64,000 nucleotides of DNA. Source: Glandiceps talaboti (lineage: Eukaryota > Hemichordata > Enteropneusta > Spengelidae). The notes under the pieces are model-generated. The model made no database searches, was not told the DNA's origin, and saw only the letters and a program-made list of their open reading frames with translations. Location of the stretch: assembly GCF_964340395.1 (NCBI RefSeq), contig NC_135552.1, forward strand, positions 12,773,194 to 12,837,193, written 5' to 3'. Positions 1 through 64,000 of the stretch are shown here, one piece after another. Numbering within the stretch: position 1 is the stretch's first letter; every line of letters begins with the position of its first letter. A program made the position numbers and the translations under genes.

Positions 1-2340
1 ACTGTATTCGGGTGAAATTTATTATGAATTAAGATTGTTTTCGAAAAGCAACTTCAACCCTTTGCAAATGAATCATCAAATTAAGCCTATATATTTATAT
101 TTGTTGCACTTTAAAGTATATGTTTGTAAGCTTACACACTGTCCTTGTACATATTGTATCAATGGCATGCGATTCTCTTGTTATTCACGTGAAAATGAAG
201 TGTATAATGTACTCTAAATTCAGTGAATGTTTGAAGTACTTGGCACAGTTTTCAAGTGTGAGATATTATTGCCCTCCTTGTAACTACATTATTAGCCCAT
301 ATATTTGGTTATCATCAGGCACGCCGGTCTGGCACGACATGCTAGCGAACGACATTATCAAGTTAAATGTGACCCCAACGTTATGTACTAGGGATACGAG
401 GCCACAAACCCCCTCGTGAAGAACACCATACAAATGTACAGGCGACAGGTTTGCATATTTTAGTCTTGAAACTTTGAAAGCAAACACAAAGTTCAATAAA
501 AGGGCGACAAAGGCACTCGATAAAAATATAATTCCGTCGTCCGTTTATGATTATGTGTAGTAAGACTATACACAAGTAGTGCCTATAACTTGAAAAAATT
601 AGCAGTGCCAAAAACTTGGACACAGCGTTTGGCGTCGAATTTTTTCGAACTGCAACGTCCAAGAAATCGATAGAGATCTCCCATTCACACTGAAATCAGA
701 CATATTTGATATTAACCAACAACACTAGAGAAAACAAGAAAACATTAAATAGTGTGATAACCACACCCACCGTGTCTTGTCGAATTACATGTACTACTAT
801 CTATACGTATATCCCACTCTACCACCATGGTACTACCAAACTTCACGACGTGTCAATTTATGGAAAGTCAGCAAATATAACATTACATGCCAAACATTAT
901 TGGAGGAAGATAATAACGACTCATACAGAGATAATTATTCAATAAAGTGTATTAACATCAAATATTTGATGAAGTGTCGATATCGTAAATCAGACCATGG
1001 CAGCCGCATGTTTTAAAAAAAATACAATTATAGAATATTTCTCAGGTTTACAAATTTAATATTCATAGGTCAAGTTTGACAGGCACTGTATACCAGGCTA
1101 CATTAAGTGCCACACGAAGAATGTGCTGTGAATATATCTATCATTATTCCGGGCAGAGTAGGTGCAAAATTGTGATCAATACATTGACCAGTACTAGTGT
1201 TTGAGAAGCAATTTTCTAATCATTTCTATTGATAGTACTCTAAATATAATAGGTCACGTGACAGAGAACATTTTTTTTCAATAATGACTAATTTATCATG
1301 GTGCACACAAAAAACTTGTCTAGATTTGAATAAGGATGGTTGTGATGGTTTTTTTTATTGACACAGATCTAGAACTATTTATTCGAAAGTCGACTGATAC
1401 AATATACGTTTGTACGTGTTATAATGCAAATTCTACGCTAACCCAAGCCGTATCTGTTTCAAGAATATAGACGAGAGTACACCAAACTGCGACCATGCAC
1501 ATCGATCCATTTAAAAATACCCCGAAAGTTTGCCACATATTGATTGCGTACGTGCAAACTTTGTCATTCGTCATTGCGGCGGTCAGCTTTGTCAAATATT
1601 GATACCGTACCATAATAGGATAGTCACTTGTGAGCTAATATTCTATTCCAGGATGATAATATTCTTTTCTAGGATGATCATAACACAAAATAATGACGTC
1701 ATTAGGTATTTACGAATACTCAAAAAATACCGTCACCGGATCATATCAGACCATATCAGACCATATTAGACCATATTTGACATTTGACCTTATTGTTGTT
1801 GCGTAGTTAGGCCAGAGGAACAAAACAGTTACATGAAGCACAGGACTTTGATATTTAGAGATGCGTCGTCCTTTAATATACCATTCGAATTCGCATTCAC
1901 ACTAATCGTTTATCTGATTTCTTCTTAGTTACCGAAGTATTTTGACGAAGAAATACCAAGGTTTATTAGCAGGTCTTTAATGAAGAACGATAGACAGGTC
2001 ATTGTATGATCAGCCGAGATTAAATTGTTCGGTTTAACGATGATCATGATAACATGTACTGCACGGTATGATATGAAGACATGAACAAATAGTGTAATGC
2101 GTAATTTTAGAAACGAAGCCTACGAATGAGTACAACATTCTTTGCAGAGACTTTGAGGGTACATTACTGATTTGAAGTCTTCAATCCAGAGACTTGGATG
2201 CGCGACAATGTCGTTCGCCAGAACGGACTCTAGTCTGTTTGAGTATGTTATTGAGACACAAATAGTCAAATCTCGATTCTCGAGTGTTGTATGAAATGCG
2301 TCGGTATTTAAAAACCTTTTTTCTTTTGCATTGCGGTAAA
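1..2340. other. No recognisable gene
   Basis: I see only short open frames without codon structure, splice pattern or known motif. A small tandem repeat of a 10-bp unit (ATCAGACCAT, about three copies) lies at 1743-1775. Nothing else can be supported. Confidence 0.6.
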
Positions 2341-3889
2341 TGTTTATTGTTGTTGTTGTTGTTGTTGTATGTTGTTGTATTTTATTTATTAACGTGTCCT
2401 ATGTGGACTTAAAGTATACATTTGTTTATATGATCTGGTACAATTGTTCATAACACTTGCCATATCCAGCCCCTTGGGCTTATAAGACACAAATCCAATT
2501 TTTGCAAAATAAATAAATAAATACACAAAGAAAGAAACATTTTTTTTTTCAAGTGTGAGGAGTATATCTTACAAATTATACATTTTCTCCTTTCTCTTAT
2601 TATAAGCATCAAAGATAAAGTTTGCCAACAGGTCAGGTGTTTTGATCATCAATAGTTCAATCTTATCGATAATTTGAAAAGCACTGAAATCTGGGTATAA
2701 AGCACACACTCTACTAAATAAGGTATCTCTTAAAGAATTATACAGACAGCAATCAAAAAGAAAGTGTTTCTCATCTTCAATTTCTGATCCTAAACAAAAA
2801 TTACAGGTTCTATCCTCCACTGGTAGCTGTTGAAATCTACCTGTTTCTATTTTTAAAGGTAAAATGCCAGTTCTAAACTGAGCGAGAATAGAGCGTTTCG
2901 GTCTTGACAATGGTTGCAGTAAATAATTTTCTGTTTCATATTTTTTCTTGAAAGAAACATAAGTTCTTAACTTGGGTTTTCTACACACATCAGTAAACCA
3001 CTTCCTTTCAAAAGTCTCTTTTAACTTACAAGAGGCATCATCCAAATTTAAAGCTTCAAGATTGAAAAACTTATTTTGTAAATTAATATTTCTGAATACA
3101 TTAGCTATGTCATAAGACCAATTCTTGTATCTATCTCTTAAATTGTAATCCCACAAAAAGACAGCTTTAGTGATTCTATCATTTGACATCTTAACCACTC
3201 TATTCCAAAATCTGAGAATATTCAGTTTATGTCTTACATTAGATGAAGTCCAACCCATGTCACCATTTATGGCAAGTTTTGGTGCAAATTTATGCACCCC
3301 AAGAAAATATCTTATTGCTCTATTTTGTAAAGATTCACATTTCATATTATCAACATAACCCCATATCCCAGAGCAATAATCTGCAATTGGTATAACACAA
3401 GAGTCGAATAAAGTGGTAAAAGTGCGAAATCTAAAATCCCTGTATTTGTGTATTTTTGAGATTACAGCTCCTAACGCCCTGCCCGCTGCATCACATAGTG
3501 TACCTGCTGTTACATCAAAATTTAAAAATTCGTCCAGTACAACCCCAAGATATTTGTAACTAGGAACCATAACTAATGCTTTATCGTTGTATTGAAAAAC
3601 AAAATTTGTTCTCTCAATATTTGGACCCCTAAAATGTACAATTTGTGTTTTGGCCTCATTAACGACCATACGCCACTTTTGACACCAGTGGGCGAGTACT
3701 GTGATTGCTCCTTGAAGTTTATCTTCGGAATCTGATACAATCACTATATCATCAGCATAAAGTAGGACACTAATCATCCGATCACCCACTGGAATGCCAA
3801 TGTGAAGGTCATTAATTTCGACTGCTAAATCATTTAAGTATACCGAAAATAAAGTGGGAGAAAGAACATCCCCCTGTCTAACCCCAGAG
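2341..3889 (-). mobile_element. 5'-truncated non-LTR retrotransposon (LINE), copy 1
   Basis: The minus strand carries the C-terminal half of a LINE reverse transcriptase. The open frame runs from the break at 3889 to a stop at 2569. It starts with the RT block SGVRQGDVLSPTLFSVYLND, then the catalytic LLYADD motif, a long connection/thumb region, and a C-terminal zinc-binding pattern CNFC...EKHFLFDC, as in many LINE ORF2 proteins. Endonuclease, 5' UTR and the first RT blocks are missing: in-frame stops appear immediately upstream of the break. Downstream is a ~200-bp 3' UTR with AATAAA-like sequence and a (CAA)n tail, read as (GTT)n at 2346-2370 on the plus strand. The frame is otherwise intact, so insertion looks fairly recent. 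The clade cannot be set by eye. Confidence 0.9.
2569..3889 (-). pseudogene. LINE ORF2 fragment (reverse transcriptase C-terminal half)
   Basis: About 440 residues of open frame encode the RT palm with YADD, the thumb, and the CxxC/HxxxC terminal motif. A methionine at 3789 gives an apparent 406-aa ORF, but this is not a natural start: RT sequence continues in frame upstream of it to the truncation. It is dead as a retrotransposon because it lacks endonuclease and half of RT. Confidence 0.88.
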
Positions 3890-5322
3890 CTTTATTACTG
3901 CAAAATACGGAAAACGGGCTAATAAAAGTACTCTGTCGTTATGGCCAGTCTAATACATTCGTATTACAAGTGGCCTAGTGTTAACTTTTATTACCTGTTT
4001 CCACATGACGTACACTTCCTTATAGGTTTTGTTACTTATAATTAGGATTGCTATAGCAACATGGTCGACTATAAGCTTAATTTGGTGATAATGTACTGGT
4101 TATCCGCTTACCGTACCCGAAAACGAATCACAATACACCTACCTTGCTTGTAGACCTATAGAAACATAAACTTGAATCACGTTGGTAATATTCCTTGGCT
4201 GGTGTGTATCGGCATTTTTAGTTACCTCGAGGTACGTTTTTAATTTCCTTCAAGTTGTTACATCCCGGATTCTTGCAGTCAAGTCTCGATGCTTGGAATC
4301 GCTCTCAGAGCTGAAGTGTTACACGATGTCCGCGTATGATGACAGCAGCTACCTAGTAGTACCTGTAGTGATAACAACACAAGGTTACCGTACTCTCCCC
4401 GAAGTATTAGAGTATATATGAACCTTGTACATCCAGCAGGAAAACAATTTAGTAAAATTCCAAGGACGGAAGCATGTACAATGGGGTAGTCTCCATAGCG
4501 GATTGAACAACGAAGAAAAAATGTATATACGTCGGAGTAAACCGACGTGGCTGTGTTGATTTTTGTGTACGTTGGTCACGAACCGTGTTTTTACTGCTAT
4601 TTGGTGTTGCAAATTTGGTTGGCTTCTCGTTAATAAACCTCGCTAAGATATTTGACTACCTGTAAAAGTCAATTTTATGTTGACACTTAGCAAATAATAG
4701 ACTTTGCCGCGCTAAAACGCACCAGTACGCGTAAAGTGGTCCACTCGCAAAGTTATATGTGCTAACGTGGAACAAGCACCCGCCTGGTAGCTCAGGAACT
4801 CTATGAATATTTCGGGTACGTGAAATTCACCTCACGCGACAATACATTTTACAATAATGAACTGTTCGCTACTGCTCTTTTACGGGGACGCCGAACACAA
4901 TCGTTCCGGACCACTCACCCACTTCAATTGAATTATAGCTGTTGAAATTAAACGGTGCTGTGAATGGAAACTGTCAGGATCACCCAGCAACTATTATTTG
5001 CCCGTTGTTGTCAAAGTTCGCTTAGCTCCTTAAGATGAATAAAAAGGTTCTATGGCAGAAATTTACACAATCCACAAGATTAATGACCGTCTTTGCCCTT
5101 TCATACGTGGACTTTTGACAGGGAAAAAATCATTTGAAGGTAATAGAGCGAATAAACCCAGTTGCGATTCTCATGTACATGTAGTTAAAAAGAAGGAGAA
5201 AATCACTATGCCGAAGATTAAGTTATAGTCTATTTATCAACAAAAGTGAATATAATGAAACCATTCAAAAGACGAAACATTTTAACGACACTTTCCGAAC
5301 TTCATCTACACTAGTATAAAAG
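2855..5322. repeat. 2470-bp tandem duplication, unit 1
   Basis: This block recurs at +2470 with no difference found at the places compared; the encoded RT peptides and three short ORFs are identical between copies. It contains 1035 bp of the LINE (2855-3889) and about 1430 bp of unrelated DNA. The boundary carries short AAAGGTAAA-like homology. Confidence 0.95.
3890..5322. other. Non-LINE part of duplicated unit 1, no recognised gene
   Basis: This is the sequence upstream of the LINE truncation point. Only short ORFs (at most 79 aa) without recognisable motifs are present, and I see no terminal repeats. It is either the genomic target of the LINE or a separate uncharacterised element. Confidence 0.5.
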
Positions 5323-5324
5323 GT

Positions 5325-6359
5325 AAAGGTAAAATGCCAGTTCTAAACTGAGCGAGAATAGAGCGTTTCGGTCTTGACAATGGTTGCAGTAAATAATTTT
5401 CTGTTTCATATTTTTTCTTGAAAGAAACATAAGTTCTTAACTTGGGTTTTCTACACACATCAGTAAACCACTTCCTTTCAAAAGTCTCTTTTAACTTACA
5501 AGAGGCATCATCCAAATTTAAAGCTTCAAGATTGAAAAACTTATTTTGTAAATTAATATTTCTGAATACATTAGCTATGTCATAAGACCAATTCTTGTAT
5601 CTATCTCTTAAATTGTAATCCCACAAAAAGACAGCTTTAGTGATTCTATCATTTGACATCTTAACCACTCTATTCCAAAATCTGAGAATATTCAGTTTAT
5701 GTCTTACATTAGATGAAGTCCAACCCATGTCACCATTTATGGCAAGTTTTGGTGCAAATTTATGCACCCCAAGAAAATATCTTATTGCTCTATTTTGTAA
5801 AGATTCACATTTCATATTATCAACATAACCCCATATCCCAGAGCAATAATCTGCAATTGGTATAACACAAGAGTCGAATAAAGTGGTAAAAGTGCGAAAT
5901 CTAAAATCCCTGTATTTGTGTATTTTTGAGATTACAGCTCCTAACGCCCTGCCCGCTGCATCACATAGTGTACCTGCTGTTACATCAAAATTTAAAAATT
6001 CGTCCAGTACAACCCCAAGATATTTGTAACTAGGAACCATAACTAATGCTTTATCGTTGTATTGAAAAACAAAATTTGTTCTCTCAATATTTGGACCCCT
6101 AAAATGTACAATTTGTGTTTTGGCCTCATTAACGACCATACGCCACTTTTGACACCAGTGGGCGAGTACTGTGATTGCTCCTTGAAGTTTATCTTCGGAA
6201 TCTGATACAATCACTATATCATCAGCATAAAGTAGGACACTAATCATCCGATCACCCACTGGAATGCCAATGTGAAGGTCATTAATTTCGACTGCTAAAT
6301 CATTTAAGTATACCGAAAATAAAGTGGGAGAAAGAACATCCCCCTGTCTAACCCCAGAG
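5325..6359 (-). pseudogene. LINE reverse-transcriptase fragment, copy 2
   Basis: Identical to the copy-1 RT from the SGVRQGD block through the thumb, but truncated at both ends. It lacks the C-terminal zinc motif, 3' UTR and tail because the duplication boundary falls inside the ORF. The 317-aa ORF ends in four junction-encoded residues. Confidence 0.9.
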
Positions 6360-7792
6360 CTTTATTACTGCAAAATACGGAAAACGGGCTAATAAAAGTA
6401 CTCTGTCGTTATGGCCAGTCTAATACATTCGTATTACAAGTGGCCTAGTGTTAACTTTTATTACCTGTTTCCACATGACGTACACTTCCTTATAGGTTTT
6501 GTTACTTATAATTAGGATTGCTATAGCAACATGGTCGACTATAAGCTTAATTTGGTGATAATGTACTGGTTATCCGCTTACCGTACCCGAAAACGAATCA
6601 CAATACACCTACCTTGCTTGTAGACCTATAGAAACATAAACTTGAATCACGTTGGTAATATTCCTTGGCTGGTGTGTATCGGCATTTTTAGTTACCTCGA
6701 GGTACGTTTTTAATTTCCTTCAAGTTGTTACATCCCGGATTCTTGCAGTCAAGTCTCGATGCTTGGAATCGCTCTCAGAGCTGAAGTGTTACACGATGTC
6801 CGCGTATGATGACAGCAGCTACCTAGTAGTACCTGTAGTGATAACAACACAAGGTTACCGTACTCTCCCCGAAGTATTAGAGTATATATGAACCTTGTAC
6901 ATCCAGCAGGAAAACAATTTAGTAAAATTCCAAGGACGGAAGCATGTACAATGGGGTAGTCTCCATAGCGGATTGAACAACGAAGAAAAAATGTATATAC
7001 GTCGGAGTAAACCGACGTGGCTGTGTTGATTTTTGTGTACGTTGGTCACGAACCGTGTTTTTACTGCTATTTGGTGTTGCAAATTTGGTTGGCTTCTCGT
7101 TAATAAACCTCGCTAAGATATTTGACTACCTGTAAAAGTCAATTTTATGTTGACACTTAGCAAATAATAGACTTTGCCGCGCTAAAACGCACCAGTACGC
7201 GTAAAGTGGTCCACTCGCAAAGTTATATGTGCTAACGTGGAACAAGCACCCGCCTGGTAGCTCAGGAACTCTATGAATATTTCGGGTACGTGAAATTCAC
7301 CTCACGCGACAATACATTTTACAATAATGAACTGTTCGCTACTGCTCTTTTACGGGGACGCCGAACACAATCGTTCCGGACCACTCACCCACTTCAATTG
7401 AATTATAGCTGTTGAAATTAAACGGTGCTGTGAATGGAAACTGTCAGGATCACCCAGCAACTATTATTTGCCCGTTGTTGTCAAAGTTCGCTTAGCTCCT
7501 TAAGATGAATAAAAAGGTTCTATGGCAGAAATTTACACAATCCACAAGATTAATGACCGTCTTTGCCCTTTCATACGTGGACTTTTGACAGGGAAAAAAT
7601 CATTTGAAGGTAATAGAGCGAATAAACCCAGTTGCGATTCTCATGTACATGTAGTTAAAAAGAAGGAGAAAATCACTATGCCGAAGATTAAGTTATAGTC
7701 TATTTATCAACAAAAGTGAATATAATGAAACCATTCAAAAGACGAAACATTTTAACGACACTTTCCGAACTTCATCTACACTAGTATAAAAG
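6360..7792. other. Non-LINE part of duplicated unit 2, no recognised gene
   Basis: Same content as 3890-5322; nothing recognisable beyond the duplication itself. Confidence 0.5.
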
Positions 7793-10700
7793 AATTTAAC
7801 CCCGTCGAACTTTGGGTTGGTCCAAACATTTGAAATTTACCACCTGGTTTAGGTTCAGCCCAATGAACACGTGATATTTTGGCATGGGAAGATATGATTA
7901 TAGAGGGCGCACATTTGCTGTTTGTTTGGGATTTGACATTGGGTTAAAATGTGTAAACTTCAATTGTCAATTTGGTCATGTGAAGTGGTGAGAGTACTGT
8001 GTGTGTGTCACTGTAACCTTACGTTTTACACGAAACCACCTTCCCTGTACTATTCTCACAACATCGGTGATTTTTTAAAGGAATGCCACGTTATATTCCT
8101 GAAAATATTTGATCTAAAGTTATAAGAAAGTATCATCCAAGCACATACTGTGGTTAATATCACCATCTTTTCTTCATTTATCCAGATTATGGCTTTCAAT
8201 TTACAGTTCTGGTTTCTAGACAATTCACATTTTAAAAACAACATATTATCATTTTGGTCTGTCAAAGGGATGTAATTGGCATTGCTAAAATCACTGGCTT
8301 CTTGGCAATGACGCACTTCAAAAGTGAAAACTATAAAACGTTTATGGTCAACAATAATATTTTCATTATACTAGATGCTGCTGGACGATAGAGGGGGCTG
8401 TCACTAACAAGTAGAGAATCCATACCCAATTTCGGACATGAAGAGTCGCAAATCTTTTCAGATAGGACATGAACATAATGGACACCCCATTTCAGACAGT
8501 GCAAACTGATGTTATAATATAGTTCACAAGATTCCTTTGGGAAGCACATACTTATAATAGCCCCTACCCGCCATCACTGTAATGTCAGCTTGCACTACTT
8601 TTTTCCCCTTCAGTTTCTCTGTAAGTAATATGAATCAAGGAAAACAGCTCACAAATTTGACTTTTTAAGTATGGCTGAATCTAGCATAAATTCATCAAGA
8701 TCCGTAATGGATGTTTTAGCTGGAGAATTTCTTTTTTATCATCTTTACGGCACACACACCTTTCCTAAAAAGAGAAGAAATTGCTTTGGAGCAGTCGACA
8801 TTCCTCTAATCTCCTGGGGCTCTGGATGAACGTGAATTGAACCCTGGGAAACAGGTAACCGCTGTCACATTAGCTTTTACTTGTCCTACAGCTCAAGTTT
8901 GCAACCATTTTAGTGATATATGAGAGACCAAATTTTGCATGTTGTGATAGACTTTGATTATTCCACTTTAAATCTTTCTAAACACAGACACACTGACTTC
9001 AATCACCATATGATATTTGTAGTACTTGAAATTTATTCACTTGAAAAAAAAAATTGCTTCAAGTTCAAGTTGTTCTTCTATACATCATAAGGGAAAAAAG
9101 AGCCAGCATTAAAAACTTCCTAGCTGGTTTTAATTTGAAATGACAAGATACAACATTGCTTCTCAATGACATGTCACAGCAGATAATTAGGTTACATCTT
9201 GTGTTGTAGTATAGACACCATGACATGATTTAGACAATGTCTATTTACACTACTCTATCATATAAAACTAGGTGGGGAGTTTGTAGATAAGGCAAGAAAC
9301 TATGTACTTTTCACTCATCATAAAACAGCAACGGCAGCCATAACCCTTGGCATTTTTAATTTGCTAGTACATGTGCACAAGGCTGGTGAGGGTGGGAGTT
9401 ACACCACGTATCTTACAATTTAAGCTAGTGCACGCATGATTGCCTGGAGACCTAATACAAGTATCCTTTTTTACACAACACAAAGTAGGTCTAGAGAATC
9501 AATTACATTTCACATTACTTTTTTTTGGTGTGAGCTAGTGCTAGATTGTATAATGTACCATGTCAGGGCATCCTCCCTCCCTGTTGGCCTAGCCCTCACA
9601 CTTACCAGAAGGCTGGCAATGGTGGGGTGACATAGCATATCTTAAAAGTGTATGCATGATTGCCTGGAGATCTACCAATATCCTTTTTACACAACAGATG
9701 AAAGGTAAGTCTAGATAGCATCTAAAATCTCTTGTAACGATTCTGTAATAGTTGACATAAACAAAATACAGACACTGATATATACAAAATAACATTTGTT
9801 TTATCTGGCTTTGGATATGTGGTAGTGATGTTTACTTGTTGTACAGCGAGTTAAAATGTACCATTCTATATGAATGCGTCTTCACATTTCATTTCTAATG
9901 AAAATCACTCAAAATATAAAAACACTGCCCTGCCTAATGGACTCTTTAAATCTTCCACATTGCCATTGTGAAGATAACTGTAAATCTCTGTGAATTTAAC
10001 ATTTGTATATACATCTATAGGAATCAGCTTGTATTTGAAAATCACACCGGTAATGGGGAGATGAACACTGAATCCACACCAATGCCTGTAAAACAGACTA
10101 ACATGAAAAGGTACTGGATGTGACATAGATCTCTTAAAAGTGAGTACATGTACTCTTAAAGGCTTACCAGGGGGTGTAAAAGGACCCCCTAACACTGTGG
10201 GGTTTATTGTCTAATTTGAATATTCATACTAAATTTCAAGTGTTGTATGTTATATAGGGATGCACAACAAATGAAAATAGCATACAGTTGTAACTACTGT
10301 GGCTTTATGCCTAACACTGCTGAGTATTTGTGTCCGATGTCAATAATTTTTATAGAAGAATTATGCCTTATATTGATGGCCATACATACATGCAAAGTTA
10401 CACCAACGAAAAAAATGTCCAAGTTCACTGCCAAATGTTGATTCTTATTCAAAACTCTTTTGAATTCAATCAGTTTTCCTACCGATAACTTATCAGTAGA
10501 TTAAAGAACACTTTTCAAAGATACAACAACACTCATGAGTAAAAGCAAACACTGAGGTGTTGGCAGCATACATATTATTTTTATACATGACACAGACAAT
10601 GCTAGCTCTGTCTACGCTTGCATTGACTACTGGTTCTTCTCTTTACTAACTATAATGTATGTATACATATATACAGTTGAAAGTCATTGTACGCAGTGTG

Positions 10701-11624
10701 ACTATGAATCAAAGATACAGGGACAGATAACTTTGACCTGGTAATACTGGTCACTTCATTCTTCCTGCGCCACTATAATATATACTGCTAAATTTTGCTT
10801 CACTACAGATTGTATACCTTCATATATACTTCATGTATATATTGTATACCTTGAAGACGTCCTAAATGACTACACTGTTCCCTGACAGTCAAGCAATCTC
10901 CATTTGATTAGTATACCCCCTAATCCTGAACCTGTCTATACTGACAGGATAAGTCACTCTGCAACAGTCATTCTACATCTGGTGTGACCATTACAAAAGT
11001 CAACTTATCCCACGAGTAGACTGGCTACCTACAACTATACACCCTACATGTGTGAGGTCTCTACCTGTATACACTGTATATACAAGGATATGGCCATAAA
11101 CTCATGTATAGACTAGACTAGTCTACAAGCTTTCCATGTCTTCCAATCTCAAAATCTTTCTTCAAGAGAATGAAAGCCATGGATAGTCTCTAGACTATGT
11201 ATGGACGCACACATATACACATTCTACAGTTACTCCTAAGAGAGTACACTGCACATAATGCCTCATAGAACAAGCAATCACATTGTGATCTTATCTTCAT
11301 CCTGAAAACCTCAACAGAACATAAAGTACAAGACGTTATAATCCTACAAATTTAGATTTTGGAACTTCTACATGAAGGTTCCAAGGTTGTGTTGTTGGTT
11401 TGTAAAGTGTCAACACATCAGTTACACTATTCATATCATGTAAACATAGTAATTATTGAAACTATCTCAGTAATATTTCAGTTTGCAGTCCACAAAGAAT
11501 GCTGGCACAAGAACTCATATCAAGGAAGACTAATAAAAAGTGAATTCACAGTCCAACAGCCATATTGGAAGCCATACAAGTTCAAAGGTCAATATGACAT
11601 GCAGCAAAATTTTTAAACTTAGAG

Positions 11625-11738
11625 TAGACTGTAACTTGTGTAAGATACGTTGTCATTTCGCCCTCACGGGCCTGCTCTATCCTGAGAGCGGTTGACCAAT
11701 GTGTGAGGGCGCCCCGTCACAGTGTACCTTACAGACTA
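11625..11738. mobile_element. MITE family C (AGTCTGTAAGGTA termini)
   Basis: A small palindromic element: TAGACTGTAA...CGCCCTCAC near one end and GTGAGGGCG...TTACAGACTA at the other. Related copies lie at 52712-52794, 54063-54193 and 61997-62081; weaker partial matches occur near 9378-9420 and 9560-9650. No coding capacity. Confidence 0.65.
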
Positions 11739-14069
11739 GCAGAGGTGGGCCAAATTGTAAATGGCCCTAATATTAAGGGCATATTTTTTAAAACTTTTTT
11801 TTACAAGTATTTCAGTTTTCAGTTCTTTCTCACAGTGGGGGAAGGCAACAACAGTATACATATAAAGGCTCCAAACAAGCCTATCAATAAATCCAACAAA
11901 CAAAAAGACATATTTCTGCATATATGCAATCCATGACTCATGAAACACACACAAAAAAGAAACATATCATATGTAAACAAAACTCAGTCTTGAAAAAGTA
12001 AATGTCAATTTGACCTCAGTATGGCTATGAATACATGTCACTAATCCACAAATCAAGTACATAAAATTGTTTAACAAGATCTGCGACATTTTTTTTTTGG
12101 ATAGATTTTGATTTCTATCTTTACATTCCATAAAACGTATTTCAGACTTAAGAATATGCTCGGAACAGGTCAGACTACAGTAGCAACTTGGCACAAAGGC
12201 AAACCAAAGAATAACACGGCATTATGATCTGTACAGTACTGACTACAACGTTATGTTCAATCATCTTTACATTCCAGGAAGGGGTCCTTTATTGTTAACA
12301 CTACATCTCTCATCTCTCGAAAAAAATGAAAAAAAAACCCCAAAACGCTGGCCAACATTATGATAGAACTTGTATGACGAATCAACATAGCATGCTATTA
12401 CTTTTGGTAATAGATATAACAACTTGTGGACAAACTAGACTGTAAGATATATCATGTCACTCTGCCCTTAACAGTTGTGAAAGGGTTTGGCTTGATGCAT
12501 GATGTGGCACAAGACATGGCATACCAGACTAAATCTACACCTGTTCTTTTGATAGTAAAGTGGCATAACCACATTAGGGATAGTTAAGAGTCATGCACAG
12601 CATTCAAGCATAAAAGGACATATAATGCCAATTTCTTATATTTTGTATGTTTTCTCAGCCATACTAAGACAGTAATAGACAATAACAACATACAATGAAA
12701 GGAATACATGAACATTTTAATGTACGTATGGTCATATAATCTAGCGTTTGCATACATAATGCAATACACGTATACTTAATCACTGCACCACAATACAAAT
12801 CCTACATATGGGTATTGTTGTTAGTAAAAAATAACAATGTATGTATTACTAATAACGATGCTCACTGGCCAACTAGCTTTCCAAACAGATTTTGCAATTT
12901 GGCTATTCTGGAATTTTACTACATACAGAAAACAAATACATTATGGAACCGAGTTCTGCTCAGTCTACAATTATCTGGGATACTGTCAATTCATTTCATC
13001 AACTAATCAAGCAGTGAGTAAGATTGAACTTTTTTTTTTAAAACTCTGACAATCAATACTGACACCCTCAATCCTAAAACAGTAGATACAAGTACATTGT
13101 TATCTTGCCATAAGTTTTAAATATTTGTCGTTGAGGGCGCTCTTTTAATAACTCCTAAGCCCACTGAACATAATCTGTATATTGGTGTGGTGAATATCCA
13201 CAAACTACCACTTTGATGTTCGATGCAAGTAAGACTGCTTGTGATCTAATTTACATATTCATGATGATCACTGTAGTCATAACAACCCTGTCAATCAAAT
13301 GTAATCAGTAGTGTACAGAGAGATTAAACGAGTGCCTACAATTACAATTTTTTTTCAGTCAAAGAATTGCCCACGTTGGGATAATAAAGATATATTGTAT
13401 TATATTGTATTGTGTTGTCTATTGTTTAGGGTAGATTTGGTGGACACATAGGATGGGTACAGTTTTCTAAACCTGGGTGCAAAAAAGTAACAAATCTTGC
13501 AATAAAGAATGAGTACATTAGTAAAGTTCTGTAAATTACATGTCTTCATGGCAGTGTAGTTCTTTGGAGTATAAGTGACTGGTTTCCATCCAAAAGAACC
13601 TCAGGGTGGGCATACCGTGCTCCCCGGCATTTCTACTCCCTGTGGGCTCTGATGATGAACTCAAAAAGTGCATTTATTGCTGCATAATGTAATGTAAGCA
13701 CATGACGATAACGGTGTCCCAAAATCGTTGTGTCAAATTGGTTTAAAAAAGTACAACACCAGCACAGCAGAGATAATCATAATACCTTTTAGGTGAATAA
13801 AATTTTTTTTTAAATTTTCAACAATAAATAAACTTTATAAAGTGTATTACTTCATCACCAGCATAGTGTGATGTACATGCAGGTCTGTGTATATGTATAC
13901 CGTATTCTAAGAAAGTTCATACTGAGTTGAGATTCAAAATGGTTTCCATTTTGTTGTCTTTTCACAATACCTTAAAATTAAAGCTCAAATAATCTCTATT
14001 TTTTTTCTTGATTTCCAAGCCATATTTATAGGAAATAACATGAGTACACCAAGTACGTACGTATATATG

Positions 14070-14252
14070 TATGTATGTATGTAAGTACGTATGTATATGT
14101 GTGCACATACATACATACGCATGTATATATATATGTGTGTATGTGTGTGTATGTATGTATGTATGTATGTATGTATGTATGTATGTATGTATGTATGTAT
14201 GTATGTATGTATGTATGTATGTGAGTGTATGTATGTATGTATGTATGTATGT
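14070..14252. repeat. (ATGT)n microsatellite
   Basis: Long tetranucleotide run with small interruptions. Long open frames here on both strands (runs of the type MYVCMYVC or HTYIHTYI) are simple-repeat artefacts. Confidence 0.97.
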
Positions 14253-14256
14253 GTAA

Positions 14257-14433
14257 CACTGTGTGTGTGTGTGTCCTCTAAGCCAATATGATGTGCCACT
14301 GACGCACACAATTTCTGGTGACACACTAAAATTTGGTGTTCCCCTATATCTTACTATGTGGTGACTCACAAGAAATCCCAGTTTTTCTCATTTTGACTCA
14401 CAACAACAATATTTGGCTATCGTTAGAGGGCAC

Positions 14434-14437
<4 letters not shown>
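14257..14437. mobile_element. MITE family B, copy 1 (CACTGTGTG / CACACTG ends)
   Basis: Non-coding element sharing most of its length with 29716-29877, including the words TTACTATGTGGTGACTCA and TTTGGCTATC. The terminal inverted repeats CCTCTAA...TTAGAGG are visible. Both ends run into (GT)n tracts, probably grown from the GTGTG in the terminus; the 3' (GT)n occupies 14436-14466. Confidence 0.75.
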
Positions 14438-14467
<30 letters not shown>

Positions 14468-14742
14468 TGTGTATGCATACTTATGTACATAATACACAAA
14501 CGGAAACTGTCTATCAATTTACATAACGAACACATGATCAAACTACAGGAAACTACATCAAACCAGTTGGCGTGTCAGCTAAGAACTTGCACAAGGAGTT
14601 AATCGACCCCATACACTGAATTCAAAGAGCACCACAGGGATGTAAAATATGACAGCACTGACATCATATCATATATGAAACTTCATTATCCTGTACACAC
14701 ACATTACAATAGAACATGGAGGCGTCATCCTGGAAATCTGTG

Positions 14743-17700
14743 TTATGAAGAGGCTACACTTGTAGAAGGTGCTTTATTACGGATTCCTGGCTGCAAATAT
14801 CCATCTTTGGCTAGTGTTAGCACATCTGCTCTGGAATCCTTCTGGTATACAAGACATCGTCTGATAAATTGCTGTTGAGAAAACATTTCAATGTACCTTG
14901 AATTGGTTGCTTGATTGCAAAATACAATTTGGTATTTCAGTTTGGTTTTTAAATTGACAACTGCTATGTATCCACTTTAAAAACTGCACCTAATTCGACG
15001 AGAAGTAACAGTCATGAAAGAATGGTTCAGTTTCTGGGAAAGAGTCATGCAGTGTTACATTTTGTACACTTCCAGACTGTGATACTGGGTATACATTTTT
15101 GTTGACTTCCAGTGTTCACCTATCACAACTACAACATGATTATATCCTCATCAACAAGGCAGCACTATGAACCATTTACGTGATCCACTTCATGCCACAA
15201 TATAAAAATGTTATGTTGAGCCTGTCTTAGTGTATCAATACTGTATCTTGCCATTGTAGTAAGTTACTTTTATATATAAAGCATCACGCAATGTGTATTT
15301 AACGCTTCGAAGAACTTACACATTTTAACAATCACACACACTTGACATGAATTGTGTTCCATCTCCTATTGCTCCTCTCAGAATCACAATGAAACATCTG
15401 CTCTAGACACTGTAAAAAGGAGGTTTTGATAACTTACCTTAGCTTCTGCACTAACTACTGGCTTTGGTGGGAAATCTACTTCTGTTGCTTTCAGAATTGT
15501 ATTCTGTTCTAGAATGCTGGCTTGAGACAAATTATTGCCAAATGGCTGTAAAAAAATGTGTAAATGTAATACAGAGGCATGAATATCACTATAACTAGTT
15601 GAGTTGTCTGTAAATATACTCTCTTTGTATTATTACTGACATCACAAGAAAGAAGCCAGTTTTTTTTTAGTTTTACTTTTAGGTTTGTGAACCCTGGTAA
15701 ACAAAAGGGGGAAATATGGTAATATTTGCATTGCTTTCCATACTGTGTACAATTTTGTTGGAGAAACTGGTAAAAACATTAACATCTGGGGAAAGAGGTA
15801 AACTTTAACAACCTATCATCCTTTCCTAAAAACACTGAAATCTTGAAAGCGCTTACACCCTGATGCCTGCCTTTCAGTTATAGCTGACTATCGCAACCAT
15901 TGAAGTACTTATACTCTTTCCTCTAGATATAACCAATGCAATCTTTAAAGAATGGTACCATGTTAGGGCTGACCTACCTTTTTGCCATATAGACATTGAT
16001 AGAAGATAATTCCTACGGACCAAACATCAACTTTGGATGATATCTTGGGTGGTACTTTGCCAACCAAGAAACATTCAGGAGGTAAATACCTGCAATGAAT
16101 ACATGTATACACAATTTTGAGTGGAGTCATGATCTTTGAATGGTCAGAAAGGCTGGTTTATAATTATAATCTGCACATTGCCGGTTCAATCTTTGTTGCT
16201 GCCATGGCATTTCTCTGTAAAAGCAACAAATCTTTGGGACAGATTTGGACCACAACGGTACATAAAGTTAATCCTGTTTTTCCTAACTTTAGTTTTCTTT
16301 TTGTACAAATATTCCCTAGTAGAATGAGGATTAACCCTGCTGTATAAATAGAAACGTATAGGACAGAGGTTGCTAAGTGAAGGATTTAGTCTTCTGCAAA
16401 TACAGAGGCTGCAATGGATTGTATGCCCCCCTGCAAGTTGAGGAAGTGTAAGGCCAAAAAGCTTCTCTATAAGTAAACAATGATTTACTCACCAATATGT
16501 TCCAGCACCTTGTGAAGTCAAATCCATTCCACCATCATTTGAATTAAAGTTATCTTCATCCATGATTTTAGATAATCCAAAATCTGTAATCTTAATCTCC
16601 CCACTCACAGATCCTTTTCCAAGCAGTATATTACCTGAGAAGTTGGACAAAGACATAGTTTTTTTATTTGAAATCAATAAGTTTAACTTTTATTATTCAG
16701 ATTGACTGCAGTAAATGACAAGAAAGCTTGCATAAGATTACATGGGATTAGTCACTTGAATGGACTCTCTATGTATTTAAGTTTTGGAGTTATGCAGTAA
16801 TATAGCTTGATTTGTTACTCCAAACTCAAGTAAAAAGTGATATGCGCACTAAAAGTAATCCTTGTGTATATTTTTTTCTCCTATATTATCTGTGTTAAGT
16901 ATCTGTCCTACTCTTGGACTTGGACAGTCATCCCAGTCTTTAGTAAACATCCCCTCTGCTTAAACAAGGTCATGTTTGGCAATCTATTTAGTAATTTACT
17001 TAAATCAACAGCAGCAATTCTGACATCTGAATCCTGACATGTAATTTATTACTTGTATACAAAGTTCGTCAGCAACACAAACTACCCACTGGACATGACC
17101 TAAATTCCTTGTTGAAAATATACACTAAAACCCTGTTTTGTTTACAATTACACAAAAACAAGGTGATTTTGATTGTTCTGGTATAGAGATAAGAAAGGAC
17201 AGCCTATTACTAAAGACTTGTTTACAGAGTTAGAGAGGTTAGCCATAGTGACCTCTTGATCTCTACACACGGTTCAGTGACATCAATTTGTTGACAGCTG
17301 CTATGCCTGCTGCTTGTGAATTCCACATTCCACTTTCACAACAGATCTGTGACCGGACAACATACCGTACATCCTCTAATTCTATTAATGTACGCATTAT
17401 AATCACAGAGAACACATTTGATTTTTTATTAAACTGACTACCTGAAACAAGTTCTAAATATCCACCACTGTTGAAAAATTACCGGTTTCAGAATATACCA
17501 AATTCCTACTACTGGATAAATACTTACTAGTTCAAATTACTTACTCTGTATTAAACTGTTGGTATTGTTGTAAATTAATTAATACTCTATATTCACTGCC
17601 TTGACTGAGGTCATAAAATTCCTCTTGTGCAATACTAGTATTCTCTTTAAAATGGACATTCATAGTACTTTATCTCTTATAATTGAGCTTATACGGAGTC

Positions 17701-20700
17701 ATGTATACATACTTTTCATAAAAGAGAACTGTGGCCAAGCATTGTCTGTCAATGATACACATCAGGTAACTCTTGGAGGTCTGGCCCTATCTCTATTCCT
17801 AACCTAACCCTCACCCTTATTACCTAGCTTGAATAGCCATATATTGTAATAGTAAAGTCAGGTCCCTAACTGTTCTAAATTCATGATGACATAAATAAAA
17901 TACTTAATCTGTGTGGCACAGCTGAGTTTAATATAGTTTCCTTTATTACTCTGAATTGGGTCGGGACTAAAAGTAATACTTAAAGAGGTGATCAAACTAT
18001 TTCACGAGCAGTTTAATAGTAATCTTATCACCTGACATGAATAACAGTATATGTATTACAGCTCCAAAAAAATATCACTTCTTTTTCACAAAGAACAGTG
18101 ATATTGTTTCATCAAAAGACTAATTTTGTTCAATACAAGTCAATCATCACAGGAGAAAAGATCCGTAGCAATACACAGGCTTTATTCTTTCACCTGAATT
18201 TAATATCAACTACAATGTACTTTCACATGAATAAGGTTCAGTATATTGAATTTTGAACACTAATCTTTTCCAGTCACTGAACACTTTGCTATTTGACCTT
18301 GAAGGTCAAGGTCAAAACTTTGTATTTGAATTGAAAGCTTGCTTAGCTTATAAACATGGTTTATGCTAGTATTCTGGAAGGGTTGTGATTTCAGGCAGAG
18401 TGGCTATAACTTAGAATGAACACTGTTATTAGTTTACCATATTACAACAGTGTAGTTCTAAAAAGGCAATATGCTGTTACTAATATCATAAACCTTTATA
18501 TTTTCGTTACTACAAATTTTTGCGATATTACAGTCTTCAGCTAGTTCACAAAGACTAATTTTTTACTAATTACCAGACTGGGACATTGTGTTCATGTAAA
18601 AGAAGGCATTTTAGTTGCCACTTACTATTGCTTTTTTGTTTGTTTTCCAGCTAAATTAGTGAAAATTTCCAGGTTTACAGTAATACACATTTTAACACAA
18701 CACACACACTATTTGTAACATCAGCAATTATTACAATCAACACAAATACTCCATCATTACCTATAAATATATCCATAGTTATTCTGATTTTTTGTGTGCT
18801 TACATAAATACACTTACCTGGTTTAAGATCATAATGTATAACTGGTGGTTTTCTTTCATTCAAGTATTTCAAGGCACTAACAGTCTGCATGATGATAGAC
18901 CTAGCTTCCTTCTCTGGAACTATTTTATTTTGTTTTAAGTGGAAATCCAGATCATTACCATTGCAGTACTCTAAAACTGTACAAAACCTGGATAAAGACC
19001 AAATTTGATATCATTAAGAAATACATTTTAATGTCAATATTATAATCGCAAAATGAATCAATGACATTAAATGTTCTTGCAACATGCCAAATAAGATTGA
19101 CTTCAAATTAAATAGTTGGGAACTTGTTCAAAGCAAAATGATCGCATCAATGGCATGTGATTGGGGTAAAAAAATGTCATTCTGGTCAAAAAACTTTAAC
19201 TCCAAAACTACTGGGCAGATTGGTGTGAAATTCGGTGGGAACATTCTTAGGGATAGTAATAGTGAAGTTACCTAATAAATTTTTGAAACATATGACTTGG
19301 CAGGTTTTATTCCCAGGATAGTAAGTAGGTAAAATACTCCCAAACTAAATAGTCATATAACTGAAATTCTCCATCAAATTAAAGTGTAAGATAATAAAAA
19401 TTGTATTAGTTTACCTGACTTCCCCTCTAGTATTGGTGTTCCCTCCCCTTAGCAAAAACACTGACTTCCCCCTCTAGTACTGGTGTTCCCTCCCCTTACC
19501 AAACACACTGACTTCCCCCTCTAGTACTGGTGTTCCCTCCCCTTACCAAACACACTGACTTCCCCCTCTAGTACTGGTGTTCCCTCCCCTTACCAAACAC
19601 ACTGACTTCCCCCTCTAGTACTGGTGTTCCCTCCCCTTACCAAACACACTGACTTCCCCCTCTAGTACTGGTGTTCCCTCCCCTTACCAAACACACTGAC
19701 TTCCCCCTCTAGTACTGGTGTACCCTCCCCTTACCAAACACACTGACTTCCCCCTCTAGTACTGGTGTTCCCTCCCCTTACCAAACACACTGACTTCCCC
19801 CTCTAGTACTGGTGTACCCTCCCCTTACCAAACACACTGACTTCCCCCTCTAGTACTGGTGTTCCCTCCCCTTACCAAACACACTGACTTCCCCCTCTAG
19901 TACTGGTGTTCCCTCCCCTTACCAAACACACTGACTTCCCCCTCTAGTACTGGTGTACCCTCCCCTTACCAAACACACTGACTTCCCCCTCTAGTACTGG
20001 TGTTCCCTCCCCTTACCAAACACACTGACTTCCCCCTCTAGTACTGGTGTACCCTCCCCTTACCAAACACACTGACTTCCCCCTCTAGTACTGGTGTTCC
20101 CTCCCCTTACCAAACACACTGACTTCCCCCTCTAGTACTGGTGTACCCTCCCCTTACCAAACACACTGACTTCCCCCTCTAGTACTGGTGTTCCCTCCCC
20201 TTACCAAACACACTGACTTCCCCCTCTAGTACTGGTGTTCCCTCCCCTTACCAAACACACTGACTTCCCCCTCTAGTACTGGTGTTCCCTCCCCTTACCA
20301 AACACACTGACTTCCCCATCTAGTACTGGTGTACCCTCCCCTTACCAAACACACTGACTTCCCCCTCTAGTACTGGTGTTCCCTCCCCTTACCAAACACA
20401 CTGACTTCCCCCTCTAGTACGGGTGTACCCTCCCCTTAGCAAAAATACTGCTTGACACACAATAACCAACAACATGAAACAACTAGTTGTTGACCTTGGA
20501 GATGATGGTTTATAAGATAATACTGTACACAGAAAGGTCATTCTAGGATCACGGAATACAACATTGATAAATTTTATAATTGTAACTTACGAGTTGGAGT
20601 CAATTTCAAAGACATCATATAACTTTACAATTCTTGGATGATCTAGTGTCTTGTGAATGTTGTATTCTCTTAATGCATGCCTGCAAAAAAAACACAATTG

Positions 20701-22166
20701 TAAAGTTAGTCTACCTCATATAATATATACTGTCATTTTCATGTAAAGATTTTAAAAGTGATATTCGATTCCCCACTCATTATTTGTCAAGGCTTTCAAA
20801 CTTTACTGCAGGAGTACAAAGCTACTTGATATGTAATACATGAGTATACACTCAGGGGTGAACAAATCCACTGGTCCTGGGTCCGGGACTAGCGATTTTT
20901 TCGGGTGGATCACACAAATTTTACCTTGTCTGGTCCAACCTTACTGTTATAATGTTAATTAAAAATACCGCCAATGGCGTTGTAGCACAACTGTACAGTT
21001 TTTAAAAATGTTTATCCATATGGTAGTCCATGCTAACAATAAGTGGTCATTTGTTGAATGGCTACCCAGTTGCTTATCCAACCATGTTGCTATCTTTACG
21101 ATACATGCTATCATTTGGCTGTTGCTATGGGCGTGGTCATGTTGTTAGATATATTTGCAAACATTTTTGTATGTTTTCGGTCACTTGTGTATGAATTCCT
21201 GATATTATCTTTTCAATAAACGTGATTATTTGGCTGTTGCTATGGGCGTGGTCTTGTTGCTAGGCATATTTACATATATCTTTTGAATGTTTATTAAATT
21301 GTCTATCAATCCTGGTTGTTATCTTTGCAATATATGTGATCATTTGGCTGTTGCTATGGGCGTGGTCTTGTTGCTAGGCAAATTTACATACATATTTTGA
21401 ATGTTTATTCAATTGTCTATTAATCCCTGTTATCTTTGTGAAATACACGACCATTTCGCTGTTGCTATGGGCGTGGTCATGGTTGCTACGGTATTTGCAT
21501 ACATTTTTTGAATGTTTACTCATTTGCCTACCAGATGATGTTGGCATTTGACCAAAATATACTGCCATTTGGTCGTTGCTAAGGGCGTGGTCATGGTTGC
21601 TAGGGCCAATTTTGTCAAAATGTTTTGATGAAAATCTGCAGAATAACACTTTCAGAAACATCTCACCAAGTTTCAGACTCAGTGACTAAATAGTTTTTGA
21701 GATATAAGTTTTTGACCAAAAATGAACATTTTTACACCTAATTTGCATATCACTCATGGACTCACTGTATGCTTAATATCTCTTCATCCATACATCCCTA
21801 GATACATTCTCATTAAATTTCCGCCCCATCTGCTCAGTACTTTTGGAATTATAGATTTTTAACCAAAAAGACACATTTCTAGCCCTAATTTGCATATCAC
21901 TGATAGAATCATCATGTCATGAACAAATCTTACTTTACACCCCCTTCAGAATGTTCCCACCAAATTTCGCACTAATCTGCCCAGTAGTTTCTGAGTTTAA
22001 GTTTTTTGACCAAAAATCACATTTTTTTACCCAAATCACAGACCTGTGATGCGATCATTTTGATTTGAACAATTTCCCAACTAGACACCCAAGGTTATGG
22101 ACCCACCAAATATCATGGCAATCGGTTCAGCAGTTTTTGACTTTAAGTTGTTTACACACACACACA

Positions 22167-22216
<50 letters not shown>

Positions 22217-25200
22217 GACGCCGGGCGATCCCTATAGCACTACTGAACAAGTTCAGTTGTGCTAAAAACTATGTTAAAAAGTCGTCTGAATATACTTATT
22301 CATTGGCAAGATTTAATGTTTCACATTAGCAGGACCTGGGAACACTAATTCTTTCAGCAGGACCACTGGATTTTTTAAGGCACTGGTCCGGGGACCACCA
22401 GTTCACAAAGTGATTTGTTCACCCCTGTACACTGACTGTCACAGTACTATACACTACTCAGTTAACCTTTGACCTAGGCATATTGAATTTCTGCATGTAG
22501 GTCATCTCCTGTGATGTACTTTCTGAAGTCTGAAGGCATAAATCATTTCTGACTACATCATTTCTGATGGTATCTTTTCTAACAAATGAGACAGTAGCAC
22601 TAAGTCTAAAATAGAATATTTATGTATGCTGAAAAAATGTGAGGACTCGACTGGCATTTCAATTTCATCACTTTACTGAGATATAGTAATGCCATCATTG
22701 TTTATATGAGAAAATAATACTGACAATGAGTTTGATAAACTTTGTATTCTAAGCACATGATATTTAACACTGTCTTTTTGGTTTGCTATGTTTTTCAGTG
22801 TTTAAATTGATACTTAGATTCCTTTTCCAAAAGACTGTTCTGTTCGACTCTGTAAGTAGAAATGTTCACTTTAAATTATACACCCAGAGTCAATGAACAT
22901 TCATTCTCACAATTTTGCTTCCATCATGTACTGAATTCATTTTGCCAAATAAAATCAATTATTAATGCCCAATAAAAGAAATTGTGTGGTTCTGGTTACA
23001 CTCAATTTTAGAACAGGTGGGGTAGGTAGATTTTTATTTTATTTTATTACATTTTTTTTTTCATGTGTGAGTGTCTAGTTTTTTTGGGGTGTCTTCTTAA
23101 GTTGATGGCAGTTTCCGCATCCACTATTTCTCGTGAGACTTCACAATCTTTGCGATTTATAATTTTTTTCTCAAATACGTCAAAGAAATGTTTAGGGTCG
23201 GCAGTGAAAAGCTAGGTGGGGTCAGGTAACCGGAACCAAACATATTATTTTTTTTAGGCCTATTAAACCAGGGTACAGCATCAATTTTTTGAAGACTACA
23301 TTATTGATCAAGATGCTCATTTTATTCACATTTATCAAAGCTTCCACAAGAAAGCAATATATAGATTTCATGTTAATATTTCACTGAGGCTCAATATGAG
23401 ACTAGTCTCCCATCTGATTCTGAATCTGAGACCAACTTTATGCACACTACTAATACACTGATACCTTTGAGCTTAGTTTAGTGTTCAATGCAAACACATA
23501 CAAATTTTTGAATAAATTCATGACTTACTTTATGTAATTTGCTTTCTTATCTTCCTTCCAGTCTTTATTGAGTTGATGTACCTTACAGGCAACATATCTT
23601 TGCTCCTTTAAATCAAAACCCTGCATACAAAAAAAGATCATGATCACTTCCATGAAAGTAAGTACACAGCTAACATGGGTCAACAGTGTATGATCTTTCA
23701 CTTTCTCAAAAAGTTAAAGCCCAATTTTTGAATCCCACATTCTCACATTAGTATAATCTTATCAGTGGAAGCATAACGATTTGATGGGATCACTCGTTTG
23801 TTAAAGGGGACAGGGAGGGGCTTCAATTCCAGATTCTTGTAGTATGTTATCATATCAGTGGAGCCACAAGCATAGATATGATCATTCTTTCGTAAAGGAT
23901 CATTACAACCCACAACACCAAAGTAAAGCATTTTTTTTGTATCACAATCATGTATAGCATCCATATCAAGCATAAAAGTATACTGTTTCATTTGCTAATT
24001 GACAACATTAGAAAGACCACATGCTAGACTTGTAAATAAACCAATTGAAACAGTATACTTTTACACTTGATATGAATGCTATCAACAAGTGTAGCATATA
24101 GAAAGTGTTTTACTTCAGTATTACTCATTGTAATATGAATGCTATAAATGAGTAGCACATAGAGAAAGTGTTTTACTTCAGTGTTACTCATTGTAATATG
24201 AATGTTATAAATGAGTAGCACATAGAGAAAGTGTTTTACTTCAGTGTTACTCATTGTAATATGAATGCTATAAATGAGTAGCATATAGAGAAAGTGTTTT
24301 ACTTCAGTGTTACTCGTTGTAATTTCTATAGCTCTGCCAGACAACTGCTTTTCTCACCAAAATTTTAATCCTACCCCTTTCAACAATTGCTATCAAGACT
24401 TTGAGGTCATCTCCATTATCTAATCAACTGTATTACATTTGTCTTTTGTTGTATAATCATATGCCTTGAAATTCAAAAGACTGAAATATTCATCATTGTT
24501 AGTACTTTTCTCCTATATGTTTAGTGAGTGATAAAAGGCAGGAACACTAACCAACATCAAATCTTTACAGTCTACAATTCATATTGTCAGATGATATATA
24601 CCCATTTATGGCAGTCATTTACTGACATACACTGTATGTATAGGAAATCTGTTGTCATAAGAATTCTTGTAGAAACTAATGATATGTGGGTGACGTCATA
24701 TTAGTTATGACATCACCCTGTTTTCTTTTTACTTCCTGTGGGTGGGTAGGGTCAACTTATAATACCTATGGGTGATTACGATCAACTTGAACAAACTTTC
24801 ATACTGTCATACAGAGTCACTTGAAATGTAAAACATGGTTAAATCAACACCTAGTTTGAAAATGAAAATTTATTACAAAGTGAATCATCGAATGCTTATC
24901 TTATTGAGTTTTTAGCTATCAAAGGTATATGCATATAGTAACAATAAGTAACCAATCTCAAACTTATACCTGTAAGTTTTGATAACCGGTGACAATGTCA
25001 GGAAGTGAAACAGACACACACACACGTGTAGTTTCAATGACTTAGTATGAAATGTAATGTAATCTAGATGACATCTCACCTTATGTACTTCACTAAATCC
25101 CCCCTTTCCTAGTAAATGTAATAGTAGATAGCGTTCATTCAAGACTGGGTGGTCTTTAAACCTAGACTGGTCTTCATTGTGTATCCTCTTCAATTCTCGT

Positions 25201-28200
25201 ATATGTAGGTTGCGTTCTCGTTCTAATTTCTCCAATTCTACTTGAAGGTCTTGCTCCTCCTAGGGTTCAAACAAAATGAAAAGTTTGACTACACCACTGT
25301 AACATTTTTTTTTTACAAAGAACTGTTAGTGAAAATTCTGTTACAACAAATACACTCTTATGCCCCCCAACCTTTCACCTGTTAATGGTGCTGACTAACT
25401 CCAGTAACTCTGGGCTTATATATGGTGTTGCTATGAGAGATAACAGAGTACACATAAAGAGTGCCATACACAGACTACCCAAACTTGTATTTCGAATCGA
25501 GTACACGCTTTACTACTAGAAACTCTACATTATAATAAACCTCTGTCTAAACAAATCCAATAGAAAGAGGTTAGAGTGTACTGATTTGCACCCTGCCAGG
25601 ATATTTTGTCCCCCCCCCACCACCACTGACAAGGGGCTATGTTTTGTTCATGTTCAAGGGGGAGGGGTATTTAATGACAATGGTTGTATCATTCTATATA
25701 GCATTGATAAAATAATAAGCTTGGTTATCCTAGACCACTAAACTTCACTACATGACTGTTGTGGACCTGAGAAACAAGTTCAAGTTGGCAAAATCTATCC
25801 AAGTTCCTAAGTCATTAAAAGAGGTACCCCAAAATATGATGATACAAGGTATGGAGCTCTGACTCGTCTGAGCTGGTTTTGAAATTCTCAATTTCCATTC
25901 ACTAATCTACATTACCCGATGAGTACAACACCATTTGAGATCTACCACTAGTAATTTTGTATCACAGATTTTATTTCAATGCAATCTGTTCACTCAAAAA
26001 AATATATATTGACATCTTGTTGACATAATAGTTAATATAACACAATATGGGGCATAGAAAAGTGTTTTCACAAGCTGCAAATGAATCGTGCAAATTTGTT
26101 GTATTTCAGGATATAAATTCTATATTTCGTTGATATTTTGTGTAACTTTGTACTGGAATACAATGTAGGTCATTTATATTTTATGTTGAATTTGATTTTT
26201 AGATTTATATTCTATTAGCAAGAACATTTTTTACTGTGAATTTTATATACCATGAATTTACGTGGTGTAGGAAGCCATTGAGGCTTTTAAAGACCCCGTA
26301 CTGTTCTGAGGTGGTTATCAATACAGTAACACGCCTGAAAATGATCAATTGATGTAGTAGCAATAACCCGTTTCTGGTAAAATGTTCCAAATGTCCAAAT
26401 TTTACAAAGTATGGTATGATTATAGAACAGTGGACTGGCTGTACAATAGATGCACCTTTGCATTCACACTAGGGAGTTAAGAGTAGGGTAAGGTCACGGC
26501 TAGGAATTGGCTAAACTCCCTAGCATACCATTAACTTGTATGATACTCAATAAACAGCCACTACACAGTTCATAGACAGTAAAGTACATCGTGTCATTAA
26601 GCTTTAACCACTGTAGCACGACACATCACATCTGACACATTTCACAAACACAGAATTCTACATGTCCCCAATTCTCTACACAGCAAATATGAAGTACTTA
26701 CCTTTTTAAGGGCAGCAGCTCTAAGTTTTAGGATTTCTTCTTGTTCAAAGTATTCCTGTATTGTAAGTTGTGGTACCTGTGGCTTGAGGAAACCATCCTC
26801 ATTACCGTTGGCTCTAGGCTTAGCACTTTTACTACTTGAAGTCTGTGCTGAAGTACTAGGTTTTCTCTTGAGTAGCAGTTTACGGTGCCTTTCTAAATCT
26901 TCCCTCTCTGATGCTATGGTTTCTTGTTGCCTTCAAAACAAGGAAACAACACTTGAAATTACCGAATTTCTATCAGTTTTCAGCAACTATCCTGCTGTTT
27001 GCAAGGAAGCTTGTGCTATCATGGGATGGATTAAATCTTATGAAATACAGCCCACATTATTGCACTAAAGTACATTGTTCTGACAAATCTAGGGTTCGAT
27101 TATGCATGCCCGGGGAGCCTTGGACTGGGGTGGTTACTAACGCCACTTGGGCGCCTCGGGTTGCGTGAAAATTAAATACATTTTATTACATTTGTGGTAA
27201 CAATGATTAAATCCATGATTCTTGATAAATAAATTAGTCTGGCTTTCCAAAATACTTTGCTCACTAAAATATGGAGAGAGCTCCTCAAAATATGGTATTA
27301 TTCTTTGGAATTGATAAAAGTAATCAATCACATGTCGTTGTCCACCTTGGGGTCAAGTCAGGTCAATCCCAATGATAACACAGGCCCTGTGAGGAGAGTT
27401 GGATTCGGACACCTCAAGTATGATGATGTCATGTAATAATCGAATGCAACTTGAGGCAAATTTAGGTGTCTGAAGGCTTTTATGGTTGCATAATCGAATA
27501 CACCCCTTGCCATCATTCATGTTGTGGGCTTCAAGATAATTCAAGATAATGAATATATATATATATCCAATGTTATGTATCACTTGTATACATTGTATAA
27601 GATTTGGCAGAAATCAGCACTAAAATACAACAAACAGTGTGACATGCAAGGAAAAGCTTGATTATGACATCTGACCTTGGATATTATATTGTGAATTTAT
27701 TATTTTGGCACACACAAACTTGAGCTGAAAGACAATTTTCCCCATTTTGGCTTTACTCTATTTTGGTTGATAACCATTTTTTGACAAGAGTGCACTTACA
27801 GACACATCATTTTGTGATTAACGGTCTTGAATTGAAACAAATATGTCTTCATTTAGAATTTATACCAGTCAAAGTGATTCCATTTTCACACACATTTATT
27901 TTGGCACAAATATTGTTTCAGCTGAATAAACTCAAATACATTTAGCTCCAAAATATATGCATTGATAGAAATTGTCAGTGTACACTTACTTCATAAGATC
28001 AGTGAAAGAAAACCCATCTTGCCAGCTTTCTACAAAGGAGGCACCTTGCCTTTGAGTTGTAAATTGACCAAGTCGTAATCTATTTTCCATACTACGTTGT
28101 CTAATTTCTTTCTTTTCTTGTATCGACTGTAACGTAAACAAGACATGGTAATGACTTATCATATTGTGTAATGCTGCTGACTATTACAAAATGTCTGCCA

Positions 28201-31200
28201 TGAACCTGAAACAATGAAAAACGTACAATGCTGCACAAGACACAGGAAACCAATGCAGTGGAAACATTACAAGTATATAGTACAGAAATATGAAGTCTCA
28301 CTCTAAGACACTATTTTGTTACAAAACCACCATTTTTTTCTGATGATCTAATTTATTCAGATCATCATTTATTAATTTACTGTTTCCATGGCAGCAAGAA
28401 AACCTTGAAGACTAATCACACAATTCCTTGCAGTTTTCATGTACTGCGTCCATCTAATTTTACAGTCAACGACACTAGCGACTTGGACAAAATGTGTGCA
28501 CTACATTGTTTCATTGAGATGCAACCCATTGAGTAAACAATTATTTTTACCAGCCTGACTGTATTTTGCTATTTCAACTTAGTGTCCTCTTGGTATAATA
28601 TCGAACATTTCCTGATCAGTTTGGTGAATTATAGAACAGAACAGAACATTTGAATTAAGTCATCACTTCACCTTCTTTCTTCCAGAGTTATACCTAGTGT
28701 ATTCAATGAAATCTGTGCTAAACAAGGTGTATCATAAATATCTCCTTACCTTTTCTATGAGTAACTGTTTATTCATTGCAATACATTTCCTACAAGTTTC
28801 TTTCTGCTTTTCTAAAGCTGTTTCAAGAGAATCTATTCTCTGTCTCAACTGTACATTTGTCTGTCAAGTGAAATGAGAGAAAATTATCAACACACACAGC
28901 AAAGTATTTCAAAGCACTTCACATTGATATGTGAACATACACATCGTCTCTGGGTTCATTTACATTGTACTGTAGAAGGGGACTGCTGCTGCATAGTGAC
29001 AGACATGATCTCTACCTCATATCCTCACACATGTAAATACATGTACCTTACATCCTTCCGCTGATAGAATAATCAAAATACCAATCATCATTCAGCTATT
29101 GATTATCACATGAAATTGACATGTTGATACACCATTGCATCTGTAGCTGCACATGGATTGAAACATCACAAAAGTTTTTAAGTTATTGTTCCAAAATGAC
29201 TATATTTCACTGTCCATGGTGAAACAACTGTTATATTTCACAAATTTGTACAACGGAAGAAAAACATATACCATGCATGCAATAGATTCATTGATGGAAA
29301 TATTGAACACAGAATGGCAAAGATAGGAGTAGAAATGACTTACCCTAAGTAATTCATCTATTCTACTTTCCTTCTTCTGTAAGTCATCTTGGACTTTGAT
29401 CTCTAAATCTGCAATATCTCGCATTGACAAATGACTCTGAAAGACAACAATAGTTCTTATGCACCTTCAAATTACCAACAGTGAACTCTGATAGGAAAGT
29501 CACAACAACTATTATAGGCAGCTGTTGATTATGTCCTTTGTTTGAAAACAAGAGCCAAGAACAAAACAGAGAGAACTTGTACTGCTAATTGTCTGAATAC
29601 GACTATACAGCTTGTTCTTGAACATCATCCTGTTTAGACATGTTTCATTTATATATAGACCACCACATCAAAACATGATATATACAGAAAGGTGTCAAAT
29701 ATGCATATTTACCACCAGTGTGCAAATTTGACGCACCACTGACGCACACTATTTTGAGTGATGCACCAAAATTTACTGTTCCCCCATCTCTTACTATGTG
29801 GTGACTCATAAGAAATCCTAATTTTTCTCATTTTGACTTACAACTACAAAATTTGGCTATCATTAGAGGGCACACTGTTTACCCCTATGAATTCACATAC
29901 TATGATATGAAACACAATTCTTAGTTCCTGCAATAGCAATTTACCTCATGCTAAAATGTCAAAATAGAACAAGAAGATCGACTTATTTTCATGTACATCT
30001 ACAGCCATGCATGTGTAGAGTATAGAATGGAAGTGATGTCAACCAGACATCAAATGATTGTCATTTCTACGACCTGCCTGGGAAGTAAAATTCTATTTCA
30101 GTTAACGAGAATTGAAGAATAAATATGCCATTTTCTGATATTTTGTACAATATCGTTAGTGGTTTTCATTCCTGCCATCGACAGCATGCCTTAGAGGTTA
30201 ACAAAGTAAATAATGAAAACTAAAGCGTTGTCTTACCTGTGTTTCTACTGTACATACATCAATTCGTCTTTGAGATAAATGTGATAAACTACTACTAACA
30301 TCTATGCTATTACCAGGAGGAGAATTAGGAAACTGTAAGAAAGGATACCAACTGTTAGAATAACAATGCTCATTATTAATAAGTGTTATGTGTTTGGACA
30401 GAAAATACACAATTTATTTTCTGTGTCATTCTACATCACAACATGCATTTACATAATTCACTCCACAGTGCTGCAAATGAGTCATACGTCAAACTTGACC
30501 TGCAAGTAATATGAACTATATTAAACTGGTTTCCTCTTGAAATTTATGCATATTCCAGACACTAACATATGTGACTATTTATTCATAAAAGCTAGACTAC
30601 TACATCCTTAGGCGTAAAAAAAAATAATTGCGTGGTTCTGATTACATTCTATTTTAGAATAGGTGGGGTAGGCAGATTTTTTATTTTATTTTTTAAAATT
30701 ACTTTTTTTTTCATATGTGAATGTCTAGTTCATATAGTCATGTTTTCCGTTGTTTTCCATATGGTCTCTGTGTTACTGGTTACTTCTCATCAGATGTACA
30801 GCCATTACTGATTGGAAGAACAGTTTTATATTGTCTTTTTAAGTTGATGTCAGTTTCCGCATCCACTAGTATTTCTTGCAAGATTTCCTGATTTTTGCAA
30901 TTTTATTATTTTTTTTCTTCAAATACCGGAAAAAAAGTTTATGGTTGGCGTGAAAAACGAGGTGGGGTCGGGTAACCAGAACCAAACAACTCTTTTATTA
31001 GGCCTTATCTAAATATTCAAAAAGTGAACTTACCAAGTGAAAACTACTACCACTAGGAGACTTGGGATTATTAAACAGAGCATTCCCTCTACATGGACTT
31101 GTTGATGAATACTAAAAGACGGAAAGAAAGAGAGACAAAATAAATCATTTGTGGTTTTTAGATTTTTTTGATTAAGAGATTTTTAAAACATTGAAGCAAA

Positions 31201-34200
31201 ATCATCATGGTGACACAAAATGAATGTCAGTGACAAAGAATATCATTCTTAAAATACACTTGACAGATTGATAATTCTACTGGATTGCTGTAAATCATAA
31301 CATACCTTGAAATATTCATTTATTTTCTTTCCTTGACCTGCAACTGATGGACAAAAAAAGTTAATTTTAATGATCAGAAGAGCAACAGTCAATTTTCATG
31401 CTGTCGGCGTCGCTTCTATATTATTACGCTTAGGCTTATTTTGTCTTTACTACATTTCTTGTTAAATGATGGAAAGAAATGTTGAACTTTGTGATTTTAT
31501 AGAACAAGACTAAACATCATCAACGACAGAGATGGATTTTACTGGTAAACCCAGAGTACGGTCAGGTGACAACCACCCCCCTGAGTAACATATTCAAACC
31601 CCTCTGTCGTACATATTAAATGGCATTGTATGGGGAACAAACAACGCATCTTGGAACTGGCAACAAGTCCATCTATACTCCTGTGCAAGTTAAGATATAT
31701 ATCAGAACAACAATCTTACAATCTATGTTTATGATATACCACCACGTAGAAATAGTTTTACCTTTCTTCTCTTTTTATTTTCGTAGCCCTCTTTTTATTC
31801 ATCACAACAAATTTTGTATAAATTGTGTATGTAGGATTAATGAAATATCAATGAAAAATACTTGTATCTGATATAAATAATTCATACCCAGCTGATCTGG
31901 AGAATGCGATCTATAGCTCAATAGCTGAATAAAGCACTGTGTACATGACACACACAGGTAAATATGTATAAGCCAATGTAAAGTTGTCCAAAAAATTCTC
32001 TAGAAAAACAGTAGTTTGAAAACCCCATTTGTGATCACTGGAATCTACTTGATTTTATCGTAGAGTATGAAATCTTACAAATTTTGAATGTCAGCATGAC
32101 TGGCCAACTTACCAGTATTAGGATCAAGTATATCTCCTTTCCGTTTCCGTTTTCTCTCGGAACCAGATTTCTTCTCTGGAGTCTACAGATATACAAATAA
32201 ATGAATACATGACACTGTTATTTTCTTATTATTTATAATAAGGTTATGAATGGTTATGGCAGATATACTTGAAAATCAACTTGTTTAACATTTTGAACTG
32301 TAGGAAATATGGTAAATTACATGTCAATATTTGACTCTCTACACGGATGAAAGTAATATCTGATAACTGGCGTTCATCTAACATTGATGGATCTAAGTTA
32401 TTTATAGCTTCATTATACAGTTTAATCCTTTTGTAAAGGGGCAAGTCATGCAGAGTATTATTTTGATGTGTAGTCAATTCTTTGGCCACAAGTTATTCAA
32501 ATACATACTTGAAACAATAGACTAATTACTTCTCTAATAATTTACATGTCTTCGTCAAATTAACTTCACTCCATGACTCCTGACTCGCCCTTGGAACTTG
32601 GCTACATACACACTGGCCATAAGGTTGTAATACAACCATTTAGAATTTTCACAAGCCAGAGGAATTCCAGTTGGAATTCAAATACTTGTATATGTCTCAT
32701 TACTGTATAATTCTTCCAAAAGCAGAATAAGAAGCCTTGCTAGAATGTCATGAAAAACCACATACCATTTACATTGAAAACATGATGTTATGCAAATCAG
32801 ACTCTTTGATGGTTGTCTACAGGAACACATACCTAACATGCACGAAGCATTCATACTGTAAATTATCAGGGGAAGTGAAGGTCTTTTTTTATCAAACTAA
32901 TCAACCAGTAACCATTATATTAGATGAACTAAAATATGTAACATATCAATAATGATATTAAATGTAGATCTGATTCTGAACACTATTTTTGGTTATTCCA
33001 TGTAAACCATGAAGTGGCAACAAATCAAGCAACTGCAAGCTTATGAAATTCAGTACACGGTGGAATATAGTATCATGCTAACACCTACACATACATATTC
33101 ACACTGTTCAGTATTCTTTCAACAGTGCTATTTATAATTTAAGACATGTATTAGACTGTTGCTTTGCTGTGATTACAAATGATGGTAACTGGTGATCAAT
33201 CAGTGTTTTTCACCAAGGCCTCAGAACCCTGATAAGCACTTATCAAAATCTGGTCAAAATGTACTCAATTTTGCATATGTAGTTTACATGATGGTTTGGG
33301 TTTGAGGTGATCGGGGACAGAGGAGTGGCCTGTGGTTACTATAATGTTGATTATGCTGTAGGGACTGTGAGAGTATCTACTACTTACAAGATACTGTATA
33401 GTTTAAGAATTTGAGAATACCATAAACAAATGTAAAATATGATATACTAGTACAGTACTACATAAATTGATTTACATGAATATAATGTTTAGAGTGGGTG
33501 GGGAATGGGGGGTTGCTCACCCCAATATATGCCACCCTACCAGACAAACTCTTCATTAGTAGTTAGTACACGTTCCCTCTCCTGTTACTTTCACATGACA
33601 TAAACTGATTAAAGTACTCTTACATGGATAAACCCTTTCCTTTGAGTCCATCACATTGTCTGATTTAACATTTCATCTCATCAACAAGCAGTGAACATCT
33701 GCATTTTTCTTCAAATTGTGAAATATTTCTATACACATTACATAACACAAAACCACCTTTGCTCGTATTTTTCAAAATTAATTATGATCTTACAATTTGA
33801 TTCATGCTGCAGGTAATTTATGCTTCCTTTGACAACAAAAATGAGAATTGATAAGGGATGTCACTGTACATGTATAAAGCACACTGTGCATGTACATTGT
33901 ACATGTAGTATGCTAATGTGACTAAGTCAGACATTTTCCCAAACTCCCTGTCTATGACATCACGTTAGTATGAACACTGCAGTGCAGTATACTATGCTGT
34001 ATATGGTCAAAGTTATTTATATTACTAAACTGCATCATCAAATGAACACATTTCCATTTCCATATATTTGTGTACACTGGAAAAGAAAATCAATATGCTT
34101 TTTGCTGATATCAATCGGACCCATGTCACATGTATGTATGCTTCATATTGTGTTGATCAAGTGCTAGAATAATCAGTGCTTTATACACTGATCAAGATAA

Positions 34201-34833
34201 GCAACCAGATTTCCTCAAATGAATAGGCTTCAATTTTCAGTGCAAGATATGTAATTGTTACCACCATCCACCCATTTCACATCTATTTACAACTGTACAT
34301 GCATATGGAATTGCATGGGCTAGGCTAACATGAATTTGATTTGTGGGTTGATAAATTTACTACTCTGGCAATCAAGGGTTTGGTTGACTCAAGATAGACA
34401 AAATGTGACAAAAAACTATTCATTCAATCTTGCTAACTTTAAAGTGTAGCATATGCAGTTTGTTATTGGTTTCTACGTGACTATCAATCACAGCAACTGA
34501 ACAATATCTTGAAATCTGTTGTATGTTGGATAGGATCAACAGATTAGAAAGCTAACCATATCAAGTCTCTAGGCCAGTCACCATGTGGCAAGTTGAGGTT
34601 GTTGTTACAGACTAATACTTGGAGCACATCATTTATAATTTTACAGTAATATAGACACCTACATCAACATCTTTATCACTGAGAGATCCTTGACTGCTCA
34701 GATTAGAGTCATCTTTTGAGTGGATGCTGATGGATGAGGTTTCTCTTAATGAACTTCTACTGGCCCCAGACCCAAAAAACCTTGCTTCTAAAAGTTCTAG
34801 TCTTTGAGGGTCAGTGTTCCTCAGCTCTTCCAT
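14743..34833 (-). CDS. TLK: Tousled-like serine/threonine kinase, complete, 17 coding exons
   Basis: Nuclear Ser/Thr kinase family that phosphorylates ASF1 histone chaperones in S phase. Coding exons, 5' to 3': 34833-34663, 32182-32113, 31343-31306, 31111-31034, 30332-30237, 29436-29344, 28860-28750, 28126-27990, 26930-26702, 25259-25080, 23620-23529, 20680-20591, 18987-18818, 16634-16493, 16089-15978, 15545-15438, 14871-14743. All phases agree and give 681 aa. The N-terminus [19 protein letters not shown] and SLSDKD...TPEKK match the family, so the start is set there. A low-complexity stretch and coiled coils follow (~residues 150-400). The kinase domain has GKGGFSEV (from 392), lysine K414, HYDLKPGN with D515, and DFG D536; the HYD in place of HRD is usual for TLKs. 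The C-terminal tail after the kinase is short. TLK1 and TLK2 arose in vertebrates, so the plain family name is used. Confidence 0.97.
18985..20590 (-). other. TLK intron carrying a minisatellite
   Basis: Intron between the exon encoding [10 protein letters not shown] and the exon encoding FCTVLEYC. Most of it is the 47-bp array. At 19175-19245 it holds a piece similar, in inverted orientation, to 21950-22015 inside the neighbouring hAT-like element (shared words GGTCAAAAAACTT and CTACTGGGCAGATT). Confidence 0.7.
19415..20450. repeat. 47-bp minisatellite, about 22 copies
   Basis: Unit length is exactly 47 bp (for example starts at 19508 and 19555). Plus-strand core: CTGACTTCCCCCTCTAG then TACTGGTGTTCCCTCC then CCTTACCAAACACA. 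Copies are nearly identical except for a T/A variant (GTTCCCT versus GTACCCT) and degenerate first and last units containing CCTTAGCAAAAA. On the TLK sense strand every unit contains TTTGGTAAGG, which resembles a 5' splice site, and G runs. Confidence 0.97.
20853..22427. mobile_element. hAT-like non-autonomous DNA transposon, 1575 bp
   Basis: Ends are CAGGGGTGAACAAATC on the left and GATTTGTTCACCCCTG on the right, perfect inverted repeats of 16 bp, flanked by the direct repeat TACACT. The interior has about five degenerate ~115-bp repeats around GTTGCTATGGGCGTGGTC (21115-21600) and an (AC)n tract at 22150-22212. No transposase frame is visible. CAGGG termini fit the hAT superfamily; the 6-bp target duplication is shorter than the usual 8. 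It lies in a TLK intron. Confidence 0.85.
22967..23260. mobile_element. MITE family A, copy 1 (GTGGTTCTGGTTAC ends)
   Basis: The left end CAATAAAAGAAATTGTGTGG plus TTCTGGTTAC is mirrored at the right by GTAACCGGAACCAAACA...TTAGGCC. A possible TATTAA target duplication flanks it. A second, longer copy sits at 30610-31005; copy 1 has an internal deletion of about 100 bp relative to it. Both lie in TLK introns. Confidence 0.8.
24050..24325. repeat. 63-bp minisatellite, about 4 copies
   Basis: Units start at 24073, 24136, 24199 and 24262 (TGAATGCTAT...AGTGTTTTACTTCAG...CTCATTGTAATA). Because 63 is a multiple of three a repetitive 106-residue open frame appears on the minus strand; there is no other sign that it is coding. 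Intronic in TLK. Confidence 0.95.
27092..27506. mobile_element. Possible foldback/MITE with TTCGATTATGCA ends
   Basis: GGGTTCGATTATGCA at the left and TGCATAATCGAATACACCC at the right are inverted repeats. Inside is a second inverted pair (GACACCTCAAGT versus ACTTGAGGCA...GGTGTC). No clear target duplication. In a TLK intron, with local composition richer in GC than its surroundings. Confidence 0.5.
29716..29877. mobile_element. MITE family B, copy 2
   Basis: 162 bp with ends CAGTGTGC and GCACACTG, flanked by TTTACCAC / TTTACCCC, a 7-of-8 match compatible with an 8-bp hAT-type target duplication. Its interior matches 14257-14437. In a TLK intron. Confidence 0.8.
30610..31005. mobile_element. 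MITE family A, copy 2
   Basis: Ends GCGTGGTTCTGATTAC and GTAACCAGAACCAAACA with extended inverted similarity out to TTAGGC...GGCCTTA. Same family as 22967-23260 with about 100 bp of extra internal sequence. It stops about 28 bp before the TLK exon at 31034. Confidence 0.8.
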
Positions 34834-34834
34834 C

Positions 34835-36945
34835 CTATCAATAAAGTGGACAAAAAGAGATACGATAACCACAAATTATCATCACATATTATTCACAACA
34901 CATACTTCTATGGTATTAAAATAAATGGTTGGTACAACATGAATATTAACATATAGGGATATACCAATGTATTCCCAACGAAGGGTCTCAGAGTAAAAGT
35001 ATTACAATCATTGAGTTACTGGGTATTAATGGTCACACGATTACAACCACAGTGCAAGCAATGACCTTTCTTGTTGCATTAACAGTTCTTAGAAACAATC
35101 TTGGCATTGTGTAAACTGGTAAAATACATGCTATTTGTCATACATTATACACTGTTTGTGGTAGGAACTCCTTGATACAAGAGTGGCTTATGTGGAATTT
35201 GATGTTTACCACTAACACTCAACACAGTAAAGGCTATGGATATTTCCTGTACCACACCCCAAGTCAAGAAGTGGTGGATGTGGCAAAAATGACTTACATA
35301 CTCATTAGGGCAAGAATATTCTATGGATTTACACATCTATTAGAGTAGCATATGGAGTGTGACATGGACAAGTCCTGAAACAATGCACATTGTATTTAAA
35401 TGAGGACAATCAAATGAGGATATATAATGCATACATGTTTTTGTGTAACTTTCAAGTGAACAACAGCAGTACAGTATGATTGGAAAGGAGGGAGCTATCA
35501 CATTACATTACAAACATGATCTTTCACCTTCTCTTTAAACTTCAATATCAGCACATACTGAACAAGCTTTTAAGTTACGCCATTATAATAGTAACAGAGG
35601 CTTCTGCAAATTATCATCTTAAAGTTTTATCAAAATGATATCCAACTACCATTAATATCTGAACTTGACAAATATACAATTTGTGAAAAACATGCAAGAA
35701 CGTAACACTTTACTTTGTGCAAGCTAAACAGATGCAAACATGTAGAAGAACAAATATCCTTAATCAAGTAATATACCAAGCATCCAAAATTGCCCTTGAA
35801 AATAACAATTTCCTACGCAGTTCTCCTTAAAAAATAATGAAAAAGTATATTTTTGACATCATGATAACACAATATCATAAAAGCATTTTCGTTTTTTCAT
35901 ACTGCCTAGACATGCATGTAACCATTCGACAATGACAACGTGTACATGTATACAATGAAAGCAACCCCCATGGTCAAATCTGTGAAATTTTATGAAAAAT
36001 AAAATATTCAAAACAGGCAAGTTAACAAAATAGAAAACATGGTAGGACATACAATTTCCTATATAATCCTGGCCTTAGTACTCTTCGAAAGTCGTTGACC
36101 ACTGATATATTGTCAACACGTCAACTTTGATTTGGTTGATGTATTGTTATTGTACATTTGTCAAGTCATTTTCATTGCAATGTTATAATTATCGGTCAAT
36201 AAATATACCTCAAACAGAGGTCGTACGCAACATTTCAGAATGTTTTCTCATAAGCTGGCTTGCTTATAATATATATCATTTACGGTTGAAAGCCCAATTT
36301 TTTGCACAATAAGCAACTGAACAATAACATCTGACGAACTGTTTACGTGTTATGTTCTTAATTTTTTCCGCGTACGTGTCCGGACACTTCAATCAGTTCG
36401 TCTGAATCTGTCATATCAAAAACGCAAAGGCATTGCTATACCTCCTATTAACTGATCTTCTTCTTTTTTTCAAAAAAAGTGTTCCAAAGATGATGAAAAT
36501 GAAAATGTATAAATAACAGCTTGGTTGGTATTAAAATATGCCTCTTTGCCAGAATCGATTAACTGTTATCCAACATACGAACTTTTGTCAACATCCAACA
36601 ATAGCAAAGTACTACTGTATAAAATGAAACCATCACATAACACGCAAGTAAGCAAATTATACGTAGTTGATACTAACTCTTCTGGAAACCTCTAATTTTT
36701 TCTACGGCTAATCTCTTTACAAAACAGCTGAGATATTGATCTGGACAGCTCATACACGTTCTGCAGTTTTTTCAAGATGGCGTTTTGGTGTCATGCCCTA
36801 AGTGATGCCAACACTCACACAACATTCACAGCATAGCTACACTACATGTCTACAAACTATATATACTGCACAGGACATTTTATTTCCCAGACGCAAACCC
36901 TGCATTAATTTTAAAGGATACACCGAAAAAATTGCAAAATCTCAC
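34835..36945 (-). other. TLK first intron (inferred)
   Basis: No other coding exon is visible between the start exon and the putative 5' UTR exon. The acceptor TATTGATAG lies directly before GATGGAAG. No recognisable repeat was seen inside. Confidence 0.5.
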
Positions 36946-37060
36946 CTGGATTGTTTTTCTTCAAATTCATTTGTTTTTTCACTCTTGGTGTATTTTCACC
37001 TTGTCGAAGACGTCATCATCGGAATGCTTCGTTCATTCGGTTATTTCCGGATGACCTCAG
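36946..37060 (-). other. Putative TLK 5' UTR exon
   Basis: On the minus strand a strong donor AATCCAG|GTGAGA at 36945/36946 would join directly to the start exon (CAG|GATGGAAG). The 5' limit is a guess. The leader contains three short upstream ORFs; the last, beginning ATGAATTTGAAG, would cross the splice and overlap the TLK start codon in another frame. Inferred from splice signals only. Confidence 0.4.
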
Positions 37061-37345
37061 AATGTAAGTAGGTTACCTAAACTCCGCCTTTGGTCGGAAA
37101 AGTTCTAGGTAATGCATCACTATTTACAAATGATTTAATGGATAATGTTAAATAAGTTTATTAAACTCGAATAAAAAGGAAGATTTCTCAAAATACAGAA
37201 TACGATTTTTCCAACACAACTTTCGGTCAAGATCGCCCCCTTTCGGTTTTAGGCAAGTCCTCGTCTGGTTCTAAAAATAACCCACCAATCATGTTCCATC
37301 GCCGGGTGAGGGCAGGTAACGGGAATATCCCTATTTACTTCCGGG

Positions 37346-37393
37346 TATATAGACACTGGGATGTGACATCGTGTTTTTTAAAAAGTCAATCTG
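37346..37393 (+). other. Putative PARP 5' UTR exon end (donor at 37393)
   Basis: AATCTG|GTAAGTTTC is a consensus 5' splice site on the plus strand, just downstream of an ETS-like site. It would splice to the acceptor TTCTTTTAG at 40032. The 5' end of the exon is not determined. Confidence 0.35.
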
Positions 37394-40032
37394 GTAAGTT
37401 TCATCATGGACGTATTAGCATGGTTTCATAGCTTACACCCTTCGAAATAACATGGTTCGGACATGAAATGCTATCGCCCCATGTGATATTTTCGGAAATA
37501 ATACGCTACATTTTTGTGCTTTTCTAAAAGTTTTAGTTGCATGAGTCTAGGCTCCGCTCTCCGCTCCGTCACTTTCGTTTTCAAGCAACGTCACGATTTT
37601 TTTCTTTTATATCACACTGAAATATTTTAACACGAGAGCCCAATTTACAAAACACATATCAAAATCTTTCCTCTGCATCGTACGGTATAAAATTAAAATG
37701 GCGGTGTTCGGGATAGGTTCAAAGTTCACTACATACATCCAGCTTCAGAGACAGAAGTGGAACTATGGGTATAAGATTTCTCAGACTCAAATACAGAATT
37801 ACAATTCTGGGCCTATAGGTATATGCTAAGGCTTCGAGTAAAAATCCCGAGTCGAATCCTTTTCCAAATAGGAAAAGTAAAAAACATTTACCGGGGAGGA
37901 ATATAATTGCATACGTTGAATAGTGAATATGAAAGTTTCAAATTTGTTTACCATGTTTGCTCTGTGTGATTACTGAAGGAATCATGAAGCTCTCCACAGA
38001 GGATAACAAAGTCAACATTCTTTTATTATGCTAATTTCTCAGTTTCATTTACCCCCACTCACCCACTCACCCATTGTTACCTATTATAAGCATTATGTAA
38101 AGAATATCAAACAAACAGATGGTACTTGCAATACTATGCACAAACATTCAATATTCCCATTATTTACAAAATGATAAACCCATGCAAAATTCCCTTTTAC
38201 AATTTTGGTTCTTCACCAACTTTGATGATTCAAAATAACAATGGACAGAATAATATGCTGGTAGTGTAAATCAATATTCACGTGTCTTTTTTATACCTAT
38301 CACAATCTATATATAATTGAAATTTGGAGTTATAGTAGGAACCATTCATAATAACAAATGTCATCTGTGCATGTGGCAAAGCAGTGTATGCAATCAAGTC
38401 AGCAATAGAGTCTACTCTCAATTATCAACCAATTTTATAAACAGATTTCATGGAGTTTGACACATCAGTCACCCTGATCATCTTATGGTGAGAAAAAGGC
38501 TATTATTGGGAAACAAAGAGAAGCAGTCATAGAAAATTGAACTATCAGAACTTGAGGTGCTACATTTGAAGGTGTCAGCAATACCCATCAATGAAGGTAA
38601 TGTTTCTATTATTCTAAACCAGTCTATTTTAAATTCAATTCTGATTTTCAACTTTTCAATAAAGTTACCTCTTTCATAGTCTATTATAACAGATAAGGAT
38701 AGTCTATGCAAAGAAATGTATTCATATGTTTGCCATCATGATAGCATTTTAATCACATTACTCGGTAAAATCAGTGGAACATATTGGTCAAAGTGTAATG
38801 CAGCTAAGGGCAACCATACTATACGTTTCTCATGACCTGACTGATCCCATGAGATAGACTGTCGACAGTCGCTCGCGCCTTTTTTTCCTACGTTTTATCT
38901 AAACTCCGGTCCGGCGCAAAACTAGTATAAACGCAAACTGATTTCGAGGGCTGAATTGCGAAGGCAGCTCGGGCCTTTGGCCCTTGATCACTCGGGCCTT
39001 CGGCCCTCGATATCAGTTTGCGATTAGACTAGTGTTGCGCCAGATCAGAGTTTAGATAAAACGTAGGGGGAAAAAAGGCGCGAGCGACTGTTGACAGTCT
39101 ACCCATGAGAGAGAAAAATCCCGATATGTCACTGTCACTTGCCACTCCACAAGTGTGTATCTGAGCAAAAATTAACATTATTAAATTTATTGCTGAAATT
39201 TGGGAACTTTAAATTAAAATAAAGCAAATGGTTGAAAGACTCCTTCTGACATTAATTTATATTTGTAAGTCATTCAGACTGTTAAAGTATGATTATGAAT
39301 TGAAAGTATCAGTAACATTTAGACATACACTTTATTTTTTTTTAAATATTCTATTTGTAACTGACCGATCGACGATCATTTTTAAGGTCACATGTTATGA
39401 TGAGAAACATAGAATTAAATATGAGTGTCCTAAGCTATTTTGATCTATCTGAATACAAATATTACATAAGTAAATGTCTGAAATTTTCAGATTTGAGGAC
39501 AGAACTATAATGAACAATAGACGACAGTTGTTTTCTGATATATTTGCCAATGAACCTATTCAAGCACTTGAATCATTGACAAAGTTTTAATACTGGTATT
39601 ACTATTTGATATGGCATTTTCACGGATCAGTGCCAAGAAATCATATACTCTCCTTTCTTCCTGAAAGGAGACCTCCCCTGGGCCTTCCACCACTAGATAT
39701 ATTGACTTTCACCTTTCAGTTGAGAGTTCTGTCCTAAATTGTATACCAGCTGGTATATTTTCAACCACTATTTAAAATTGCCTGGAATAGCTTAACTACA
39801 TTTTATAAATAACAAAATTCAAATGATATCAGAACAGACGTAGGAATAGATTGATTTTGCCCAGATCACAATGATCTGTGGACAGTTTTTCTTTGCCAGC
39901 TCTTTTCAACTCTTCTGAAACAATTACGACTACTGTATCGGTGTATAATACTGTCACAGCTTCCTAATTCTCAAATAATGAACCGTGAAAATTCTTGAGA
40001 TTAAAACTTTTGATTCTTTTTTTTTCTTTTAG
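37394..40032 (+). other. Putative first intron of the PARP gene
   Basis: No coding exon seen. It contains the MULE-like MITE at 38855-39101 and nothing else I recognise. Confidence 0.4.
38855..39101. mobile_element. Foldback MITE with 9-bp target duplication (Mutator-like)
   Basis: A 247-bp near-complete palindrome. Ends TAGACTGTCGACAGTCGCTC and GAGCGACTGTTGACAGTCTA are inverted, and arms of roughly 100 bp continue through ACGTTTTATCTAAACTC. Exact 9-bp direct repeats CCCATGAGA flank it at 38846-38854 and 39102-39110. The centre is GC-rich (CGGGCCTTCGGCCC). Long inverted arms plus a 9-bp duplication fit the Mutator/MULE superfamily. Confidence 0.9.
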
Positions 40033-40126
40033 ATGATGACATAAGACTTCCATCTAAATCTATGTATATTTGTCATTTATTCAGTCTTCAATATCACCAT
40101 AGTACGGTTCAAAGGTCAACATAAAT
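40033..40126 (+). other. PARP 5' UTR segment with two uORFs
   Basis: Begins after the polypyrimidine-rich acceptor at 40032 and ends before the ATG at 40127. Two short upstream ORFs lie in it: ATGATGACATAA at its very start and a 21-codon one starting at ATGTATATTTGT. Confidence 0.45.
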
Positions 40127-41561
40127 ATGGCTGACAACAGTGACACTTATGACATCATGAAAAGCATCACTTTAAAACCTAAGAAAAAGGGTCTGAGTGT
40201 GTTCCGTGAACCCCAACCAGACCCGCCTGTCAGTTCTGGAAGAAGAATATTAGATGACAAAACAGATGGTCCAGAAGCTGTTGCTATGAGTAGCACTGAT
40301 GATTTACTTGTGAAAACTGAACCAACAAGATGGGAAGGTACATGGCTTACTGGTGGTACTGACGAACCATCCGAATCAACAACTTTGCCGGTAAGCAAAG
40401 ATTCAGACACAACAATAACTAGAGATTCGGGCACGACAATGAGCAAAGAGTCGGACACAACACCGGTTGTCATTGATGTGAAAAAATGTGATGAACCATT
40501 GAAGATGGAGGATGTAGAAACACCTGAGGAAAAGCCAAAAAAGACACCCCCAAAAGTTCCCAAGAGGAAAAATACTGTCAAAAAGACAGAGATCAGGGAA
40601 CTTCCTCCTCTTACACCTGAAGACAGTCAAGAAGAGGATGGTTGCCCTAGCAACTGGGCAACTGATGGATGGTCAGGTCCTGGGGGATATTATCTTATCA
40701 AATTGAGAAATATTTCTGATGAATATTGTAGTATCCATACTGAGTTTGCTAAGCAAACAGACAAATTTGAAATCGCTCAAATAGAGAGATTGGAAAATAG
40801 AGACTTGTGGGATAAATACTTGTTTGAAAGTGCAAGGATGGCAAGAGATAGACCAGCAGGTAAGTGTATGGTGAAGAAATTCTTGTCACTCTAACAACTT
40901 GAATTTGTATACATGAGACATTGACCTTGGTCTACAGCTTAACTTGACTCCATCATCTATGCAGTTTTATTCAACCATCTTGTTCTCATTTGTCAGAAAA
41001 ATATCTGCTCACAACTACAAATAGCACACAAGGAAGTTACTTATGGATGTCACACTTTCTCATATGGAAGCTCCATATAACAGAACAATTTTTGCTTTGC
41101 AGATTTGGCTCTGTTTTTATCACAGCAGATAAGCAGTGTTTTCACACATTTGTGCATGCGTGTGTGTGCATGTATGTATGTATGTATGTATGTATGTATG
41201 TATGTATGTATGTATGTATGTATGTGTGTGTGTGCGTGTGCATGTGTGCGTGTGTGTGTATGAGTGTGTGTGTGTGTGTGCGTGTGCATGTGTGCGTGTG
41301 TGTGTATGAGTGTGTGTGTGTGCGTGTGCGCAATATATACCTTTTCCCAATACGAGGTTGGTATCAACAGTACTCTCAATAAAGCACATTGTTTATATTG
41401 GCTCCATATGCTGCTCCATAACTGGAACTTGAGTGTATAATCTCTACTACAAGACAGAAGACAGGCCTAGCTTTAAAAAGTTTAAAACAGAACTAAAACC
41501 ATAGTTGATCATCAAAGCATACAGTATATCATCACCCAGTGTAGCTTAGCAAGTCTTTTAA

Positions 41562-41593
<32 letters not shown>

Positions 41594-44500
41594 AATCATC
41601 AATTGTAATGCTCACATAGTATACTACAATGGAACTTAGAGACCTGTTTATACAATTTATAAGATATTTTGTACAATTGATATTACCTATAATTTCAAGC
41701 TCATGTGTAATCAAGATCTGATGATTTACATGAACAGAAAATTTTATGAAATTTACCCTTGTAACACTAGTCTAGAAATGCTGCCAATCAGAACATTGTT
41801 GTGATGTGGACTTTGAAGGTGCAGAGAAGTGGTCCCCTCATTCTATCAAACTGACTTGTACATTGATACATAAACACAAGCAAGTGTATATCATAAAATG
41901 CTTTTATCATTTTGTTTATGTCTGTGAAAGTTGTCACATGGTATATTTGGCAATATATGACTAACTTACTGTTATCCAGATGTAAACAAATTGATAAGAA
42001 TATGGTATGAACCTTCATAAGAGGCTTCCAATATTATTTCGTATCAATGTATGTCTGTTTGATAGTATAGGAGAAGACTTTGTGGCACCTATAAAGATAG
42101 TTTTAACTGTCCACCACTGTTAAAACGATGTTCTGATCAGCAGCATTTCTAGACAACTGTTGCAAGGGTTGTATATGCAATGTTATTTTTAATAGATGCT
42201 GATCTGAATGAGTGTTACTTATTCCATGGAACACAAGTGGAGAAACCAAGGATTGCCTCGGAAGGTCTTGATATGAGGCTAGGGAAAATTGGATTCTTTG
42301 GTAGAGGGATATATCTAAGGTACGAAATTGTTTTATTTAAATCTGACGTTATTGGCTGACTGTCATCATTATTTGGTAGGGCAAAAAAAAACACAAAAGA
42401 GTTTGTTTCTCATCCTAGGGAAATTTCAAAAATGATGCGGTGACGTTTTTTTTAGAGGGTGTAGAAATTTTGAATGACATCCCTGTCAACAATAATTGTA
42501 TACACTCTTTATATCGTTTCAAACAAATCTTCAAACAACTTCTACTGTCACAGTATAACTGATCAACTGTATATTTGTAATTTTAATCGTGTGTACATAA
42601 TACATTTATATATTTTGAGTCATATTGAGTACCTCGCTGTGAATTTCTATATATAGATATGTGAGGGGACAGGCCCAGACTAGCTGTAAGCTATTTCCTG
42701 ACTCCCCATTTACTTACTGTTACATTTATTTGGGGTAAATAAACTGTTGACTTATACTCAATATTTTTGAACAATCATTACAAACCCATAAATTGTGTAT
42801 TTTTTTATATTTTTGGTTATTCCATCATTTTACAGCGAATAATCATCCTTAAAAACTTATTTCTTCTACTTTTTTTCTCACTCCATACAATTACAGTAAC
42901 AACATTAACAAATCCTTAAATTATTCTGCAAATGCTGATGGCAGTGCACCATCTGAGCTACCATACATCTTGAAATGTCGTGTTTTGTTGGGTGAAGCAA
43001 AGGTAGGTAACTTTGAAATGTCGTGTTTTGTCGGGTGAAGCAAAGATAGGTAACTCTGAAATGTTGTGTTTTGTTGCGTGAAGCAAAGGTAGGTAACTCT
43101 GAAATGTCATGTTTTGATGGGTGAAACAAAGGTCGGAAACTCTGAAATGTTATGCCTTGTTGGGTGAAGCAAAGGTAGGTAACTCTGAAATGTTGTATCT
43201 AAATTGTTTGGTGAGCAAAGGTAGGTAATGCCAAAATGTTATGTTATGTTGGGAGAAGCAACTTCAAGAAAGGCTTTCTTTAATCTTTACACCAAGAAAT
43301 ATCAATTTTGTTGTCAATCTCTTTATTTCATTCCATGAATGTATAATATAGTAGGAGTTTAGTCAGTCTTCTTTGCCTTCATTTCAGATTTATGCAAAGG
43401 GAGAAAAAAATCCAAACTTGAGAAAGGAACCAATGAGGGAAACAGAAAAACCAGGATATTCCAGATATTACGATTCTGTGAAGGTAGGCCACTCTTGCAT
43501 ACCTAACAGGTTGTCATGTGACTGATCATCTTGCAATTGACCAATGAATTAAATCATTGAAAATTCAGAAAAAAAGATACAAAAAATAACAATTTCATTA
43601 CAAGAATGAATGTTTATAGACCCTGGGTTCATAATTATAATAATATAGTAATGAAAATTTTTACTCACAGTCAAACAATTTCTTGGAAGCAAATCCCACA
43701 TTTTCCTCAACGTCTTGTCTTTGTACACAAAGAAAGTAGGTTGGCGTGTTCTCTGGATACATACATGTAAATGTGTATCTCACTCCAGTTGTAGCACTTT
43801 TTCTTTCATCTAGGTGGGACGATTTTTAATTTGAATTACTACAGTAGCATGATTAAGTTTGATGAAATACTGTAAACAAACCTTGAAATTTTTGCTAAAG
43901 ACTTACTTTTGTTTATTTTGCTGGGGAAAAAAAACACACACAAAAAGAAAGTGACTACAATGCCTTCTTGTATATAAACACAGTGTACCAGTCTGGTTAT
44001 TAGTAAAAGTTAGTCTTTGAGAACTAGGTGAAGATTAAAAAATTGCAAAATTTTCTAGTTGCGAAAATATGTAGGTTTACAGTATCTGAGCCACAGTTAC
44101 TCTTATTTTCTTTGGCTGAACAGAGAAAAAAATTGGAGAATAATATCTGATTATCATATCTTACTGTAGGGGAATATAACAGGTGAAGATGAATTTATTG
44201 TGTACAACAACCACAGAGTGATGCCGGAGTACATCATTACATATCGACTCAAATCTGGAGAGCCAGATATGAACGCCTCTCTGAAGCAAAGTTTGAGATT
44301 ACCATCATTGAGGCCAACTCCAGTTGTAAGTAAACATACCAAAAGTCCAACTACTCCAGTCAAAGCAGATAAACCAGATCCAGCAATCAAAAGCAAGGAT
44401 TCTGATACTTCCACACATCCTGATGGTAGGAAGGCTAAGGCTTTGAAATCTATGGATGAGGCAACTAAAGTCACTACAACTCCATGGCCAACCAGTACAG

Positions 44501-47500
44501 TATCAACTTGGGTCGATCAAACTGAAGAAACGTCTAAAGAATTTGAAACTGAAGAAAAGTCTCAAGAATTTGAAAGTAATCTAACAAAGGAGGAATTCTC
44601 CCATGAATTTGACATGAAAGACGATGATGCTTCAGATCTATCTCACGAATTCAAAACTGGTATGACCAAAGAAGAATTCTCCAAAGAATTCGGTGATGAG
44701 GTTGACGTATCCATGTTGGAGGGTGATGAATATGCAAAGGAGTTTGGTGAAGCAGCAGGACATACAAAATCTGGTGTTGTCGGACGACCAGTGTCGTGGC
44801 AACCACAGAATGACGATGATCATGAGCGTAAACTTGAAGAAGTTAGAAGTAGTATGAAAGAAAAGAAACATCGCAGGTTTAAACCCAAAAAAGAGGTAGT
44901 TGAAGAAAAAGGTGATGGTGGTAAAGTGAGGGCCATGGCAAAAGATAAAACGGACACAACAGAACAGGTGTGTTTTTATCTTCATGTACTTAACCCTATA
45001 AAGCCTAATGTAATACCACAGGGGTCAGCGAGCATGTAATTGATTGATTGCTTGATCAATCATGATCAATTTATTGATTGATTTATTATTTGGTTGAATG
45101 ATTGATTGATAATTTTTTGTGGTGCAATATAACTTTTTTGTGTGTGATATTGATCAATTGACTCATTGATTTTTGTGGTGATATAAAACTTTTTTTTCTT
45201 TCCCTGGCTACTTTTCTCTTCAGCTGTATGTAATTCTCTCTTTATTGACTAAATAAAGACACCTTGTCCATTCTTCTCCTCTTATCTAAATCAAAACACC
45301 CCAAATCTTATAATTGGCAAGAGATCACTCACATTAACAGTTTGCTTTATCTCTTATCTTCTGGGAGATTATCACACTCATTTATGCATTAACTAGTATG
45401 AAGGATAGAAGGGACATAACTTTGATGCACTGTAGCTTTAGGATCACCGTAAGTCGACCAGAGACTTAATATATTCATGTAATAATCTCTCAGAAGATTA
45501 GATATAAAGCAAATTTTCGTGGTAACTGATCCATGCTAATAATGAGATTATGGGTGTTTTAATTTAGATAAGAGGAGAAGAATGGACAAGATGTCTTTAT
45601 TTAGTCATTAAAGAGAGAATCATATACAACTGAAGGAGAGCAAAGTAGCCAGGGAAAGAAGAAAAAAGTTCTATATCACCAAAAAAAAAATAGTCAATTG
45701 ATCAATATCACGCACAAAATAAGTTATATTGCATCACAAAAAAAAATGGTCATTCAAGAGATCAATCATTCAACCAAATAATAAATAAATCAATAAATTG
45801 ATAAATCGGTCGATCAATCAATTACATGCTCGCTGGCCCCTATGGTAATACCCTACTTTTAGGGTCTAATTATGTAGAAATCAACAACAGTATGGCAAAA
45901 TTTGTAGTGACCCCCTGATTTTTTTCTCGATTTTAACTGAGAATGTGTTTGAGTTTTCTTGAATACAGTAACAGCAAAAGATTTGTATTTCCAAGGTGTA
46001 TCCACTCTTAATTATGTTTTATTTATCCTATAAACAAAAACAACAACTTAGGGAGATGGAGATGTTGACAGTGACGTGCCAGGAGGAGGAGGCCAGACAG
46101 CAGCTGATCAACAAGCTATACAGATCAGAGAATATCTAAAAAGTCAACACAAAAAACTACAACTACGTAAGGCTAATGAAGAATCTATTAGTAAGGTAAT
46201 TAAATTGAATTATTATAGCCTAAAAATTATCACTCTGAGTAATTTATTCATTCATTACAAATAAAAATATCATAGTCATAGAAAATAAAAGATTTCATTG
46301 TTTGGCCACTAGGGGTGCTGTTCATAGGCTGTTTTAGGGATGGAAGTGATGACCAGAATAGTTGAGTATCGTAGCATAAAGACATCAGACACAAGGAGTT
46401 ACCACTCATTTTCAGTTTATTCCTGATTAACTATTTTCAAGCAACGTACTGTCAGTAACCAAACATGTCTAAACCACTACTCTAAGGATCCTGTGTAATT
46501 CAGCCTTGATTTATGCACAATTTATTGTGTACATATTGCCATACGATTAACGACCATTTTAGCCAACACTTTGCCAAACATGGGTGCCTTCTTTTAGTGC
46601 TATACCCTCACAGCTCTCATTCAATTCCTAAATATTTGGCAAACTCACAAGTAAATTATGACCTGAAGTCTTTGCATATTTAGTTGTTATTCCCATATTC
46701 TTTTCTTCGTTCAGCCAAGGAAAATATGAGCGACCTAAGGGGCCTTTGTCACTACTCATCTAGTGTCTTGTAGTGACAACCGTTAGGTCACAAATATTTT
46801 CTGGCTGAATAAAGAAAAATATTGGAGAATAACAATTATATTGGTGCCAGTAATATCAAAGAAAAATCAGGGAAAGTAATGGCAATTTTGAATGTTTTGA
46901 CTCATATTTAGAACACAGCAGAACCAGTGATGTAGACAAGCGTTGTCATGACATAGAACGACCAGAGTATATATTCCAGATTTTCTGTTCAACTTGGTAC
47001 ATGGATGGTATGATACTTTTTATTTCACCAAATATTTGATACTAACTTTGTGTTTAGGTCGAGAGTTTAATGGTAGCATACCTTGAAACCTATGGATCAC
47101 TAGATGCTGCTTCGATACAACCACCACTTGCACAGATAGCTTCAGGCACAGATGAACCAGCCATAAAGGGAAGAAAACATGGCAAGACATCCACTGAAAT
47201 GGAGGAAGGTGAGAGTGAAACACCTAGCAGTCTTGAAGGTCTTCTTTCTAGATTTTATTGTCTCAGTGGTTTTAGTTATTCACAACAAATAATCACAGAG
47301 TGATCCTTGCTTTTAATATCCATATAGCTCTAACTTGTTGCTACTTTTGTTGGGAATTTTTGCTCGCTGAAAAAAAGTAGTCCTCTTTTTGGGGGTTCAA
47401 CATTCTGTTTAGGCAAAAACATTTATGTGTTTCTGATTAAACAAGGCCTCAGAAAATAGGGTAGATAGGTCGAGATTTTATTTTATATTATTTGTCTTTT

Positions 47501-48431
47501 TAATAGTTTTTATTTTTGAAAAATATTGCTTCAACCCAAAAACAAACAAAATGTCAGTCAGAATACCCCTTCTGTCATAGTTTGATGAAATATGTACAGA
47601 CATTGCTGGAGAAAGAAAACAAACATGCATGAAGGTCAAGAAGACAAAGAATTTCTTATCTTTTAAAAAAAATGTTTTTAGGGTTTGAGGCTTGAACTAT
47701 ATAGTCCAGTTATCGGAAGTACATAGTTTTTTTTTATTTTGCCTTTAACTGAATTAGTTATTGTGAGTTATTGTACTACACTGATTCCAAAATACATTAC
47801 ACATACATGGAACTTATGTACAGTAACTGCATATAGTCTACATGTAGTCTACCTGCTAAACTGTCAGGCCTTTTAATATTACACAACTGAAGGTCATGTT
47901 ACTCTACATGCAGTTGTCCTATTTCAGGATGGTTGGTTTTAGGAATGTTTATAAGCATGTACATGTTTGCATTTACACAGTTACCAAACAGTCCTGACTA
48001 ACAAACAATGTTTTTTGAACCATGTAAGTTTAGAGGGTTACTGATAACTTGTCCTCTGCGTTGTTGTTTTTAAAACAGATACTGACAGTACCGAGAATCC
48101 ACCTGCGGCAGAAGATACAGTTAAGAAAGTTGACCCTCCTCCTCCGAAGCCCTTCACACCCCCAACTCAAATGCCATTCAATCCGTTCAGTCCCCCAACT
48201 CAAAGTCTACCCCAACCATTGATTCCCCCAACTCCAGTGCCATTCACTCTGCCACCGTTACCCCCACTACTGACAAGGAGAGCACTTGAAGATCCAGTAA
48301 AAGAAGTGATGGATAGCATGATAGCTGAATTCATGGAGTGTACAGGTGTAACAGATAGAGATAAAGCTGCCGAGTATATAAAGAAAGGTGGCAATAATGT
48401 CAACGATGCAGCCCTTCTTTTTTTTCAGTGA
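40127..48431 (+). CDS. PARP-family ADP-ribosyltransferase with acidic EF-motif array and C-terminal UBA-like domain, 8 coding exons
   Basis: Exons 40127-40859, 42196-42319, 42897-43002, 43388-43483, 44170-44967, 46052-46195, 47058-47208 and 48079-48431; all phases agree, giving 834 aa. Residues 1-170 are disordered, with repeated SKDSDTT-like patches and a basic stretch [16 protein letters not shown] that could be a nuclear signal. The PARP catalytic fold spans ~185-375: [14 protein letters not shown] (H255), GRGIYLS (Y284), then DEFIVY (E361) and PEYIITYRL. The intact H-Y-E triad leaves open poly- as well as mono-ADP-ribosylation. No WWE, macro, ankyrin or zinc-finger domain is seen. Residues 476-545 hold eight '-EF' motifs. 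After proline-rich sequence ([12 protein letters not shown]) the last ~46 residues resemble a UBA-like fold ([11 protein letters not shown]...AALLFFQ). I do not recognise this domain order among vertebrate PARPs. Confidence 0.92.
41167..41332. repeat. (ATGT)n/(GT)n microsatellite
   Basis: Tetra- and dinucleotide run in a PARP intron; open frames on both strands here are artefacts of the repeat. A short (GATT)n run lies at 41567-41593. Confidence 0.96.
42971..43262 (+). repeat. 43-bp array of duplicated exon end plus 5' splice site
   Basis: The last ~33 nt of PARP exon 3 (TGAAATGTCGTGTTTTGTTG then GGTGAAGCAAAG) plus the start of the intron (GTAGGTAACT) is repeated downstream with starts at 42971, 43014, 43057, 43100, 43143 and 43186, followed by two decayed copies. 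Copies 1, 3, 5 and 6 keep AAAG|GTAGGTAA; copy 2 has AT in place of GT and copy 4 has GTCGGAAA. Copy 1 is the real exon end. Confidence 0.95.
44103..44145. mobile_element. Partial copy of MITE family D
   Basis: TTTGGCTGAACAGAGAAAAA and TTGGAGAATAATA match the right arm of the foldback element at 46684-46835. It sits about 25 bp before the acceptor of PARP exon 5, so it may supply part of the branch-point and pyrimidine region. Confidence 0.6.
44994..45864. mobile_element. 871-bp near-perfect palindrome, piggyBac-like MITE
   Basis: Two arms of about 400 bp run inward from CCCTATAAAG at the left and CTTTTAGGG at the right. Examples of matching arm words: GCGAGCATGTAATTGATT, ATTATTTGGTTGAATGATTG and CATTCTTCTCCTCTTATCTAAAT. 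The left flank is TTAA, the right TCTA; CCCT/AGGG ends at TTAA suggest a piggyBac-type element with one decayed target copy. No transposase frame. It begins 27 bp after the 5' splice site of PARP exon 5. Confidence 0.85.
46684..46835. mobile_element. MITE family D foldback element
   Basis: The left end TTGTTATTCCCATATTC is mirrored by ATATTGGAGAATAACAA; arms continue through TTCAGCCA / TGGCTGAA and GACCTAA / TTAGGTC. About 150 bp, non-coding, in a PARP intron. Confidence 0.75.
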
Positions 48432-49340
48432 TTTCTCCTCGAGTCAGTATTCCATTTCAGAATGTGAAATGCAAATGGTATTCCACAAAAATAACTCGCT
48501 ACTTTTGAGTGTTCAGTCCATTGTGAATTTTATCAGACCAAATATTGGTTTGTACTGCAGAAGTGCCATACAAGTGTTTTTACTTTTAAAGGATGGTCAG
48601 TCGGTAAAATCTACCCTATAAGTTTCCTTGTCATTTTACCAGTATTCCCTACCAGTGTTTTTGCTGAGGGTTGTAAGTAGGTGAAACCTATCTGAGTTCC
48701 CCAGTCACTTCACCAGGGATCCCTACCTGTCCAGTGTTTTTATTAATGGCAGTACTAGGTAAAATCTATCCCCAAGTTCCCCAGTCATGTTACCATGGTT
48801 CCCTATCAGTGTAAATTTGCAATGGGTGGTTGGTAGGTAAAACCCGAATTCCCAAGTTATTTTACCAGGGTTCCACCCAGTGTATTTGCTAAGTGTGGTA
48901 AATAGGTAAAACCTACCGAAGTTTTCAAGTCATTTACTAGGTTCCCTTCCAAAGTTTTGCTAAGAATGGGAAGTAATTAAAGAGTATCTGAGTCACCAGA
49001 CACTTTATCATATTCCCTACTCATGTTTTTGCTAAGTATAGTAAGTAGATAAAATCTACCCGAGTTCCCCAGACACTTTACCAGAGTTCCCTACCAGTGT
49101 TGTTGTTAAGGGAGATAAAAAGGTAAAATCTACCCGAGCTCCCCAGTCATTTTACCAGGGTTCCATACTAGTGTTTTTGCAATAGGTGGTAAGTAGGTAT
49201 AACCTATCTTAATACATGTAGTTCCCAGTCACTTCACTGGGTTTTCCAAACAAAACCACAGTATAGTGTATGGGCGTCCATTCCAATTTTAACTAATTTC
49301 CACCTCTTTGTTACCATGGTTTTGTTACCTTGGTTCCCCA
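48432..49340 (+). repeat. PARP 3' flank with degenerate ~80-85-bp minisatellite
   Basis: From about 48590 to 49245 roughly eight diverged units repeat the pattern GGTAAGTAGGTAAAACCTAC...GTTCCCCAGTCATTTTACC...AGGGTTCCCTACCAGTG...TTTTTGCTAAGG. Reverse-complemented, the words CCTTAGCAAAAACACTG match the edge unit of the 47-bp TLK array, so the two arrays look related. It probably lies in or just after the PARP 3' UTR. Confidence 0.75.
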
Positions 49341-50514
49341 ACCTTAGTAAAAACGCTTGCATACTCTTTATGGTGTGTGTTACATAAGTCAAGTTATGTG
49401 TCACCTGTCGCCAATCTCGCATTCTGATTGGTCAAGTTTGATTGTAAGTTTGATAACTTATATAAACATTAAACTACTACACATAATCTTGACATAGTAT
49501 GGAATCATGCAACTTTTAGTATGATACACATTTGAGAATAATAGTTTAGAAATTAAGATGCTGCATTATAGGAAAAATCGATTTATGATGTGGTTATTGC
49601 TAATATAGTACTTACTACTTGGTCGTCATCTGACATCAAATACAGGGCAGTCAATGGACATATTGATGAATATTAATAAAAATTCCAATTTTTCTGAAAA
49701 TGGGAAAACTATGCTGAGCATTGATGTTATGAATTATTTACCTGTGGGTGTTTATCAAATTTGACAAAAGTAACATAGTAACATCAAATTCGACTAAAAC
49801 AAGGTAAAATCTATATTATCAGTCATGCATAAATTTCTATTCCGTGAGAAGTTAGTTTTTAGTAGAAGTTTAGTAACAATTTACTTCAAACCACTTTGTT
49901 TTGGAGGTTTGTTTGGTAAATGTTGTTCAGGCTCTCTAAGAGCAGTTTGCAGTAATGGTGTTAGATTGTTTGCTAAAACTATAACCATGCAGCTGAATTA
50001 CATGATAGCGTTTTACTAATTGTCAGACTGTATGTCTTTAAATATTCCAAAAAGGAGTTTTTTTTCAAATTGAATTTTCTTGCTTTAGTGAGCATTATTA
50101 TAACACTATTGTGAAAAAAACCATTATAGATTGTCAAAATGTTACCATGGCAACATACCTCTTCACTGCTATTAAGTTGTGAAATGGCCAACATGCAAAT
50201 ATTGGTCTGTTTGAATACATCACCATGTCTTAATTTCTCAGAAAACTGTCACTGACAAAGTGGTGTGTTTACTAATGTTGTAATTCATATTTCTGAAAAG
50301 AACATAACATATGTACTAATGCAGAATAAGAGGTGAGAATTGTGAAACACAACTCGAAAAACAACAAATTAAGGTGCTTTATGTGATCTGTAAATGTCAC
50401 TAGTATACTATGTACTTGAATGCATATATTCAATAAAATCAAAAGTATTTCAAAAGTTGTTTGAAGGTTAATTTTATGCTAGAACTGTGTGAGTATGTGC
50501 AACATTGTATGTGC

Positions 50515-50791
50515 ATGTATGTACGTACGTACGTGTATGTATGTATGTATGTGTGTGCTTATGTATGCACGTACATTCGTATGTACGTACGTACGTACGT
50601 ACGTACGTATGTAATTCTGTACGTACGTACATACATACGTACGTAATTGTGTATGAATGTAGGATTACTATGAATGTATGTATGTATGTATGTATGTATG
50701 TATAATATTAACAGCTATTTATACGGACTGATTTATTAGTTCCATATGCATTTCTATGTATGTATGTATGTATGTACGTACGTACGTACGT
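50515..50791. repeat. (GTAC)n/(GTAT)n microsatellites
   Basis: Three tetranucleotide tracts, including self-complementary GTAC runs at 50583-50608 and 50777-50791, separated by short unique sequence. Confidence 0.95.
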
Positions 50792-51921
50792 TATGTTTTG
50801 AAGTGGAATCTCGTATACTCATGATTGTCCAGAATTTACTGATTGTTTCTATCTTGTATTTTGTCAGATTTTGTGACAACACTGCAAACAGACGCACCAT
50901 CAAGTATACCTCACTTCAAATGTTCTTATGTATATTCATAAAAGTAACAAGACTCCACACACTTAATTATTCAAGGATTTACATTGAATTTATTCAAATA
51001 ATCAGCTGCAACAATGATCATGATGTAAGTGGCTTTCTGTATTTACACTGTAGCCACACCCTATACATTTTAAGTTGTCTGCCTCGATTCACTTGTAATC
51101 TCCTGTCTACAGAATTCTGTTCTTGTACCAACCCAGCTGATGTGAACATTTCATCCAGTTCATCTGTAAGGAACAATAAAAAAAAGAGTACATTATTGTA
51201 AAGATGCTAAGTGGTTTTACGTAGATGCTGATGATAGTCTAGTTCCTACACGGACGTCGGTATCGTTAAGATTTACACCTCCACTCACTTTTGTTAGAGA
51301 CCACGTTGGCATCCGGACTACTGATGATAGCGTTTTTTCATTAATCCACTTTTCCCATGCAAGTACTTAGTTTTCAACACCCAATCACAAAATAAAAGAA
51401 CCATGCCAGGTGTTATGGGGAGTCTAAAGAGATTTGTTCATGGCAAGTTGATATGTGTAATTTTCTGTTTTTGGCAGATTTATTTTGGTAACTGACATCA
51501 GGTGCAACCAATTGGCTGGAAAAAAAATAAATTCTATCATGATGAACAACAACTATTGTATTGAACAATTTTTACCACGTATATCATACTATGAAGACAT
51601 TTTTTTGAAGCAATGAGCTAATAGTTTGTGAAATGAAACATGCCAATGCCCCCCTCCCCCCATCAATTGAATGGTTTTCAAATTCAGTGATCAGTGGAAT
51701 TTCCAAACCAACCTACACCTCTCTATGCAAAAAAAAATCCATTGTCAATTTCTTGCAATCACGTCATAGAAATTTACAAAATTAATCTCACATGTCCACA
51801 TTTTGAACCCGCCATGCTTAAATTGCACTTCAATATATTTATCAGAAAATTCTGTATTCTGTAACCATGTGTTTATTTTATAATATTTCATCCAGTCAGA
51901 TATTCAGCTGTTAATAATGTT

Positions 51922-52087
51922 CTCTGTGTGTTCTATGAGATGATTGGCTGGCCACAGTGTGTTCTATGAGATGATTGGCCGGGCCACAGTGTGTTCTATG
52001 AGATGATTGGCTGGGCCACAATGTGTTCTATGAGATGATTGGCTGGGCCATAGTGTGTTCTATGAGATGATTGGCTGGGCCAAAGTG
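51922..52087. repeat. ~32-bp minisatellite, 5 copies
   Basis: Repeats of GTGTGTTCTATGAGATGATT followed by GGCTGGGCCACA, with single-base variants. Confidence 0.95.
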
Positions 52088-52633
52088 ACTGATTATCATT
52101 TGGTAAATGGAATACAATGTTAATGTCAGATGAAGAAATTATAACAATTCTATCCAATGAAGGAGTGAATTATAACCAGTTTTGCATGTCATGCATGTGG
52201 CGTGCAACAACACTTTGTACCAATCCAAAACATCAATTTGAAACACATCAGGGCACAGGTTTTCTGTAACTTTTTTGAGCAACAGGTGGAATTCTGTCAC
52301 CATGTGAACAGATTAAAAGTTTTCAATGATATTTACCACGTCCATGTGATACTCTACATTTGTGGCAATACCACCAGCTTCCTAAGTTAACAAACTGTAA
52401 ATGTGCATATGATATAGTGTGTAAAATTCAAATTTGCAATAATGTATGTTAAGGCCAACTCTCAAAAAAGATATGAATGTGTGTCAGAGAGGCTGTGCAT
52501 TTCCAAATACAAAATATGATGCAAGTCTTATTCTTGTGATATTTTTGCTATAAATCATTAGAGAATCCTAAATTTCAAGCACCTTTTGAAATACGAAAAA
52601 CTTTTGTCAAGAAATTTATAAATAAATGAAATG

Positions 52634-52880
52634 AAGGTCAACCAGTGTTCACCCCTATTAAAATATTAAAAGGTCCATCACAATGGTTGCACACAGCCAT
52701 TGTTACACTAGTCTCTAAGGTACACCATGATGGGTCAATCCCTTTCATGGGGCAGACAGTGGAGGGTTGAAGACAGGACATATTTTACAGTCTACTGTTA
52801 CTCTAAGTCAGACAATAAAATGTAAGAATACACAATGATGTCATCATTTCTCATAAGGGAGTTGGTGAAAAAACTGAAAA
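52634..52880 (+). repeat. Duplicated 5' flank of the Toll-like receptor, copy 1
   Basis: This matches 53989-54280 along its length (GGTCAACCAGTGTTCACCCC at its start, CATCATTTCTCATAAGG near its end) and includes a MITE family C copy at 52712-52794. It therefore represents the upstream region of an ancestral TLR gene, here joined to a broken coding region. Confidence 0.88.
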
Positions 52881-52889
52881 AACGGAATG

Positions 52890-53830
52890 GACTGGACATG
52901 TCAAATAATTTTATTGAAGCATATGCTTTCAGCGATGTCTCTCAACTAGAAATTCTGGACCTTTTTATCTACCATTTTAGATTATAATTTAACTCCCTTG
53001 AAAAAATTGATAACACTTGACCTGAGTTTGAATGAAATTGAAATGCTACCATCTTCCTCCTTGAGAGGACTTGTAAATTTGCAAGAGTTATATCTTAATA
53101 TGAATGGGCTACTGAACTACCTCATGGTATATTTAAAGACCTGAAGAAACTGAGAATATTAGATTTGAGTTTGAACTACTTTGTTTGTTTTCCAGGTCAA
53201 TCATTGAGACCGCTGACAAATATTGAAATTATTCATTATTCAGATATGTACTTCATCTTTGAGGGTGATTGTGAGGACATTGATTTGGGAGACTTTCCAA
53301 AACTAGACAATAATATTTGGGGATGTCCAACTACGACAGCTGAGTTTATCAGACAATGATTTGAGATGCCCAGTTAATGGTACAATTAATGCAGTTAGAG
53401 CTACAAGGCTGGACCTGACTGGTAATGCCATCAATGGTGAATGTCTGGAGACGTTACTGTATGATCTTGAACATTCTGACATCAAAATTCTGAAATTGGG
53501 ATACAGAGTGCCAGAATTTAATATTTCAAAGGTTTAAGTACATCAAATTTAGAAGAGCTGTTTATACAAAATCTGTACGTTGAAGAAACTATTAAACTCG
53601 TCTGCTGGAGTTTTCCAATGGATGCCATATTTGAAAACTTTGGAATTAGTTGGAAATCATCAATTTCAAATTGCAATACGAATGTTTGATGGCTAATACA
53701 AAACTTGGAAACTTTGAGGCTTCAAGACCATGACTTTTATGACATTCCAAGTGGAGTTTTTAATGATTTGACATCTCTGACAACATTGCAAATACAGAAA
53801 AATGCCTTTAATGGATTTTGCACAATGCAA
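52890..53830 (+). pseudogene. Toll-like receptor pseudogene (leucine-rich repeat fragment)
   Basis: High nucleotide similarity to the intact receptor downstream, corresponding to its residues ~115-448, with many small deletions and frameshifts. One early gap removes the TCAGAGAACG region, and another joins FPKL to NNIWG. Signal peptide, LRRNT, second half of the LRRs, transmembrane segment and TIR are all absent. The longest surviving frame (53165-53359) encodes a 64-residue LRR piece with YFVCFPGQSLRPLTNIEI. It lies in tandem, same orientation, just upstream of the intact gene. Non-functional. Confidence 0.93.
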
Positions 53831-53988
53831 GAATTGTTTTTCAGAGTAAAATAATTATTTACGGTTTTTATAATATCTATTGGGTGAAGAGCACACACTT
53901 ATATTTGCATTTGATAAAAGTTTCACAGTACAACAAACACAAAGGGTGTTGTACAACAGCTTCAGGTAAATTATACTGGGAGCCTGGG

Positions 53989-54280
53989 AGGTCAACCAGT
54001 GTTCACCCCTGTTAAAATATCAAAAGGTCCACTAAAGTGGTTTCATACAGCCATTGTTACACTAGTCTTTAAGGTACACCATGACAGGTCAATCCCTTAA
54101 ATAGAGCAGGCCAGAGAGGGTGGAGCGTCAACTCCTTTCATAGAGCAGGCTGGTGAGGGTTGAGTGACAGGACATACAGTATCTTACAGTCTACTGTTAC
54201 TCTATTAAAGCAGACAATAAAATGTAAGAATACACAATGATGTCATCATTTCTCATAAGGAAGTTGGTGGAAAAACCCAG
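53989..54280 (+). promoter_or_regulatory. Duplicated 5' flank of the Toll-like receptor, copy 2 (candidate promoter region)
   Basis: Ends about 115 bp before the receptor ATG. It contains a MITE family C copy at 54063-54193 and a conserved block with the near-palindrome ATGATGTCATCAT at 54237-54249, also present at 52835-52847, which resembles a CRE/ATF-type site (TGATGTCA). Conservation between copies may reflect recent duplication rather than selection. Confidence 0.4.
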
Positions 54281-54394
54281 GCAGGTTCTGTTCAGTTTAC
54301 TGCAGGATTTGTCCAGTTATACAGCTGTGGAATATTACACCAGGTACAATTACACAATCTGAGAGATTTCTTCTTATACAGCTGATATTGTCGT

Positions 54395-57364
54395 TTGATG
54401 CTAAACAACCAACTTGACAAGATGTCGATGACATACTATACAGTTCTCCAGCTGGGAATCTTACTTCTGATTGTTGATATTCCTGTGGTCATCTCAGATG
54501 CAATATGTAAGGTGTGCAACCAGTCTTATGTTGACTGCAGTGAGAGAGGATTGGATAGAATCCCTGGGAATTTACCATCCTTTGCTACGGATCTTGATCT
54601 GTATAGTAACAAGATCACATCTTTACCACCAGGCAGTTTGGCAAATCTAAAACAACTGGAGTATCTTGTACTTCAAAGCAATGATATAGAAACTCTCAAT
54701 TCTAAGTCTCTACAAGGACTTCATCAACTGAAAGTACTGGACATGTCAAATAATTTTATTTCTTATATCGAGGTATATGCTTTCAGCGATGTCTCTCAAC
54801 TAGAAATTCTGGACCTGTCAGAGAACGTTTTATTTACCATTTTAGATTATAATTTCACTCCCCTGACAAAATTGATAACACTTGACCTGAGCTTTAATGA
54901 AATTGAAATGCTATCATCTTTCTCCTTGAAAGGACTTGTAAATTTGCAAGAGTTACATCTTAATAGTAACAAGCTAGTTGAACTACCTAATGATATGTTC
55001 ATAGACCTGAAGAAATTGAGAAAATTAGATTTGAGTTGGAACAACTTTGTCTGTTTTCCGAGTCAATCATTGAGTCCTTTGACAAATATTGAAATTATTA
55101 ATTTTTCAGATATGTACAACATCTTTGAGAGTGATTGTGGTGACATTGATTTGGGAGACTTTCCAAAACTAGAGGTAATTGCTTTTAACAGAAATAGCAT
55201 CAATGATTCAAATGTACAGAGAATAATATTTGGGGATTTTCCACTGGAGGAGTTTGATTTATCCGACACATATTTGAAATGTCCAATTAATGGTACACTT
55301 AATGCAGTTAGAGCTACAAAGCTGGACCTGACTTATAATTCAATCAATGGTGAATGTCTGGAGAAGTTACTCTATGATCTTGAACATTCTGACATCAAAA
55401 TTCTGAAATTGGGGAACAAATTTGTGCCAGAATTTAATATAACAAATACCACTTTCAAAGGTTTGACAACATCAAAGTTAGAAGAACTATTTATAGGAAG
55501 TACATATGTTGAAACTAACTTGTCTGCTGGAGTTTTCCAATGGATGCCATATCTGAAAACTTTGGAATTAGTTGGAAATCATCAATTTAAACTTGGAACA
55601 CAAATGTTTGATGGCTTACAAAATTTGGACACTTTGAGACTACAAGAGAATGACTTTTATGACATTCCAAGTGGAGTTTTTAATGATCTGATATCTCTGA
55701 CAACATTGCAAATACAGAAGAATACATTTAGGAGATCACACACAACAATAGGTGAATTGTTGGAAAATGTACAGAATCTCAACACTTTACAATACTTGTA
55801 TCTGGATAACAACAACTTAAAAGGTGAAATTCCTTCCAATGCTTTTATACACATGACTTCTCTGATAGAGTTGGATATGTCCCATAACAAGATAACTTCC
55901 ATTCATTCTGGGGCTTTCTCTTCATTGACTAAACTAAAAATATTAGATTTGTCTCATAACACTCTTGATATCCTGAATTACGGTTTATTCTCTCAAATGA
56001 TTTCATTGGAGTCACTAAATGTTAAAAATAGTGGTGAGGACATTGCATATCATTATATTAGTCGTAAAATTCAATGGAAGAAACTTAAAAATCTTGAGAC
56101 ACTAAGGATGACTATAGGTGATATTTGGGAATTTTATTTAGAAATTCCATCACTGAAACATTTATTTGTATTTAGTTTAGAAGAAGTTGATTCCTGCACT
56201 TCTTTTGTAAATTCTTTTGATAGCATGTCCAATTTGCAAACTCTTACTATTGAGAACAAATGTGTTGATGTCAGTCAAAACGATTTACTTTCTTCTCTAG
56301 AATCATTAACACTCAAAAATGTACGCTTTGAAATTCAATTCGATAGCTATTTTGAAAATGTAGCCAATATTTTTGAGTTTATAAAAATATTCCCAAATGT
56401 AAAAGAATTGTCTCTCACTGGTATGCAAGACCTGACAAATAAAGTCATGGTGGATTTGCTACCAGAAATGTCCCACTTGGAAATTCTGACAATTGTGAAC
56501 ACAAAAATCAGTGAAATTCATACGCAAGCTCTGACAAATTTACATAATTTGACAACCTTTACATTTGAGGATAATCATTTAGACTGCTCAGAATGTAAGA
56601 TGAAGGATTTTGTTGAATGGATGAAAACTGACAGAAAAATTCAGATTCTACCATCCCATATTGAATGTGTAGAGCCGTATAATATGAATGGAAAGTCTGT
56701 GTTAACTTTGACCTTTGGATGGAAATGTAATCTAGCATTTATGATTGCAGTACCTGTTACTTGTATTTTTGTTTTTTCAGCAATTTGTATTGTATGTTGT
56801 GTTTATTTTCGTTGGTATATACGCTATGGTTGTTTCCTCATCAAACTAAAGCGTGGTGGTTATCAACTCCAAGTCAATGATGAGGAGCAGCCATTGAACT
56901 TGAGATATGATGCATTTGTTTGTTACAATGAAAATGACAGAGATTGGATCATGCAGCAATTAGTTCCTCATTTGGAAAATATTGATCCACCTAATTTCAA
57001 ACTCTGTTTACATGAACGTGATTTTATGCCAGGTATTGATATTTTTGAAAACATTCTTGAAAGTATAGAGACTAGTCACAAAACTATGTTGATACTGTCA
57101 CCTGGCTTTGCACAAAGTGAGTGGTGTTATTTTGAGATGAGAATGGCTCAAGATCATTTATTTCGACAGAAGAGAAATCTTCTCCTTCTTGTGTTGTTAC
57201 GTGAAATTCCTGACGATGACATGCCAAGAGTTTTACGAAAGATGTTACTAACCCAGAAATATATCAAATGGACTGAAAATGAAGTTGGTCAGAGACTTTT
57301 CTGGGAGAAATTAAAAGTTGCTTTGAGATCAGAGAACAGAGTTAACAGAGTTGCAAATATTTGA
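54395..57364 (+). CDS. TLR: Toll-like receptor, single exon, 989 aa
   Basis: Type I membrane innate-immune receptor signalling through its cytoplasmic TIR domain to MyD88-type adaptors. A hydrophobic leader (~residues 13-35, LQLGILLLIVDIPVVISDA) follows M1; M10 or M12 are alternative starts. A short LRRNT (CKVCNQSYVDC) leads into about 25 leucine-rich repeats (LxxLxLxxN pattern). A single LRRCT (NHLDCSECKMKDFVEWM...C...C) precedes the transmembrane helix at ~780-805, so it is the single-cysteine-cluster (vertebrate-like) type. TIR spans ~838-980: box 1 YDAFVCY, BB loop ERDFMPG with the conserved proline and glycine (~874-880), SEWCYFEM, and box 3 FWEKL at 969. All motifs are intact. Intronless receptors of this kind are common in expanded invertebrate TLR families; the ligand cannot be predicted. 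Confidence 0.97.
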   Translation: MMLNNQLDKMSMTYYTVLQLGILLLIVDIPVVISDAICKVCNQSYVDCSERGLDRIPGNLPSFATDLDLYSNKITSLPPGSLANLKQLEYLVLQSNDIETLNSKSLQGLHQLKVLDMSNNFISYIEVYAFSDVSQLEILDLSENVLFTILDYNFTPLTKLITLDLSFNEIEMLSSFSLKGLVNLQELHLNSNKLVELPNDMFIDLKKLRKLDLSWNNFVCFPSQSLSPLTNIEIINFSDMYNIFESDCGDIDLGDFPKLEVIAFNRNSINDSNVQRIIFGDFPLEEFDLSDTYLKCPINGTLNAVRATKLDLTYNSINGECLEKLLYDLEHSDIKILKLGNKFVPEFNITNTTFKGLTTSKLEELFIGSTYVETNLSAGVFQWMPYLKTLELVGNHQFKLGTQMFDGLQNLDTLRLQENDFYDIPSGVFNDLISLTTLQIQKNTFRRSHTTIGELLENVQNLNTLQYLYLDNNNLKGEIPSNAFIHMTSLIELDMSHNKITSIHSGAFSSLTKLKILDLSHNTLDILNYGLFSQMISLESLNVKNSGEDIAYHYISRKIQWKKLKNLETLRMTIGDIWEFYLEIPSLKHLFVFSLEEVDSCTSFVNSFDSMSNLQTLTIENKCVDVSQNDLLSSLESLTLKNVRFEIQFDSYFENVANIFEFIKIFPNVKELSLTGMQDLTNKVMVDLLPEMSHLEILTIVNTKISEIHTQALTNLHNLTTFTFEDNHLDCSECKMKDFVEWMKTDRKIQILPSHIECVEPYNMNGKSVLTLTFGWKCNLAFMIAVPVTCIFVFSAICIVCCVYFRWYIRYGCFLIKLKRGGYQLQVNDEEQPLNLRYDAFVCYNENDRDWIMQQLVPHLENIDPPNFKLCLHERDFMPGIDIFENILESIETSHKTMLILSPGFAQSEWCYFEMRMAQDHLFRQKRNLLLLVLLREIPDDDMPRVLRKMLLTQKYIKWTENEVGQRLFWEKLKVALRSENRVNRVANI

Positions 57365-57489
57365 AATTTACAAAGTCTTCATGCCCTTTGGTGCTATTTT
57401 ATCATAAAGGGGATGACTTAGGCAGAATTTGCATATGAAATCATACACAAAATGTTAAAGCTATTTCAAGAAATTAAAAACAATTAGTA

Positions 57490-57829
57490 ATCAGTTGAAT
57501 TCATATCATCAACTATTAGTATTAATATGTATTGTAAGAACTTTTATTTGATGTGTTTAATTTTGAGTTGCATATCATTTACTGTAAGTATTAACATGTA
57601 TTGTAAGAACTTTTATCTGATGTCTATAACTTTGAGGTGCATATCATTTACTGTAAGTGTTAACACGTATTGTAAGAATTTTTATCTGATGTCTATAGCT
57701 TTGAGGTGCATATCATTTACTGTAAGTGTTAACACGTATTGTAAGAATTTTTATCTGATGTCTATAATTTTGAGGTGTATTTCATTAACTATTAATATTA
57801 ACATGCATTGTAAGAATTTTTATCTGATG
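57490..57829. repeat. 69-bp satellite, left block
   Basis: Units such as ATGTATTGTAAGAACTTTTA followed by TCTGATG...TTTGAGGTGCATATC (starts at 57527 and 57596). It begins about 125 bp after the receptor stop codon and is interrupted at 57829/57830 by a transposon. 69 is a multiple of three, so an open frame of repeated 23-residue units appears; I regard it as non-coding. Confidence 0.95.
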
Positions 57830-57972
57830 CAGGGATCACCCTGGCTCCAGAGCTGCATGAGCCAATGTCCCATTTGGAGAAAATGAGTGAGACAATTTGA
57901 AAACTGTGTGGGACGGAAGTAAAAATATGGCAACTGTATGTGCGTCATGTGTATATTATACTGGTATACACT

Positions 57973-58016
<44 letters not shown>

Positions 58017-59025
58017 ATTGTGATCATAAGCCTATGGATTTCATATCAACTTTCATACTAGAATTTGCTACTGTACAAATAAACACAGTACATACACATC
58101 AACATATTAACTTCATGAAACATTTATTTCATAGGAAAATACCACGTCAACGGTCTATAACTCCTATACTTGTCTTGCATTGTACATCATTGTCCTTAAC
58201 TGTAGATTTCTGCGAAGGTAGCAGATCATTTCTCCCTTGTCCTTATCGTGACGCAAAAACGACCCATACATAGCCAGCCAATTATTTTGAAATTTCCGGT
58301 TTGTCTTGCGACCTACACCAGGACATACCCATTCTTCGTCCTCACTAGCGAATGTAGTCGAATCCAGATTAGTTCCCAGCGAAGGAGTAACTTTTGTACA
58401 ATAGTCCAAGATAGAGCATTTGCGTTTCTTGGTCCCACTCGTACCAATCTGATATTTGATAGACTGGTTTTCCTGTATTTACCTTTATTCCATCGTTATT
58501 GCGTCTTTTTCGTGAGTTTTTTTCCGCCGGGCGAATGCCAGTTTTTTTTCCCCACGAACTCACGAAAAAGACGCAATAACGATGGAATAAAGGTAAATAC
58601 AGGAAAACCAGCCTATCTAATATCAGATTTTAATCAGATTGCACTCGTACTGGCACCCGACGTCTTTGAAAGCTCCATTACGTACACATGTACGTGTGAC
58701 TAATCAGTAATGAACATTTACTGTATCAACTCCGTTGATTTGTCGATGAGCGCCTGCCTTCATGTCGGCAACCAATCATAGACACTGTTTGAAAGGGGCA
58801 TGATGCAGATAAACCTTGCCGCCTGAGGGCAGCAACAGACATGCGTAGTATGCGCCTTGTACGTTAGTAGTAAACAAAAGCTTAGATATGATGTCGCGTA
58901 TCTATCACAGTGACGCGCTATTAGTATCGACGGTGCGATTTTGTGTCCCAATTGAGTTTTCTGGACGCGATATTTTTGTTTTTACAGCGCAAATAGCGCG
59001 TGATCGCGGCCCAGAGTGATCCCTG
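57830..59025. mobile_element. hAT-like element inserted in the 69-bp satellite, 1196 bp
   Basis: Ends CAGGGATCACCCTGG and CCAGAGTGATCCCTG are inverted. The six bases CTGATG occur on both sides (57824-57829 and 59026-59031); removing the element and one copy restores a perfect satellite unit. On the minus strand, around 58164-58409, a relic frame with KTNRKFQNNWL...GEMICYLRR resembles the N-terminal zinc-finger region seen in some hAT/ZMYM-type proteins, with one expected cysteine lost. It contains a (CA)n(TA)n tract at 57977-58015. Confidence 0.92.
58449..58628. repeat. Foldback (hairpin) sequence nested in the hAT-like element
   Basis: Arms of about 70 bp: GGTTTTCCTGTATTTACC...CGTTATTGCGTCTTTTTCGT on the left is complemented by ACGAAAAAGACGCAATAACG...GGTAAATACAGGAAAACC on the right, around a ~35-bp spacer. 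Similarity is nearly perfect. Confidence 0.93.
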
Positions 59026-59695
59026 CTGATGTTTTTAATTTTGAGGTGTATTTCATTAAGTATTAATATTAACATGTATTGTAAGAATTTTTATCTGATG
59101 TTTTTAATTTTGAGGTGTATTTCATTAACTATTAATAATTATATTAACATGTATTGTAAGAATTTTTATCTGATGTTTTTAATTTTGAGGTGTATTTCAT
59201 TAACTATTAATATTAACATGCATTGTAAGAATTTTTATCTGATGTTTTTAATTTTGAGGTGTATTTCATTAACTATTAATATTAATATGTATTGTAAGAA
59301 CTTTTATTTGATGTGTTTAATTTTGAGTTGCATATCATTTACTGTAAGTATTAACATGTATTGTAAGAACTTTTATCTGATGTCTATAACTTTGAGGTGC
59401 ATATCATTTACTGTAAGTGTTAACACGTATTGCAAGAATTTTTATCTGATGTATATATAACTTTGAGGTGCATATCATTTACTGTAAGTGTTAACATGTA
59501 TTGTAAGAATTTTTATCTGATGTTTTTAATTTTGAGGTGTATTTCATTAACTATAAGTGTCAACATGTATTGTAAGAAATGTTATCTGATTTGTTTAATT
59601 TTGAGGTGTATTTCATTAACTATAAGTGTCAACATGTATTGTAAGAAATGTTATCTGATTTGTTTAATTTTGAGGTGTATTTCACTGTAAATGAT
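59026..59695. repeat. 69-bp satellite, right block
   Basis: About nine to ten further units continuing the 57490-57829 array after the transposon. Several variants occur (TTTTTAATTTTGAGG, TCTATAACTTTGAGG, ATTTGTTTAATTTTGAGG), plus one unit with a small insertion near 59135. It decays after 59695. Confidence 0.95.
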
Positions 59696-60556
59696 TTTTT
59701 TGGGGAGATAGATTTTTGTAGTTTTGTTTGACATCATACTGTTCATTTTTTCACTGTTTTCAAAATTATAGAACATTTTTCATGAAATTTGAGGTGTATT
59801 TCTTTGTAATGGAATTATTATCAACACATTTTATGGTTTTTGCCTGACTTGATATCATTGACTATTTTTTTACAAGTATACAAACATTTGTGTGTATTCA
59901 TGTGAACATTATGCATACAGTAACCAAGGAGAATAATCAGATATGAAATATTTTGGTAATTCAAATATTCAAATAAAAATAACTTTTAATAAACACAAAA
60001 TTTATTGTGTTCTTCTGTGGGTAATTATAACCTGAGTGACTGCAAAAAATCGGATGAATGCAAGAGGCATCTACTATTCATAACTGGGGGAAATAAAAAA
60101 AGTGAATTACAGTTTCCTTATACATGACTGTACATGTTAAACTACACGTATGATGAAAACTGTAGTGGTCACACCACTGCGATCGATGTAATGTAAAAAC
60201 ATGATTGTAAACACATTAAAATACTACCAGAAGACAGCACTAACTCCACAATAGAAGTAAATTTTTATAAACTTATCAACAACGTCTCAGTCGTATATAC
60301 AAAAGTTGTTATCATTGAAGGAGTGAACTTTTTCATTGGAATTTAGTTAGAAGTGCAAAAATGAAGTTCAGCAATCACACTGACACTAAACCCCTCCCCT
60401 AAATGAAGGAAGTTCGCTTGTTGAGCTGGTGTGACATTTGTGTGATTGGCCCTTAGGAGCTTCTTTTCTTTTTTACAGCTGGCTTCAGCATTTGACATTG
60501 TTTCATGAGTTGTAAACCTCCTTGATGAAAAATATTTCAATTATATTCTGAGATAA
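59696..60556. other. No supported gene; expected location of METTL2 3' sequence
   Basis: No recognisable final METTL2 exon. A weak acceptor on the minus strand at about 60017 (ACCCACAG|AAGAACAC) would encode EEHNKFCVY then stop. It matches only the first two residues expected and would truncate the protein, so I do not call it. Confidence 0.4.
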
Positions 60557-60785
60557 GGTAACAATATACCGTCTACGGACATTGCACAATTGCAACATGC
60601 ACTAAACACTGCAGTCAGGATTGTGTCATGCATCAAGAAATCACAGTGCATTACAACTCTCATGGAACTACATGAGTTACTGGTTCACTACAGGATACAG
60701 TTACAGTATGAAATACTCTTAATCACCTATAGATTCCCCTACTTGGTTACTTGTTCAGTGCCTTTGAACATTATTGTGTACTAGA
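60557..60785 (+). mobile_element. LINE fragment (RT thumb region), plus strand
   Basis: An open frame encodes IPSTDIAQLQHALNTAVRIV followed by LMELHELLVHYRIQLQYEI. This matches the pattern LQ-x2-LN-x-A-R...LH-LPV-x2-RI seen just after the catalytic domain of CR1/L2/Jockey-type reverse transcriptases. A stop lies immediately upstream (60554-60556) and nothing else of the element is recognisable. It lies in the METTL2 3' region, opposite strand. Confidence 0.75.
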
Positions 60786-60857
60786 TTCACATGCTTAATA
60801 ATAAATATTTTTGATCAATTGATTGACTATACTCTACTATTATAATGGGCTACCCAC

Positions 60858-63800
60858 CTTGGGTAAAGAAATAAACTCTGGTACCATCTCCTCTTACATA
60901 AAAGTTGTCTGATAAACAAGTTCCTGGGTGAAAAAAGAAAAAAAAATTAGAAATGTATCCAGAAAAGAAATAGTGCTACATTATCTGACCAATTTCAGCC
61001 CTACATTATCTGACCAACTTCAGGCCTACATTATCTGACCAATTAGAGCCCTACATTATCTAACCAATTACAGCCCTACATTATCTAACCAATTACAGCC
61101 CTACATTATCTAACCAATTACAGCCCTACATTATCTGACCTATTTCAGCCCTACATTATCTAATCAATTTCAGCCCTACATTATCTGACCACATAAGGTA
61201 TCAACATGCAAAGGATGAATAATTCTATTTATAGACTGTATGAATACAGATTTTCAATAAGTATGGCTAGGTTTCTTGAAAAATTATTCAACAAAAATGG
61301 TATGGTTGTTCATACCATTTAAACAGATGATTTAAAAAAAATAAAACAGAAAGTCATAACCAGTCCATCAAAGTACAAAGAAAATAAATTAATAAGCATG
61401 AATTTTCAGAATGGTGTTTACCTTTCCTTACACAGTCATTACATTTTGTAATAAATCTTTCACAAACTAAAATAGTATTTAAGTTGAGATGTATATTACA
61501 TAAACTTCAACTTGTGGTTCTGAAAATCGTTACTCACCTTTTTTGAAGCGTAATTGTGCCATGTCATATCTTCCATAATCTCGAAATAACAATAACCCAC
61601 CTGGCTTCAGATGTCTGGAGAGTCTATCGATGGTGAACTGCATCCTGTAATGAGACAAATGAACAGAATCCATGGGAAGGATTGTGTGTTTGTCCCAGCA
61701 CTCCTGGGACAAACACACAAACAAATAAGATCCATGAGGACAGAGTGATGAGAACAAACAAACAGACAGACAGACAAGCAAATTGAATTAATCAGGACAG
61801 AGTAATGAAACAAACAAACAAACAAACAAACAAATAAATAGGATCCATGAGGACAAAGTGATGAGAACAAACAAACAGACAGACAAACTGAATTAATGAG
61901 GACAGAGTAATGGAACAAACAAACAAACTCACAAAGAATTAAACAATTAAAAGACAAAGCAAAAAATCTATGAATAGCACACAGTAGTTCCAAAGTTAGA
62001 CTGTAAGATAAGACGTGTCGACCCATCCTCACCGGTCAAGTGATTTGTGAGGGCACCCTGTCAAGGCATACCTTACAGACTTTTCCACACAATGAGATGT
62101 GTTTATTGATTTCAAGGTACTAACTTGTCAGGATGTATGGCTGATACATGTAATACAAATATTAACACAGAACTTACTTGCCAGGGTGTATGGCTGATAA
62201 TACAAATATTAACACAGAACTTATTTGCCAGGGTGTATGGATGATAATACAAATATTAGTACAGAACTTTCTTGCCAGGGTGTATGGCTGATAATACAAA
62301 TATTAATACAGAACTTACTTGCCAGGGTGTATGGCTGATAATACAAATATTAGTACAGAACTTACTTGCCAGGGTGTATGGCTGATAATACTGGTACAAA
62401 TATTAACACAGGACTTACTTGTCAGGGTGTATGGCTGATAATACTGGTACAAATATTAACACAGGACTTACTTGTCAGGGTGTATGGCTGATAATACTGG
62501 TACAAATATTAACACAGGACTTACTTGTCAGGGTGTATGGCTGATAATACAAATATTAGCACAATTATATCTAAACTATTCTCTGGAAACGGTAGGTCAG
62601 CAGTATCATCCACAATGTCACATACAAATGCATGGCATCTACTTGTTTTGTAGTCTGCGTGACTCTGTCAGGAGGAAAAAAAAAGGAAAGTTGTTGAGAA
62701 CAGGAAATAATGAGAGCCTGTCCATACACTGAAATCAAACAAAAACTTAACTTTTGATTGGTAGTGCATGACAACTATTGATGTGGAAATACTAGTGACA
62801 TCATGTTTTTTTAAATTCACTTTGAACTAAATATGAATGATCAATGTTGGTGGGGCTTCATGCTGTGCAATTTGTTTACTTTGTGGTATTTGTAGAGTGC
62901 CATCACACATTGGCATATACACTCACACCTGAGAAATGTTTAAAGCCATAGTCCCAGTCTTACCTAAAGCTAGTTACAAGATCCGTTTTATCATCGTGGA
63001 CAGATATGCTCATGTCATTATTGAAACCCACCATACCCACATCTACATTTACTCTAACACCACCCCATCCTGACCATTCTTACTAAATATAAGTTGACAA
63101 TGACAAAGACAAACGAGAAATGTAACCAGATTCACACAGTTATTAAACAGAAGACAACAATATGACACTGACAGAGCCCCACGACACAAGATTGCAAGTG
63201 TGGCGTACTCGGGGTATTTACATGAGTGTTAGCAGTGTTCTCTGCAGCCATACTTTTAAGAGCATAGCTCGTGAAAGGGAAGCAGAAAACATGGCAAGAA
63301 TGAGTGCAAATAGCCCTGAATACCCACACTGGAATTCACATGGTATGTGGTGATGTTATAATCATTACATATGTTTATCTGAAAAAGTATATTTCAATAA
63401 AAATTACAGTCGCTAGCAGTTTTGTGTACGATGAATGATTATGCCCTCATTTGCATATCATTTGCATGCAGGTATGCAACACTGTTTTCAGTGTGGATCT
63501 ACAGTGCCAACACCACTAGTGTGCACACACAACAGGTGCAAGTAATCTCTGGTACATATGTAATAATCAACTTAGTCCCATTTTTAATTTGGACTCAATG
63601 ATAAGATTTAAATTGTATATAGTCCTACAAAAGTATTGAAAGTCATTTTTAATATGACTTTTATGAAAAAGTAATAATTTCTGTTTTCCATGTATATCAA
63701 TATACTTCATGAACTTTGAATTTTGAACTTAAATATTTGATCCAAGAAATTTATCGATAATTATAAAGATAGTTTCATGAAATACAGATACATTTGCTAG

Positions 63801-63900
63801 AGTATCAGTTGACTACCCGTAGTAGATATGACTACTTGCCTTGACAAGATCTATTGCAGTACTGGAGAAATCACAGCAATAAACAAACAAACCTGGGTCA
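60858..63900 (-). CDS. METTL2: METTL2-type tRNA N3-methylcytidine methyltransferase, partial (four internal exons)
   Basis: SAM-dependent methyltransferase of the METTL2/METTL8 group, forming m3C at position 32 of certain cytosolic tRNAs. Exons 5' to 3': 63900-63840 ([20 protein letters not shown]), 62664-62525 ([16 protein letters not shown]... to [11 protein letters not shown]), 61644-61538 ([16 protein letters not shown]... to LRFKKG) and 60923-60858 ([21 protein letters not shown]). Phases agree throughout. [12 protein letters not shown] and [16 protein letters not shown] are more like METTL2 than METTL6. The part encoding the GxGxG SAM loop lies upstream, beyond the window. The C-terminal ~45 residues (normally EEL... 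to the stop) were not found. The first visible intron starts with GC, and the intron after 62525 carries an array of copied splice sites. Confidence 0.92.
60976..61195. repeat. 25-bp minisatellite, about 9 copies
   Basis: CTACATTATCTGACCAATTT then CAGCC repeated from 60976 with exact 25-bp spacing at first; variants TAACCAATTACAG. Intronic in METTL2. Confidence 0.95.
61725..61925. repeat. Duplicated ~120-bp unit with (AAAC)n and (AGAC)n tracts
   Basis: ATCCATGAGGACA...GTGATGAGAACAAACAAACA occurs twice (about 61730 and 61850), each followed by GACAGACAGACAA or AACAAACAAACA runs. Long minus-strand open frames here are simple-repeat artefacts. Intronic in METTL2. Confidence 0.85.
61997..62081. 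mobile_element. MITE family C, copy in METTL2 intron
   Basis: TTAGACTGTAAGATA at the left and CATACCTTACAGACTT at the right with an inverted CCTCACC / GTGAGGG pair inside; same family as 11625-11738. Confidence 0.65.
62118..62524 (-). repeat. 47/53-bp array of duplicated METTL2 exon end plus 5' splice site
   Basis: On the minus strand each unit repeats TAATATTTGTATTATCAGCC then ATACACCCTGRCAA|GTAAGT, that is ~34 nt of exon end plus ~13 nt of intron. Splice-site positions (plus-strand TTAC) at 62521 (real), 62468, 62415, 62362, 62315 and 62174 are intact; 62268, 62221 and 62121 are mutated. A CCAG-containing 6-bp insertion separates the 53- and 47-bp forms. Confidence 0.95.
62665..63839 (-). 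other. METTL2 intron with GC donor
   Basis: Begins GTCAAG|GCAAGTAG and ends CTCCTGACAG|AGTCAC with a long pyrimidine tract. No other coding sequence or repeat was recognised in it. Confidence 0.75.
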
Positions 63901-64000
63901 CTGTGGAACAATCAGAAGGTCATACAATGTAAAAATATAGAGATGTTGAAATTGATACTTAATGTATGTAAGAACTTTTTACAAGGGGAAAATGAACACA
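63901..64000. other. Window edge, METTL2 intron
   Basis: Upstream of the acceptor TGTTCCACAG; no coding sequence visible. METTL2 5' exons should lie beyond the window. Confidence 0.5.

Follow-up and report, generated by a model that had tools for sequence, protein, structure and literature searches.

Tandem arrays that carry copies of a 5' splice site were noticed in two genes about 20 kb apart in the window considered here (the whole analysed stretch of DNA, 64,000 nucleotides), and they raise the question whether a common mechanism, initiated at the exon-intron boundary, creates such repeats in this genome, as a sequence-only reading had proposed. Both arrays were confirmed by TRF, and homology assigned their hosts to a PARP-like and a METTL2/6-like gene. 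The features concerned are as follows.

42971-43261, + strand: array 1, 43-bp unit x 6.7 copies, made of exon end, donor and ~10 nt of intron (TRF, copies inspected)
42897..43002, + strand: PARP-like exon, its final 32-33 nt being the first repeat copy (ab initio exon call)
43003..43008, + strand: GTAGGT, the 5' splice site of array 1 presumed to function (AAAG/GTAGGT; PWM 10.5 bits; frame joins K/IYAKG)
starts 43089, 43175 and 43221, + strand: intact GTAGGT decoys of array 1
43388..43483, + strand: following exon of the PARP-like gene (ab initio call)
62151-62563, - strand: array 2, 47/53-bp unit x 8.4 copies (TRF, 47 bp; copies inspected)
62525..62563, - strand: 3' end of the METTL2/6-like exon, being the first repeat copy of array 2 (METTL6 alignment)
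62519..62524, - strand: GTAAGT, the 5' splice site of array 2 presumed to function (CAA/GTAAGT; PWM 9.2 bits; gap-free junction alignment with human METTL6)
starts 62471, 62418, 62365, 62318 and 62177, - strand: intact GTAAGT decoys of array 2
61538..61644, - strand: following exon of the METTL2/6-like gene (ab initio call; METTL6 alignment)

The unit had been described as about 34 nt of exon plus 10-13 nt of intron, which is nearly what was measured: 33 exon and 10 intron nucleotides in array 1 (43 nt), 35 and ~12 in the 47-nt form of array 2, the 53-nt form carrying a 6-nt insertion. The arrays do not, however, start exactly at the donor, as had been claimed, but 32 nt (array 1) and 39 nt (array 2) upstream of it, within the exon. 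With the real donor counted, array 1 has 4 copies whose donor core is intact and array 2 has 6; the core has been lost at 43046 in the former and at 62271 and 62224 in the latter.

The ab initio exon call at array 1 (score 18.1) ends at 43002, that is, at the donor of the first copy. PARP-like exons joined over this donor align to PARP14 at 2.2e-7, the alignment having a gap of three residues immediately ahead of the junction, and four joined exons give a Pfam match to PARP at 3.6e-15. The METTL exon that bears array 2 is absent from the ab initio exon list; joined over the first donor, the METTL exons align to human METTL6 without a gap across HPDK/M (3.2e-29). The scores of intact later decoys equal that of the real donor (10.5 bits in array 1 and 9.2 bits in array 2), and read-through beyond the first donor runs into a stop codon after a short distance. 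The first donor is presumably the one used in both genes, an assignment that rests on frame and homology.

Both arrays are tandem repeats of minisatellite size with a unit across an exon-intron boundary, and the available parts of PMC3087553 and PMC3902484 define the "mirages" of amphioxus in the same way, so that the sequence-only reading was wrong in knowing no named class of this kind. Amphioxus mirages in those parts (Adh3, globin BflGb6/BflGb9, troponin C, PGBD5) are likewise minisatellite-like, span exon and intron and contain copies of splice signals, and the 10-72 bp given for the Adh3 mirage (PMC3087553) overlaps with the units of 43 and 47/53 bp found here. Mirages are further marked by regular splicing that is left undisturbed and by instability in length or in somatic tissue; on the former point, protein homology in both window genes continues over the first junction, and the arrays here were read from a single assembly. 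The same sources, as far as available, place cephalochordate mirages at donor and acceptor boundaries, whereas the 12 arrays examined here all lie at donors, which is partly an effect of ascertainment by a donor-motif search. Tandem-duplication introns, as in the available text on potato RdRp (PMC4974935), also involve tandem duplication of boundary sequence with splice signals; in that case, however, a new intron arises, while the introns here contain repeats of the donor that opens them. Ordinary intronic minisatellites or VNTRs, which are common in this genome, match the window arrays in unit size, copy number and probable mode of growth, but 13 of the 15 comparable arrays within 264 kb lack the donor-like motifs tested.

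Overlap between donors and arrays was assessed over the same 264 kb by ab initio exon calling that took no account of repeats and was seeded with three window frames, among them two further exons of the PARP-like gene. The looser exon list was used, the strict threshold having left too few exons; at score 18 it contained 89 calls, against 25 from a decoy. Arrays cover 3.4% of the sequence, so about 3 of the 89 donors would be expected inside them, and one was found, in addition to the uncalled METTL donor; at score >= 20 none of 56 calls had its donor inside an array. Among the 15 arrays with a period of 20-60 and at least 3 copies, the two window arrays contain a donor-like motif, out of three that were tried, and a reversed motif occurs in none of the 15. 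This excess is weak because two of the motifs, on which both matches depend, were chosen after seeing the window arrays, and the consensus MAGGTRAGT alone matches neither of them.

Two other arrays were considered and set aside. The exon called in the array at 48630-49206 was judged false because the array lies downstream of a stop codon near 48431, and the array at 19415-20450 (47 bp x 22) is not anchored to a donor, since it starts ~140 nt past a kinase exon. An assembly artefact was also discounted because the copies differ from one another and the pattern recurs at many loci. An Rfam search of the window gave no matches.

Genome-wide, the donor 9-mer AAGGTAAGT was searched for in spaced triples, with its reverse and a permutation of the same dinucleotides as controls. 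Arrays were counted by eye over the regions that hold the first 100 triple matches listed, the blocks of the reverse 9-mer at C1:34.81-34.82 Mb being taken as one array. Among the matches listed, AAGGTAAGT, with 8922 occurrences, formed 18 arrays, the reverse (12217) formed 4 and the permutation (7433) formed 2, which puts AAGGTAAGT 6 to 7.5 fold above the controls per occurrence (one-sided p ~1e-5). Two acceptor-like 9-mers gave 1 and 3 arrays in the AAGGTAAGT territory, as array counts and not rates per occurrence. Raw triple matches, which are swayed by long arrays, differ by only 2 to 3.3 fold (549/8922 for AAGGTAAGT, 227/12217 for the reverse and 220/7433 for the permutation). A further motif, CAGGTAAGT, gave 522 raw triple matches versus 176 for its reverse; the acceptor-like TTTTCAGAA gave 22 versus 45 and the acceptor-like TTTTACAGG 77 versus 21, all without correction for occurrence. 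The counts support a common tendency towards donor-type tandem arrays in this genome, and the bias towards donor-consensus sequence within arrays is left unexplained.

On inspection by eye, the first copy was found to end an evident exon in 10 of the 18 AAGGTAAGT arrays among the matches listed (loci L031, L032, L033, L034, L036, L039, L040, L041, L043 and L045), and such an exon was absent from the other 8. Homology backs four of the ten, through Pfam matches to AZUL (9.4e-11) and BAR (2e-6; 28.1 bits, slightly below the Pfam cut-off of 28.5) and through similarity to mitochondrial TrpRS (3.5e-4) and the NAV2 CH domain (8.2e-6); for the remaining six the basis is an open frame with a plausible acceptor only, and the exon of L040 had no PDB match. 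The unit of L034 is intron sequence starting at the donor, because it has only 4 nt in common with the exon. A sample of 20 isolated copies of AAGGTAAGT, reduced by two that lie within repeats (L054 and L068), contained 9 of 18 that resemble real donors by eye (loci L049, L050, L053, L057, L060, L063, L065, L066 and L067). Pfam gave arrays no advantage either: with the ten exons judged anchored (of 18 arrays) and ten hand-picked isolated sites (of 20) as input, E < 0.01 was reached by 2/10 and 4/10, respectively. Of the proposed common mechanism, the tendency across the genome is thus borne out by the excess per occurrence and the exon-anchored arrays, while initiation at the boundary gains no support, real donors having a similar share among isolated copies; the refuting check named by the sequence-only reading itself, overlap of donors with arrays beyond repeat density, gave no excess within 264 kb.

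Arrays of this anatomy occur at many separate places in the genome, and one donor-consensus 9-mer is in excess in tandem arrays. The window arrays are probably mirage-type minisatellites that arose by slippage or repair duplication and are tolerated as their first donor remains functional. In this scheme a short segment comprising the exon end (mostly 12-36 nt), the 5' splice site and adjoining intron nucleotides would be duplicated by slippage during replication or by microhomology-mediated repair, after which unequal exchange or further slippage may raise the copy number to anything from 3 to more than 20. In some arrays, short matches between the exon end of the unit and its intron end were seen by eye (TGTG in METTL, AAGT in L032). 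Such a duplication would be tolerated since the donor nearest to the exon continues to mark its correct end, and all further copies become intron.

Minisatellites may also be born blindly anywhere, with selection as a sieve through which repeats touching an exon pass only if they retain a splice site. Donors lie in arrays no more often than coverage predicts within 264 kb, and the exon share of arrays is no larger than the real-donor share of single 9-mers, both of which suit this explanation; it does not, however, account for the over-representation of the donor 9-mer against matched 9-mers, and we give it a considerable chance, somewhat short of even. That over-representation favours instead a duplication directed to donors, in which transcribed 5' splice-site sequence is a hotspot (U1-bound nascent RNA, R-loops or transcription-coupled breaks) where arrays are preferentially born. 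The excess of CAGGTAAGT, the few arrays of acceptor-like 9-mers, the deficit of TTTTCAGAA and an exon-heavy unit (mean 0.62 over 12 arrays versus 0.46 for a random breakpoint, p ~0.005, exploratory) point the same way. Real donors nevertheless take a like share of arrays and isolated 9-mers, the raw-match excess is smaller (3.3 and 2.1 fold), acceptor-like TTTTACAGG also exceeds its reverse, and the array counts cover only the regions in which the first 100 matches listed lie; such direction to donors appears rather unlikely.

Introns can arise from tandem duplication according to the available text of PMC4974935, and that of PMC3087553 proposes that mirages create introns in this way. The METTL intron itself might have been born from a duplicated exon segment, with the array as one step. 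A METTL6-like paralog is continuous through HPDK/M and apparently has its intron 10 codons later. Array 2 is not the whole intron, however, because the latter runs ~500 nt further to the acceptor at 61645, and the intron may instead be old and lost from the paralog; a gain of this kind is improbable. A function for the decoys, for example in slowing or regulating splicing, would agree with the intact donor cores of many copies (23 in the part of L078 examined), but it is very improbable in view of the cores lost from some copies in both window arrays, the stop codons met on read-through and the fact that young homogenised copies would retain the core regardless.

Returning to the mirage-type arrays, 5' splice sites might be hotspots of array birth here, possibly through nascent-RNA/U1 or R-loop structures that promote short duplications at donors, although we regard this as doubtful. 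If it were true, donor-anchored minisatellites would be a recurrent class of mutation common to cephalochordates and hemichordates and would number, by a rough estimate, at least a thousand in this genome, and a donor preference confirmed with annotation would tie the birth of minisatellites to splicing signals. The arrays also provide natural material for testing how the spliceosome selects the first among up to ~20 equally strong donors. Mirages are little studied and are probably taken beyond amphioxus here; in titles and the beginnings of abstracts, no report of exon-end arrays of this type outside amphioxus was recognised, PMC3902484 was the sole match on hemichordate minisatellites and introns, and in the literature so surveyed this is apparently their first genome-wide measure. 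The host is unlikely to be amphioxus and, by its mitochondrial DNA, is probably an enteropneust hemichordate. In the mitogenome, 7 of the 12 ATA places in cytb corresponded to Ile, and none to Met, in the alignment with the best match, and 11 frames contained 2 AAA versus 51 AAG codons; ATA for Ile and rare AAA are as described for hemichordates in the available part of PMC2697986.

TRF returned 55 tandem-repeat rows in the window, and from these, together with exon calls and homology, two arrays were found to contain the donor of a coding exon:

42971-43261, + strand: array 1, 43-bp unit, 6.7 copies (TRF), PARP-like gene
62151-62563, - strand: array 2, 47-bp unit, 8.4 copies (TRF), METTL2/6-like gene

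The first-copy donor of array 1, AAAG|GTAGGT, is the end of an exon called at 43002 (score 18.1, a level where the decoy yields 25 calls to the 89 of the real sequence; the caller was seeded on three window frames). Four joined exons of this gene give a PARP catalytic domain (Pfam, 3.6e-15) and also align to PARP14 (2.2e-7), and the joined exons of the METTL2/6-like gene on the - strand align to human METTL6 without a gap over the junction HPDK|M (3.2e-29). TRF, the exon call and both homologies confirm the parallel donor arrays that the sequence-only reading had described in two genes; its unit of about 34 nt of exon plus 10-13 nt of intron was measured as 33 + 10 nt in array 1 and, for array 2 in its 47-bp form, as 35 + about 12 nt. 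Intact later donors equal the first in PWM strength (10.5 bits in array 1, 9.2 bits in array 2), and read-through beyond the first donor meets a stop codon shortly after.

The same reading knew of no named class for such repeats; however, the class is already known from amphioxus. PMC3087553 and PMC3902484 describe 'mirages' as minisatellite-like tandem duplications of exon-intron boundaries, 5' as well as 3', in the amphioxus Adh3, globin, troponin C and PGBD5 genes, with regular splicing seemingly unaffected and a mechanism termed unclear.

Across the genome (590,416,875 bases, 47 contigs), arrays were sought as a 9-mer occurring three times at a spacing of 12-42 nt. The donor-consensus 9-mer AAGGTAAGT gave 549 such matches vs 227 for the reversed motif, although singly it is less frequent than its reverse (8922 vs 12217). 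Distinct arrays were counted by eye over the territory that the first 100 AAGGTAAGT matches listed span, from contig C1 to C7:2.914 Mb; this territory holds 18 for AAGGTAAGT, 4 for its reverse and 2 for AGTAAAGGT, a control of the same single- and dinucleotide composition (7433 single occurrences genome-wide). With these territory counts as numerator and genome-wide single counts as denominator, arrays per occurrence are 0.0020 for AAGGTAAGT vs 0.00033 for the reverse and 0.00027 for AGTAAAGGT (one-sided p about 1e-5). Raw matches per occurrence (549/8922, 227/12217 and 220/7433), which a small number of long arrays can sway, show a smaller excess of 3.3 and 2.1 fold. For CAGGTAAGT, counted as triples only, there are 522 matches vs 176 reversed genome-wide, with at least 7 arrays among the matches listed up to C4:2.12 Mb. 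Two acceptor-like 9-mers form 4 and 12 arrays genome-wide (1 and 3 in the C1 to C7:2.914 Mb territory); TTTTCAGAA matches less often than its reverse (22 vs 45) and TTTTACAGG more often (77 vs 21), so that acceptors may share in the excess. One of the three TTTTACAGG arrays with letters shown reads TTTTACAGGTAAGT, which is also a donor; single counts for the acceptor 9-mers cover a 264-kb sample stretch only, where TTTTCAGAA occurs 9 times and AAGGTAAGT 4 times. The donor-motif excess across the genome is the part that merits a proper test against annotation.

On examination of the flanks of all 18 AAGGTAAGT arrays, the first copy was found to close an open frame with an acceptor in ten:

L031, L032, L033, L034, L036, L039, L040, L041, L043, L045: exon-anchored arrays (open frame + acceptor)

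Homology was seen in 4/10, with exons matching AZUL (Pfam, 9.4e-11), BAR (2e-6, slightly below Pfam's cut-off), mitochondrial TrpRS (3.5e-4) and the NAV2 CH domain (8.2e-6); a PDB search with the L040 exon gave no match. By simple text count the anchored arrays hold 3 to 23 intact donor cores per retrieved stretch; among the retrieved loci, the L070 and L078 stretches stop within the array and the L071 count includes the next exon's donor. Across the ten anchored and two window arrays (n=12), exon sequence makes up on average 0.62 of the unit, vs 0.46 if the breakpoint were random (p about 0.005), in an exploratory test where the array 2 value is too low owing to a 6-nt insertion and that of L040 (45/46) probably too high; the L034 unit has only 4 nt in common with its exon. 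Eight donor 9-mer arrays (L029, L030, L035, L037, L038, L042, L044, L046) lack an evident upstream coding exon, and some of them may sit at untranslated exons.

The following counts speak against a mechanism acting specifically at donors. Twenty isolated AAGGTAAGT sites were taken, of which two lying in repeats were left out; by eye, about 9 of the remaining 18 resemble real donors. Arrays are therefore at exons (10/18) no more commonly than isolated sites are real donors (Fisher p 1.0), and Pfam matches at E <0.01 were obtained for 2/10 array exons vs 4/10 single sites. The sequence-only reading also implied that donors overlap repeats beyond repeat density; in the 264 kb (5 kb of which is N), where minisatellites with a period of at least 15 cover 3.4% of bases, no such excess is seen at donors, because 2/130 donors and 2/130 acceptors lie in arrays at score 16, 2/89 donor calls and 1/89 acceptors at score 18 (one of the donors is false, and the acceptor is false on the same grounds), and 0/56 at score 20. 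The METTL donor in array 2 is an additional real case, absent from the exon calls. The motif excess may reside in the sequence or in unannotated transcribed sites rather than in working donors.

The simplest start would be a short slippage or microhomology duplication spanning the exon-intron boundary, from which the array could then grow. Short exon/intron matches at the unit ends were noted by eye in some arrays: TGTG (array 2), AAGT (L032) and AAAA (L041). Such a duplication would presumably be tolerated, as the exon would still end at the first donor and all further copies would become part of the intron. With ten anchored AAGGTAAGT arrays in a territory estimated, without the length of C3, at about one third of the genome and AAGGTAAGT at 2/89 called donors in the 264 kb, a rough extrapolation with wide error puts exon-anchored donor arrays at the order of a thousand per genome; two arrays per 264 kb point, also with wide error, to a total above a thousand.

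In a METTL6-like paralog (L079, C5:25720640-25721540) HPDK|M is uninterrupted, and an intron appears to lie 10 codons after it; this structure is compatible both with gain of the array 2 intron in the METTL2-like gene and with its loss in the paralog. The paralog shares 30 identical nt, ten codons in length, with the METTL2-like exon end at window 62525-62563, which may reflect gene conversion or chance; at the protein level the two matching exons are only 45% and 65% alike. Within the paralog intron (L079 544-669, reverse strand) sits a 41-bp x 3.1 tandem repeat, ahead of the acceptor and not at a donor.

The 51,222-bp contig C40 carries COX1 three times at a spacing of 15,435 bp, and we read it as a mitochondrial concatemer with a 15,435-bp unit. 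From its codon usage and gene order the host is probably an enteropneust hemichordate and unlikely to be amphioxus. The gene order COX1-Ser-Asp-COX2-Lys differs from that of echinoderms. The position of cytochrome b, between ATP6 and COX3, fits a hemichordate less simply, since it adjoins nd5 in the two hemichordates compared in PMC2697986. Lys codons in 11 frames are 51 AAG and 2 AAA (both in ND5), some frames being cut or extended, ATP8 left out and the untrimmed ND6 frame holding 2 more AAA; that paper describes Balanoglossus as lacking AAA. With ATA masked, the 12 ATA places of cytochrome b correspond in the best match to Ile (7), Val (3), Thr (1), Tyr (1) and Met (0), and ATA=Ile is given there as common to echinoderms and hemichordates.

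Further features of the window are:

54386-57364: long single frame matching Toll-like receptors
2569-3891 and 5306-6361, - strand: a pair of long, almost identical frames (440 aa, 351 aa)
45010-45851: nested inverted repeats with arms of at most 102 nt at 89%

The two - strand frames look reverse transcriptase-like. The gene at 15438-34834 (-), presumably a tousled-like kinase, lies near the METTL2-like gene at 60858-62642 (-), a neighbourhood that occurs in human too. The inverted repeats apparently lie in an intron of the PARP-like gene and are possibly a foldback element.
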